This document shows positions 1 to 64,000 of a stretch of DNA of 64,000 nucleotides, piece by piece. Made by a program: the position numbers and the translations under genes. Origin of the DNA: Mesostigma viride (taxonomy: Eukaryota > Streptophyta > Mesostigmatophyceae > Mesostigmatales > Mesostigmataceae); assembly GCA_009746045.1 (NCBI GenBank), contig RPFO01002206.1, positions 1-64,000 on the forward strand. The letters are read 5' to 3'. The first letter of the stretch is position 1, and each line of letters begins with the position of its first letter. The notes beneath the pieces were generated by a model, which saw only the letters and a program-made list of their open reading frames with translations, was not told the origin of the DNA and ran no database searches.

Positions 1-900
1 AACACTCTCAACCTCAACAAACAAACATCGAGCTGCTGTCACAGCAGCTCGTCCGACATCTAGTCCTGCGGACGCCAACCTCTCGCGCTGATCCCAGCTC
101 TCCCCCCGGTCTGCCTCCCTCGACGCAATGCTCTACACAAATTCGTCGCCCATTCCCAAAAAACCCGAACTTCCCATACCAAATGGGATGTCCGCGGCTT
201 TGGCGCGGCCAGCGGATTTTTGCATCTTGGAAATCTTTACACTCACGAAGCAACAATGTGACGATGTTATCAAGTTCCTGCATGGGCCGCCATGACGAAC
301 TTTTTCTGCCTACTCCTGGCGACAAGGTCACCAAGCCCAACTGGGAATGGCTGCTTCAAGAGCCGGAGGCGTACTTGAAGGCAGTCATCATGTGCAGCTC
401 AGTACCTGCGCTGCGACGCCCAGGACTTCACCAGGGAAGGCCCACACTAAATCACTAATCGAAAATTACTTGGGAAATGTTGTCTCGGGCTGATGGACAT
501 GTGTGCCCCTCAATTGCGGAGTTAAATTGGATGTATAATTGAATGAAATACATTATTACATTCCATGCATCGATGCTCGAGTCATCGCGATATCTGAATA
601 TCTTACATAATTACAGACCCATCAATTGGAAGATCAGAAAGCTCCAGTGCATCTGCTCTACGACCGGACGTCTCAATCGTACGTAGTGCTTTCGAGTTAT
701 AATTACCCTCAATGTATGTCTGGAAAATCCACGTGCAGGCAGTGTCAAATGCATGGTATATGAACTAGTTATGTACATGTCAAGATGATGACAGTCAAGC
801 GAGGCCATACATGTTGACGGACAAGTGAGCCTGTAGACCTACGTCGATCCCCAGTTCCTCGATGTCGTGCGCAGCCCCGATATCATCAGATTTCCAATCC

Positions 901-2636
901 CCAACGGCCGTCGGCTCCGCAAAATCCACGTTCGCGATTAAACAGTGCAACCGCGAGGGCCGTTCTAACTTGTAATCCACCTATATAATGGGCTCCGTCT
1001 CGTCACCGTGCGTTCGCATCAACAGGACAGCCACGGGTGTCGCGACGTCTCGGACGCTGTGCACTACACGCATCATCTCGGTCATCGCAGCCGTCGAGCA
1101 CGTCACAAGCATCAATTATTCTCTGGACGAATTCTCGTGACCGTGTTGATATTAATGTCTGCCAACTTCACGACTGTGAACAGCAGCCTCACGCACGTCC
1201 GGTCCATCCGACTCCGTCAGGCGGTGTTGCGAATGGCGTCCTGCGTGCAAAAACCAGTACATGAAGGACAATAATGTTAGCCCGTTAGACAGATTTGTCT
1301 GTGGTTCCGCTTACAGCAGTACTAATCACCCGTTACGCGGATTTCGGGCAAGTGGGTATCCTCCTACATTACATGTATCCAATTATGGACGGGAGATTTA
1401 AAATGGGAAACAAGTATCAGCGAACCCAGAATCAAGGTATCCACGCAACGGTTTTGAATAAACGGCTATGTACATAGAGACACAATGAACTGAACAAAAC
1501 TTTAGTAGCTCACTCGTCGTTCACTTGTTAGTCGTAACGGAGGCAGTCATTCAGTCAGTTTGCAAGTTCAGTTGGCAAGTACGGAAACACACGCAAGTGC
1601 GTAACGGAGGCAGTCAGTCAGTCAGTTTGCAAGTGCAGTTGGCAAGTACGGACCACCAACCGCGTGTGTACGTCCATGATATCGCAATAATATAATCAAG
1701 AATAACAGGGGACGGTTAACGTATCCTTTACGCAGCTTTTTCGTTCAGGGCATGTTGAAATAACGAAAGTGGGTCAGGTGTTCGAACCCTCCAAGTGCCG
1801 AATTTTTTACGAACCAGCGCATTCACGAACCTTGCACTGGGGACGCGGTGGACCATTACCCCGGCCTAATTCTAGCATTGTACACAAGGGGCGGTGGCTA
1901 GCAGTAAAGAAGGGCATCCTAGTCATAACGCTGGGCAAGTTTGAAAGCACCAACGGCCGTTGAGTAGGAAAAAAAAAGAGCAGGAGAAGAGCACGTCGAC
2001 GTTTCAACAGCAAGACAAAAATATTAAACCCCGAGTACCAATGAAAATGCTTTCATGCATGTCCACCCCGACGAGGCACAAATTCATGCATGCCCACCCC
2101 GACGAGGCACAAATTAATGAACGACAGATTTCTCACCCCCCCCCGGCACATGGCACAAGTGCCATCGCACGCACACACATTGTAGACAGGGTTATGAGAG
2201 TTTCGAGAGTCCAACGGCCGTTGGCTCGGAGAAATTGACAGTACACCCGTAAAGACATTAAAATTATCACTTTGTTGTCTTATGTGTGCCTTGTCATTTC
2301 CCAAGGTCAAAAGCCGTCAACTTCTGCACCTCTTGTCCCTCCCACCCGTACGCACTAAGCATGCCCACCTTACACTACCACATGTGGCTCTTGAGAAAAC
2401 TCCCCCCGACGATGCACATGTGCCATCTCACGCACACACCTTCAGACAAGGCTATCAGTTTTTCGGAGTCCAACGGCCGTTGGCTCCGAGAAATGCTGTT
2501 ACAACTCAAAATTACAATGGTGACATCCACGAGCTAGTGGTACGCCGAACAAGTGCTTGTATGACATATGGCGACTGCCCGTGAGGAAAAGTCCACCACC
2601 ACACACGGTCAGTTTTTTGAGTCCAACGGCCGTTGG
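901..2636 (+). other. Five dispersed copies of the CCAACGGCCGTTGG palindrome
   Basis: Copies start at 901 (one mismatch, CGTCGG end), 1950 (TTGA end), 2211, 2470 and 2623 (perfect). Each is followed 5-7 bases later by a GAAA or CAAAA tract, the same arrangement as the copies inside introns farther right. The function at these positions is unknown. Confidence 0.75.
1534..1652. repeat. Two-copy tandem repeat, about 67 bp
   Basis: The phrase beginning GTAACGGAGGCAGTCA and ending GGCAAGTACGGA occurs at 1534-1585 and again at 1601-1652 with a few mismatches, separated by 15 bases. It is a simple direct duplication in non-coding sequence. Confidence 0.75.
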
Positions 2637-2775
2637 CTCCGAGAAATGCTGTTACAACGCAAAATTACAATGGTGACATACATGAGCTAGTGGTACGCCG
2701 AACAAGTGCTTGTATGACATATGGCGACTGCCCGTGAGGAAAAGTCCACCACCACACACGGACAGTTTTTTGACT
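2466..2775. repeat. 155-bp tandem duplication carrying the palindrome
   Basis: Bases 2466-2620 and 2621-2775 are nearly identical; each begins with the recurrent 14-bp palindrome followed by CTCCGAGAAATG. Only a few substitutions separate the copies. This is a small example of the palindrome-bearing units that have amplified much further at 36.7 kb and 52 kb. Confidence 0.85.
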
Positions 2776-3200
2776 CCAACGCAAGAACAGACGTAATGCA
2801 CACCAAGTGACCAAGTGGCAAGATAAAAACACCCTTGCCAATCTCTACCCACAAAAACTTAGCCCCGAAATCCGTAGCCCCGAAATCCGTAATTGATTTG
2901 TACATTGTAGATGACAATGCAGCGATCACATGTATTCTGAAACCAACACGTTTTTACCTAGTTATCATGGTAACCAATTTATGGTTACCTAGTTATCCAT
3001 GGCTAGAAAGTTGTTGTAAATACACGATGTGGCCACACACGCCATAGATGAAAATCATAACCAGCTCACGCACATGATCATGGAAGGGGACTCCATTGAT
3101 CTCAAAAAAGAAAGCTCAAGACACCCTACACCCTACACCATACATCCTACAACCTACACCCTTAACTCTCCACCCTTAAAGCTTACGTGACCTTTTTTTC

Positions 3201-3269
3201 GGAGAAATGTCCGAGTGGAATGCTATGTATGGGGTAACTTTCCCAAGGGTTCGAATCCCTCTTTCTCCA
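3201..3269 (+). pseudogene. tRNA-Ser-like remnant lacking most of the anticodon arm
   Basis: The ends pair perfectly over seven bases (GGAGAAA with TTTCTCC). A T-arm AGGG-TTCGAAT-CCCT and a class-II variable arm (TGGG...CCCA) are present, followed by a T-run a few bases downstream. Only 69 bases separate the ends, whereas a serine tRNA needs about 85-90. The D-loop side and the 5' half of the anticodon arm, including the anticodon, are missing. The phrase TGCTATGTA resembles the 3' side of the anticodon stem of organellar trnS(GGA). I infer an organelle-type tRNA-Ser with an internal deletion, not a functional gene. Confidence 0.6.
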
Positions 3270-3374
3270 TTAGAGTTTTGTTTAGCTTCTATTCTCGTCT
3301 ACACATAATTCACACGAAGTACGCTTGCAAATACTTTATTACTATTTTGTTTGATATACTACACTAATATTATA

Positions 3375-3545
3375 ATTGTTGTGTGTGTGTGTTGTTCACG
3401 TGTGCGTGTGTGTGTTGTGTGTGTTGTGTGTGTTGTGCGTGTGCGTGTGCGTGTGCGTGTGCGTGTGCGTGTGCGTGTGCGTGTGCGTGTGCGTGTGCGT
3501 GTGTGTGTGTATATAATTTTTTGTTGTGTGTGTGTGTTGTGTGTT
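3375..3545. repeat. GT and GTGCGT microsatellite
   Basis: Alternating GT runs enclose about ten copies of GTGCGT between 3435 and 3500. The tract grades into the 40-bp satellite to its right. It is fully alternating purine-pyrimidine. Confidence 0.9.
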
Positions 3546-3547
3546 GT

Positions 3548-6500
3548 ACGTGCAAGGTGTATGTACATGTGTGTGCAGCCGGCCCTTGCGTGCGCGGTGT
3601 GTGTACGTTTCTGTGCAGCCGCCCCTTGCGTGCGCGGTGTATGTACGTGTGTGTGCATGCCGACCCTTGCGTGCATGGTGTGTGTACGTGTGTGTGCAGC
3701 CGCCCCTTGCGTGCGCGGTGTATGTACATGTGTTTGCACTCGCCCCTTGCGTGCGCGGTGTATGTACGTGTGTGTGCAGCCGCCCCTTGCGTCCGCGGTG
3801 GATGTACGTGTGTGCAGCCGCCCCTTGCGTGCATGGTGTATGTACGTGTGTGTGCAGCCGCCCCTTGCGTGCGCGGTGTATGTACATGTGTGTGCATCCT
3901 TGTCCTTGCGTGCATGGTGTATGTACATGTGAGTGCCGTCGCCCCAACCGTGCATTGTGTATGTACGTGTGTGTGCAGCCGCCCCTTGCGTGCATGGTGT
4001 ATGTACATGTGTTTGCACTCTCCCCTTGCGTGCGCGGTGTATGTACGTGTGTGTGCAGCCGCCCCTTGCGTGCGCGGTGGATGTACGTGTGTGCGCACTC
4101 GCCCCTTGCGTGCGCGGTGTATGTACGTGTGTGCGCACTCGCCCCTTGCGTGCGCGGTGTATGTACGTGTGTGTGCAGCCGCCCCTTGCGTGCGCGGTGT
4201 ATGTACATGTGTGTGCATCCTTGTCCTTGCGTGCATGGTGTATGTACATGTGAGTGCCGTCGCCCCAACCGTGCATTGTGTATGTACGTGTGTGTGCAGC
4301 CGCCCCTTGCGTGCATGGTGTGTGTACATGTGTGTGCATCCTTGTCCTTCCGTGCATGGTGTATGTACATGTGTGTGCAGCCGCCCCTTGCGTGCGCGGT
4401 GTATGTACGTGTGTGTGCAGCCGCCCCTTGCGTGCATGGTGTGTGTACATGTGTGTGCATCCTTGTCCTTGCGTGCATGGTGTGTGTACATGTGTGTGCA
4501 GCCGCCCCTTGCGTGCGCGGTGGATGTACATGTGCAGGCAGTTGCCCCTTGCGTGCGCGGTGTATGTACATGTGTTTGCACTCGCCCCTTGCGTGCGCGG
4601 TGTATGTACATGTGTGTGCAGCCGCCCCTTGCGTGCATGGTGTATGTACATGTGTGTGCAGTCGCCCCGTGCGTGCGCAGTGTATGTACGTGTGTGTGCA
4701 TGCCGGCCCTTGCGTGCATGGTGTGTGTACGTGTGTGTGCAGGCGCCCCTTGCATGCGCAGTGTATGTACGTGTGAGTGCAGCCGGCCCTTCCGTGCGCG
4801 GTGGATGTACATGTGTGGGCAGTCGCCCCGTGCGTGCGCAGTGTATGTACGTGTGTGTGCATGCCGGCCCTTGCGTGCATGGTGTGTGTACGTGTGTGTG
4901 CAGGCGCCCCTTGCATGCGCAGTGTATGTACGTGTGAGTGCAGCCGGCCCTTCCGTGCGCGGTGGATGTACATGTGTGGGCAGTTGCCCCTTGTGTGCGC
5001 GGTGTATGTACATGTGTTTGCACTCGCCCCTTGCGTGCGCGGTGGATGTACATGTGTGTGCAGCTGCCCCTTGCGTGCATGGTTTATGTACATGTGTGTG
5101 CAGTCGCCCCGTGCGTGCGCAGTGGATGTACGTGTGTGTGCAGCCGCCCCTTGCGTGCGCGGTGGATGTACATGTGCGGGCAGTTGCCCCTTGCGTGCGC
5201 GGTGTATGTACATGTGAGTGCAGCCGCCCCTTGCGTGCGCGGTGTATGTACGTGTGTGTGCAGCCGCCCCGTGGTTGCGCGGTGGATGTACATGTGAGTC
5301 CAGCCGTCCCTTCCGTGCATGGTGTGTGTACGTGTGTGTGCAGTTGCCCCTTGCGTGCGCAGTGTATGTACGTGTGTGTGCATGCCGGCCCTTGCGTGCA
5401 TGGTGTATGTACGTGTGTGTGCAGCCGGCCCTTGCGTGCATGGTGTGTGTAGATGTGTGTTCATCCTTGTCCTTGCGTGCATGGTGTATGTACATGTGGG
5501 TGCAGCCGCCCCTTGCGTGCGCGGTGGATGTACATGTGCGGGCAGTTGCCCCTTGCGTGCGCGGTGTATGTACGTGTGTGTGCAGCCGGCCCTTGCGTGC
5601 GCGGTGTGTGTACATGTGTGTGCAGTTGCCCCTTGCGTGCGCGGTGTAGGTACGTGTCTGTGCAGCCGCCCCAAGCGTGCATGGTGTGTGTACGTGTGTG
5701 CAGCCGCCCCTTGCGTGCGCGGTGTATGCCAGTGACAGTGTGTGCATGCCGGCCCTTGCGTGCATGGTGTGTGTAAGTGTGTGTGCAGCAGCCCCTTGCG
5801 TGCGCGGTGTAGGTACGTATGTGTGCAGCCGCCCCTTGCGTGCGCGGTGTATGTACGTGTTAATGCAGCCGGCCCTTGCGTGCGCAGTGTATGTCCAGGT
5901 GTGGGCAGTTGCCCCTTGCGTGCGCGGTGTATGTACGTGTGTGTGCAGCCGCCCCTTGCGTGCATGGTGGGTGTACATGTGAGTGCAGCCGCCCCTTGCG
6001 TGCGCGGTGTGTGTACGTGTGTGTGCAGCCCCCCCTTGCGTGCGCGGTGTAGGTACGTGTGTGTGCAGCCGCCCCAAGCGTGCATGGTGTGTGTACGTGT
6101 GTGCAGCCGCCCCTTGCGTGCGCGGTGTATGCCAGTGTGTGTGCATGCCGGCCCTTGCGTGCATGGTGTGTGTAAGTGTGTGTGCAGCCGCCCCTTGCGG
6201 GCGCGGTGTAGGTACGTATGTGTGCAGCCGCCCCTGGCGTGCATGGTGTATGTATGTGTGTGTGCAGCCGCCCCTTGCGTGCGCGGTGGATGTACGTGTG
6301 TGTGCAGCCACCCCTTGCATGCGCGGTGTATGTACGTGTGTGTGCAGCCGCCCCTTGCGTGCGCGGTGTAGGTACGTGTGTGTGCAGCCGCCCCAAGCGT
6401 GCATGGTGTGTGTAAGTGTGTGTGCAGCAGCCCCTTGCGTGCGCGGTGTAGGTACGTATGTGTGCAGCCGCCCCTGGCGTGCATGGTGTATGTATGTGTG

Positions 6501-9500
6501 TGTGCAGCCGCCCCTTGCGTGCGCGGTGTATGTACGTGTGTGTGCAGCCACCCCTTGCATGCGCGGTGTATGTACATGTGAGTGCCGTCGCCCCAAGCGT
6601 GCATTGTGTGTGTAAGTGTGTGTGCAGCAGCCCCTTGCGTGCGCGGTGTATGTACGTGAGTGTGCAGCCGCCCCGTGGTTGCGCGGTGGATGTACATGTG
6701 AGTGCAGCCGCCCCTTGTGTGCGCGGTGTAATATGTACGTGTGTGTGCAGCCGTCCCTTGCGTGCGCGGTGTGTGTACGTGTGTGTGCAGCCGCCCCATG
6801 CGTGCACGGTGAGTGTAAGTGTGTGTGCAGCAGCCCCTTGCGTGCGCAGTGTATGTACATGTGAGTGCAGCCGCCCCAAGCGTGCGCGGTGTGTGTACAT
6901 GTGTGTGCAGTTGCCCCTTGCGTGCGCGGTGGATGTACGTGTGTGCATGCCGGCAATTGCGTGCATGGTGTGTGTACGTGTGTGTGCAGCCGCCCCTTGC
7001 GTGCGCGGTGTGTGTACGTGTGTGTGCACTTGCCCCTTGCGTGCGCGGTGGATGTACATGTGTGTGCAGCCGCCCCTTGCGTGCATGGTGTATGTACGTG
7101 TGTGTGCAGCCGCCCCTTGCGTGCGCGGTGTATGTACGTGTGTGTGCAGCCGTCCCTTGCGTGCGCGGTGTGTGTACGTGTGTGTGCAGCCGCCCCATGC
7201 GTGCATGGTGAGTGTAAGTGTGTCTGCAGCCGGCCCTTGCGTGCGCGGTGTGTGTACATGTGAGTGCAGCCGCCCCAAGCGTGCGCGGTGTGTGTACATG
7301 TGTGTGCAGTTGCCCCTTGCGTGCGCGGTGGATGTACGTGTGTGTGCATGCCGGCCCTTGCGTGCATGGTGTGTGTACGTGTGTGTGCAGCCGCCCCTTG
7401 CGTGCGCGGTGTATGTACATGTGTGTTCATCCTTGTCCTTGTGTGCATGGTGTAGGTACATGTGGGTGCAGGCGCCCCTTGCGTGCGCGGTGGATGTACA
7501 TGTGCGGGCAGTTGCCCCTTGCGTGCGCGGTGTACGTACATGTGAGTGCAGCCGCCCCTTGCGTGCGCGGTGTATGTACGTGTGTGTGCAGCCGCCCCTT
7601 GCGTGCGCGGTGTATGTACGTGTGTGTGCAGCCGCCCCGTGGTTGCGCGGTGGATGTACATGTGAGTGGAGCCGGTCCTTGCGTGGGCGGTGTATGTACG
7701 TGTGTGTGCAGCCGCCCCTTGCGTGCGTGGTGTGTGTACATGTAAGTGCAGCCGCCCCTTGCGTGCGCGGTGTATGTACGTGTGTGTGCAGCCGTCCCTT
7801 GCGTGCGCGGTGTGTGTACGTGTGTGTGCAGCCGCCCCTTGCGTGCATGGTGAGTGTAAGTGTGTGTGCAGCCGCCCCTTGCGTGCATGGTGTATGTACG
7901 TGTGTGTGCAGCCGCCCCTTGCGTGCGCGGTGTATGTACGTGTGTGTGCAGCCGTCCCTTGCGTGCGCGGTGTGTGTACGTGTGTGTGCAGCCGCCCCTT
8001 GCATGGGCGGTGTATGTACAATTGAGTGCAGCCGGCCCTTGCGTGCGCGGTGTATGTACATGTGTTTGCACTCGCCCCTTGCGTGCGCGGTGGATGTACA
8101 TGTGTGTGCAGCCGAACCTTGCGTGCATGGTGTGTGTACCTGTGCGTGAAGTCGCTCCTTGCGTGCATGGTGTGTGTACATGTGTGTGCAGCCGCCCCTT
8201 GCGTGCATGGTGTATGTACATGTGAGTGCCGTTGCCCCAAGCGTGCATTGTGTGTGTAAGTGTGTGTGCAGCCGGCCCTTGCGTGCATGGTGTGTGTACA
8301 TGTGAGTGCAGCCGGCCCTTGCGTGCATGGTGTGTGTACGTGTGTGTGCAGTTGCCCCTTGCGTGCGCGGTGTATGTACGTGTGTGTGCAGCCGGCCCTT
8401 GCGTGCGCGGTGTGTGTACATGTGTGGGCAGTTGCCCCTTGCGTGCGCGGTGGATGTACGTGTGTGTGCATGCCGGCAATTGCGTGCAAGGTGTGTGTAC
8501 GTGTGTGTGCAGCCGCCCCTTGCGTGCGCGGTGTATGTACGTGTGTGTGCAGCCGCCCCTTGCGTGCGCGGTGTATGTACGTGTGTGTGCAGCCGCCCCG
8601 TGGTTGCGCGGTGGATGTACATGTAAGTGCAGCCGTCCCTTCCGTGCATGGTGTGTACGTGTGTGTGCAGTTGCCCCTTGTTTGCGCAGTGTATGTACGT
8701 GTGTGTGCATGCCGGCCCTTGCGTGCATGGTGTATGTACGTGTGTGTTCATCCTTGTCCTTGCGTGCATGGTGTATGTACATGTGGGTGCAGGCGCCCCT
8801 TGCGTGCGCGGTGGATGTACATGTGCGGGCAGTGGGTGTGTGTGCATGCCAGCAATTGCGTGCATGGTGTGTGTACGTGTGTGTGCAGCCGCCCCTTGCG
8901 TGCGCAGTGTATGTACATGTGAGTGCAGCCGCCCCAAGCGTGCGCGGTGTGTGTACATGTGTGTGCAGTTGCCCCTTGCGTGCGCGGTGGATGTACGTGT
9001 GTGTGCATGCCGGCAATTGCGTGCATGGTGTGTGTACGTGTGTGTGCAGCCGCCCCTTGCGTGCGCGGTGTGTGTACGTGTGTGTGCACTCGCCCCTTGC
9101 GTGCGCGGTGGATGTACATGTGTGTGCAGCCGCCCCTTGCGTGCATGGTGTATGTACATGTGTGTGCAGCCGCCCCTTGCGTGCGCGGTGTATGTACATG
9201 CGTGTGCATCCTTGTCCTTGCGTGCATGGTGTATGTACATGTGAGTGCCGTCGCCCCAACCGTGCATTGTGTATGTACGTGTGTGTGCAGCCGCCCCTTG
9301 CGTGCATGGTGTGTGTACATGTGTGTGCATCCTTGTCCTTGCGTGCATGGTGTATGTACATGTGTTTGCACTCGCCCCTTGCGTGCGCGGTGTGTGTACG
9401 TGTGTGTGCAGCCGCCCCTTGCGTGCAGGGTGTGTGTACATGTGTGTGCATCCTTGTCCTTGCGTGCATGGTGTGTGTACATGTGTGTGCAGCCGCCCCT

Positions 9501-12500
9501 TGCGTGCGCGGTGGATGTACATGTGCGGGCAGTTGCCCCTTGCGTGCGCGGTGTATGTACATGTGTTTGCACTCGCCCCTTGCGTGCGCGGTGTATGTAC
9601 ATGTGTGTGCAGCCGCCCCTTGCGTGCATGGTGTATGTACATGTGCTTGCACTGGCCCCGTGCGTGCGCGGTGGATGTACATGTGTGTGCAGCCGAACCT
9701 TGCGTGCATGGTGTGTGTACCTGTGCGTGAAGTCGCTCCTTGCGTGCATGGTGTGTGTACGTGTGTGTGCAGCCGCCCCTTGCGTGCATGGTGTATGTAC
9801 ATGTGAGTGCCGTTGCCCCAAGCGTGCATTGTGTGTGTATGTGTGTTTGCACTCGCCCCTTGCGTGCGCGGTGGATGTACATGTGTGTGCAGCCGCCCCT
9901 TGCGTGCATGGTTTATGTACATGTGTGTGCAGTCGCCCCGTGCGTGCGCAGTGGATGTACGTGTGTGTGCAGCCGCCCCGTGCGTGCATGGTGTGTGTAC
10001 GTGTGTGTGCAGCAGCCCCTTGCGTGCGCGGTGTATGTACGTTTCTGTGCATGCCGGCCCTTGCGTGCATGGTGTATGTACATGTGCTTGCACTGGCCCC
10101 TTGCGTGCGCGGTGTATGTACGTGTGTGTGCAGCCGCCCCTTGCGTGCGCGGTGTATGTACGTGTGTGCGCACTCGCCCCTTGCGTGCGCGGTGTATGTA
10201 CGTGTGTGTGCAGCCGCCCCTTGCGTGCGCGGTGTATGTACATGTGTGTGCATCCTTGTCCTTGCGTGCATGGTGTATGTCAGTCGCCCCTTGCGTGCGC
10301 GGTGGATGTACATGTGTGTGCAGCCGCCCTTGCGTGCATGGTGTGTTAATGTGTGTGTGCAGTTGCCCCTTGCGTGCGCGGTGGATGTACGTGTGTGTGC
10401 AGCCGTCCCTTGCGTGCGCGGTGTGTGTACGTGTGTGTGCAGCCGCCCCATGCGTGCATAGTGAGTGTAAGTGTGTGTGCAGCCGGCCCTTGCGTGCGCG
10501 GTGTGTGTACATGTGAGTGCAGCCGCCCCAAGCGTGCGCGGTGTGTGTACATGTGTGTGCAGTTGCCCCTTGCGTGCGCGGTGGATGTACGTGTGTGTGC
10601 ATGCCGGCCCTTGCGTGCATGGTGTGTGTACGTGTGTGTGCAGCCGCCCCTTGCGTGCGCGGTGTGTGTACGTGTGTGTGCACTCGCCCCTTGCGTGCGC
10701 GGTGGATGTACATGTGCGGGCAGTTGTGCATGCCCTTGCGTGCGCGTGTGTGTACGTGTGTGTGCAGCCGCCCCTTGCGTGCGCGGTGTGTGTACGTGTG
10801 TGTGCAGCCGCCCCTTGCGTGCGCGGTGGATGTACATGTGTGTGCAGCCGCCCTTGCGTGCGGTGTATGTACGTGTGTGTGCAGCCGCCCCGTGGTGCGC
10901 TGTGGATGTACATGTGAGTGCAGCCGCCCCTTGCGTGCATGGTGTGTGTACGTGTGTGTGCAGCCGCCCCTTGCGTGCGCAGTGTGTGTACGTGTGTGTG
11001 CCGTTGCCCCTTGCGTGCATTGTGTGTGTAAGTGTGTGTGCAGCCGCCCTTGCGTGCGGTGTGTGTAGATGTGTGTTCATCCTTGTCCTTGCGTGCGGTG
11101 TGTGTACATGTGGGTGCAGCCGCCCCTTGCGTGCGCGGTGTGTGTACGTGTGTGTGCACTCGCCCCTTGCGTGCGCGGTGGATGTACATGTGTGTGTAGC
11201 CGCCCCTTGCGTGCGGTGTATGTAGGTGTGTGTGCAGCCGCCCCTTGCGTGCGCGGTGTATGTACGTGTGTGTGCAGCCGTCCCTTGCGTGCGCGGTGTG
11301 TGTACGTGTGTGTGCAGCCGCCCCTTGCGTGCATGGTGAGTGTACGTGTGTGTGCAGCCGGCCCTTGCGTGCGCGGTGTGTGTACATGTGAGTGCAGCCG
11401 CCCCAAGCGTGCGCGGTGTGTGTACATGTGTGTGCAGTTGCCCCTTGCGTGCGCGGTGGATGTACGTGTGTGTGCATGCCGGCCCTTGCGTGCATGGTGT
11501 GTGTACGTGTGTGTGCAGCCGCCCCTTGCGTGCATGGTGGATGTACGTGTGTGTGCAGTCGCTCCTTGCGTGCATGGTGGATGTACGTGTGTGTGCAGGC
11601 GTCCCTTGCGTGCGCGGTGTGTGTGTAAGTGTGCGTGCACTCGCCCCTTGCGTGCATGGTGTGTGTACGTGTGTGTGCAACCGCCCCTTGCATGCGCGGT
11701 GTATGTACATGTGAGTGCAGCCGCTCCTTGCGTGCATGGTGGATGTACGTGTGTGTGCAGTCGCCCCTTGCGTGCGCGGTGTGTGTGTAAGTGTGCGTGC
11801 AGTCGCTCCTTGCGTGCATGGTGGGTGTACGTGTGTGTGCAGCCGCCCCTTGCGTGCATGGTGTATGTACATGTGAGTGCCGTTGCCCCAAGCGTGCATT
11901 GTGTGTGTAAGTGTGTGTGCAGCCGGCCCTTGCGTGCATGGTGTGTGTACATGTGAGTGCAGCCGGCCCTTGCGTGCATGGTGTGTGTACGTGTGTGTGC
12001 AGTTGCCCCTTGCGTGCGCGGTGTATGTACGTGTGTGTGCAGCCGGCCCTTGCGTGCGCGGTGTGTGTACATGTGTGGGCAGTTGCCCCTTGCGTGCGCG
12101 GTGGATGTACGTGTGTGTGCATGCCGGCAATTGCGTGCAAGGTGTGTGTACGTGTGTGTGCAGCCGCCCCTTGCGTGCGCGGTGTATGTACGTGTGTGTG
12201 CAGCCGCCCCTTGCGTGCGCGGTGTATGTACGTGTGTGTGCAGCCGCCCCGTGGTTGCGCGGTGGATGTACATGTGAGTGCAGCCGTCCCTTCCGTGCAT
12301 GGTGTGTACGTGTGTGTGCAGTTGCCCCTTGCGTGCGCAGTGTATGTACGTGTGTGTGCATGCCGGCCCTTGCGTGCATGGTGTATGTACGTGTGTGTGC
12401 AGCCGGCCCTTGCGTGCATGGTGTGTGTACATGTGTGTTCATCCTTGTCCTTGCGTGCATGGTGTATGTACATGTGGGTGCAGGCGCCCCTTGCGTGCGC

Positions 12501-15500
12501 GGTGGATGTACATGTGCGGGCAGTGGGTGTGTTTGCATGCCAGCAATTGCGTGCATGGTGTGTGTACGTGTGTGTGCAGCCGCCCCTTGCGTGCGCGGTG
12601 TGTGTACGTGTGTGTGCACTCGCCCCTTGCGTGCGCGGTGGATGTACATGTGTGTGCAGCCGCCCCTTGCGTGCATGGTGTATGTAAGTGTGTGTGCAGC
12701 CGCCCCGTGGTTGCGCTGTGGATGTACATGTGAGTGCAGCCGTCCCTTCCGTGCATGGTGTGTGTACGTGTGTGTGCAGTTGCCCCTTGCGTGCGCAGTG
12801 TATGTACGTGTGTGTGCCGTTGCCCCAAGCGTGCATTGTGTGTGTAAGTGTGTGTGCAGCCGGCCCTTGCGTGCATGGTGTGTGTAGATGTGTGTTCATC
12901 CTTGTCCTTGCGTGCATGGTGTGTGTACATGTGGGTGCAGCCGCCCCTTGCGTGCGCGGTGTGTGTACGTGTGTGTGCACTCGCCCCTTGCGTGCGCGGT
13001 GGATGTACATGTGTGTGTAGCCGCCCCTTGCGTGCATGGTGTATGTAGGTGTGTGTGCAGCCGCCCCTTGCGTGCGCGGTGTATGTACGTGTGTGTGCAG
13101 CCGCCCCTTGCGTGCGCGGTGTATGTACGTGTGTGTGCAGCCGCCCCGTGGTTGCGCGGTGGATGTACATGTGAGTGCAGCCGTCCCTTCCGTGCATGGT
13201 GTGTACGTGTGTGTGCAGTTGCCCCTTGCGTGCGCAGTGTATGTACGTGTGTGTGCATGCCGGCCCTTGCGTGCATGGTGTATGTACGTGTGTGTGCAGC
13301 CGGCCCTTGCGTGCATGGTGTATGTACGTGTGTGTTCATCCTTGTCCTTGCGTGCATGGTGTATGTACATGTGGGTGCAGGCGCCCCTTGCGTGCGCGGT
13401 GGATGTACATGTGCGGGCAGTGGGTGTGTGTGCATGCCAGCAATTGCGTGCATGGTGTGTGTACGTGTGTGTGCAGCCGCCCCTTGCGTGCGCAGTGTAT
13501 GTACATGTGAGTGCAGCCGCCCCAAGCGTGCGCGGTGTGTGTACATGTGTGTGCAGTTGCCCATTGCGTGCGCGGTGGATGTACGTGTGTGTGCATGCCG
13601 GCAATTGCGTGCATGGTGTGTGTACGTGTGTGTGCAGCCGCCCCTTGCGTGCGCGGTGTGTGTACGTGTGTGTGCACTCGCCCCTTGCGTGCGCGGTGGA
13701 TGTACATGTGTGTGCAGCCGCCCCTTGCGTGCATGGTGTATGTACGTGTGTGTGCAGCCGCCCCTTGCGTGCGCGGTGTATGTACGTGTGTGTGCAGCCG
13801 TCCCTTGCGTGCGCGGTGTGTGTACGTGTGTGTGCAGCCGCCCCATGCGTGCATGGTGAGTGTAAGTGTGTGTGCAGCCGGCCCTTGCGTGCGCGTGTGT
13901 GTACATGTGAGTGCAGCCGCCCCAAGCGTGCGCGGTGTGTGTACATGTGTGTGCAGTTGCCCCTTGCGTGCGCGGTGGATGTACGTGTGTGTGCATGCCG
14001 GCCCTTGCGTGCATGGTGTGTGTACGTGTGTGTGCAGCCGCCCCTTGCGTGCGCGGTGTGTGTACGTGTGTGTGCACTCGCCCCTTGCGTGCGCGGTGGA
14101 TGTACATGTGTGTGCAGCCGCCCCTTGCGTGCATGGTGTATATGTACGTGTGTGTGCAGCCGCCCCTTGCGTGCGCGGTGTATGTACGTGTGTGTGCAGC
14201 CGGCCCTTGCGTGCATGGTTTGTGTACGTGTGTGTGCAGCCGCCCCTTGCGTGCGCGGTGTATGTACGTGTTAATGCAGCCTCCCCTTGCGTGCGCAGTG
14301 TATGTCCATGTGTGGGCAGTTGCCCCTTGCGTGCGCGGTGTATGTACATGTTTTTGCACTCGCCCCTTGCGTGCATGGTGTATGTATGTGTGTGTGCAGC
14401 CGCCCCTTGCGTGCGCGGTGGATGTACGTGTGTGTGCAGCCACCCCTTTCGTGCGCGGTGTATGTACATGTGAGTGCCGTCGCCCCAAGCGTGCATTTTG
14501 TGTGTAAGTGTGTGTGCAGCAGCCCCTTGCGTGCGCGGTGTATGTACGTGTGTGTGCAGCCGGCCCTTGCGTGCATGGTGTGTGTACATGTGTGTTCATC
14601 CTTGTCCTTGCGTGCACGGTGTATGTACATGTGGGTGCAGGCGCCCCTTGCGTGCGCGGTGGATGTACATGTGCGGGCAGTGGGTGTGTGTGCATGCCAG
14701 CAATTGCGTGCATGGTGTGTGTACGTGTGTGTGCAGCCGCCCCTTGCGTGCGCAGTGTATGTACATGTGAGTGCAGCCGCCCCAAGCGTGCGCGGTGTGT
14801 GTACATGTGTGTGCAGTTGCCCCTTGCGTGCGCGGTGGATGTACGTGTGTGTGCAGCCGCCCCTTGCGTGCGCGGTGTATGTACGTGTGTGTGCAGCCGC
14901 CCCGTGGTTGCGCGGTGGATGTACATGTGAGTGCAGCCGGCCCTTGCGTGCATGGTGTGTGTACGTGTGTGTGCAGTTGCCCCTTGCGTGCGCGGTGTAT
15001 GTACGTGTGTGTGCACTCGCCCCTTGCGTGCGCGGTGGATGTACATGTGTGTGCAGCCGCCCCTTGCGTGCATGGTGTATATGTACGTGTGTGTGCAGCC
15101 GCCCCTTGCGTGCGCGGTGTATGTACGTGTGTGTGCAGCCGGCCCTTGCGTGCATGGTGTGTGTACGTGTGTGTGCAGCCGCCCCTTGCGTGCGCGGTGT
15201 ATGTACGTGTTAATGCAGCCTCCCCTTGCGTGCGCAGTGTATGTCCATGTGTGGGCAGTTGCCCCTTGCGTGCGCGGTGTATGTACATGTTTTTGCACTC
15301 GCCCCTTGCGTGCATGGTGTATGTATGTGTGTGTGCAGCCGCCCCTTGCGTGCGCGGTGGATGTACGTGTGTGTGCAGCCACCCCTTTCGTGCGCGGTGT
15401 ATGTACATGTGAGTGCCGTCGCCCCAAGCGTGCATTTTGTGTGTAAGTGTGTGTGCAGCAGCCCCTTGCGTGCGCGGTGTATGTACGTGTGTGTGCAGCC

Positions 15501-18500
15501 GGCCCTTGCGTGCATGGTGTGTGTACATGTGTGTTCATCCTTGTCCTTGCGTGCACGGTGTATGTACATGTGGGTGCAGCCGGCCCCTTGCGTGCGCGGT
15601 GGATGTACATGTGCGGGCAGTGGGTGTGTGTGCATGCCAGCAATTGCGTGCATGGTGTGTGTACGTGTGTGTGCAGCCGCCCCTTGCGTGCGCAGTGTAT
15701 GTACATGTGAGTGCAGCCGCCCCAAGCGTGCGCGGTGTGTGTACATGTGTGTGCAGTTGCCCCTTGCGTGCGCGGTGGATGTACGTGTGTGTGCATGCCG
15801 GCAATTGCGTGCATGGTGTGTGTACGTGTGTGTGCAGCCGCCCCTTGCGTGCGCGGTGTGTGTACGTGTGTGTGCACTCGCCCCTTGCGTGCGCGGTGGA
15901 TGTACATGTGTGTGCAGCCGCCCCTTGCGTGCATGGTGTATGTACGTGTGTGTGCAGCCGCCCCTTGCGTGCGCGGTGTATGTACGTGTGTGTGCAGCCG
16001 TCCCTTGCGTGCGCGGTGTGTGTACGTGTGTGTGCAGCCGCCCCATGCGTGCATGGTGAGTGTAAGTGTGTGTGCAGCCGGCCCTTGCGTGCGCGGTGTG
16101 TGTACATGTGAGTGCAGCCGCCCCAAGCGTGCGCGGTGTGTGTACATGTGTGTGCAGTTGCCCCTTGCGTGCGCGGTGGATGTACGTGTGTGTGCATGCC
16201 GGCCCTTGCGTGCATGGTGTGTGTACGTGTGTGTGCAGCCGCCCCTTGCGTGCGCGGTGTGTGTACGTGTGTGTGCACTCGCCCCTTGCGTGCGCGGTGG
16301 ATGTACATGTGTGTGCAGCCGCCCCTTGCGTGCATGGTGTATATGTACGTGTGTGTGCAGCCGCCCCTTGCGTGCGCGGTGTATGTACGTGTGTGTGCAG
16401 CCGGCCCTTGCGTGCATGGTGTGTGTACGTGTGTGTGCAGCCGCCCCTTGCGTGCGCGGTGTATGTACGTGTTAATGCAGCCTCCCCTTGCGTGCATGGT
16501 GTATGTCCATGTGTGGGCAGTTGCCCCTTGCGTGCGCGGTGTATGTACATGTTTTTGCACTCGCCCCTTGCGTGCATGGTGTATGTATGTGTGTGTGCAG
16601 CCGCCCCTTGCGTGCGCGGTGGATGTACGTGTGTGTGCAGCCACCCCTTTCGTGCGCGGTGTATGTACATGTGAGTGCCGTCGCCCCAAGCGTGCATTTT
16701 GTGTGTAAGTGTGTGTGCAGCAGCCCCTTGCGTGCGCGGTGTATGTACGTGTGTGTGCAGCCGCCCCGTGGTTGCGCGGTGGATGTACATGTGAGTGGAG
16801 CCGGTCCTTGCGTGGGCGGTGTATGTACGTGTGTGTGCAGCCGCCCCTTGCGTGCGTGGTGTGTGTACATGTGTGTGCAGTTGCCCCTTGCGTGCATGGT
16901 GTGTGTACGTGTGTGTGCATGCCGGCCCTTGCGTGCATGGTGTGTGTACGTGTGTGTGCAGCCGGACCTTGCGTGCATGGTGAGTGTAAGTGTGTGTGCA
17001 GCAGCCCCTTGCGTGCGCAGTGTATGTACGTGTGTGTGCAGCCGCCCCTTGCGTGCGCGGTGTGTGTACTGTGTGTGCATGCCGGCCCTTGCGTGCATGG
17101 TGTGTGTACGTGTGTGTGCAGCCGCCCCTTGCGTGCGCGGTGGATGTACACGTGTGTGCAGCCGCCCCTTGCGTGCGCGGTGGATGTACATGTGTGGGCA
17201 GTTGCCCCTTGCGTGCGCGGTGTATGTACATGTGTTTGCACTCGCCCCTTGCGTGCGCGGTGGATGTACATGTGTGTGCAGCCGAACCTTGCGTGCATGG
17301 TGTGTGTACCTGTGCGTGAAGTCGCTCCTTGCGTGCATGGTGGGTGTACGTGTGTGTGCAGCCGCCCCTTGCGTGCATGGTGTATGTACATGTGAGTGCC
17401 GTTGCCCCAAGCGTGCATTGTGTGTGTAAGTGTGTGTGCAGCCGGCCCTTGCGTGCATGGTGTGTGTACATGTGAGTGCAGCCGGCCCTTGCGTGCATGG
17501 TGTGTGTACGTGTGTGTGCAGTTGCCCCTTGCGTGCGCGGTGTATGTACGTGTGTGTGCAGCCGGCCCTTGCGTGCGCGGTGTGTGTACATGTGTGGGCA
17601 GTTGCCCCTTGCGTGCGCGGTGGATGTACGTGTGTGTGCATGCCGGCAATTGCGTGCAAGGTGTGTGTACGTGTGTGTGCAGCCGCCCCTTGCGTGCGCG
17701 GTGTATGTACGTGTGTGTGCAGCCGCCCCTTGCGTGCGCGGTGTATGTACGTGTGTGTGCAGCCGCCCCGTGGTTGCGCGGTGGATGTACATGTGAGTGC
17801 AGCCGTCCCTTCCGTGCATGGTGTGTACGTGTGTGTGCAGTTGCCCCTTGCGTGCGCAGTGTATGTACGTGTGTGTGCATGCCGGCCCTTGCGTGCATGG
17901 TGTATGTACGTGTGTGTGCAGCCGGCCCTTGCGTGCATGGTGTGTGTACATGTGTGTTCATCCTTGTCCTTGCGTGCATGGTGTATGTACATGTGGGTGC
18001 AGGCGCCCCTTGCGTGCGCGGTGGATGTACATGTGCGGGCAGTGGGTGTGTTTGCATGCCAGCAATTGCGTGCATGGTGTGTGTACGTGTGTGTGCAGCC
18101 GCCCCTTGCGTGCGCGGTGTGTGTACGTGTGTGTGCACTCGCCCCTTGCGTGCGCGGTGGATGTACATGTGTGTGCAGCCGCCCCTTGCGTGCATGGTGT
18201 ATGTAAGTGTGTGTGCAGCCGCCCCGTGGTTGCGCTGTGGATGTACATGTGAGTGCAGCCGTCCCTTCCGTGCATGGTGTGTGTACGTGTGTGTGCAGTT
18301 GCCCCTTGCGTGCGCAGTGTATGTACGTGTGTGTGCCGTTGCCCCAAGCGTGCATTGTGTGTGTAAGTGTGTGTGCAGCCGGCCCTTGCGTGCATGGTGT
18401 GTGTAGATGTGTGTTCATCCTTGTCCTTGCGTGCATGGTGTGTGTACATGTGGGTGCAGCCGCCCCTTGCGTGCGCGGTGTGTGTACGTGTGTGTGCACT

Positions 18501-19090
18501 CGCCCCTTGCGTGCGCGGTGGATGTACATGTGTGTGTAGCCGCCCCTTGCGTGCATGGTGTATGTAGGTGTGTGTGCAGCCGCCCCTTGCGTGCGCGGTG
18601 TATGTACGTGTGTGTGCAGCCGTCCCTTGCGTGCGCGGTGTGTGTACGTGTGTGTGCAGCCGCCCCATGCGTGCATGGTGAGTGTAAGTGTGTGTGCAGC
18701 CGGCCCTTGCGTGCGCGGTGTGTGTACATGTGAGTGCAGCCGCCCCAAGCGTGCGCGGTGTGTGTACATGTGTGTGCAGTTGCCCCTTGCGTGCGCGGTG
18801 GATGTACGTGTGTGTGCATGCCGGCCCTTGCGTGCATGGTGTGTGTACGTGTGTGTGCAGCCGCCCCTTGCGTGCATGGTGGATGTACGTGTGTGTGCAG
18901 TCGCTCCTTGCGTGCATGGTGGATGTACGTGTGTGTGCAGGCGTCCCTTGCGTGCGCGGTGTGTGTGTAAGTGTGCGTGCACTCGCCCCTTGCGTGCATG
19001 GTGTGTGTACGTGTGTGTGCAACCGCCCCTTGCATGCGCGGTGTATGTACATGTGAGTGCAGCCGCTCCTTGCGTGCATGGTGGATGTAC
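3548..19090. repeat. 40-bp satellite array, left block (about 390 units)
   Basis: The unit is about 40 bp and reads GTGTGTGCAGCCGCCCCTTG followed by CGTGCGCGGTGTATGTAC; variants replace GCGCGG by GCATGG, CAGCC by CACTC or CATGCC, or insert CATCCTTGTCC. The unit lacks stop codons in all frames and 40 is not a multiple of 3, so the reading frame rotates and very long spurious ORFs arise on both strands. Higher-order structure is clear: the block starting at 8226 recurs at 11877 and 17396, the segment at 11392 recurs at 18734, and that at 13911 recurs at 16112. The right edge is cut abruptly at 19,090 by a dispersed element. I see no evidence of coding. Confidence 0.97.
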
Positions 19091-20547
19091 TTTGTGAGCT
19101 CACGCTCGTTCTATCTATGACCTGCGGAAGTCTCAAAGGGGGAGGGGAGGCCGCAGTAGACACTTCCGACTAGGTAGCCAGTACTAGGGGGGGGGGTACG
19201 GTGTTGTGGGGGGGGGTACCGGGGACGGTACTGTGGACCGGGTCCAATTTGTGTTGTGGACCCGGGGCAGTCCTGTGGACCGGGGACGGCGCGGCGCCAC
19301 TGGCCTGTTGGTCAGTGGGCTGGCGTCCGTCACCCCACCTACGACTAGGTAGACGGTGGATACTTAGGGTTGTGGCGGGGCAACAACCACTCCTCTTTGC
19401 AGCTGTGTCGACGGCCCACTGACGGCGTGTGTGCACTGCTATGGCGGTGCCGAATGTAAATCACAGCTACCGGCCTCCGAATTATCATTCGGGGGCCTGG
19501 AAAATTTAAGGTTATGACGGCTGCGCGACGGGGGTCGGCAGCACCCCAGGAAACTTGCCGTTCGAAGTGCAGGCGGTAGCTGCCAGTGCCAGATTGTTTT
19601 ATTTCTGCTGCGTTGTACTCGCCACCCCGGGCTCGCGGGAGGGGTCTGGATAGACGCGGGAGTGACTCTTGATCGGACAACTAAGCAGGGCAGTCGTGGT
19701 GCTAGGGTGGCAACAGCTACAGGCGGAGGGGAATACGCCGCAGGCAAGTTCGTTGTGTATCACGTGCGCTGGGCCTGGCTAATGAATATCGTCAAGAATA
19801 GTGCATGAGCGCGCTATACGAGCATGGGAAGAAGGGGGAATCGAGCCCCCAGGCCAGCGCAGGAGCGGGAGGGCTGCAGCCCCAGCGCCAGGGGGGGCAG
19901 CATCCTAAACGGCCTAACATTTCTTCGTTTAGGTGAGGCGACAGCGGCCAGCGGCCAGGGCGGAATGGTGGGGTCGTTGCCGCGTAATTTAAGCGGGGAC
20001 GAGTTGTTGGGACCGGCGGTGCACAGCGGGGAAGGGGAAGGATGTTAGGGCGGGGCGATAGCGGATCCCAGACGCAGCTGCGTCCTTGGGGTGCCGGGGG
20101 TGCTATGCCTGTGAAGAAAGGTGTACAAAGAATTGCCGAGCCTGCAGGGGTGGCTGCCGAGGGCAGCGCCCACATGGGTGAGAACCCCCCGCAGTGGGGG
20201 GTCCCTACGGGGATACTATTGGCTTCCCCTTGTATTGCCGCCTGGTTAATGAAGCACTGGTAGCGGCAGGGGACAAGGGGGGCGACGAGAAGTCTGGGCC
20301 ATACGACAGCTTGCGGCCAAGTGGCCAGGTAGTGGGTGCGGGATGTTACAAAGCCCAGGTCCTCTTGACTGGCCCAGGTCCTCATGACTGGTATGATGTT
20401 TCGGCCCTTGTTGTGTGGCCTAGTTAGCTTAGAAACTGCAGATTCTTAGGTTAGCTAATGGCTTGGACGTGTGCCTAACACGCATTTGTAATAAACATGT
20501 TTCTCTGGCAGCCCCTCACTCCAATGGAACTAAAGCAGCAATTGGAT
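19091..20547. repeat. Dispersed element, long copy, splitting the satellite
   Basis: Starts with a TTTGTGAGCTCAC phrase that contains the palindrome GTGAGCTCAC, and ends with AAAGCAGCAATTGGAT. Its first roughly 310 bases and last roughly 207 bases recur in the adjoining element at 20,548-21,095, which lacks the middle. G-runs near 19,189 and 19,209 vary in length between copies. An AATAAA lies near the right end (about 20,490). ORFs inside (up to 197 codons) match nothing I know. No clear terminal inverted repeats or long terminal repeats, so the class is undetermined. Confidence 0.75.
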
Positions 20548-21095
20548 TTTGTGAGCTCACGCTCGTTCTATCTATGACCTGCGGAAGTCTCAAAGGGGGA
20601 GGGGAGGCCGCAGTAGACACTTCCGACTAGGTAGCCAGTACTAGGGGGGGGGGTACGGTGTTGTGGGGGGGGGGTACCGGGGACGGTACTGTGGACCGGG
20701 TCCAATTTGTGTTGTGGACCGGGGCAGTCCTGTGGACCGGGGACGGCGCGGCGCCACTGGCCTGTTGGTCAGTGGGCTGGCGTCCGTCACCCCACCTACG
20801 ACTAGGTAGACGGTGGATACTTAGGGTTGTGGCGGGGCAACAACCACTCCTCTTTGCAGCTCCCACCCACCCACCCTTGCTGCCAGACGGATGTTACAAA
20901 GCCCAGGTCCTCTTGACTGGCCCAGGTCCTCATGACTGGTATGATGTTTCGGCCCTTGTTGTGTGGCCTAGTTAGCTTAGAAACTGCAGATTCTTAGGTT
21001 AGCTAATGGCTTGGACGTGTGCCTAACACGCATTTGTAATAAACATGTTTCTCTGGCAGCCCCTCACTCCAATGGAACTAAAGCAGCAATTGGAT
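20548..21095. repeat. Dispersed element, internally deleted copy
   Basis: Directly abuts the long copy in the same orientation. It matches the first roughly 310 bases of the long copy (to the phrase CTCTTTGCAGCT), then carries about 26 unrelated bases, then rejoins at GGATGTTACAAAGCCCAGG and follows it to the shared end AATTGGAT. About 940 bp of the long copy is absent. The 40-bp satellite resumes immediately after. Confidence 0.8.
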
Positions 21096-23021
21096 GTGTG
21101 TGTGCAGTCGCCCCTTGCGTGCGCGGTGTGTGTGTAAGTGTGCGTGCAGTCGCTCCTTGCGTGCGCGGTGGATGTACGTGTGTGTGCAGCCGCCCCTTGC
21201 ATGCGCGGTGTATGTGTAAGTGTGCGTGCACTCGCCCCTTGCGTGCATGGTGTGTGTACATGTGAGTGCAGTCGCTCCTTGCGTGCGCGGTGGATCTACG
21301 TGTGTGTGCACTTGCCCCTTGCGTGCGCGGTGGATGTACGTGTGTGTGCAGTTGCCCCTTGCGTGCATGGTGTGTGTACGTGTGTGTGCAGCCGCCCCTT
21401 GCGTGCGCGGTGTATGTACGTGTGTGTGCAGCCGCCCCTTGCGTGCGCGGTGTATGTACGTGTGTGTGCATGCCGGCCCTTGCGTGCATGGTGTGTGTAC
21501 GTGTGTGTGCAGCCGCCCCTTGCATGCGCGGTGTATGTACGTGTGTGTGCAGTCGCTCCTTGCGTGCATGGTGTGTGTACGTGTGTGTGCATGCCGCCCC
21601 TTGCGTGCGCGGTGTGTGTACGTGTGTGTGCAGTTGCCCCTTGCGTGCGCGGTGGATGTACGTGTGTGTGCACTCGCCCCTTGCGTGCGCGGTGGATGTA
21701 CGTGTGTGTGCACTCGCCCCTTGCGTGCGCGGTGGATGTACGTGTGTGTGCACTCGCCCCTTGCGTGCGCGGTGGATGTACGTGTGTGTGCAGGCGTCCC
21801 TTGCGTGCGTGGTGTATGTACATGTGAGTGCCGTCGCCCCAAGCGTGCATGGTGTGTGTACGTGTGTGTGCAGTTGCCCCTTGCGTGCATGGTGTGTGTA
21901 CGTGTGTGTGCAGCCGCCCCTTGCGTGCGCGGTGTATGTGTAAGTGTGCGTGCACTCGCCCCTTGCGTGCATGGTGTGTGTACGTGTGTGTGCATGCCGG
22001 CCCTTGCGTGCATGGTGTGTGTACGTGTGTGTGCAGCCGCCCCTTGCATGCGCGGTGTATTTACACGTGTGTGCAGCCGCCCCTTGCGTGCATGGTGTAT
22101 GTACATGTGAGTGCAGCCGCCCCTTGCGTGCGCGGTGTATGTGCATGTGAGTGCAGTCGCTCCTTGCGTGCATGGTGTGTGTACGTGTGTGTGCAGCCGC
22201 CCCTTGCGTGCGCGGTGTATGTACGTGTGTGTGCAGTCGCTCCTTGCGTGCATGGTGTGTGTACGTGTGTGTGCAGTTGCCCCTTGCGTGCATGGTGTGT
22301 GTACGTGTGTGTGCAGCCGCCCCTTGCATGCGCGGTGTATTTACACGTGTGTGCAGCCGCCCCTTGCGTGCATGGTGTATGTACATGTGAGTGCAGTCGC
22401 TCCTTGCGTGCATGGTGTGTGTACGTGTGTGTGCAGCCGCCCCTTGCGTGCGCGGTGTATGTACGTGTGTGTGCAGTCGCTCCTTGCGTGCATGGTGTGT
22501 GTACGTGTGTGTGCAGTTGCCCCTTGCGTGCATGGTGTGTGTACGTGTGTGTGCAGCCGCCCCTTGCATGCGCGGTGTATTTACACGTGTGTGCAGCCGC
22601 CCCTTGCGTGCATGGTGTATGTACATGTGAGTGCAGCCGGCCCCTTGCGTGCATGGTGTATGTACATGTGTGTGCAGCCGCCCCTTGCGTGCATGGTGTA
22701 TGTACATGTGAGTGCAGCCGGCCCCTTGCGTGCATGGTGTATGTACGTGTGTGTGCAACCGCCCCTTGCGTGCATGGTGTGTGTACATGTGAGTGCAGTC
22801 GCTCCTTGCGTGCGCGGTGGATGTACGTGTGTGTGCACTTGCCCCTTGCGTGCGCGGTGGATGTACGTGTGTGTGCATGCCGGCCCTTGCGTGCATGGTG
22901 TGTGTACGTGTGTGTGCATCCGGCCCTTGCGTGCATGGTGTGTGTACATGTGAGTGCAGTCGCTCCTTGCGTGCTCGGTGTGTGTACGTGTGTGTGCAGC
23001 CGCCCCTTGCGTGCATGTACA
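21096..23021. repeat. 40-bp satellite array, right block (about 48 units)
   Basis: Same 40-bp unit family as the left block, but enriched for the variants CAGTCGCTCCTTGCG and GTGTAAGTGTGCGTGCACTCGCC. A higher-order repeat of about 240 bp is visible (22,151-22,390 and 22,391-22,630 are near identical). Probably one array with the left block before the dispersed element arrived. Confidence 0.95.
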
Positions 23022-23144
23022 TGTTTGAAGAAATAAGCAATAGTGAATGGAATAGTAAAAAGAAAATCATTCCAGCATATGTATGTACAAGTTTTTAGTA
23101 GTACACTATGACTATCGTCAAACATAACAATTTTCTATATTTTC
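23022..23144. other. Short unique spacer between two arrays
   Basis: About 120 bp of AT-rich sequence without a gene separates the 40-bp satellite from the CA-rich array. Confidence 0.7.
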
Positions 23145-25553
23145 ATACACACACGAACAACACACCCAACACACACACGCTATGTTTGCACCCAAGACAC
23201 ACACCAACACCTAAAAACAAGACACCAACACACAAGACACCCAACACACACCCAAGACACACAATCACACACACGCAACACACACAGAACACACCTAAGT
23301 AACACACAACACACATGTACATCCCTCCCCCCCCACACACAACACCAACACATGACAATTATAACATGCCACAACACACACACTGACACACATGCCCCAA
23401 CACACACACACATGCCCCAACACACACACACATGCCCCAACACTGCACACACAACAACACCCAAACACACACCACACACACACAAGACACCCAACACACA
23501 TACCGAAAACACGCACACACAACACCTACTAAAAACAAGACACCAACACACAAGACACCCAACACACACCCAACACACACACACACAATGTTTGCACCCA
23601 CGACACACACACCCAACACCTAAAAATAAGACACCAACACACAAGACACCCAACACACACTTAACACACACACACACAATGTTTGCACCCACGACACACA
23701 CACCAACACCTAAAAATAAGACACCAACACACAACACACGTACACGTACATCCCCCCCCCCCCACAACACCAACACATGACAAATAACATGCAAACAACA
23801 CACCACACAACACGTACACACACACGCAACACACACCTAGGTCAATCACACACAACACACACAAAACACACCTAAGTCACACACAACACACACGTACACC
23901 CCCCCACACACACCCAATACCAACACACAAGACACTTGGCATCCCCCCCCCACACCCACACACCCACACCCACACCCACACCACACATCCAACACACACA
24001 ACACACACAAAAGACACACAACACACATACCCGACACACACACACGCACCCAACGTACACACACACACAACACCTACTAAAAACAAGACACCAACACACA
24101 AGACACCCAACACACACCCAAGACACACAATCACACACACGCAACACACACAGAACACACCTAAGTAACAAACAACACACACGTACATCCCCCCCCCCCA
24201 CACACAACACCAACACATGACAATTAACATGCCACAACACACTGACACACATGCCCCAACACACACACACATGCCCCAACACACACACACACATGCCCCA
24301 ACACTGCACACACAACAACACCCAAACACACACCACACACACAAAAGACACACAACACACATACCGAAAACACGCACACACAACACCTACTAAAAACAAG
24401 ACACCAACACACAAGACACCCAACACACACCCAACACACACACACACACACAATGTTTGCACCCACGACACCCACACCCAAGACACACACATAACACACC
24501 TAAGTAACACACAACACACACGTACATCCCCCCCCCCCCACACACAACACCAACACACGACAATTAACATGCCATAACACACACACTGACACACATGCCC
24601 CAACACACACACATGCCCCAACACTGCATGCACACACAACAACACCCAAACACACACCACACACACACAAGACACCCAACACACATACCGAAAACACGCA
24701 CACACAACACCTACTAAAAACAAGACACCAACACACAAGACACCCAACACACACCCAACACACACACACACACACACACACAATGTTTGCACCCACGACA
24801 CAAACACCCAACACCTAAAAATAAGACACCAACACACAAGACACCCAACACACACTTCTTAACACACACACACACAATGTTTGCACCCACGACACACACA
24901 CCAACACCTAAAAATAAGACACCAACACACAACACACGTACACGTACATCCCCCCCCCCCCCACAACACCAACACATGACAATTAACATGCAAACAACAC
25001 ACCACACAACACATACACACACGCAACACACACCTAGGTCAATCACACACAACACACACAAAACACACCTAAGTCACACACAACACACACGTACACCCCC
25101 CACACACACACCCAATACCAACACACAAGACACTTGGCACCCCCCCCCCACACCCACACACCCACACCCACACCCACACCACACATCCAACACACACAAC
25201 ACACACAAAAGACACTTAAGTCACACACAACACACACATAACACACCTAAGTCACACACAACACACACGTCCATCCCCCCCCCACACTCAACACCAATAC
25301 ATGACAATTAACATGCACACAACACACACAGGCACACGCCCCAACACACACACACACACACACACACAACATACATACACAGAGCACACACACACGCCCC
25401 AACACACACAACACACACAAAAGACACCCAACACACATACCGAACACACACACACACACACTATGTTTGCACCCGACATACACACACCCAACACCTACTA
25501 AAAACAAGACACCAACACACAAGACACCCTACACACACAACACACACACACAC
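23145..25553. repeat. CA-rich array with about 1.2-kb higher-order repeat
   Basis: Degenerate ACACAA/ACACCA tracts carry recurrent phrases such as CCTAAGTCACACACAACAC, C-runs of 8-12 bases, AACACCAACACATGACAAT, and TACTAAAAACAAGACACC. The phrase CCTAGGTCAATCACACACAA occurs near 23,836 and 25,031, and its flanks repeat at the same offset of about 1195 bp. ORFs here are low-complexity artefacts. The array continues at 33,052 on the other side of the retroelement. Confidence 0.92.
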
Positions 25554-25931
25554 AGTTATGCAACACAAAGCTGGAATGCTCGGGCACTGCCAAATGGCGT
25601 GTGTGTGCGTGAACGACGAGACACCTTGGCATTAGGATAATGTGGCACATATACTGCTGGCCAGCCGTCAACGATGGCTGGCCAGACTTTGCGTAAGTTA
25701 AACTAACTTACTGATCCTGGACGGACTAACCTATCAGTTACAACCTGATCTAGTCAGTCCTAACATGACAACTACAGTCCCGGTACTGAGGTACCGGCTC
25801 ATCACATACTGAGTACAGCCACGTGTCCATGCCACGACTGTTCTAGTCCAGCACCGTCCCAGTACCCAATTGGGCGCCGGCGGTGCTGGCACGTGTCCAC
25901 TTAGGCTACAGGCGGGAGACTTAGACTAACT
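25554..25931 (-). repeat. 3' LTR of the copia-like element
   Basis: This 378-bp copy matches 32,674-33,051 without a difference that I can see. In element orientation it begins AGTTAGTCTAAG and ends GCATAACT. The adjacent internal bases on the minus strand read TTAAAGTGGG, a polypurine tract directly abutting the LTR as expected for plus-strand priming. Confidence 0.93.
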
Positions 25932-25941
25932 CCCACTTTAA
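25932..25941 (-). other. Polypurine tract
   Basis: On the minus strand the bases before the 3' LTR read TTAAAGTGGG, which touches the LTR start AGTTAGTC. Position and composition are those of an LTR-element polypurine tract. Confidence 0.75.
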
Positions 25942-26314
25942 GTTTTCTTTGGGTTTCAACAGAAACACACATAGCCATCAAATGGACGCAGCCATTCCCA
26001 ATGCCTTAAAAAACTGTCAGATAACCTACTAGGACCCAAAGGTCACCTCACACATGTACAAGAGATGCATTAAAAAGGCCCCATGTCTCAAGCATGGTTT
26101 CTTAACTGAGTGAGATGGGTGCTCCAGGCCCCAGCATGTCATGGTCATCCAAACAAGTGTCTCACAAAATTTTATTCAATAAATAACACATTCATCATGT
26201 CCCAACTTTCTAGACCAGTGCTTCTCACTGTCAGAAAACTACCCAGCTGCCACTGCAGCCTTTCAGCTGCAGTATTAGGCAGGGGGTCATGGGCTAACAT
26301 GTACAATGTGCCAG

Positions 26315-28099
26315 TCACTTCAGACTGTAACCAGGGTTCATCAACCCATACAAGACCTGGTATTGTGGTCCTGCTGCTTGTGGCACCTTGGTCAGTGCAT
26401 CTGCAGCATTGTCTTTGTCCCTGACGTGGGCTTTAGACTCCAGGTACTTGCATTCCTGTTTTAGCACAATCCAATCCAGGTCCGAGTGTACAGCCAAAGG
26501 ATTGGCAAGGAAAGAGATGATAGATTGAGAGTCAGTCAGCAAATGTGCTTTCACTCCTGCAGAGCTACCAGCCTGGTGTTGAAGCCAGACCAGCAAGTGA
26601 TTGAGATACCTTGCATGCAAGACAGAAGATACCACAGCCCTGCATTCAGCTACATTGCTACTCACAGCTTTCCTCTTGTGCAATCTACTGAACCAGGAGA
26701 CTAGTGACTTCTTCCCACCTTGGTTATGCAGGAAAAACAATCCAGCCTCTCTGGCTTGAACCTTGGTAACTACCCTGGACTCCATTGAACTATCCATCAT
26801 GCACGTGATGTGAATGGGAGTAAACAGGTCCAGTGAGTGAAGCATCAAAGGTGGACCATCATGCAACAACTGCTTGATTGCCCGTGCTCCTACCTCCTGT
26901 AGTACCTCATCATCTACCCTGCTCACAAAAGCCAGGTGGGGTGCACATGTAGCACATAGCCAACCAAGCTTGCCTCTAATGGTAGGGCACATGTCAGGGG
27001 TGATGTGAACAGGCAGGACATCCAGACAAGACTTAATGTATTCAGCAGAGGCCTGCATGGAACAAACCCAGCTGCCCTGCTGCTGCAGCAACTCAAGCAT
27101 CATGCCACAGAACTTGACTGGCTCCTTGCCCAGCTCTAGCTGCTTGCCAATCTCAAAACTGGCAGACACCTGAGCTATGAAAGCATCCACTGCAGCTCTA
27201 GGACCTGAGATTAACTGATCATCCCCATGCCAGACAAACATCATCATTCCATCAGGGTGTGGGATGACAAACAGGCAAGGGTCAATGTCATCATAGGTGG
27301 CCCCTAGCTTCATGAATACCTCCTGTGCAGACAGCCTAAAAATTTTTGGAGCTGACTGCAACCCTTCAACCCCCAGGTTTGGCCTCAACAAGGGTTGAAC
27401 AATATCCCTGTGCCACACCTTAGGAGTATTCACCACGTATACCTGACCTCTCCAGACCTGCTGTGCTATGGCAGGGTCCCCCTTTAGAAAGGCTCTTTTG
27501 ATATCTGTGGCTTTACACACATAATCCTTCCCTGTATTAAGCTGATGCAAAAACAAGGAAAGCAACACCTTGAGAGACGTTTGCTGAATACCAGGAGTAT
27601 AAAGCTCAGCCTCTGTCAGCTCTGTAGAGCCCCTGAACTCAGTAACACATGGCCTAGCATGGAAAATGGGTGGTCCCCCATCAGCCTGAGGTTTATGCTT
27701 GCACACAAACTTTAACCTTAGCTTCTTGGCTCCAGCTGGCATAGCATCAAGAGGAGTCACAGGTGGTGTGTGTGTGGGACTACGTGCATCTGGAACAACC
27801 CACTCCTCCCTGGCTTTGGTAAAAGCCTCAAGCCACTTAAGAAACCCAATCTGCGTCTGGCAGTCCCGTACAATATCATCATAGGACAGGGGAGACATGG
27901 ATGCAACATCCCATCTACCAAGCCCAAACGCTGAAGGGTGTAGCTTTTGAGAGTGTATGAGGTCCTCCACACACGGTTCCTGACCTGGGAGGTACTTGGG
28001 CTTAACTGCATTGATGGCAGCATCCAACCCAGTGCTAATCTGGCTCAAAGGGATTTTAAAATGATCTAGAGGCACCTGTCCTACCCCTGCCACACTCAA
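26315..28099 (-). CDS. Reverse transcriptase and RNase H (copia type)
   Basis: 594 codons from the first Met; the open frame extends about 30 codons upstream. The reverse transcriptase shows the first catalytic Asp in ATDIKRAFLKG (residue 199) and the double Asp as HGDDQL (293-294), a variant of the usual copia YVDD. RNase H residues are visible as MMDSS (D436), AECRAV (E485), LTDSQS (D523) and NAADALTK (D567), spaced as in copia elements. It would copy element RNA into cDNA in cytoplasmic particles. The upstream integrase frame ends at 28,147 and this domain is in the -1 frame relative to it. The C-terminal end is intact (a stop follows YSLK). Confidence 0.93.
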   Translation of the reverse strand: MSVAGVGQVPLDHFKIPLSQISTGLDAAINAVKPKYLPGQEPCVEDLIHSQKLHPSAFGLGRWDVASMSPLSYDDIVRDCQTQIGFLKWLEAFTKAREEWVVPDARSPTHTPPVTPLDAMPAGAKKLRLKFVCKHKPQADGGPPIFHARPCVTEFRGSTELTEAELYTPGIQQTSLKVLLSLFLHQLNTGKDYVCKATDIKRAFLKGDPAIAQQVWRGQVYVVNTPKVWHRDIVQPLLRPNLGVEGLQSAPKIFRLSAQEVFMKLGATYDDIDPCLFVIPHPDGMMMFVWHGDDQLISGPRAAVDAFIAQVSASFEIGKQLELGKEPVKFCGMMLELLQQQGSWVCSMQASAEYIKSCLDVLPVHITPDMCPTIRGKLGWLCATCAPHLAFVSRVDDEVLQEVGARAIKQLLHDGPPLMLHSLDLFTPIHITCMMDSSMESRVVTKVQAREAGLFFLHNQGGKKSLVSWFSRLHKRKAVSSNVAECRAVVSSVLHARYLNHLLVWLQHQAGSSAGVKAHLLTDSQSIISFLANPLAVHSDLDWIVLKQECKYLESKAHVRDKDNAADALTKVPQAAGPQYQVLYGLMNPGYSLK

Positions 28100-28146
28100 C
28101 CTCCCAGCTGAGATGACAACACCAGGGTAAGATACAAAAGGTTCCC

Positions 28147-29694
28147 CTAACAGGGCATTCCCTGAGTACCCTCAACCACCTGAAATGGAGTGGGCATACC
28201 CAAGATTTGAATGCTCACCTGACCTTTGACCTGCATTTTGGTTTTGCCTGAAAAATCTGACACTCTAGCCCATGGTGAGGCCTTCATTTTCAGACCAGAT
28301 ACAGCTTCTGCACTGATGATACTCACCTGTGCTTGGGTGTCTACAGCCAAAATACTAGGATCTTGACCTGCATCCCCTACAGCATTGACCTGTGCTGTAC
28401 CTGTTGCCACAACTGCTTTAGTGTTGTGTGCCTTGTGCAAGGCCTTAAGAATCTCAGCAAATGACTTCCTGGGAACGACAGGATCTGCTCTATTTTGTGA
28501 CTCCTCCAGGTGTGAGGGAGGTGCTACCTGCTGCTCACCCTGTGCACCGTCCTCCTGCCCAGGTGGACTATTGGGTTGTAGTGGGGCTGCACTACTGAGG
28601 AACACAGGAGCTTCTACTGTGGTACTAGTGCTTGCATCAATGACGTCCTTAGCCAATTCATTGGGTGAGATCAATCCACCAGACTCCTGCTCTGAATCCA
28701 TGTCCAAGAATTCTACCCCTGACACGTCTGCCAGTGGTGGGTAATAAAGCTTGAGTCTATGCTTGCTGACCACACGCTCTCTGTCATGTTGTATAGTGAC
28801 TGCAGTCCCTTCTTCATGAATTTTGGTGACTACAGCTGGACCGTGCCATCTGGCAGAGTGTGCTCTTCCTCTGTCACCCTCTCTGAAAAACAACACATGG
28901 TCCCCCACTTCAAACACAGGCCTGGCATTATTTTTGTCTTTCTTTGCCAGCAACTTGGCTAAGTGCTGCCTTTGTGTGTTGTAGTGAGTGTGTACCTCTG
29001 AAGCATAGCTGCCTGACTGAAGGCCAGTTGGGGTGATTTCCCCAAAAGGTGAGGACATTATTGGTTTGGCGTTTAGCTGGGTAGTCACCCCTGCTGCCCA
29101 AGATGCCCTGTCAGCATAGCTACCAGAGTCAGCCAACCTGGATGGCATTTTTCTTATCACATCCCTGATGGCTCTCATGGTACGTTCTACCAACCCCTGA
29201 CGTTCATGATCTTGAGCCCCAGACACTTCTATCTTGGGCAGGTCATTCCTGTCCTGGATGCAGAGAAACTGCTGATCCAGCATTACTTTTTCAATGGGGT
29301 GAAAACGTGCCAAGGCTATCTGTAAAGCTCTGTGCAGCTGCTCTTTATCCATCCCAGGCAGGGGCTCCACTACCACAAACCTTGACCAGGCATCCTTTAT
29401 GACTAGGTAGTATACCGTGTCCTTCACCACGTGTATAACATCCCCAACCAGTTTGCCTCTAGCCAGTGGTGGTGTGGCCACATGCCATTTTCTGGGCTTA
29501 GGAGCATATAGCTGACATTGCTCACAGTGCTTACGTACGTGCCTGCACATCTGTTCCAGATCATGGCCTTGTATTTTATTGGCTAGCCTTTCAGCCACAG
29601 CCTCATGGCCCATAACCTTGTGCAGTTGCTCTGCTAGAGCACCATACGTGATTACCTTTTCTGCTGCTGCACTAAGGGAGCTATGGTGGGTCAC
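28147..29694 (-). CDS. Integrase followed by a retropepsin-like motif
   Basis: 515 codons. The zinc-binding head has H25, H30, C57 and C60. The catalytic core has D85 (GDVIHV), D140 (VMLDQQ) and E170 (GLVERT), spaced 55 and 30. An SH3-like C-terminal segment (GDHVLFF...RWHGPAVV) follows near residues 270-320. After an acidic, Ser/Pro-rich linker comes AVDTQAQVSIIS (Asp452), which closely resembles a retropepsin active site with Gln in place of the usual Gly. The frame stops soon after, but the -1 frame continues with an LLGEP phrase of the kind seen near the end of retropepsins. A protease between integrase and reverse transcriptase is not the standard copia order (gag-PR-INT-RT). Confidence 0.88.
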   Translation of the reverse strand: MTHHSSLSAAAEKVITYGALAEQLHKVMGHEAVAERLANKIQGHDLEQMCRHVRKHCEQCQLYAPKPRKWHVATPPLARGKLVGDVIHVVKDTVYYLVIKDAWSRFVVVEPLPGMDKEQLHRALQIALARFHPIEKVMLDQQFLCIQDRNDLPKIEVSGAQDHERQGLVERTMRAIRDVIRKMPSRLADSGSYADRASWAAGVTTQLNAKPIMSSPFGEITPTGLQSGSYASEVHTHYNTQRQHLAKLLAKKDKNNARPVFEVGDHVLFFREGDRGRAHSARWHGPAVVTKIHEEGTAVTIQHDRERVVSKHRLKLYYPPLADVSGVEFLDMDSEQESGGLISPNELAKDVIDASTSTTVEAPVFLSSAAPLQPNSPPGQEDGAQGEQQVAPPSHLEESQNRADPVVPRKSFAEILKALHKAHNTKAVVATGTAQVNAVGDAGQDPSILAVDTQAQVSIISAEAVSGLKMKASPWARVSDFSGKTKMQVKGQVSIQILGMPTPFQVVEGTQGMPC

Positions 29695-29712
29695 GCATCA
29701 TGTGTGACAGTG

Positions 29713-30045
29713 TCATGTCATATGCCACTTCCCAATCCACATCATCACACTCAGGCAACACTTGGCAGACAGAAGGTAACAGGAAACCATTTGTGAAAAA
29801 TGGTGAGGGTAGCTTACAGGTGTCACCCTGGTCTGCCGCCCCCGCGCGGTTGTAGCGCCCTGGCGTGTCTTGTTGTGCCTGGGTGCCGTGCAGCGCGCTC
29901 CTGCTGCAATGGGGTGACGTGTTTTCCAGCATCCAGGACAAACATCAACGTCAGAACCATAGTCGGGTTTGCCTTTCCAGCAGTCATCTTTTAGGTGCCC
30001 CTTACAAAGGCACCTAGTGCAATGCTTGGTGGGGTCATGAGGCAA
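29713..30045 (-). CDS. gag zinc-knuckle segment
   Basis: Contains a CCHC knuckle C-x2-C-x4-H-x4-C (CTRCLCKGHLKDDC), typical of the nucleocapsid part of gag, then a basic stretch. The frame differs from both the upstream gag frame and parts of the adjoining region. It shares its phase with the integrase ORF, but a stop at 29,713 separates them. The overlapping frame at 29,681-29,941 ends in an acidic segment that may be the natural continuation. Treated as a piece of a frame-broken gag. Confidence 0.75.
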   Translation of the reverse strand: MPHDPTKHCTRCLCKGHLKDDCWKGKPDYGSDVDVCPGCWKTRHPIAAGARCTAPRHNKTRQGATTARGRQTRVTPVSYPHHFSQMVSCYLLSAKCCLSVMMWIGKWHMT

Positions 30046-30305
30046 CCTCTTGTCCCCCCCTGCTGGCTTAGCACCCCCTGGCTTGCTAGCTCCCCCACTT
30101 TGTTTTCTGTTTTTATTGTTATTGTTCTTTCCCCCCCCTTGTTTCCACCTCCCCCACTTTTGTTGTTTTTGTTTTTATCCCCCCCATTACCGCCTTTACC
30201 TGGGCTACCAGCGACTGCATCTGCTTCTTGGAGAGCCCCGTACCTGAGGCTTCCTCCCCCTTTACCTGCTTCACCTTTCCTCCTTGGCTGCAGCAGCAAA
30301 CGGCT

Positions 30306-30910
30306 CTAGGCATTGCTGCACATAGGCCATTGCCTTCCTAAAGTCCTCCCACTTATCCTTAGACCTGCCAGGATTACTGACAGGGTGGTGGGGTCCAGTT
30401 CTGCCTTTTGTAGCCATAGGTGTACTAGGTACTTGGCATTGAGCTTCTTCAGCTCCTCATCTCCCTCTATGTACATGACATATTTTTTGTTGTCACTCAC
30501 ATAGTCACGCTTATTGACCTTATAGGCCTCTATCCACTGGAAGCCCTTAAGCACTTCTAAGTGCTCCCCCGTGGTAACAAGTGCCCTAAGATCAACCATG
30601 AACTGCGCCCACAACACATTTTCTGCCACGTCTACCCCGCTGCTGGCACGCTTTTGGTACAATTGTACCAACTGCTGGATAGGCTTGGCAGATTGATGGA
30701 TGGGTGTGGACGCACGTAGAGAGGCAAACCAATCACGGACATTGTCGCTAGCATATGCATGTGACAACTTAAACAACCACTCCCTAGCTTCGTCCTGGGT
30801 GTGGCCCTCTGGCAAACCCGGAAACACTAGCTTGTCCTCTTTCTTTTTTGGATCAAACCTGGGCCTGTTCAAGGCCATATTGGAGGTTGTGGTCGTTCCT
30901 GCTGGTTGTG

Positions 30911-30944
<34 letters not shown>

Positions 30945-31331
30945 CTGCCGCTCCCCGCCCTCGTGCCGTGTTGGTGCAGACTCCTGGGTGCCGTGTCCAC
31001 CCCGCCCTGGTTGCCCCCCCTCTCCCGTCATCCTCCCCCTCGTCCCTCTCGTCCCTCCTGCGTTTTTGCTGTGGCTGGCACGCCTCCCCGGTGCCCTTCG
31101 TTTTGTTGGCTTCAGCGAGGCCACCAGCCTCGCCACCGTGTCTGCTAGGCGGCCATGCTCGCCCGGGGTGAGCTCCCGCCCCTCGTCCAGCATCTGCTGG
31201 GCCAGTTGGAGTTGCCTCCGGATGTCCTCCCGGTGCGACAAGGTCGCTGGACCGGGTTCGCCCCGGTGCGTCACCCTGGTCCTTGCCGCTGTGCCGTCTC
31301 GGTTTGAGATGGTATGCGTTGGCTGCGACAA
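30306..31331 (-). CDS. gag-like capsid region
   Basis: 341 codons. A basic, Gly/Arg-rich N-terminal half includes a glutamine run encoded by CAG/CAA around 30,910-30,950. The C-terminal half has the Trp-containing helices seen in copia gag (FDPKKKEDKLVF...EAREWLFKLSHAYA...DWFASL). The last 25 or so codons look out of frame: an alternative frame over 30,306-30,390 reads a more plausible gag-like helix (SKDKWEDFRKAMAYVQQCLE). A frame change near 30,390 is therefore likely. Confidence 0.75.
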
Positions 31332-32569
31332 AAAATGGTAAGTTGCTCGGTAGAAATGCGTTCATCCGGCATCAAACCAAATTCAGCTCTTACCGCCTCC
31401 CCCATGCATCCCCTCACAGCAGCCTTCTTGATGTTCTTCGACATACGGCGTCGCTGCTTCAGCATACGCCTCTCCAGGCGACCTACGCTTTCCTCCCAGG
31501 CGGCCAGCTTCCTGCGGTACCTCCTCGGCTCCCGCGAGCCGGCCCCTGCAAAGGTGCTATCTCCGCGACCTTCCGGTACTTCCAGCTCTTCAGGTCGCGG
31601 TGAGACGCTCACACCTCACCTTGGTGTGAGACATCTTCACCCGAATCCTGGCCGCGAGCGCCTCCGCCCTGTCACGCTCCTGCTGCTCACGCAGCTTCCT
31701 CTGCGCGATCACGTTCCGCCTCCGCTGCTTCTTCTCCCGTTCCGCCTTGAAGACCGCGAGCCTCCTCTGAGCCTCCTTCTCTCGCGCCTGCATAGCCGGC
31801 GTCATCTCCACCAGGTCGTCCGCTTCGGACGCCGACGGACCCGTCAAAGAAACTCCGACTCCTGCAGCACCCATCAATCTCCCTCGGGATCGTTGCCGAC
31901 CGTCGAAGGCGCTGGAAACACGCCAGGTCCGCCCTCCTCACCACGTCATAGGTCGGCGACTCTGACCTCGGCGACGCTGACCTCCTCATCAATGCCGCGC
32001 GGACCTGAGCAGCATCCTCCATTTGTTGGGCGCGCTCACGTGCGCGCACAGCCAACCTCCGCTCTTCTGCGGACTCCTGCTCCTGCAGGCTCTGCGCCAT
32101 TGCAGCATCCGCTGCCACCTGCGCACTGCGCGCCTCGTCAGCCGACGATGGCTGCAGTCCGAACAAACCCAGCGAGCTGGTTTCCGACACGCTGCCGGAC
32201 TCCCACTCTCCTGCTCATCTGACTCGGGCCCCGCCCCCTCACCGCGTGGTGCATATGGTGGTCCCCTCGGACGCACCACCGGGGTCGACCCTCGCACCCT
32301 ACGCATCAGGGGCACGCGCACCACGACGTTCTCCACAACGTCACGGTACGTTGGGTCCGCTGCCTCCATGGCCACATCCTCAGGATGCATGGGATCCTGA
32401 GCATCCCGGTTCTCGTACTCCTGGCGCATACTCTCCAGGATCGAGTCCGACGTCCCGAGTCATCGGACATCGGGGACGACGAAGACTGGTACCTCGTCAC
32501 CGACGGCGACTCCTCCTCCGAGGAAGTCGCGCCCATAAGGGCCTTTCCCTTGTTGTTCTTGGGAGCCAT
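31271..32569 (-). pseudogene. N-terminal part of the gag region, broken over several frames
   Basis: Starts with a Met at 32,569, about 105 bases inside the 5' LTR. The apparent coding path then moves through at least four frames: 32,569 to about 32,430, then about 32,430-32,210, then 32,190-31,880, then 31,877-31,590, then 31,612-31,271. Segments are rich in charged coiled-coil sequence (AREKEAQRRLAVFKAEREKK and LERRMLKQRRRMSKN). Plausible reading is one long basic, coiled-coil extension of gag, disrupted by single-base indels. I recognise no named domain. Confidence 0.5.
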
Positions 32570-32673
32570 TGGTTCAAAAGATGGGTAAAAAAAATGGAAA
32601 TGGGTGTTTTGCGAACTGAACGTTTCGCACGCTCGTCGTCTTCGTGTGTATTGTTTTTGGAGTTTTTAATGCA

Positions 32674-33051
32674 AGTTATGCAACACAAAGCTGGAATGCT
32701 CGGGCACTGCCAAATGGCGTGTGTGTGCGTGAACGACGAGACACCTTGGCATTAGGATAATGTGGCACATATACTGCTGGCCAGCCGTCAACGATGGCTG
32801 GCCAGACTTTGCGTAAGTTAAACTAACTTACTGATCCTGGACGGACTAACCTATCAGTTACAACCTGATCTAGTCAGTCCTAACATGACAACTACAGTCC
32901 CGGTACTGAGGTACCGGCTCATCACATACTGAGTACAGCCACGTGTCCATGCCACGACTGTTCTAGTCCAGCACCGTCCCAGTACCCAATTGGGCGCCGG
33001 CGGTGCTGGCACGTGTCCACTTAGGCTACAGGCGGGAGACTTAGACTAACT
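32674..33051 (-). repeat. 5' LTR of the copia-like element
   Basis: 378 bp, apparently identical to the copy at 25,554-25,931. It contains an inverted repeat CCAGCCGTC...GATGGCTGG. Just downstream in element orientation the sequence begins TGCATTAAAAACTCC, not the usual TGG of a tRNA primer-binding site, so the primer is unclear. Confidence 0.93.
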
Positions 33052-33295
33052 CACACAACACATATCCAACACAAACAACACACACACCTAAGTCACACAC
33101 ACAACACACCTACTAAGACACACACACAACACACATGTACCTCCCCCCCCCCCACACCCAACATCAACACACAAGACACTTTGCACACACCCTACACCCC
33201 CCCACACCTTTATGAATGCACCCAACACACACACAACACACACGCCCCAACACACATACCCAACATTCACCCAACACACCCAACATATAAGGGTA
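33052..33295. repeat. Right continuation of the CA-rich array
   Basis: The CA-rich phrases resume immediately after the LTR, including a C-run followed by ACACCCAACATCAACACACA similar to left-hand units. This confirms that the retroelement split a pre-existing array. Confidence 0.88.
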
Positions 33296-33302
33296 AACAT
33301 GG

Positions 33303-33647
33303 TTTAGGAGTGTAGGGGTTTAGGGTTTAAGGCCTACCATACACCCGTATGTAAAAATGCAACAACACGCCAAGTCATCCGCCACCATGCAAAAATATAT
33401 AAACACAACTGGTCATCCTCAACAATAATAGTACCCAATCCGCACTTGGCACTTGTCCAGTTTCGTAAGTCCAACGGCCGTTGGCTTTGAGAAATTAAGA
33501 TATGCGAACTGCGCCATTCAGCCAAGCTAAAGTATAGGCTGCCATTGCCCCGTATGTAATGTAGTAGTAAGGTGAACGAACGTCGACAAAAAAACACATG
33601 GGACATACAAACACCAATTTTACACAGTTATGTTTGGAATGACGTAC
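33303..33647 (-). other. 3' region of the transposase-type gene, unresolved
   Basis: After the predicted donor at 33,647 (GTACGTC) the minus strand runs through one palindrome (33,471-33,484). No clear acceptor or terminal exon is evident before the CA array. A short telomere-like phrase (GGGGTTTAGGGTTTA on the plus strand, about 33,315-33,329) sits at the far edge. Confidence 0.45.
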
Positions 33648-36600
33648 CGTAATTTCGGCGTCCACCTTCTTCGCAATTGTGAACCAGCCCTGTCGCGTGT
33701 TGTCCGGATGTCCTTCCCACTTGCCCTTCGTGACCTTTGCGACGCTCAGGTAGCACACGATTGCAGTTAAGGGTTCTCGGTCGTCTGGGTTCCAGAAGAA
33801 GCGTCGGGCGTCCGATCCGGAGGAGGAGCACCTCTCGAAGTATTTTACGTACATTACCCAGTTGCCTTTCTTAAAAACCTCGCCCCCCCCCCGGTATGTT
33901 TGTTTAAACACTCATCCTTGTCGAGTTGGTGGGCGACTCGAACAACTTTCGCCAACCAGTACGGGTGGTCGGGCACATGGTCCTTGTGCCCCCTCTCAGA
34001 TGCGACTGCGACGGCCTCCCCCTCCTGCAAACCACGCCCCAACTCGTTTCTTGCCGTTTGAAGGTGGTTCAGGCGGGTTCCCGGATATCGCGTGGGGTTC
34101 CGCGACTTACTCGCCTGGAGTTTTACAGTCCACGACGAGCTGCTCCAATCATTTGGGCATGTCCTCCACTTGCCCTCTCGGCACTCCGCACAACTGAAGC
34201 ATGAAAAACGCCTGAGCTGAACCACCTCGACCTGCTCGCCCTTTTTGTCCAGTCGCCACTGGTGTGCCGTGGAGATATCTCGGATCGGGCCTCGCTCCTT
34301 ACCGGACGTGGGAATCTGCAATTGTAAATCCATGAAACAACATCACAGCACATTTCCCAACTCCAACGGCCGTTGGCACTCAACAATTATAAGATTTCCA
34401 AACTCCAACGGCCGTTGGCCCTTGGAAACTTTATAAGTACATTTCTCAACTCCAACGGCCGTTGGCACTCTACAATTATATGATTTTCCAGCTCCAACGG
34501 CCGTTGGCCTTATGAAACTTCAAACTGCATCAAGGAAGCTGTCCTCTGTAAAGTGTAACCAGAGACAAATTATAGAACTGCACTTGACCACCAGAAAGCA
34601 ACTGTCTTTACTTACGTTATCGAGAAGAAATGCCCGTCGAACCACGTCCGATTGTGCCGATGGTCGACTCGAGTCTTTGCCGGTTCTCCAATCCCGGTTC
34701 AGGTAGGCCACCAGTGCCTCCACCGTATTCAGGTTCCGATTGTCCTCCTGCATCTGCGCTCTTTTGAGGATGCTTTTCACCGTCCCCCCCTCCCCGTCCG
34801 ACTCCCCCTTCCCATGTCCTGCACATGAGTAGTTCCACTCCAATGTGTCCAAGTCGGGGTCGGCCTCGAGCAGGTCCGCAGCCATCGCCACCACATACCG
34901 GGATTGGAACTGCTCCTTACAGTTGTCGGACCAACTGATCCAGTTCCTCACCTCCACCCCCTCCTCCCTCAGCACCTTAAGGGTATTCTTCATCACGAAC
35001 TCCAGGGTCTGGGCATTCCTCGGTACGTCCTTCCCCATGTAATCGTGCTTCACCCTTTTGATTTCCAGCGATACGGGATCACGGTACATCACGATCACCG
35101 GCATCAGGACGTAACTACTTGGGTACCAGTACTGCGCCTGCAACTGTTTCTGCAGGTGGTCCGAATAGTTCTCCGAGTAGTCCATCAGGACCACCACCGT
35201 TCCCAGCGGCATCACGTCAATGCACTCCTTGTAAGCGTGGTGCTGCCAGGCCCATGTATGGACGTGAATGGCGAATTCCGGGAAGCGCGCCGTAATGAGT
35301 TCATGGAGCTCCGAGAGGGTTGACTTGATGAGTTTTTGCTGCAGGTTCATTTGCGGCGCCACATCCTCCTCCTGCAACACAACACACCCGCGCACCATGG
35401 ATTGACCGAAGAATGGAAGTCAGCAGCTGGGAATTTCCCAACGCCAACGGCCGTTGGAAGTATGAAAGTCTACATATATATATTCAACGATGCAAATATA
35501 CATGCTTACCGTCCCACGGGGCGCTGTGCCCTCCTTTATGAAGTCGAACCACGTGTACTTCTTTGTCCACCCCTTCATCTGGTCCGTCACGATGAACTCG
35601 GAAATCCCACACTCGTTGCACGTCCCTTCCAAGCAGTTCATTGGGACGTTAACGAACGGGCCGCCCGTCCTCCCCCCTCCTTGCCCCCCCTCCCCCCTCT
35701 CAGCCCTGTGGCAGGTGAAACGTCGAACGAAATCATGGGCATTGTCAGGCACGGAAGGGATACCCTCCCTCTCCTCGATCTCCAGCGTGCTCTTCAACTC
35801 CTTGACGCCTTTGGTGAAGGCAGAGAGCAGAGACTCGAAGACGACGTGCTTTTCGCATGCGCACAAGTCCCGGTCCTTCCACACGCCCTTTACGCACTTG
35901 GGCATGAACTCCACGAACTTCGTGTACCCCACCTTGTACCTTGTCCCGTCCGCAGTCGTCACGATACCTCCCTTGTACGGCGACGCGTCAGAACAGAACC
36001 GCTTGTAAATCGTTTCAAGCGAGTCCAAATAGTACCTTCCGCCCTGGGAGGAAATGAGAATCCTGGCGTTTCCCTTCCTTTCGAACTCATTGACCACGTC
36101 CTTATGGTTGGGAGACGCCCTCGTGTTTAGGTCTGACAACCAGTAACTCCCGACGATTTCTTTGACCTCCTCCGGAACCTTGTCCGACCGTAAAGCACGA
36201 GGGGGCGCCTTCAGGGCGGGAAGGTCGCCCCCCATCCTCATTCCCCTTGCGGTCTGGATATCCTTGGGCGTGACGTGAAGCAGCCGCGCGAGAGTGCAAT
36301 GCCCTTGATTGTTCATGCCGTCCTTTCCCAAGCACATTGACAGCACAGCGCACTTCGCGTTCCTGTGCTCATCCGACTTGCCCAATTCCTGGAAACCTTG
36401 CACGATATTAGCGACAACCTCCTGAGCGAAGGACTCCGACGCCTTTCTTTTCAGCGCAGGGCGGTACTGTTTCCCCATAACCTTCACAACCGCACCTGGC
36501 AGCCGCTCAAGCGCCCTCAAGCCTACTGCAGTTTTCGTGTTTTCAGTCTTGTGATTGTTGTCCTTCAGCAAGTATTCCATTGCGCTGGCCATGTCGAGGG

Positions 36601-37528
36601 CAAGTTGGTTGCCCTTGATCTCGACGTACTTGAGACTTTGGTCTTTGTTGTGCGCTTCACCTGCATCCGCGCGCATACAGAATCCAGACGAAGTTTTGAC
36701 ATTTTATCAAATTATTGCTTTCCAACAATTACCCAATTTGTACGTCCCAACGGCCGTTGGACCCCTGAAAGTAAGCCTGAAACACGCCAACACATGCATT
36801 TTCGACACCCAACGGCCGTTGGACCCCCGAAAGTGGGCCTGAAACACGCCAACACATGCATTTTCGACACCCAACGGCCGTTGGACCCCAGAAAGCGGGC
36901 CGAAAACACGCCAACACATGCATTTTCGACACCCAACGGCCGTTGGACCCCTGAAAGTGGGCCTGAAACACGGCAACACATGCATTTTCGACACCCAACG
37001 GCCGTTGGACCCCTGAAAGCGGGCCGAAAACACGCCAACACATGCATTTTCGACACCCAACGGCCGTTGGACCCCTGAAAGTGGGCCTGAAACACGCCAA
37101 CACATGCATTTTCGACACCCAACGGCCGTTGGACCCCTGAAAGCGGGCCGAAAACACGCCAACACATGCATTTTTTACACCCAACGGCCGTTGGACCCCT
37201 GAAAGTGGGCCTGAAACACGCCCTTTACATGCATTTTCGACGTCCAATGGCCGTTGGGCCCCTGAAAGTGGGCCGGAAACACGCTAACACATGCATTTTA
37301 GACACCCAACGGCCGTTGGACCCCTGAAAGCGGGCCGAAAACTCGCCAACACCTGCATTTTTTACACGCCAGAAAGTGAATTTCCGAATCCCAACGCACT
37401 TTTTATAACCTTAACGACCGTTGGAATCCAGAAATTCGACTGAAATGTTTCCATAACACACGTAACAACAAATTTGGTGGTCAACAACCCCGTAAATCCG
37501 TAACCCTGCACGCACCTCCCGCCGCCAT
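33648..37528 (-). CDS. Multi-exon DDE/RNase-H-like transposase-type protein
   Basis: Exons on the minus strand: a 63-nt exon 37,578-37,516 with ATG at 37,528; 36,660-35,510; 35,371-34,616; 34,315-33,648. All junctions are GT-AG with compatible phases. Exon 3 has the motifs MDYSENY (Asp about residue 452), WSDNCKEQFQS (Asp 537) and GHGKGESDGEGG (Glu 578/582), which I read as a DDE triad; this pattern is known from widespread uncharacterised transposon-like proteins of animals and protists. Exon 2 carries Cys clusters (LCACEKH; CLEGTCNEC), and exon 4 another (CFSCAEC...TCP). A C10 run at 33,883-33,892 shifts the frame by one base in exon 4. The 3' end past 33,648 is unresolved. Could be a transposase or a domesticated derivative. 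Confidence 0.7.
34316..34615 (-). other. Intron 3 of the transposase-type gene, with four palindromes
   Basis: Donor GTAAGTAAAG after ...GATAAC and acceptor TTTACAATTGCAG before ATTCCCACG. The 300-bp intron has four perfect CCAACGGCCGTTGG copies at 34,363, 34,405, 34,452 and 34,494. On the gene strand each is followed about 5-7 bases later by GGAAA or GAGAAA. Confidence 0.85.
35372..35509 (-). other. Intron 2 of the transposase-type gene, with one palindrome
   Basis: 138 bp, donor GTAAGCATG and acceptor TTGTGTTGCAG, phase 0 on both sides. One perfect palindrome at 35,444-35,457, about 72 bases from the acceptor. Confidence 0.87.
36661..37515 (-). other. Intron 1 of the transposase-type gene, 855 bp
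   Basis: Donor GTGCGTGCAG follows ...GCGGCGGGAG and acceptor CGCGGATGCAG precedes GTGAAGCGC; joining gives an open frame from the ATG at 37,528. Most of the intron is a 62-bp tandem array bearing the palindrome. Confidence 0.7.
36747..37370. repeat. 62-bp minisatellite carrying the palindrome, 10 units
   Basis: Unit: CCAACGGCCGTTGGACCCCT-GAAAGTGGGCCTGAAACACG-CCAACACATGCATTTTCGACAC. Copies start near 36,747, 36,809, 36,871, 36,933, 36,995, 37,057, 37,119, 37,181, 37,243 (imperfect) and 37,306. Two sub-types alternate (GTGGGCCTGAAACACG and GCGGGCCGAAAACACG), suggesting 124-bp amplification steps. It lies wholly inside predicted intron 1. Confidence 0.93.
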
Positions 37529-37578
37529 AGCTCTTGTTTGCAGCAGGTGGGCCCTGAAGACGCCTTTTGGTCTTGCAC

Positions 37579-39118
37579 CTGTTGGTTACAATTGCATGGC
37601 ATACCAGCAATATATTGCACATAGCATTGTATTTTACACAATTATTATATTCATGCCACAAATAATAATAATAATTATTGTATTAAACATCGGGGGGCAG
37701 GTTGCATATTCGTTTCATTGCAGTCTAATATCAACATATTAAAAATTTCCATGCCCATAAACATTTTTGATATAGCTATTAGGTTGCTAATTATATTAAA
37801 TCTTACCAGCCGTGTAGTGGTTTGCGGATTGCTTTATAGGCTTGCCACACCAACCCAAAAAAAAATGTTACGACGGGAGTTGAACCCGGGCCTACTAGAC
37901 GTGTTCACGAGGTACTACGAGGATCAGCCAAGAATCTGTCCCGTACCGGTGTGGTTCACCAGTTCCGCACACTAGCATGGTCTCCGCGTCGCGCTCGTTC
38001 ATTAAATTTCGGAGAAATTTTGCCGGCTTATATACGTTTTTGCAGCCCCTCGGCGTCGCGCCGTGAAAAGCTTCCTCCGCCAGGCGTCCAATCAGGTAGC
38101 AGGAATGTGAAAAAATGGGCTCGAGCTGTGTGCAGCGCCGCGTCCATGTGGCGCCACACGGCGTCAGGAGTCGGCGTGGCGCCATATATGGCGCTGCGAA
38201 TTCCCTACCGTGTGGTCTGCAGCGCCACGTCACAGTTGCGACTGCAAGTATTTTTCAGCGCGGCGCCGTCCCGGCGCCGCGCCATATCGTTTGGCGCGTC
38301 AATTTTTTTCCCGCGCGCGGCGCCTTTTAGGCGCCGCGCCATTCCATTTGCGCGTCGGCATACCAGCACCAGGGAATTTGAATTGCAGGTGCTGCGTTGG
38401 CGCTTTCCAGCCCTCCTGGAAGACCGACACCGTGGATGCACCTTGCACCCGAGCATCAACGGCGGGTATTCGCGACATCGGCCGAAAGTGACAACGATAT
38501 TAGCAACCCGACAGCCATATTCAACTGAGCAAAGCGATTGTCGACACACACGGTTAAGAAAGAGGTGAGCAATGGCTGATGTACATGGATGCTTTTGACA
38601 GATAGTGGTTTTATGCATGCCAGCACCCCCATTCTTGGTTAATAACAGTGTCCACAAGCAGCTCGTTGACGGGCTAGAAGAATCAGAAATTGTAGCTGTG
38701 ATTCTGAACGTCGCGTTTGCTTTAATTGTGTAGCCCGTCAACTGATTCGCTTGCTTATGGTGTATGCCCTGCATTGTGCCTTTAATTGTGTGCAGCATCC
38801 TTGCGTGCGCCCCTGTAAAAACCAAGGAAAACGTCCACCCGCCGCCGCTGCCCCCAGGCCGGCCCCCTGTAAAAACCAAGGAAAAAGAAAAAAAGGTACG
38901 AATGGCAGCCGCGCTTATTCATTTGTTGGAATCAATGCATTATTGAAGCAGGCTGTCGTGCATGTTTTCTTTTCTGGGCTTTATAGCTGCGTTGCTGGGT
39001 TGCTGGGTTTTCTTGCCATGCCAGTTCCGTATGATCGTTTTTTCCGGCCTGCAATGTAGTCGACATCTTTCCCCCGGCTGCCATTCTTGGTTAATAACGT
39101 TGATTTTTATGCATGCCG
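37579..39118. other. Region without a recognisable gene; GGCGCC hairpins
   Basis: No protein recognised. Near 38,255-38,350 two related GC-rich segments (core GGCGCCGCGCCAT) form strong inverted repeats, and 38,140-38,180 holds more GGCGCC palindromes. At 38,612 and 39,108 are single copies of TTTATGCATGCC(A/G)GCACC, the core of the satellites to the right, next to a shared phrase CCATTCTTGGTTAATAAC. Confidence 0.5.
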
Positions 39119-40055
39119 GCACCACACCACATGTATTTATGCATGCCAGATAACACAGGCTGTGTGTCTGACTTTTTTTCGTCCCTGTCATATGTGGTCC
39201 GCCTCTCTTTTTTCGTGTTTTGTTTTTTGTTCGTATCTTCTACGGTACAACGCGACATGTTCACGGCGTCATCTGCGCGGTGTCACTAGCTTCAGTTTTG
39301 CCGCCACCGCCGCACCCGGCCGGCCCCATTAAAAAAAAGAAACATCTATCTATAAAAGGTACGACGCGTGGTGTGTTGCGTGCTTTTTTTCTTGGTTTTC
39401 TCGCTCCCTTGCAGCTCAGGTTTGCTGGCACATGTATTTATGCATGCCGGCACCACACCACATGTATTTATGCATGCCAGATAACACAGGCTGTGTGTCT
39501 GACTTTTTTTCTTCCCTGTCATATGCGGTCCGCCTCTCTTTTTTCGTGTTTTGTTTTTTGTTCGTATCTTCTACGGTACAACGCGACATGTTCACGGCGT
39601 CATCTGCGCGGTGTCACTAGCTTCAGTTTTGCCGCCACCGCCGCCCCCGGCCGGCCCCATTAAAAAAAAGAAACATCTATCTGTAAAAGGTACGACGCGT
39701 GGTGTGTTGCGTGCTTTTTTTCTTGGTTTTCTCGCTCCCTTGCAGCTCAGGTTTGCTGGCACATGTATTTATGCATGCCAGCACCACACCACATGTATTT
39801 ATGCATGCCAGATAACACAGGCTGTGTGTCTGACTTTTTTTCTTCCCTGTCATATGCGGTCCGCCTCTCTTTTTTCGTGTTTTGTTTTTTGTTCGTATCT
39901 TCTACGGTACAACGCGACATGTTCACGGCGTCATCTGCGCGGTGTCACTAGCTTCATTTTTGCCGCCACCGCCGCCCCCGGCCGGCCCCATAAAAAAAAA
40001 AGAAACATCTATAAAAAGGTACGACGCGTGGTGTGTTGCGTGCTTTTTTTCATGG

Positions 40056-40570
40056 TTCACCCCATGACACCCATCCATGCATGCCAGCACCCCATGACAC
40101 CCATCCATGCATGCCAGCACCCCATGACACCCATACACGCATGCCAGCACCCCACTACACCCATCCATGCATGCCAGCACCCCATGACACCCATCCATGC
40201 ATGCCAGCACCCCATGACACCCATCCATGCATGCCAGCACCCCACTACACCCATCCATGCATGCCAGCACCCCATGACACCCATCCATGCATGCCAGCAC
40301 CCCATGACACCCATCCACGCATGCCAGCACCCCATGACACCCATCCATGCATGCCAGCACCCCATGACACCCATCCATGCATGCCAGCACCTCATGACAC
40401 CCATCCATGCATGCCAGCACCCCATGACACCCATCCACGCATGCCAGCGCCCCATTACACCCATCCATGCATGCCAGCACCCCATTACACCCATCCATGC
40501 ATGCCAGCACCCCATGACACCCATCCATGCATGCCAGCACCCCATGACACCCATCCACGCATGCCAGCAC
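40056..40570. repeat. 30-bp satellite block 1 (about 17 units)
   Basis: Unit CCATCCATGCATGCCAGCAC-CCCATGACAC. Units vary mainly as ATGACAC/ACTACAC/ATTACAC and ATGCATG/ACGCATG. 30 is a multiple of 3 and the unit is stop-free in several frames, giving repetitive false ORFs with 10-residue periods. Confidence 0.95.
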
Positions 40571-40846
40571 CACACCACATGTATTTATGCATGCCAGATA
40601 ACACAGGCTTTGTGTCTGACTTTTTTTCGTCCCTGTCATATGCGGTCCGCCTCTCTTTTTTCGTGTTTTGTTTTTTGTTCGCATCTTCTACGGTACAACG
40701 CGACATGTTCACGGCGTCATCTGCGCGGTGTCACTAGCTTCAGTTTTGCCGCCACCGCCGCCCCCGGCCGGCCCCATAAAAAAAAAGAAACATCTATAAA
40801 AAGGTACGACGCGTGGTGTGTTGCGTGCTTTTTTTCATGGTTCACC

Positions 40847-41050
40847 CCACTACATCCATCCATGCATGCCAGCACCCCATGACACCCATCCACGCATGCC
40901 AGCACCCCATGACACCCATCCATGCATGCCAGCACCCCATGACACCCATCCATGCATGCCAGCACCCCATGACACCCATCCATGCATGCCAGCACCCCAT
41001 GACACCCATCCATGCATGCCAGCACCCCATGACACCCATCCACGCATGCC
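40847..41050. repeat. 30-bp satellite block 2 (about 7 units)
   Basis: Same unit as block 1, inserted between the fourth and fifth 331-bp bodies. Confidence 0.95.
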
Positions 41051-41332
41051 AGCACCACACCACATGTATTTATGCATGCCAGATAACACAGGCTTTGTGT
41101 CTGACTTTTTTTCGTCCCTGTCATATGCGGTCCGCCTCTCTTTTTTCGTGTTTTGTTTTTTGTTCGCATCTTCTACGGTACAACGCGACATGTTCACGGC
41201 GTCATCTGCGCGGTGTCACTAGCTTCAGTTTTGCCGCCACCGCCGCCCCCGGCCGGCCCCATAAAAAAAAAGAAACATCTATAAAAAGGTACGACGCGTG
41301 GTGTGTTGCGTGCTTTTTTTCATGGTTCACCC

Positions 41333-44300
41333 CACTACACCCATCCATGCATGCCAGCACCCCATGACACCCATCCACGCATGCCAGCACCCCATGACAC
41401 CCATCCATGCATGCCAGCACCCCATGACACCCATCCATGCATGCCAGCACCCCATGACACCCATCCATGCATGCCAGCACCCCATGACACCCATCCATGC
41501 ATGCCAGCACCCCATTACACCCATCCATGCATGCCAGCACCCCATGACACCCATCCATACATGCCAGCGCCCCATGACACCCATCCATGCATGCCAGCAC
41601 CCCATGACACCCATCCATGCATGCCAGCACCCCATGACACCCATCCACGCATGCCAGCGCCCCATTACACCCATCCATGCATGCCAGCACCCCATTACAC
41701 CCATCCATGCATGCCAGCACCCCATGACACCCATCCATGCATGCCAGCACCCCATGACACCCATCCATGCATGCCAGCACCTCATGACACCCATCCACGC
41801 ATGCCAGCACCCCATGACACCCATCCATGCATGCCAGCACCCCATGACACCCATCCATGCATGCCAGCACCCCATGACACCCATCCATGCATGCCAGCAC
41901 CCCATGACACCCATCCATGCATGCCAGCGCCCCACTACACCCATCCATGCATGCCAGCACCCCATGACACCCATCCATGCATGCCAGCACCCCATTACAC
42001 CCATCCATGCATGCCAGCACCCCATGACACCCATCCATACATGCCAGCGCCCCATGACACCCATCCATGCATGCCAGCACCCCATGACACCCATCCATGC
42101 ATGCCAGCACCCCATTACACCCATCCATGCATGCCAGCACCCCATGACACCCATCCATGCATGCCAGCACCCCATGACACCCATCCATGCATGCCAGCAC
42201 CCCACTACACCCATCCATGCATGCCAGCACCCCATGACACCCATCCATGCATGCCAGCACCCCATGACACCCATACACGCATGCCAGCACCCCACTACAC
42301 CCATGCATGCATGCCAGCACCCCATGACACCCATCCATGCATGCCAGCACCCCATGACACCCATCCATGCATGCCAGCACCCCATGACACCCATCCATAC
42401 ATGCCAGCGCCCCATGACACCCATCCATGCATGCCAGCACCCCATGACACCCATCCATGCATGCCAGCACCCCACTACACCCATCCACGCATGCCAGCAC
42501 CCCACTACACCCATCCACGCATGCCAGCGCCCCATTACACCCATCCATGCATGCCAGCACCCCATGACACCCATCCATACATGCCAGCGCCCCATGACAC
42601 CCATCCATGCATGCCAGCACCCCATGACACCCATCCATGCATGCCAGCACCCCATGACACCCATCCATGCATGCCAGCACCCCATGACACCCATCCATGC
42701 ATGCCAGCACCCCATGACACCCATCCATGCATGCCAGCGCCCCACTACACCCATCCATGCATGCCAGCACCCCATGACACCCATCCATGCATGCCAGCAC
42801 CCCATGACACCCATCCATGCATGCCAGCACCCCATGACACCCATCCATGCATGCCAGCACCCCATTACACCCATCCATGCATGCCAGCACCCCATGACAC
42901 CCATCCATGCATGCCAGCACCCCATGACACCCATCCATGCATGCCAGCACCCCATGACACCCATCCATGCATGCCAGCACCCCATGACACCCATCCATAC
43001 ATGCCAGCGCCCCATGACACCCATCCATGCATGCCAGCACCCCATGACACCCATCCATGCATGCCAGCACCCCACTACACCCATCCACGCATGCCAGCAC
43101 CCCACTACACCCATCCACGCATGCCAGCGCCCCATTACACCCATCCATGCATGCCAGCACCCCATGACACCCATCCATGCATGCCAGCGCCCCACTACAC
43201 CCATCCATGCATGCCAGCACCCCATTACACCCATCCATGCATGCCAGCACCCCATGACACCCATCCATACATGCCAGCGCCCCATGACACCCATCCATGC
43301 ATGCCAGCACCCCATGACACCCATCCATGCATGCCAGCACCCCACTACACCCATCCACGCATGCCAGCACCCCACTACACCCATCCACGCATGCCAGCGC
43401 CCCATTACACCCATCCATGCATGCCAGCACCCCATGACACCCATCCATGCATGCCAGCACCCCATGACACCCATCCATGCATGCCAGCGCCCCACTACAC
43501 CCATCCATGCATGCCAGCACCCCATGACACCCATCCATGCATGCCAGCACCCCATGACACCCATACACGCATGCCAGCACCCCACTACACCCATGCATGC
43601 ATGCCAGCACCCCATGACACCCATCCATGCATGCCAGCACCCCATGACACCCATCCATGCATGCCAGCACCCCATGACACCCATCCATACATGCCAGCGC
43701 CCCATGACACCCATCCATGCATGCCAGCACCCCATGACACCCATCCATGCATGCCAGCACCCACTACACCCATCCACGCATGCCAGCACCCCATGACACC
43801 CATCCATGCATGCCAGCACCCCATGACACCCATCCATGCATGCCAGCACCCCACTACACCCATCCATGCATGCCAGCACCCCATGACACCCATCCATGCA
43901 TGCCAGCACCCCATGACACCCATACACGCATGCCATGATGCCACTACACCCATCCATGCATGCCAGCACCCCATGACACCCATCCACGCATGCCAGCGCC
44001 CCATTACACCCATCCATGCATGCCAGCACCCCATGACACCCATCCATGCATGCCAGCACCCCATGACACCCATCCATGCATGCCAGCACCCCATGACACC
44101 CATCCATGCATGCCAGCACCCCACTACACCCATCCATGCATGACAGCACCCCATTACACCCATCCATGCATGCCAGCACCCCATGACACCCATCCATGCA
44201 TGCCAGCACCCCATGACACCCATCCATGCATGCCAGCACCCCATGACACCCATCCATGCATGCCAGCACCCCATGACACCCATCCATACATGCCAGCGCC

Positions 44301-44335
44301 CCATGACACCCATCCATGCATGCCAGCACCCCATG
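41333..44335. repeat. 30-bp satellite block 3 (about 100 units)
   Basis: Same unit. Higher-order structure is visible: a block containing the rare variant ACGCATGCCATGATGCCACT occurs at about 43,925 and again at about 46,390 in block 4 (offset 2465). The inverted-repeat element begins at 44,336. Confidence 0.96.
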
Positions 44336-45117
44336 CATTACAATTCGTTCAAGTGGCCCGCCGGAGCGGCTGTACAATTTTTCCCAGTGAGCGCGCTGCC
44401 AAGTGTACTTGTGGGCAAATTTTTAGGTGCCCCGTCACTTCGAGGTACTAAAAATTAGGCTACGGTACGAATTCAGCGAATTTCAGCGAATTTTCAGTCG
44501 AACCAAAGGAAGTGACGCCAACTACCAAAAAGTTTCCGTTACGAATTTTCAGCCCAACACTCGCGCAAAATGAAGTGACGGCAACTACCAAAAAGTTTCC
44601 GTTACGAATTTTCACTCCCACACGTTTGCACAAGAGGAAGTGACGGCAACTACCAAACAGTTTCCGTTACGAATTTTCAGTCCCACACTTCGCGCAAATT
44701 TTAGTAGGGCTGCACGCAAGCTACCTTTCAAAATTTTGCGCTAGTATGGAACGCATTTCATTCGTCTGGAGGAACGCTGCCCGCCAACTACCCCCGTTCA
44801 GAATGTTCCGCCGAAATTTACTTGAGATTTGGAAATCTGAACGTGCGCGCAAATTTTAGTAGGGCTGCACGCAAGCTACCTTTCAAAATTTTGCGCAAGT
44901 ATGGAACGCAATTCATTCGTCCGGAGGAATGCTGCTCGTCAACTGCCCCCGTTCAGAAAGTTGCGCCGAACTTAACTTGAGATTTGGAAATCTGAACGTG
45001 CGGTTGGAGTTTCGCGGGGAAACCCAAGTTCCCTAGTAATTCACCAATGACGCGCTTCGAACACTTGTCCGCTAAAACCTAAGCAGCCGCTCCGGCTGGC
45101 CACTTAAACGAAACTTG
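44336..45117. mobile_element. 782-bp non-autonomous DNA element with terminal inverted repeats
   Basis: The left end (TTCGTTCAAGTGGCCC then GCCGGAGCGGCTG) is the reverse complement of the right end with three mismatches. The flanks give a likely 3-bp target duplication ATG (44,333-44,335 and 45,118-45,120) inside the 30-bp satellite. It has no ORF of note. Internally it has three copies of a segment beginning GAAGTGACG(C/G)CAACTACCAA (44,510-44,690) and a duplicated 155-bp segment beginning GCGCAAATTTTAGTAGGGCT (from 44,692 and 44,849). Family not identified. Confidence 0.8.
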
Positions 45118-46648
45118 ATGACACCCATCCATGCATGCCAGCACCCCACTACACCCATCCACGCATGCCAGCACCCCACTACACCCATCCACGCATGCCA
45201 GCGCCCCATTACACCCATCCATGCATGCCAGCACCCCATGACACCCATCCATGCATGCCAGCACCCCACTACACCCATCCATGCATGCCAGCACCCCATT
45301 ACACCCATCCATGCATGCCAGCACCCCATGACACCCATCCATACATGCCAGCGCCCCATGACACCCATCCATGCATGCCAGCACCCCATGACACCCATCC
45401 ATGCATGCCAGCACCCCACTACACCCATCCACGCATGCCAGCACCCCACTACACCCATCCACGCATGCCAGCGCCCCATTACACCCATCCATGCATGCCA
45501 GCACCCCATGACACCCATCCATGCATGCCAGCACCCCATGACACCCATCCATGCATGCCAGCGCCCCACTACACCCATCCATGCATGCCAGCACCCCATG
45601 ACACCCATCCACGCATGCCAGCACCCCACTACACCCATCCACGCATGCCAGCGCCCCATTACACCCATCCATGCATGCCAGCACCCCATTACACCCATCC
45701 ATGCATGCCAGCACCCCATGACACCCATCCATACATGCCAGCGCCCCATGACACCCATCCATGCATGCCAGCACCCCATGACACCCATCCATGCATGCCA
45801 GCACCCCACTACACCCATCCACGCATGCCAGCACCCCACTACACCCATCCACGCATGCCAGCGCCCCATTACACCCATCCATGCATGCCAGCACCCCATG
45901 ACACCCATCCATGCATGCCAGCACCCCATGACACCCATCCATGCATGCCAGCGCCCCACTACACCCATCCATGCATGCCAGCACCCCATGACACCCATCC
46001 ATGCATGCCAGCACCCCATGACACCCATACACGCATGCCAGCACCCCACTACACCCATGCATGCATGCCAGCACCCCATGACACCCATCCATGCATGCCA
46101 GCACCCCATGACACCCATCCATGCATGCCAGCACCCCATGACACCCATCCATACATGCCAGCGCCCCATGACACCCATCCATGCATGCCAGCACCCCATG
46201 ACACCCATCCATGCATGCCAGCACCCCACTACACCCATCCACGCATGCCAGCACCCCATGACACCCATCCATGCATGCCAGCACCCCATGACACCCATCC
46301 ATGCATGCCAGCACCCCACTACACCCATCCATGCATGCCAGCACCCCATGACACCCATCCATGCATGCCAGCACCCCATGACACCCATACACGCATGCCA
46401 TGATGCCACTACACCCATCCATGCATGCCAGCACCCCATGACACCCATCCACGCATGCCAGCGCCCCATTACACCCATCCATGCATGCCAGCACCCCATG
46501 ACACCCATCCATGCATGCCAGCACCCCATGACACCCATCCATGCATGCCAGCACCCCATGACACCCATCCATGCATGCCAGCACCCCACTACACCCATCC
46601 ATGCATGACAGCACCCCACTACACCCATCCATGCATGCCAGCACCCCA
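45118..46648. repeat. 30-bp satellite block 4 (about 51 units)
   Basis: Continues the same 30-bp unit after the inverted-repeat element; its right half duplicates the right part of block 3 at an offset of 2465 bp. Confidence 0.96.
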
Positions 46649-47212
46649 CCCTAGGTATTTATGCATGCCAGCACCCCCCCTCGGTATTTATGCATGCCAG
46701 CACCCCCCCTCGGTATTTATGCATGCCAGCACCCCCCCTAGGTATTTATGCATGCCAGCACCCCCCTAGGTATTTATGCATGCCAGCACCCCCCCTAGGT
46801 ATTTATGCATGCCAGCACCCCCCCTCGGTATTTATGCTTGCCAGCACCCCCCCTAGCTATTTATGCATGCCAGCACCCCCCCTCGGTATTTATGCATGCC
46901 AGCACCCCCCCTCGGTATTTATGCATGCCAGCACCCCCCTAGGTATTTATGCATGCCAGCACCCCCCCTCGGTATTTATGCATGCCAGCACCCCCCTTGG
47001 TATTTATGCATGCCAGCCCCCCCCCTAGGTATTTATGCATGCCAGCACCCCCCCTAGGTATTTATGCATGCCAGCACCCCCCTTGGTATTTATGCATGCC
47101 AGCCCCCCCCCTAGGTATTTATGCATGCCAGCCCCCCCCCGACGTATTTATGCATGCCAGCACCCCCCCTAGGTATTTATGCTTGCCAGCACCCCACCCT
47201 AACTAGGTATTT
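46649..47212. repeat. 29-bp satellite (about 19 units)
   Basis: Unit ATTTATGCATGCCAGCACCC-CCCCTAGGT with C-run length variation and CTAGG/CTCGG/CTTGG variants. It shares the core ATGCATGCCAGCACC with the 30-bp satellite and the 331-bp repeat. Confidence 0.94.
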
Positions 47213-48011
47213 ATCCTTCCCTCCTTCCCTCCTTCCCTCCTTCCCTCCTTCCCTCCTTCCCTCCTTCCCTCCTTCCCTTCCGTTAATTAATTTCCCTCCT
47301 TCCCTCCTTCCCTCCTTCCCTCCTTCCCTCCTTCCCTCCTTCCCTTCCGTTAATTAATTTCCCTCCTTCCCTCCTTCCCTCCTTCCTTCCTTCCCTCCTT
47401 CCCTCCTTCCCTCCTTCCCCCCTTCCCTCCTTCCCTCCTTCCCTCCTTCCTTCCTTCCCTCCTTCCCCCCTTCCCTCCTTCCCTCCTTCCCTCCTTCCCT
47501 CCTTCCCTCCTTCCCTCCTTCCCTCCTTCCCTCCTTCCCTCCTTCCCTCCTTCCCTCCTTCCCTCCTTCCCTCCTTCCCTCCTTCCCTCCTTCCCTCCTT
47601 CCCTCCTTCCCTCCTTCCCTCCTTCCCTCCTTCCCTCCTTCCCTCCTTCCCTTCCGTTAATTAATTTACCTCCTTCCCTCCTTCCCTCCTTCCTTCCTTC
47701 CCTCCTTCCCTCCTTCCCTCCTTCCCTCCTTCCCTCCTTCCCTCCTTCCCTCCTTCCCTCCTTCCCTCCTTCCCTCCTTCCCTCCTTCCCTCCTTCCCTC
47801 CTTCCCTCCTTCCCTCCTTCCCTCCTTCCCTCCTTCCCTCCTTCCCTCCTTCCCTCCTTCCCTCCTTCCCTCCTTCCCTCCTTCCCTCCTTCCCTCCTTC
47901 CCTCCTTCCCTCCTTCCCTCCTCCCTCCCTCCCTCCCTCCTCCCTCCCTCCCCCTCCCTCCTCCTCCCTCCCTCCTTCCCTCCCTCCCTCCCTCCCTCCC
48001 TCCCTCCCTCC
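47213..48011. repeat. CCCTCCTT polypyrimidine tract, about 800 bp
   Basis: Almost pure pyrimidine on the plus strand, mainly (CCCTCCTT)n, grading to CCCT repeats near 47,920-48,011. Three interruptions carry CGTTAATTAATTT (near 47,280, 47,348 and 47,656). A purine-rich minus-strand ORF here is an artefact. Confidence 0.97.
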
Positions 48012-48136
48012 GAGGGGGGGCATTTCATTGATCACTCCTTTTCCCTCCCTCCCACCTGCTGGGCAACTTGGATTTGATTCTGTCACCCGGCACAATTTTC
48101 TCACACGCATGTAGTGGTCTTCTTATTTATTTCATG

Positions 48137-48534
48137 CCAACGGCCGTTGGACCTGAAAAACTAAATGTGGAAAATATGTAATCCTTGTAATTCTGATTGC
48201 AACGTTTTTGCGCATTCCTTGCAGATTCCACGTCGCTACACAAGATTCGCGTCTGTCAACCACCTGCAAGGTACTTGTTTTATTATTATGCGTTTTTTGG
48301 GCAGTCGCTCCCTCTTCTGATTTTCTTGATGCCAACGGCCGTTGGACTTGCAAAATCAGTTTCCATCATTGCTGTTGTGATTTACGTGATGCCAACGGCC
48401 GTTGGACCTCCAAAAAAAAGTTTGTCTTGCCAATTTTTTTTCGCGTTATTTATTATACGCCAGTTTTATCAGCCGTTGCATTACGACGTTTTTATCTCTC
48501 CTAACTTCATTGCTGTAATGCCAACGGCCGTTGG
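48137..48534 (+). other. Four palindromes in leader introns of the 48.6-kb gene
   Basis: Perfect copies at 48,137, 48,332, 48,392 and 48,521. The first precedes an acceptor (TTCCTTGCAG, ending 48,224) of a possible 46-nt leader exon 48,225-48,270. The other three lie in the following intron (donor GTACTTG at 48,271; acceptor CTTCACGTGCAG ending 48,633). Confidence 0.75.
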
Positions 48535-48642
48535 CGTTGTAAAATAAAATTGTACTCCGGCTGATGAATTAATCCGCCCCTGAAGGTACTAGGTTTACTT
48601 ACATTGGACGTGCCAGTTGTGCTTCACGTGCAGTTTTTTTCA

Positions 48643-48897
48643 ATGGAGAAAGACAAGGACGTTTCGGTGTCGAACCAGGAGAGAGAGGCAGTTGCACGGG
48701 GGGCCAAAAAACTGCCAGCCGAAGTTGTTAGAGCGATTGAGAAATTTTGGGATTCAATTCCAGCCATGGTTGTGATGAAAAAAGATGATGTACAAGCTGA
48801 AGTGGACGAAATGCCGGCCTTAATTTCCGACGATGAAGGGGATGGTGTCAACTTTATTCAACCGGGAAACAAACGTAAACTGAAACGCAAAAAGTAG
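48643..48897 (+). CDS. Small acidic protein with a basic tail, unknown
   Basis: 84 codons plus stop. I chose the Met at 48,643 because a good 3' splice site (CACGTGCAG) ends at 48,633. The sequence starts MEKDKDVSVSN, has a predicted helical middle (AEVVRAIEKFW), an acidic segment (ALISDDEGDG) and a lysine/arginine tail (KRKLKRKK) that could be a nuclear-localisation signal. I recognise no family. It is the first gene of the plus-strand island; the MYND gene follows 180 bases later with no palindrome between, so the two might belong to one transcription unit. Confidence 0.5.
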   Translation: MEKDKDVSVSNQEREAVARGAKKLPAEVVRAIEKFWDSIPAMVVMKKDDVQAEVDEMPALISDDEGDGVNFIQPGNKRKLKRKK

Positions 48898-49077
48898 TGC
48901 GACCTACGATGTTTTTAAATGTATATGCCAATTTAATGAAATCATTTTCTGAGGTTGTTAAGGACCTGACTGTTTTAAAAATGAATGATTACAATAAATT
49001 AGGCAAACACACTAATGGGAAAACGCGTTTTTTTGGCCGCGATGTAAATCTTTTTGTTCGTTTTTTCCCTGAAAAAG

Positions 49078-49854
49078 ATGGCCGAGATCGCGAATGAGTC
49101 CGAGTTCGTGAATGAAGTCTACGGAAGCGTCCTTCAAAACGTTTACAAACAAGTTCGCTTTCTGTCGCGTGTCATATTCGAGGAAGTTCGTGTCGCGCAG
49201 GAGAAGACAGGCCGCCACTTGGCCGTTTTATTGGCGTTTGATTCGTTCAGCCAAATGGAGAGGGTTATGTACGCCCAGCTAGCTGATATGAACTTCTGTA
49301 TTCAACAGGGTTTTTTCGTACCACAGATGGATCTAAGAGCGCCAATAGACCCAACGAGGGAGTTCCGCCTTTTGGTGTCGTTCATTACAAAGGGGCCAAA
49401 GATAGAGTTGGGGGAAGAGGAAGGGGCTCAGGTTGGGTGCACCTACGGGCGCGCATTTTACCCGAATGTTACGTCTTCCCTGCGCGTGAGGGCTGACGCG
49501 TGTGTAGGGGCAGAAGTACCCCTCAACATGAACCTTTTCTTGCTCTCTGACCCGATCGTGAGGGATGGGGACCCCATGCGTGGTATGCGAAATTGCTCCA
49601 AGGAGGGGTGTGGGTGCCAAACAGGCCCTCAGAAGTGGTGTAGAGGATGTAGGGATGCCAGATATTGCAGTGAGGAGTGCCAGCGTGCTGACTGGAGTAG
49701 GCATAAGGATAGATGCGAACGTCTGAGGCAAGCAAGACAGGGGCTGGCAGGGGTGATAAGGGGGGTAAACAGGACGACCATACTGGATGGAACTCAGGTC
49801 GACTTCTCTGAGGTCGACTTCTCCTTCACCTTCTACTACGGTTCTTCCTCATAG
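49078..49854 (+). CDS. MYND-type zinc-finger protein A
   Basis: 258 residues starting MAEIANESEF; the ATG follows a pyrimidine-rich stretch and AAAAAG. The C-terminal third has a MYND finger: C173, C178/C180, C188, C191, C197, C201, H209, C213, with the typical YCSEECQRADWSRHKDRC core. MYND fingers bind partner proteins through short proline-containing motifs. The N-terminal 160 residues are a domain I do not recognise, shared with the paralogue at 55,696 (AFDSFSQMERVMYAQLADM against VYDSFASVGRQINLQLLDM). The frame is intact here, unlike the paralogue. No catalytic SET domain is visible, so a role as adaptor is an inference. Confidence 0.85.
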   Translation: MAEIANESEFVNEVYGSVLQNVYKQVRFLSRVIFEEVRVAQEKTGRHLAVLLAFDSFSQMERVMYAQLADMNFCIQQGFFVPQMDLRAPIDPTREFRLLVSFITKGPKIELGEEEGAQVGCTYGRAFYPNVTSSLRVRADACVGAEVPLNMNLFLLSDPIVRDGDPMRGMRNCSKEGCGCQTGPQKWCRGCRDARYCSEECQRADWSRHKDRCERLRQARQGLAGVIRGVNRTTILDGTQVDFSEVDFSFTFYYGSSS

Positions 49855-50202
49855 AAAAACTGGAAATGTAGAGTAATAATTTGCTTTTGAGGTTGGATAA
49901 CTGGACGCATTTTGGATTTGAAATTTGTGTATTTAGTCCTGATTTGTGTTGTAAAATGGTGTAATGGTGAATTCTCTTTTTACTTTGAAATTGGAATAAA
50001 ATTGACCTGATTTGTGTTGTAAAATGGTGTAATAGTGGATTCTCCTTTCACTTTGAAATTGGAATAAAATTGACTTTCGTTTTCTCTCATGCGACTGTAG
50101 CGGGTTAAACAACAATTAGTGACCCAACGGCCGTTAGGGATTGGAAACCTCGCCTAACGTTTGCATATTTTCTTTCCGACAAAACCTCATTTTTTTTTAA
50201 GG
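49855..50202. other. Spacer with a 74-bp direct repeat and one variant palindrome
   Basis: A phrase beginning CTGATTTGTGTTGTAAAATG occurs at 49,938 and 50,010 followed by GGTGTAATxGTG(A/G)ATTCTC and TTGAAATTGGAATAAAATTGAC, i.e. a roughly 72-bp tandem duplication. A palindrome variant (CCAACGGCCGTTAG) sits at 50,124-50,137, followed by GGGATTGGAAACC. Confidence 0.65.
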
Positions 50203-50216
50203 ATGGACGTCGATGT

Positions 50217-51163
50217 ATGTTATGTGCAGAGGGGACAAGTTTGACGTCGGGGCCGATAATGGAAGGGGATATCTCACTGCCGTGGGAAATTTGGACCGAA
50301 GTCGCAGCTTTTATGGAGGCGCCCGACGTAGCCCGCTTTGAAGCAGTTTGTAGAGGGGCTAGGGAAGCGGTGTCGGGGAGGTATGAACCCCAATTCAGCT
50401 TTAAGTTAATTTCTGGGTTCGTGGACGCATTCGGGGATGGTCCTCGTACATTGATAACTGAGTCTCTTTTCCGAGAATTGTATGGCGGGCAAGTAAAGTG
50501 TGCAAGAGCTGATATCACCCCTACACACTCGTCACAAGGGGAATGTATTTTAAGGTATATTGTGAAGAAGTTGAGGAGGTGTTAGGACGCCAGCCAGCAC
50601 CAGAGGGACATGCACGAGCAAGGACGATGGGAGGGTTGTTCAGGTCCCAGCGTGCTGAGAGGAGACGTGTGTTGGAGAGGAATTGGAGGGGGTGGACAGC
50701 TCGCTTACGCCAATTGGGAAAGGAAATGGATGACTTGTACGATAATTATGAACTATGGGGGTTAAGGAGCATTTTCTGGTTCTGCGATACTCCTTATGAC
50801 CCGGATGAGGACATTTTTTTTCCTCCGGGGAGGAGAGCGCGTAGGGAGGCAGAATGGGTGAAGCTTTTGGAGGGGCTGCCTCTGGAGGGGGGAGGAATGG
50901 CATGTGCAGTTCTGATCATGGGATTTGATGAGAACGCAGACATGAAGGCCTTATTAGAGAGGAGGTGTAGGGAGGAGGATATGGCAAGCGTTTTGGTGGA
51001 GTTAGCTATGCAGGTCCTCAGCGGAACAATCTTCACACCGGATTATCTCAAGTTTTTTGGGGGGAAGAAGGCACGCTTGCTGTATTTGGCCGAGAGTAGT
51101 ATGTACAAGTGGAAAGGGGACATGATGTTGTGTTTGGATGAGGATTCTGAAGAGGTTGAATGA
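50217..51163 (+). CDS. F-box-like protein A, split by one frameshift
   Basis: The first frame (50,217-50,585; the best start may be Met at 50,259) contains an F-box-like segment, LPWEIWTEVAAFMEAPDVAR followed by FEAVCRGAREAV. F-box domains bind SKP1 in ubiquitin ligases. The second frame (50,543-51,163) continues with a helical domain containing ELWGLRSIFWF, matching EYIWGLKSMLYF in paralogue B. The frames change near 50,515, in or near ACCCCT, so a one-base indel is likely. The leader has a poly-T plus AAG acceptor-like sequence just before an ATG at 50,203, whose own frame is short. Substrate-recognition function is inference. Confidence 0.7.
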
Positions 51164-52080
51164 TGAAACATAAATTTCATTAATAAATTTTGAATTCTAA
51201 TATTGAATGAAATTCGCCAATTTTTGCTGATGGGTAAGGCTGATAATTTAAAGGCAAATAAAAGAGGGTTTGATAATTTAATTATCTCTAATTCTGTCAA
51301 CTGTCACATATATATAAATTTGACATGAATTCGGCATTTTTTGGATTCCAACGGCCGTTGGACCTCAAAAAACATTTCTAGTGTGGTTAAAAAGTTGTGG
51401 GTATTTTGTTAAATGGAGTGACCAATGGTTGTGATTTATTTGATGCCAACGGCCGTTGGACCTTGACAAACATTGCTAGTGTAGCGCAACAGTGGTGGAT
51501 AATTTGTTTAATGGAGGGGCCGTCGCATCTGCTTGTGATTTTTTTAGGCTGAACAGTCACCGAAAATGTCGACATTATTTCTCCACACCCACAAAAAACT
51601 CGTTCCGGAACTGTTCGAAGCGAATAGCACTGACAGGGTTCGAACCCAGGTCCACATTGATGTTGGGGAGTGAGGTGGGCCAGCCATCATGTTCCGCACA
51701 CAAATCTGGCTCGACTCCGATCCCTGGCAGTGCTCTTCGCTTCGATCAGGTCCGGAACGAGTTTTTTGTGGGGTTGGAGCAATAAATACTCTTTTACCGG
51801 GAAGAGGCGTAATGCCAACGGGCGTTGGACCTGAAAAATTGTGTGGTTAAATCAAGTGACAGAATATGAATGTGATTTATTTTACATTTAAAAACATATG
51901 TTATTTGGGAGGACAAGAAAGTTGGTTTTTGAGGTGTGTGTATCTTACGGTTTTGCGATGGAGGAAACCTCTAACAATCCTGATGCTCTCGTGATCGTGT
52001 TTTGTTTATGTGATATCTGTCAAGGCAGCAAGGAGAGGAGTCGCCCGTTGCTGAGAAGCTGAGGACAACTGTACTGGAAA
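51164..52080. other. Intergenic region with three palindromes and a foldback
   Basis: No coding sequence recognised. Palindromes at 51,348 and 51,446 (perfect) and 51,815 (CCAACGGGCGTTGG). The foldback at 51,588-51,773 is listed separately. A possible 5' leader exon of the next gene ends at 52,081. Confidence 0.6.
51588..51773. repeat. 185-bp foldback with about 55-bp arms
   Basis: The left arm from CCCACAAAAAACTCGTTCCG to GGGTTCGAACCC (51,588-51,647) is an imperfect inverted copy of the right arm ending CCGGAACGAGTTTTTTGTGG (51,714-51,773), with about seven mismatches. The loop is about 65 bp. The left arm includes GGGTTCGAACCC, which resembles a tRNA box B. It may be a MITE-like foldback or a tRNA-derived relic. 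No target duplication is obvious. Confidence 0.75.
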
Positions 52081-52081
52081 G

Positions 52082-54495
52082 GTATGTGGACAAGGACAAC
52101 TGTGGGTGTGGGGGGAACAGCTTGGTGGACACTATTTCTGACTGGTCCGTAAGGCCTCTACCCGAAGGGGGTTGTGAGCCAACGGCCGTTGGAATTGGAA
52201 AAACATTATCATATGCTTTTTATTCGTTTGATAGGGTGGCAAGCAGCCAGGATGTGTCTTTCATGCAGCTTAGTGGTGGCTATTACCATTTTTCTTCCAA
52301 GAAAGGCCTCCAAAAAATCTAGCTGAGCATAAACATGGGTTTGACTGGTTCGTAAGGCATCCACCCTTCCCAGAGGGGGGTTGTGAGCCAACGGCCGCTA
52401 GACTTGAAAAACATTATCATGTGCATTTCATTCCTTTGAGTGGGTTGGCAATCAGCCAGGATGTATCTTTCATTCAGCTTAGTGGTGGCTATTACCATTT
52501 TTCTCCATGAAAGGCCTCCAAAAAATCGAGCTGACCATAAAGATGGGCTTGACTGGTTCGTAAGGCATCCACCCTTCCCACAGGGGGGTTGTGAGCCAAC
52601 GGCCGTTGGAATTGGAAAAACATTATCATGTGCATTTGATTCTTTTCATTTGGTGGCAGTAAGGCAGGATGCGTCTTTCATGCAGCTTAGTGAAGGTTAT
52701 TACCATGTGCCTTCCAAGAAAGGCCTCCAAAAATCTAGCTGAGCATAAAGATGTGGTTGAATGGTTCGTAAGGCATCCACCCTTCCCACAGGGGGGTTGT
52801 GAGCCAACGGCCGTTGGAATTGGAAAAACATTATCATGTGCATTTCATTCGTTTCATTGGGTGGCAATAAGGCAGGATGTGTCTTTCATGCAGCTTAGTG
52901 GTGGCTATTTACCATTTTTCTTCCAAGAAAGGCCTCCAAAAATCTAGCTGAGCATAAAGATGTGGTTGAATGGTTCGTAAGGCATCCACCCTTCCCACAG
53001 GGGGGTTGTGAGCCAACGGCCGTTGGAATTGGAAAAACATTATCATGTGCATTTGATTCTTTTCATTTGGTGGCAGTAAGGCAGGATGCGTCTTTCATGC
53101 AGCTTAGTGAAGGTTATTACCATGTGCCTTCCAAGAAAGGCCTCCAAAAATCTAGCTGAGCATAAAGATGTGGTTGAATGGTTCGTAAGGCATCCACCCT
53201 TCCCACAGGGGGGTTGTGAGCCAACGGCCGTTGGAATTGGAAAAACATTATCATGTGCATTTGATTCTTTTCATTTGGTGGCAGTAAGGCAGGATGCGTC
53301 TTTCATGCAGCTTAGTGAAGGTTATTACCATGTGCCTTCCAAGAAAGGCCTCCAAAAATCTAGCTGAGCATAAAGATGTGGTTGAATGGTTCGTAAGGCA
53401 TCCACCCTTCCCATAGGGGGGTTGTGAGCCAACGGCCGTTGGAATTGGAAAAACATTATCATGTGCATTTCATTCGTTTCATTGGGTGGCAATAAGGCAG
53501 GATGCGTCTTTCATGCAGCTTAGTGATGGTTATTACCATGTGCCTTCCTAGAAAGGCCTCCAAAAATCTAGCTGAGCATAAAGATGTGGTTGAATGGTTC
53601 GTAAGGCATCCACCCTTCCCACAGGGGGGTTGTGAGCCAACGGCCGTTAGACTTGAAAAACATTACCATGTGCATTTCATTCGTTTCATTGGGTGGCAGT
53701 AAGGCAGGATGTGTCTTTTATGCAGCTTAGTGGTGGCTATTTACCATTTTTCTCCTAGAAAGGCCTCCAAAAAATCGAGCTGAGCATAAAGATGGGGCTT
53801 CACTGGTTCGTAAGGCATCCACCCTTCCCACAGGGGGGTTGTGAGCGAACGGCCGTTGGAATTGGAAAAACATTATCATGTGCATTTCATTCCTTTCATT
53901 TGGTGGCAGTAAGGCAGGATCTGTCTTTCATGCAGCTTAGTGATGGTTATTACCATGTGCCTTCCAAGAAAGGCCTCCAAAAATCTAGCTGACCATAAAG
54001 ATGTGGTTGAATGGTTCGTAAGGCATCCACCCTTCCCACAGGGGGGTTGTGAGCCAACGGCCGTTGGAATTGGAAAAACATTATCATGTGCATTTCTTTC
54101 TTTTCATTTGGTGGCAGTAAGGCAGGATGCGTCTTTCATGCAGCTTAGTGAAGGTTATTACCATGTGCCTTCCTAGAAAGGCCTCCAAAAAAACTAGCTG
54201 AGCATAAAGATGGGGCTTGACTGGTTCGTAAGGCATCCACCCTTCCCACAGGGGGGTTGTGAGCCAACGGCCGTTGGAATTGGAAAAAAATTACCATGTG
54301 CATTTTATTCTTTTCATGTGGCAGTAAGGCAGGATGTGTCTTTCAAGCAGCTTAGTGGTGGTTATAACAATTTTTCTGCCCATTAAGGGCCAGAAAAAGA
54401 TGAAGATGTGTTAAAAAAAATGTGTATCCTGTGGCACGAATAATTCGTAGTGAATAGGATGCCTCAAAATACTGTTTTGCCTGGTGTGTATGCAG
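52082..54495 (+). other. Predicted leader intron of F-box gene B, expanded
   Basis: Donor-like GGAAAG|GTATGTGG at 52,081/52,082 and acceptor-like GGTGTGTATGCAG ending at 54,495, five bases before the ATG of the F-box gene. Nearly all of the interval is the 208-bp repeat. This is a prediction from splice-site context only. Confidence 0.45.
52100..54380. repeat. 208-bp tandem repeat with the palindrome, about 11 units
   Basis: Each unit runs from GGTTCGTAAGGCATCCACCC through CCACAGGGGGGTTGTGAG, the palindrome, AATTGGAAAAACATTATCAT, TTCATTTGGTGGCAGTAAGG and TTTCATGCAGCTTAGTG to AGAAAGGCCTCC. Palindromes begin near 52,179 and recur about every 208 bp to about 54,262; a few are mutated (CCGCTAG near 52,390; CCGTTAG near 53,640). 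Short false ORFs repeat in each unit. Confidence 0.94.
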
Positions 54496-54499
54496 GCGA

Positions 54500-55461
54500 A
54501 TGGGAGTAGGGAAGAGCAAACAGAAGAGGCAGACGGAGGACAAGGGCGCCTCCTGCGAGGTTGGAGCTAACAAGAGGACGGAGATGGTGGCTGTGCTTCA
54601 CCTGATGGATATGCCGCTGGAGGTGGTAACGCATGTTGCCAGTTTCCTAGGCTTGATTGATCAGGCACGTTTTGAGTGCGTGAGTCGGAAGGCGCAAGCT
54701 GCGGTTGCTGGGCTTGGCTGTCGATGGCGGGTATTTTGTGTTTCGGTGGCGGACAGAAGAGTGCCACGAGTGCCATTTACGCCGTATTTGTGGTCTACTA
54801 GACCATTTCACGCGTATCTAGGGAAGGAGCAGCTGGCGGAAAGGGGGGGGCGTTCCGAAGGGTCTGTCTGGAGACGTTTGACAGAATGACTGCAGTTCGG
54901 GGTTACTGGGAGGATTGGTCCCGTGACTTTCGAGACGAGAGGTGTATGTGGGGAGAAATGGATTTTGACGTAAGCGAGCTCGAGAGAGACGAGGACTTAA
55001 AACAGCAAGTTGAGGAGAGGGAAAAGGTGGCTAAGGAGATGGAGATGCTGGCTGCTAATGAGTATATATGGGGATTGAAGAGCATGCTCTACTTTTCGAA
55101 CGAACGTACCAATCGCGGTTTTCGTGATTGGCTGACGCCGTCGTACTTGGAGAGTCTTCCTCTGGATGCCGCCGAATTTGGACTGGCGCTGTGGCTGTTG
55201 GACAGAGGGGAGACGTCTACTGATGTGACGTCTGAGGCTTTAAGGCTTCTGGAGGACAGGAATAGAGGGGTTGAGAACATCGTGGCCGAAATTGTCATAC
55301 AAAAATTTACACAGAAAGCTAAAGCTAGTGGGGAATGGGACGAATGGGAAGATGGATCCGAAATCCTTCGCTTTTGCGGGGATGAGAATGAGGTGGAACT
55401 TGATTTCTATATCAGGGATTTGGCAAGGGTGGGGAGTTGGGCCGATTTTGCCCAGAATTGA
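54500..55461 (+). CDS. F-box-like protein B, split by one frameshift
   Basis: The first frame (54,500-54,889) starts MGVGKSKQKRQTEDKG and has an F-box-like segment DMPLEVVTHVASFLGLIDQA followed by RFECVSRKAQAAV. The second frame (54,886-55,461) has an Asp/Glu-rich helical region and EYIWGLKSMLYF, as in paralogue A. The likely frame change is in the G8 run at 54,843-54,850: reading one base off there gives an uninterrupted path (AFRRVCLETFDR) into the second frame. The ATG follows a predicted 3' splice site by four bases. Function as in paralogue A, by inference only. Confidence 0.7.
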
Positions 55462-55603
55462 CGAGAAGCCTCTTTTCTTGTCCGATTGGAGGGATACCTA
55501 GTTCGATTAGGAGTTTTGTGGATGATGTATCAATAATTTTAATCTTCAATTTTGCTATATGAGGCCGTCATCAATCGTTGACTTTGGGTGTGATTTTCTT
55601 GCG

Positions 55604-55617
55604 CCAACGGCCGTTGG
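55604..55617 (+). other. Palindrome in the leader of MYND gene B
   Basis: Perfect copy in the context GTGTGATTTTCTTGCG|palindrome|GATGGAGAAATG. It is 78 bases before the ATG at 55,696, with an acceptor-like AATTGGCGCAG between (ending about 55,687). Confidence 0.8.
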
Positions 55618-55695
55618 GATGGAGAAATGTCAAAAGGGGGGTTGAGTAAAATATAACTTACGTATTACGCACGTGCCAATTGGCGCAGGGGAGGG

Positions 55696-56486
55696 ATGGC
55701 GGAGACGGGCGAGCTGGAATCTTCGACCCGCGCTGCGATTGCCTGCGTGGCAGCAAACGTACTTAACCGGGCTCGCGAGATCCACGGATGGGTACGGCAG
55801 CACGAGAAGCGCCTGGGTCGCCAGTTTGCGGTTTTGGTCGTGTATGACTCGTTCGCCTCAGTAGGACGACAGATTAATCTCCAGTTGCTGGACATGTACT
55901 TCGCCTTGGCTGGCGGATTCTACAAGCCCACGCCGGCGGATCGGGTTCCACTCAATCGAGACGTCGAGTTTCGACTTCTGGTGTCGTATGTCGGAAAGGT
56001 TGGGTGGGACCAGTGGGAGAAAGACCAGTGGGGGAAATTTCCAGACGCGAGTGAGGCGCAGCCGAGATTGACCGTATCGGCGAGAGTAGAGGGGGGGGGT
56101 TTGAAGGTTTCCATTTTACATTCGGGAATTCCGAGTCCGTGAAATTGACGTTTTCACGGATGATCGTTCTCCCGGGGGTGGGAGGGCCGATGCTCGGCTC
56201 GCTTCCAAAGTGTTGCTCGAATCAGGCGTGCTCTGTGATGGAGGGTGTCCACCGCAAGTGCGGGGGTTGTCGAGACGTCCGGTATTGTGCTGCCGAATGC
56301 CAGCGTGCGGACTGGGAGGAACACAAGAAGTGGTGTACCAAGTATCGTGAGGCGAGAAAGTCTCTCAGCACTATGCACGGCGACGTTACAGACAGCTGGT
56401 CTGGTGTCAATTTGGCCGGACTTGTAATTCGGATGGGGGGTGAAGTGCATTTTAAGTTCAAAGGTGAAATGTTCAAGGTTTTTTGA
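55696..56486 (+). CDS. MYND-type zinc-finger protein B, frameshifted
   Basis: The first frame (55,696-56,142) starts MAETGELESS and carries the N-terminal domain shared with MYND protein A. The second frame to 56,486 carries the MYND finger (CSNQAC...CGGCRDVRYCAAECQRADW then EEHKKWC) and a short C-terminal tail. The frames join if one base is gained or lost in the G-run near 56,092-56,099; the second frame is open back to that run. Either assembly indel or a recent inactivating mutation. About 60 residues between the N-terminal domain and finger are less conserved than in protein A. Confidence 0.75.
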
Positions 56487-56506
56487 GGGGACTAAATCGT
56501 ACCCAA

Positions 56507-56585
56507 GGGCGATTTGTGAGGCGATGTCCGCGCTGGGGGAACAGTACCCCTGTTCGACTGCGTGAGGGGAATGGATTCTGCGACT
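56507..56585 (+). pseudogene. Remnant of the 3' end of the 56.9-kb gene family
   Basis: The stretch from TTTGTGAGGCGATGTCCGCG to ATTCTGCGACTGAAG matches the last roughly 80 coding bases of the gene at 56,871-57,485 (TTGGTGAGGTGATGTCCGCG...GCGACTGAAG). The following GTGTGATTTTC and palindrome match as well. It is a leftover from a tandem duplication whose upstream part is gone or replaced by MYND gene B. Confidence 0.75.
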
Positions 56586-56614
56586 GAAGGCATTTTGGGT
56601 GTGATTTTCTTGCG

Positions 56615-56830
56615 CCAACGGCCGTTGGAACTTGCAAATTAGCGTTTGATTTTCTTTGCACCCGGAAGTAGGGTGTGGTTTGCCACGTGGCACCATGGAT
56701 GTAATTAATAAATGCATAATAAAACATTTTTCGTGCGCCAACGGCCGTTGGAGACTGAAAACTAGTGTGTGCTTTGTGCGCGTAATAAATCTTAAAACTC
56801 TTGTTGTTTTTTCAAGCCAACGGCCGTTGA
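56615..56830 (+). other. Three palindromes in the leader of the 56.9-kb gene
   Basis: Copies at 56,615, 56,738 and 56,817 (the last ends TTGA). The whole segment 56,507-56,870 is duplicated at about 57,405-57,740, including the phrase GCCACGTGGCAC(C/T)ATGGATG. Confidence 0.85.
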
Positions 56831-56870
56831 CGGTGAGAAATGTATATCAAACGGTGTCGGTGGGTTGCAG

Positions 56871-57485
56871 ATGACGTTCTACAGGACGGAGGGGGGCGAG
56901 TGGATCAACTTGGAAGACAGGCTTCTGGGAGTGGTTAAGAGCGCGCTCAGGCTTCTGCCGGACATTAAGCTGGATTTTAAGCCCAAGGGTGAAAGGTCTC
57001 TTTTGAGACCGGATGTCGCGAAGGCCGCGGCTCTTGTTTTCAATATCGAGGGTCGGGGACTCCCAAAGCCGACCGTAGAGCCATTTGAGGAGGTGCTTGT
57101 GAGGTGTGGTGCTATAAGGCCCTATGATCCATCAATACCCAGCCCAATTTGTTTTCAGTCGATCGATGCTGATGGTAATGAAAGTTGGATACCGATGACG
57201 CGGCCATATGATAGGGGAGAAGGGTTTAAGGGTTTAGGGGAGGTGGGACGGTTCGAATGGGTCATCTTGAAGGACGGCAAGTACTTCAAGCATCACACTG
57301 ACCTGATCATCGACCGGCTGTTCGTGTCTGCTGGAGATTGCATGTTCTGGTTGAGGGAATACGTGCATGAGTGGGGACCCGACGGTGTTGACGAGTTTGA
57401 GAAAGCGGTTGGTGAGGTGATGTCCGCGTTGGGGCAGGAGTACAAGTTCGAGCGCGTGACTGACGCGAATCGATTATGCGACTGA
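56871..57485 (+). CDS. Unknown protein, 204 residues
   Basis: The start codon chosen is the ATG immediately following GGTGGGTTGCAG, a strong 3' splice-site match. Begins MTFYRTEGGEWINLEDRLLG. Mixed alpha/beta composition, no Cys cluster, Trp-rich C-terminal half (GRFEWVILKDG; CMFWLREYVHEWG). I recognise no family. It belongs to the same head-to-tail island and shares leader and 3' sequences with the gene remnant upstream. Confidence 0.6.
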   Translation: MTFYRTEGGEWINLEDRLLGVVKSALRLLPDIKLDFKPKGERSLLRPDVAKAAALVFNIEGRGLPKPTVEPFEEVLVRCGAIRPYDPSIPSPICFQSIDADGNESWIPMTRPYDRGEGFKGLGEVGRFEWVILKDGKYFKHHTDLIIDRLFVSAGDCMFWLREYVHEWGPDGVDEFEKAVGEVMSALGQEYKFERVTDANRLCD

Positions 57486-57510
57486 AGTGTTGGGTGTGAT
57501 TTTCTTTGCG

Positions 57511-57701
57511 CCAACGGCCGTTGGCAGCTGGAAAGTTGGGTGTGATTCGCCACGTGGCACTATGGATGTAATCAATAAATGCATAATGCCAATTTTTTTC
57601 GTGCATTTTTCGTGCGCCAACGGCCGTTGGAGGCTGGAAAATGGTGTGATTTTCGTGGGCGTAGTAAATCATTCTTGTTGTTTCAAGCCAACGGCCGTTG
57701 A
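57511..57701 (+). other. Three palindromes in the leader of the 57.7-kb gene
   Basis: Copies at 57,511, 57,617 and 57,688 (the last ends TTGA, as in the upstream duplicate). The last lies 40 bases before the AG that abuts the ATG at 57,741. Confidence 0.85.
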
Positions 57702-57740
57702 CGGTGAGAAATGTGTATCAAACGGTGTTGGTGGTCGCAG

Positions 57741-58523
57741 ATGGCGGTCAAATGCACGGTTGCGTGGTGCCAGGAAGCGAGAGCAGGAGGGGATGACTTG
57801 TGCGTGCGTCATGTCAGCGTGCGAACGGGAATGGCAGGGAGGGTGAAGGATTTGTTTGCAAAAAAGGGGGGATGTATCGCCCGGGATTGCCAGCTTCCAT
57901 TCGGGACGGATTGCATGCCTTTTTGTGATGGACACGCCAAGTTGTCAGGGGAGATGCAAGAGGTGATCAAAGGAGGCTTGTTGTTTGTGAATGGCGAGTC
58001 CAGTGCTGGTGAAGGACCTCTTGTCCTGAGTTTTGAGGTGGACGGTGCTGGAAGTCTGGAAAGAATGGCGGTCCGGTCGCGGGAATGGATGTTGAATCAC
58101 CCTGACTTTGACTCGTATGCCTACTGCCAAGGTTTCGGGGACGCCGTTTTTACATGGATGCTGTGCTCGGAGGATGACGTGCATGCGATTGTTTCGCATG
58201 ACGACTTGGATATCGCAGGCGCCATGGGCGCAGACCTGTTGTTGTATTTCATGATTGGATGGGGTTGCGGATTTTTGGAAGGTGATTGGTGGGTCCCGCA
58301 CCTCGCAAGGCTTACTTTTGCGGTCGGCGAATTGCCTGTACCTGTTGAAGTGTCAAAAACTCGTGTGGAGATGGCTGCCGTTCTGGCATCGGGGGTTAAG
58401 CGCCAAGCCCGATTTGCCATGACCGTTGTTGCTGATGCTGAGGGGGAGGAAATTGAAAAGGTCGTGGAAAGGGTCGTCCTGGCCTCTGCTTTGGTGGAGA
58501 GAGCAAGGAATGCATGCGACTAG
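57741..58523 (+). CDS. Putative zinc-binding protein with two C-x4-C...C-x2-H modules
   Basis: 260 residues; the ATG directly follows GTGGTCGCAG. Module 1: C5-x4-C10-x10-C21-x2-H24. Module 2: C45-x4-C50-x11-C62-x2-H65. Similar modules are in the genes at 59,134 and 59,942, so this is a local family. The rest is a mixed domain with LVLSFEVDG, YAYCQGFGDAV and a Trp/Gly-rich stretch (MIGWGCGFLEGDWW), then a helical tail. Zinc binding is inferred from ligand spacing only. I know no named family with this arrangement. Confidence 0.65.
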   Translation: MAVKCTVAWCQEARAGGDDLCVRHVSVRTGMAGRVKDLFAKKGGCIARDCQLPFGTDCMPFCDGHAKLSGEMQEVIKGGLLFVNGESSAGEGPLVLSFEVDGAGSLERMAVRSREWMLNHPDFDSYAYCQGFGDAVFTWMLCSEDDVHAIVSHDDLDIAGAMGADLLLYFMIGWGCGFLEGDWWVPHLARLTFAVGELPVPVEVSKTRVEMAAVLASGVKRQARFAMTVVADAEGEEIEKVVERVVLASALVERARNACD

Positions 58524-58536
58524 GTGTTTTTGGTCG

Positions 58537-58550
58537 CCAACGGCCGTTGG
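58537..58550 (+). other. Palindrome in the leader of the 58.6-kb gene
   Basis: Perfect copy, context TTTTTGGTCG|palindrome|ACTTGCAAAATG, 45 bases before the ATG at 58,595. Confidence 0.8.
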
Positions 58551-58594
58551 ACTTGCAAAATGTCCTGTGAGCTGAGTCCGTTTCTTAACTTGCC

Positions 58595-58939
58595 ATGGAC
58601 GTCGGTTGTGCAGGGGCAGGGTGTAGGATGGAGTGCGGAAAAGAAGGAAAGGAAGGGGGGGAGACTACAAAGGAAAACCTGATAGAGATTGTGGAGGCCG
58701 AACTGGAAGACCTGCCCGATCTGGTTCTCGAAGAGGACGGGCAATTGCACGCTGAACGTCTTGATGGCGTGGGCATGATGATGTCGGAGGTTGATGGGTA
58801 TGGTGGAATTGCTAAAGGTGTATTGCGTAAATTGAGGCGTGAGGAGGATGTGGGGACTCCGGCTCATGTTTTGGTCAGTTTTATGAACGACAATTGGGGT
58901 CGAATGCAACCCACTAAAGATGGGGAGGATGTTGACTAG
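58595..58939 (+). CDS. Small acidic protein, unknown
   Basis: 114 residues from the ATG at 58,595. An alternative start at 58,628 (MECGKEGKEG) lies behind an acceptor-like GGTTGTGCAG. It is strongly acidic (ENLIEIVEAELEDLPDLVLE) with a few N-terminal cysteines (CAGAGCRMEC). No family recognised. Confidence 0.45.
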   Translation: MDVGCAGAGCRMECGKEGKEGGETTKENLIEIVEAELEDLPDLVLEEDGQLHAERLDGVGMMMSEVDGYGGIAKGVLRKLRREEDVGTPAHVLVSFMNDNWGRMQPTKDGEDVD

Positions 58940-59031
58940 AATGTGATTTTAGGATGAATGTAAATTTATTTAATAAAGAAGAATCATTTGGAAAAAATCG
59001 CCTGATGGTGTCAAGTTTTGTGCGTCTAAGG

Positions 59032-59080
59032 CCAACGGCCGTTGGGGTGTGTGGAATTTAACAGGGCCAACGGCCGTTGA
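59032..59080 (+). other. Two palindromes in the leader of the 59.1-kb gene
   Basis: A perfect copy at 59,032 and a TTGA-ending copy at 59,067, 54 bases before the ATG at 59,134. Confidence 0.8.
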
Positions 59081-59133
59081 CCCTGCTGAATGCGTGCGTT
59101 TGCGGGTGGTGTAAAAAATATCGATGTGCACAG

Positions 59134-59718
59134 ATGACCTCATTCGATGACCCCATTCGATGCGAACATCCGGATTGTCAATGGGAAGGAGTGCCGACGG
59201 AAAGCGAGTGGTTCTGTCCCAAGCATTCTGACGTATGGGGGGCGTTGTTTGCCGAAATCGAGAGCGGGCTGATGACGATTGACCGTCACATCGTGACGAA
59301 AAAGTGGAAGCCTTGGCCCAACAACATGGTTTTGGTCTTGTACTATGTTGACAAGAAGCCTCGATTCATGCTGCGTGATGCAGAGTGGGTGATAGAGGAG
59401 GTGGGACAGATGCGACCTGGAGAGGGGATAGGCGGTAAGGACAAGCCGCCAAGGCATGTGTGGGCTTACATGGGAGACCATCCCGACTGTCCAACGGCCA
59501 AAGTGTGGCATGATATGGGAAGGGACCTGGCCACGGAGTCCGCGTATGAGTGCGCGCGACTCGTGACAGCGCTCTTGAAGGGGGAGGTGAAAGACCTGAT
59601 GCGCAAGGGGGGGTTGGTAGAGCAGATTAGACAGCAGATTAGACGTGTGTGTGATTTTGATGAGGAGATTGATGAGAAGCCGGCAAAGAGGGGCAGGATG
59701 GACAGAATTGCTCAGTAA
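59134..59718 (+). CDS. Putative zinc-binding protein with one C-x4-C...C-x2-H module
   Basis: 194 residues starting MTSFDDPIRCEH; the ATG directly follows ATGTGCACAG. Module: C10-x4-C15-x12-C28-x2-H31. The rest includes MVLVLYYVDKKPRF and ATESAYECARLVTALLKG; the latter resembles GVARECAYTLMMN of the gene at 59,942, supporting common descent. The C-terminus is basic (EKPAKRGRMDR). The upstream in-frame bases also encode Cys residues, so an earlier start at 59,077 cannot be excluded. Confidence 0.62.
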   Translation: MTSFDDPIRCEHPDCQWEGVPTESEWFCPKHSDVWGALFAEIESGLMTIDRHIVTKKWKPWPNNMVLVLYYVDKKPRFMLRDAEWVIEEVGQMRPGEGIGGKDKPPRHVWAYMGDHPDCPTAKVWHDMGRDLATESAYECARLVTALLKGEVKDLMRKGGLVEQIRQQIRRVCDFDEEIDEKPAKRGRMDRIAQ

Positions 59719-59941
59719 GAAAGAGAGGGAGAAAATATGATTTGATTAATCTGATGCGTGTAATTGAAACTAATTTATTTTGTCTCATAAAACTTCTTTG
59801 AACGGACCTTTGAACCAACAATTATTGCACAACAAGACTAGATTGAGAATTGTGTGAGAAAGACGCCAGAGGGGGTTCTGACGGTCCTTATTGCCCCTGT
59901 TATACAATGGCTGCTGTATGGGACTCATGGCAATTGCGCAG
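59719..59941. other. Spacer without palindrome
   Basis: AT-rich intergenic segment ending in GGCAATTGCGCAG, a 3' splice-site-like sequence abutting the next ATG. It is one of two spacers in the island that lack the palindrome. Confidence 0.55.
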
Positions 59942-60730
59942 ATGGCAACGAAATGCAAAATCTGTACGGAGCCCGTAAGGGTCGAGGGACTGTGCGCGGA
60001 ACATTACAAGTTCCTACAAGCGCACGACCTCGAGTACCAAAATGCCAAGGATCCATACGGGGGGTGTGGATTTCTTAGATGTGATAGACCACTGGAGGGA
60101 TTGGATGTGTATTGCAAGACACATCTACCTTTTGCCGAGAAGTTGGAGGACGTGTGCGCTCGTGGGATCGCATACGTAGCAAGTTTGCAGATGTTGATGG
60201 GGAAGACCGGAATGACACGCTCGGTCCTCCACTTCACGGCAACGCACACTGGGGAACGGAAAGTTGAGCTGGTGCGCCTCGACAGGCAGGGACTCGAGAT
60301 TTCGGCAGAGGGGGACAGCGCGTACGGGTTTGCTCATGGGCAAAACGTTACCATGGGGGATTCCTTGCAGGGTGTGGCGCGTGAATGCGCGTACACCTTG
60401 ATGATGAATAATGGATTTGTGGAAGCACAAAGACTGCACAAGGATATTTTGGAGGCTCTTCTTGCCGCAGAGCCGGTGAGACTGCCGACGCTCCCGAGGC
60501 CTGAGGAGCGGGACCGTTTGATCAGGATGGTGGTGAAGGCGGATATAGATGCAGATGTGGAGGCCGCAAAGGCGAAGGCAGAGGAAGCGCGTCGTGCAAA
60601 GGAGGAATCGGATCAAGAACTGTTGGAGAAGATGCAGAGCTCCAACAAAATTTTGCATCGTTTGGGGATGGCGGACGTCGCTTATGAATACGAGTCCGGG
60701 AAGGGGAAGAAACAAACGAGGAAAAGATAA
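59942..60730 (+). CDS. Putative zinc-binding protein with two Cys/His modules and coiled-coil tail
   Basis: 262 residues starting MATKCKICTEP; the ATG abuts GCGCAG. Module 1: C5-x2-C8-x9-C18-x2-H21. Module 2: C42-x4-C47-x10-C58-x2-H61. The middle has VLHFTATHTGERK and a segment similar to the 59.1-kb protein. Residues about 195-240 are rich in Ala, Glu, Lys and Arg (AKAKAEEARRAKEESDQELL), a likely coiled coil. The tail is basic (GKGKKQTRKR). Function unknown; Cys/His modules suggest a structural zinc fold. Confidence 0.65.
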   Translation: MATKCKICTEPVRVEGLCAEHYKFLQAHDLEYQNAKDPYGGCGFLRCDRPLEGLDVYCKTHLPFAEKLEDVCARGIAYVASLQMLMGKTGMTRSVLHFTATHTGERKVELVRLDRQGLEISAEGDSAYGFAHGQNVTMGDSLQGVARECAYTLMMNNGFVEAQRLHKDILEALLAAEPVRLPTLPRPEERDRLIRMVVKADIDADVEAAKAKAEEARRAKEESDQELLEKMQSSNKILHRLGMADVAYEYESGKGKKQTRKR

Positions 60731-60950
60731 TAATGGGAATGGTCGCCCACTGTTCTTGTCACAGAAATGCTTTTGTTAATGCTGGCGAACTTGGGACGGT
60801 CGTCCGTATTTCAACATTTCCTTGCCTTTAAAATTGATTGATGGGTAAATAATAATACTGAGCAAGCCTTCCATTTTATGTGTCTGTGGTCATACAATTT
60901 CGTTATTGTTTCAACCCTTGCAACGATGCATGTAAGTCTCAACCTTGGTG

Positions 60951-61476
<526 letters not shown>

Positions 61477-61534
61477 TCATTGAATTGAACAAAAAAATTC
61501 TCTTATTGCCCCAATCATGGCTATTCTCTTAATG

Positions 61535-61807
61535 CCCTATCATGGCTATTTGTTTGTGTATGTTTTGCCCATGTTATTACATTAATGGCATGATGTTGTG
61601 GATTGCTAGCTCTATCTATGATGGTTGTTCGTTTGTGTATGCTTTGCCCATGTTGTTACAGTAATGGCATGATGTTGTGGATTGCTAGCTCAATCTATGA
61701 TGGTTGTTCGTTTGTGTATGCTTTGCCCATGTTGTTACAGTAATGGCATGATTTTGTGGATTGCTCAACCTATGAGGGTTGTTCGTTTGTGTATGTTTTG
61801 CGCGCAG
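61535..61807. repeat. 79-bp tandem repeat, about 3.4 units
   Basis: Unit begins GGCATGATGTTGTGGATTGC and ends CCCATGTTGTTACAGTAAT. Copies start near 61,588, 61,667 and 61,746 with a partial one upstream. It ends in GTATGTTTTGCGCGCAG, an acceptor-like sequence, so it may be an expanded leader intron. Confidence 0.85.
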
Positions 61808-61814
61808 ATCACAA

Positions 61815-62020
61815 TGGATTGCACCATCTGCCGCAGCAAGCGAAGCCCCCTTACTGGTTCCAAGATCTTATCCTACTGGATGCCAAGCAGGCTGGCGAAG
61901 GGTATCCCAGTACGTACTTTGAAACTTGATGCCGCAAAACAACTACAACTTCGTTTTAACCCTTTAGCCGTTTTGAGTGATATTTACAGCGGACATTACA
62001 TTTTTGTTGCTACGGGATGA
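61815..62020 (+). CDS. Short Cys-containing ORF, possibly a truncated family member
   Basis: 68 codons from the ATG seven bases after TTTTGCGCGCAG. Starts MDCTICRSKRSP, with C3-x2-C6 placed like the N-terminus of the 59.9-kb protein (MATKCKICTEP), but the second half of the module is absent. It may instead be a first exon with a donor near 61,900 (GCGAAGGGTATCC). The downstream residues look like nothing known. Confidence 0.35.
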
Positions 62021-62455
62021 GAATTGAGCTTTGTAATGCTAACAGGTGTCACAAACCAAACTGTCCGCTATTTGTAGTGGGCATTTATTGTTAGAGCTTG
62101 CAGCTGGGTCCCTGCTCCTCCACATGCAACCTTGGTGTTCATGAGCCCTTTACTAGCTTCCTTTCTGTCAGGGGGTGCTATATTTGGCACCCATAGGACA
62201 TTGCAATATGACCAATGACATGACCCCCAAGGTGGTGAATATATGTGTGTGCTTGTGTCCTATAATGGACCATAACTAACTATTAGGTTGGTTTGTGGAC
62301 ATTATCATGGAAAGTGACAATTGCCCGGTTTTTATAGCGGGCAGTTGGACACGGTTTTAAGGGTTGACCTATGAGCTTTGTCAGATGTGTGTGCTGCACC
62401 GCACCGCTTGCTAACATATTCGGCGGATTTTTTCTTTGTCGTCTGCGTGTCACAG
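62021..62455. other. Intergenic region, no gene seen
   Basis: No coding sequence recognised. Two related short hairpins occur: TGCCCGGTTTTTATAGCGGG near 62,321 and TGTCCGCTATTTGTAGTGGG near 62,062. Confidence 0.5.
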
Positions 62456-62755
62456 CGTGCTTGTACGCACAACCACCCGCCTTCCCCTCCGCCGGCGCCC
62501 CCGCCGCCGGGCTCTCCGCCGCCACCGGTGTTGCCCCCTGCGGCCGCCGGCCCTTCCGCGCCGTCGGAAGCTGCAGCGGCAGCACAGCAAATGCCCCCTC
62601 CCCCCGCACCATCGTCGGGGCAAGAGGCGCGCGGCGTTCATGCAGCAAAGTCGGCGAAGGAGCGGAGGAAATCGGCGGCTTCTGGGTCATCGGGTTCCGA
62701 TGCCGCGACGGCAGCAACTGGAAAAGCAACCCACAAGACACTGCCAGCTGCCCGG
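62456..62755 (+). CDS. Proline/alanine-rich exon
   Basis: A 300-bp open segment between an acceptor (CTGCGTGTCACAG ending 62,455) and a donor (CCCGG|GTAGGTG at 62,755/62,756). One frame reads a low-complexity, disordered sequence of Pro runs (PPSPPPAPPPPGSPPPP), Ala runs and Lys/Ser-rich residues (SAKERRKSAASGSSGSDAAT). No start codon, so it would be an internal exon of a gene whose other exons I cannot see. The following intron contains the hexamer array. Confidence 0.45.
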
Positions 62756-62794
62756 GTAGGTGTTACGCACAAAGATGGGATTTTCTTGCGCCAT

Positions 62795-63994
62795 CCTTGT
62801 CCTTGTCCTTGTCCTTGTCCTTGTCCTTGTCCTTGTCCTTGTCCTTGTCCTTGTCCTTGTCCTTGTCCTTGTCCTTGTCCTTGTCCTTGTCCTTGTCCTT
62901 GTCCTTGTCCTTGTCCTTGTCCTTGTCCTTGTCCTTGTCCTTGTCCTTGTCCTTGTCCTTGTCCTTGTCCTTGTCCTTGTCCTTGTCCTTGTCCTTGTCC
63001 TTGTCCTTGTCCTTGTCCTTGTCCTTGTCCTTGTCCTTGTCCTTGTCCTTGTCCTTGTCCTTGTCCTTGTCCTTGTCCTTGTCCTTGTCCTTGTCCTTGT
63101 CCTTGTCCTTGTCCTTGTCCTTGTCCTTGTCCTTGTCCTTGTCCTTGTCCTTGTCCTTGTCCTTGTCCTTGTCCTTGTCCTTGTCCTTGTCCTTGTCCTT
63201 GTCCTTGTCCTTGTCCTTGTCCTTGTCCTTGTCCTTGTCCTTGTCCTTGTCCTTGTCCTTGTCCTTGTCCTTGTCCTTGTCCTTGTCCTTGTCCTTGTCC
63301 TTGTCCTTGTCCTTGTCCTTGTCCTTGTCCTTGTCCTTGTCCTTGTCCTTGTCCTTGTCCTTGTCCTTGTCCTTGTCCTTGTCCTTGTCCTTGTCCTTGT
63401 CCTTGTCCTTGTCCTTGTCCTTGTCCTTGTCCTTGTCCTTGTCCTTGTCCTTGTCCTTGTCCTTGTCCTTGTCCTTGTCCTTGTCCTTGTCCTTGTCCTT
63501 GTCCTTGTCCTTGTCCTTGTCCTTGTCCTTGTCCTTGTCCTTGTCCTTGTCCTTGTCCTTGTCCTTGTCCTTGTCCTTGTCCTTGTCCTTGTCCTTGTCC
63601 TTGTCCTTGTCCTTGTCCTTGTCCTTGTCCTTGTCCTTGTCCTTGTCCTTGTCCTTGTCCTTGTCCTTGTCCTTGTCCTTGTCCTTGTCCTTGTCCTTGT
63701 CCTTGTCCTTGTCCTTGTCCTTGTCCTTGTCCTTGTCCTTGTCCTTGTCCTTGTCCTTGTCCTTGTCCTTGTCCTTGTCCTTGTCCTTGTCCTTGTCCTT
63801 GTCCTTGTCCTTGTCCTTGTCCTTGTCCTTGTCCTTGTCCTTGTCCTTGTCCTTGTCCTTGTCCTTGTCCTTGTCCTTGTCCTTGTCCTTGTCCTTGTCC
63901 TTGTCCTCGTCCTCGTCCTCGTCCTTGTCCTCGTCCTCGTCCTTGTCCTTGTCCTTGTCCTTGTCCTTGTCCTTGTCCTTGTCCTTGTCCTTGT
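62795..63994. repeat. CCTTGT hexamer array, about 200 units
   Basis: Perfect CCTTGT repeats from 62,795, with a few CCTCGT variants near 63,905-63,950, running almost to the window end. The left flank GATTTTCTTGCGCCA is the same as the left flank of several palindromes (for example 55,590-55,606), so the array begins where a palindrome would be expected. Confidence 0.98.
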
Positions 63995-64000
63995 GCCAGC

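Follow-up and report, generated by a model that had tools for sequence, protein, structure and literature searches.

The 64-kb window analyzed here, meaning the whole stretch of DNA under study, comes from the alga Mesostigma viride and carries many copies of one 14-letter palindrome, CCAACGGCCGTTGG. The locus raises the question of what this palindrome is and how it came to be repeated. A preliminary description had placed about 50 copies in introns and gene leaders, and had offered three ideas for their nature: an introner-like mobile unit, a splicing or branch-point hairpin, or the binding site of a dimeric protein.

An abundant palindrome with dyad-symmetric flanks

The repetition itself is confirmed, with 39 exact cores in the window versus none in 100 shuffles. 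When up to two mismatches were allowed, 50 sites were recovered, in agreement with the earlier count. Exact copies at 2211, 2470 and 2623, and near-copies at 901 and 1950, had been absent from that description. The 440-Mb genome holds 9,685 exact cores, compared with ~1.6 expected and none for a reversed-word control. Note that these genome-wide counts do not amount to independent trials, because copies within arrays and elements share descent and because the assembly holds homologous stretches twice (contigs C1684 and C1).

The flanks are also conserved, as had been proposed, but the earlier wording (ATTTTC-N5/N6-GAAAAT, ~36 bp) is better replaced by the 34-bp form TTT-N7-CCAACGGCCGTTGG-N7-AAA, mostly TTTY-N6-B-core-V-N6-RAAA. 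This form is present in 24 of the 39 window copies, and TTT and AAA occupy exactly mirrored positions in 7,691 of the 9,685 genome copies (79%; control, 0). One base is nearly excluded at the core edge: CCAACGGCCGTTGGT, with a T right after the core (equivalent to a preceding A), was found just four times against 19,370 edges genome-wide. Beyond 34 bp, conservation drops to background among 18 flank-distinct representative window copies. This set, the sets of 30 and 21 copies and the orientation test described below all merge or omit copies from arrays and from paralogous leaders.

The proposal that copies differ mostly outside the core is borne out when clusters are compared with one another, and likewise within the L114 arrays, where 32 units have a mean divergence of 0.018 in the core and 0.108 in the next 20 bases. 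In the 208-bp array, however, the core is not exceptionally constant, since 16% of 14-base windows are as low in divergence. Paralogous leaders that were compared agree at 42/42 core positions and at 176/206 positions outside the core. We set aside the core-conservation figure for the 62-bp array, which omits the variant copy at 37244.

Scans with Rfam and for tRNAs gave no match. The exact core occurs in 108 IMG/VR stretches, and each of the 80 listed contains a single site, in line with chance. A motif common to known viruses or prokaryotes was considered and rejected, with the dyad pattern found 0 times in IMG/VR and 0 times in GTDB. Our search of the PMC literature found no paper on the palindrome itself, and none among the matches listed described a nuclear palindrome of M. 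viride.

Sites in predicted introns and gene leaders

The sites of the window and the genes near them are collected in Table 1. The minus-strand gene is presumably DDE-transposase-like, judging by a motif. Pfam gave no match for pieces of this gene, and its predicted spliced protein, compared with 5.8 billion proteins, had no match at E 1e-3 among the 8000 scored. Three complete introns are predicted (37515-36661, 35509-35372 and 34615-34316), each bounded by GT..AG with the reading frame kept. In that order, they contain ten sites (one of them with a single mismatch), one site and four sites. These are the counts that had been reported for the first three of four introns. For the fourth, said to hold at least one site, we found a donor at 33647 and the site at 33471 downstream of it, but an acceptor was looked for without success. 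Without splicing, the site at 35444 would fall within the open frame 36676-35420.

Table 1. Palindromes and genes of the window, in order of position.
Feature	Position	Strand	Basis or remark
Five further sites (3 exact, 2 with 1 mismatch)	901..2636	.	minus orientation preferred by 4/5; no gene recognized
Palindrome past fourth predicted donor (33647)	33471..33484	-	exact-core search and intron prediction
Predicted multi-exon gene, presumably DDE-transposase-like	33648..37528	-	DDE-like motif; predicted GT..AG introns
Four palindromes, 42/47/42 bp spacing, predicted intron 3	34363..34507	-	exact-core search
Lone palindrome, predicted intron 2	35444..35457	-	exact-core search
62-bp tandem array, 10 palindromes (9 exact), predicted intron 1	36746..37361	-	exact/near-copy search
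Four palindromes before small ORF 48643-48897	48137..48534	+	exact-core search
84-aa ORF, acidic stretch and basic tail	48643..48897	+	ORF translation
MYND-finger gene	49078..49854	+	domain match
Palindrome (1 mismatch) before F-box gene	50124..50137	+	near-copy search
F-box gene, two overlapping frames	50217..51163	+	domain match
Two palindromes in 98-bp imperfect direct repeat	51348..51459	+	
Tandem array of 11 units of 208 bp, with 8 exact and 3 near-copy palindromes	52167..54365	+	
Second F-box gene, two overlapping frames	54500..55461	+	
Palindrome before second MYND gene	55604..55617	+	exact-core search
Second MYND gene, frame broken near G run	55696..56486	+	
Leader of ORF 56871, paralogous to 57485-57741, with three palindromes (one at 1 mismatch)	56615..56830	+	
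Element ORF, CAG immediately before ATG	56871..57485	+	
Leader of ORF 57741 with three palindromes (one at 1 mismatch)	57511..57701	+	
Cys/His-rich ORF	57741..58523	+	
Palindrome in 71-bp gap between two ORFs	58537..58550	+	exact-core search
Small acidic ORF	58595..58939	+	
Leader of ORF 59134 with two palindromes (one at 1 mismatch)	59032..59080	+	
Cys/His-rich ORF, CAG immediately before ATG	59134..59718	+	
Cys/His-rich ORF without leader palindrome; inner in-frame ATG 59942 directly after CAG	59918..60730	+	

On the plus strand, an island of compactly ordered ORFs extends from 48.0 to 60.9 kb. None of its 29 sites overlaps the ten ORFs examined, which span 53% of the island, in line with the claim that the palindromes lie outside coding sequence; with the 208-bp array counted once, the figure is 0 of 19 (P ~5e-7). 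A site is present in the gap preceding 8 of the 10 ORFs, and the site ends lie 31-223 bp before the ATG; the earlier description had given 40-130 bp before most ATGs. For one of the ORFs, 57732 served as the start, the first ATG being at 57741. The site is missing from the leaders of the MYND ORF (49078) and of the ORF that starts at 59918. Within this island of the window, the palindrome is thus both enriched before ATGs and excluded from coding sequence, as a viral-type promoter motif would be.

Database searches with the proteins of the window gave nothing convincing in PHROGs, and for the MYND protein there was no phage match and none confirmed in IMG/VR. The product of 57741..58523 has a 98% identical counterpart (over 72% of its length) in the EukProt set labeled 'Prorocentrum lima'.

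The flanks are oriented with transcription in the genes of the window. In a leave-one-out test, the flank profile chose the gene strand for 16/16 island sites and for 7/8 sites of the minus-strand gene, three of the latter by a small margin.

A large repeated element

By sequence comparison, the palindrome copies that could be placed belong to a large repeated element with more than 100 copies, a placement that rests on the first listed matches. An exact 28-mer from the MYND gene at 49078..49854 occurs 314 times in the genome, and one from exon 3 of the DDE-like gene occurs 130 times. Of 143 leader places in all, 50 were listed, and 45 of these have the form of the site at 57511. We compared the 40 of those 50 places whose contigs fall within the MYND list; some contigs contribute two places. 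The MYND word lies upstream on the same strand, 5.8-10.5 kb away, in 28/40, and is absent within 15 kb in 12/40.

For the DDE-like gene, the comparison took 40 of the 130 DDE-like places, 100 of the 314 MYND places and 37 leader places. The MYND word was found within 45 kb of 17/40 DDE-like places, where ~2.6/40 would be expected by chance in any arrangement, and 16 of those 17 show the divergent arrangement of the window; it was absent within this distance from the other 23/40. Where a leader site lies within 60 kb of a DDE-like place, the arrangement of the window recurs in every case (10/10). In two further copies of the MYND region, the 3.8 kb inspected (one piece with 1,440 N) lacks an exact palindrome, and a different repeated motif is present upstream. 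The preliminary description had regarded placement independent of introns and leaders as evidence against its proposal. This could be checked in part: both settings occur, and the placed sites are united by the element.

We infer that the element is mobile and virus-like. As to mobility, the large multi-gene element is dispersed, but in the cases seen the palindromes multiply by tandem duplication and not by insertion of a short intron unit. No match to a capsid, polymerase or packaging gene was found among the window ORFs scanned, and the termini of the element were not found. Capsid matches are abundant elsewhere in the genome (150 of 507 candidates scored). These scored loci share no small contig up to C1070 with the listed MYND words (100 of 314), and on C1, C446 and C667 the two lie more than 1 Mb apart. 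The nearest listed pairs of DDE-like word and capsid are separated by ~101 kb (C1546) and 168 kb (C1468). Among the matches listed from a literature search on polintons, endogenous viral elements and capsids, none named M. viride.

A protein-binding element is the favored explanation

Our favored reading, which we hold to be probable by a modest degree, is that proteins bind the palindrome as a directional site with dyad symmetry, and that this site serves the genes of a virus-like element present in high copy number. A sequence-specific, symmetric (dimeric) DNA-binding protein, encoded by the element or by the host, would contact both CCAACGG half-sites through the major groove as well as the A/T triplets about one helical turn outward from them. 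Sites in leaders and introns would then act as promoter-proximal or enhancer elements for the genes of the element, and the tandem arrays would be multi-site enhancers or replication/partition sites. Among the three original ideas, that of a dimeric-protein binding site is best supported, by the 34-bp dyad, the exclusion of one edge base, and the unrelated DNA beyond 34 bp in the 18 copies.

No DNA-binding gene was identified. Weighing against a binding element are the two island leaders without a site, the two further MYND-region copies that lack an exact palindrome, the leader and DDE-like places with no MYND word nearby, the slightly greater RNA folding stability of real copies described below, and the unexceptional core conservation of the 208-bp array; the strand orientation could also stem from common descent of a unit. 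Sites inside introns, and the location of site 57511 at 25 bp past a stop codon, would be unusual for a simple promoter.

Local tandem duplication and competing explanations

In the cases inspected, copy number grows locally via tandem duplication. The window contains four arrays, with unit lengths of 153, 42/89, 62 and 208 bp, and the predicted introns of L114 contain 46-bp arrays. On C1, the homologous copy carries a perfect tandem duplication of 118 bp within the equivalent of predicted intron 2 (site 35444), and two copies of an island leader differ by having one unit or three 46-bp units (one with 1 mismatch). All comparable sites up to 51.4 kb, the 62-bp array excepted, are common to the homologous copy; the comparison ends there, with 51446 and 51815 at or in N. 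These arrays and duplications, together with the ordinary core conservation of the 208-bp array, would suit a selfish minisatellite, that is, an amplification-prone unit spread in tandem through introns and spacers, where it is tolerated, and purged from exons, with no regulatory role. Nevertheless, lone copies with unrelated flanks retain the exact core and mostly the dyad, one base is almost totally absent from the core edge, and the core of the L114 arrays diverges less than the spacer. We regard this explanation as possible but unlikely.

Somewhat less probable still is that the palindrome segment forms a dual promoter-intron module. The next ORF would start from its own leader or be spliced to the preceding ORF, multi-exon genes could arise from ORF cassettes sharing one dyad, and other subfamilies would use other leader motifs. 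Pointing to such a module, an in-frame ATG lies 6-27 nt upstream of 5/5 predicted acceptors that follow palindrome introns.

The same ATGs, the agreement of site orientation with the genes, and the occurrence in 8/10 island ORFs of CAG or AAG no more than 12 nt ahead of an ATG (in one ORF only at an inner in-frame ATG) would also fit a signal in RNA, in which a CCAAC/GUUGG hairpin guides splicing or translation from tens of nucleotides before the acceptor or ATG. The core hairpin is predicted at -4.4 kcal/mol, and the predicted folds of real 42-base copies are a little more stable than those of copies with shuffled flanks (-11.1 versus -9.7 kcal/mol). However, bases flanking the core pair less than expected, compensated changes were seen in 0/11 near-copies of the window, the GGCC loop, which a hairpin leaves free to vary, differs in only 1/11, and TTT and AAA sit past an unpaired gap. 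The longer RNA stem is thus disfavored despite the slight gain in folding stability, and an RNA-level role is improbable.

We give marginally less credence to a replication or partition site, at which arrays would bind an initiator or segregation protein of a self-replicating element in the manner of oriP or baculovirus hr sequences. Multi-copy arrays of dyad sites accompanied by single sites near genes, the high copy number of the element and the subfamily with a different repeated leader motif agree with this role. But no replication gene was recognized in the window, an extrachromosomal form is without support, and an origin would not need orientation with transcription.

Finally, an introner-like or MITE-like short unit that makes introns by insertion is rejected as the main account and very improbable: although one gene has sites in all of its complete predicted introns and a second has them in arrays within predicted introns, clusters are dissimilar beyond ~34 bp with no matching ends in the 18 window copies, no clean insertion was seen, the sole presence/absence difference inspected in detail is the 118-bp tandem duplication in an existing predicted intron, and the comparable sites up to 51.4 kb, apart from the 62-bp array, are shared with the homologous copy. 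Introners (PMC9860276) likewise place repeated sequence in introns, but here no short inserted unit with TIR/TSD was seen and the spread involves tandem duplication and a large element.

Comparison with known systems and implications

The putative protein-binding element and its surroundings resemble several known systems. Like giant endogenous viral elements and polinton-like viruses, the repeated element is a high-copy, multi-gene unit in an algal genome, with MYND and F-box genes compactly ordered, but none of the capsid loci listed lies close to a listed MYND copy. Binding sites of MYB proteins (MSA, consensus YCYAACGGYY) are short and degenerate. The core consists of CCAACGGCC and its mirror, and two CCAACGG halves set head to head fit that consensus, as for MYB3R; what recurs here, by contrast, is a 14-bp sequence with a restricted edge and spaced A/T triplets. 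Baculovirus hrs are imperfect palindromes that occur in tandem arrays and elsewhere. Tandem arrays of dyad sites, as in hr and oriP, are present in the window and in L114, but here they are not known to belong to a free virus.

In medusavirus (PMC8557863), the promoter-like palindrome GCCATRTGAVKTCATRTGGYSRSG lies 40-70 bp upstream of the starts of 95% of immediate-early genes. The likeness is that of a palindrome in intergenic leaders, tens of base pairs before the starts of many genes without known function (PMC8557863). The sequence differs, however, and the M. viride palindrome is an exact 14 bp with spaced TTT/AAA that is also found in predicted introns, in tandem arrays and in thousands of genomic copies within a dispersed element.

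If a 34-bp dyad repeated thousands-fold in one nuclear genome is indeed tied to such an element, M. viride would offer an unusually clear case of a selfish element with its own regulatory code in introns and leaders. The dyad is a ready bait for the putative binding protein, and offers a way to delimit and date the element. It may thereby bear on how virus-like DNA has shaped the genome of an early-diverging streptophyte alga.

Abundance and edges of the palindrome

The 14-bp palindrome CCAACGGCCGTTGG (the core) is present in the 64-kb window as 39 exact copies, or 50 when up to two mismatches are allowed, which fall into three groups at 0.9–2.6, 33.5–37.4, and 48.1–59.1 kb. Tandem arrays with unit lengths of 153, 42/89, 62, and 208 bp hold four sets of these copies. 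When 18 flank-distinct window copies picked with an exact core were compared, conservation was confined to runs of T (−10 to −7) and of A (+20 to +23), with background levels further out. Written as TTT-N7-core-N7-AAA, this 34-bp dyad is matched by 24 of the 39 exact window copies. Very large satellite or simple arrays surround the palindrome groups (see table).

The genome searched comprised 439.9 Mb in 2,243 contigs, in keeping with the PacBio-based assembly published for M. viride NIES-296 (48.6 Gb at 113-fold; PMC6947507). Exact cores number 9,685, a count that does not represent independent trials because array copies and element copies have common ancestry and some stretches are present twice in the assembly (contigs C1684 and C1); the reversed-word control yielded 0, and ~1.6 would be expected by chance (440 Mb over 4^14). 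Allowing one mismatch raised the total to 12,162 (control, 88), and thus near-copies with a single change are a minority. Both outer triplets accompany 7,691 (79%) of the exact genomic cores. The exact palindrome was absent from the Copia-like remains in the window and from three arbitrary 10-kb stretches of C1, a contig on which just two palindrome clusters occur up to 5.09 Mb among the places listed.

The 15-mer formed by the core plus T occurs only 4 times genome-wide, versus about a quarter of 19,370 core edges expected by composition, and this rarity explains why A-core-T with dyad flanks is missing from the genome. Pairing in window copies is likewise below chance at −1/+14, −2/+15, and −3/+16 (3, 1, and 5 of 21 versus 5.2, 5.2, and 8.2). 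Together, these observations indicate that the palindrome is kept at 14 bp and that its edge bases are restricted. On sequence grounds, this looks like protein recognition, unlike a stem, which would profit from extra length. As a counterpoint, real 42-base copies fold slightly more stably than flank-shuffled versions (−11.1 versus −9.7 kcal/mol).

Orientation relative to genes

A flank profile built from the plus-strand island (ORFs at ~48–61 kb) picked the gene strand at 16 of 16 island sites in leave-one-out scoring; for the minus-strand gene it did so at 7 of 8 sites, with a narrow margin at three of the seven. Therefore, the site has a direction in common with the genes here, although the core itself is non-directional. 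Shared ancestry of units might contribute to this orientation.

An in-frame ATG lies 6 to 27 nt before the acceptor predicted for each of five palindrome introns, three from the window and two from L114, whose predicted introns hold 46-bp arrays. Similarly, CAG or AAG occurs within 12 nt before an ATG in 8 of 10 island ORFs, with CAG|ATG in four, one of which depends on starting at the inner ATG (59942). The two exceptions are the F-box ORF at 50217, with AAG 15 nt ahead, and the ORF at 58595, which lacks either. This pattern, which was recognized post hoc in palindrome introns and island ORFs, suggests either leaders that double as introns or a genome-wide acceptor habit.

Local multiplication and conservation of the core

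A homologous stretch on C1, which is either another haplotype or a duplicate, is 94 to 97% identical to the window across three aligned parts. Outside the 62-bp array, every comparable site up to 51.4 kb is common to both (two sites at 51.4–51.8 kb lie at or in N on C1), and degenerate sites keep the same base. Predicted intron 2 of the DDE-like gene (33.6–37.6 kb) is longer in C1 owing to a perfect 118-bp tandem duplication bearing the palindrome. A second island copy at C1:5.08 Mb carries three 46-bp units, one of them mismatched, versus one in the window, and a few kilobases beyond it a predicted multi-exon gene has two predicted-intron arrays, one with 11 exact sites and one with 16. Thus, where growth in palindrome copies is seen, it is local and tandem.

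Two paralogous island leaders, in window positions 56486–57741, agree at 42 of 42 core positions and at 176 of 206 elsewhere. They are 85% identical outside the cores, and the ORFs behind the two have no BLASTP match to one another; by these comparisons, leaders here seem more conserved than coding sequence. Per-site divergence in the L114 arrays is 0.018 for the core and 0.108 for the next 20 bases, based on 32 units whose choice by loose core match somewhat favors the core. Core conservation is not unusual in the 208-bp array.

A large recurrent element

Across the genome, a 28-mer taken from the MYND gene has 314 occurrences and another, from exon 3 of the intron-bearing DDE-like gene, has 130. 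A pattern for sampling rare forms of the site matched 143 places, and 45 of the 50 listed, on about forty contigs, were the exact leader site at 57511. Co-placement was judged on listed subsets of these matches. The MYND word lies upstream on the same strand, 5.8 to 10.5 kb away, at 28 of 40 compared leader places and not at the other 12; the window distance is ~7.9 kb. It is also within 45 kb of 17 of 40 compared DDE-like places (~2.6 expected by chance in any arrangement), 16 of which have the divergent arrangement of the window. The leader site is within 60 kb of 10 of 40 compared DDE-like places, in the window's arrangement each time. This recurrent co-arrangement indicates that the 33–38 kb gene and the 48–61 kb island are parts of a single large recurrent element, the ends of which were not found.

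Frames of three element genes break near G runs at 33884, 54842, and 56100, reflecting either assembly error or decay. The RpoB-like (bacterial-type RNA polymerase beta) fragment resides in nuclear DNA, recurs in the second island copy, and is inferred to be of plastid origin. ARAGORN found no tRNA, including at the trnS-like remnant.

Additional sequence features
Feature	Location	Strand	Remarks
Plastid trnS-like remnant	window 3195–3275		by eye
Satellite/simple array, 40-bp unit	3549–19090
Copia-like retrotransposon remains	26315–31193	−	RVT_2 and rve just under Pfam cut-offs
Satellite/simple array, 30-bp unit	40058–46648
Satellite/simple array, 8-bp unit	47214–48011
Inverted-repeat element	51590–51775		tRNA B-box-like GGGTTCGAACCC between arms; by eye
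RpoB-like fragment	60951–61277	−
Satellite/simple array, 6-bp unit	62794–63994
Alternative MYND leader	L146:2409–3170; L147:2470–3230		4–5 units with GCCCGCCGTCGTTTC, mostly then TTCGATGTCGAA

Subfamilies and possible viral affinity

Partial-length matches to the MYND protein came from a Mesostigma viride gene model (85%) and from a protein in the EukProt "Prorocentrum lima" set (94%). EukProt proteins P0001 and P0003, filed under this dinoflagellate, are 94 to 98% identical to element genes; our guess is cross-contamination.

In two 3.8-kb pieces with other MYND copies (L146 and L147), likeness to the window starts at the MYND start, and upstream are a repeated motif of another kind and a further small ORF that encodes a basic stretch. 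The exact palindrome is in neither piece (L147 has 1,440 N). Subfamilies of the MYND-bearing element differ in this way.

The MYND and F-box genes would fit a viral nature of the element. No capsid or polymerase gene was recognized among the window ORFs scanned. A whole-genome search for the NCLDV major capsid family PF04451 gave 507 first-look candidates and 150 scored matches (those shown, above the cut-off and free of internal stops), often two or three per locus, and 0 of 14 control genomes had any. The listed capsid loci are not close to any listed MYND copy, and among the matches listed the shortest distances between a capsid locus and a DDE-like word are ~101 kb on C1546 and 168 kb on C1468.

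Possible role of the palindrome

The half-site resembles MYB/MSA-type sites. Among the published cases compared, the nearest is the medusavirus palindrome before start codons, located 40 to 70 bp ahead of them and marking 95% of immediate-early genes (PMC8557863). In the mechanism proposed for M. viride, a symmetric protein would bind the palindrome site, which would be a promoter-proximal or enhancer element.
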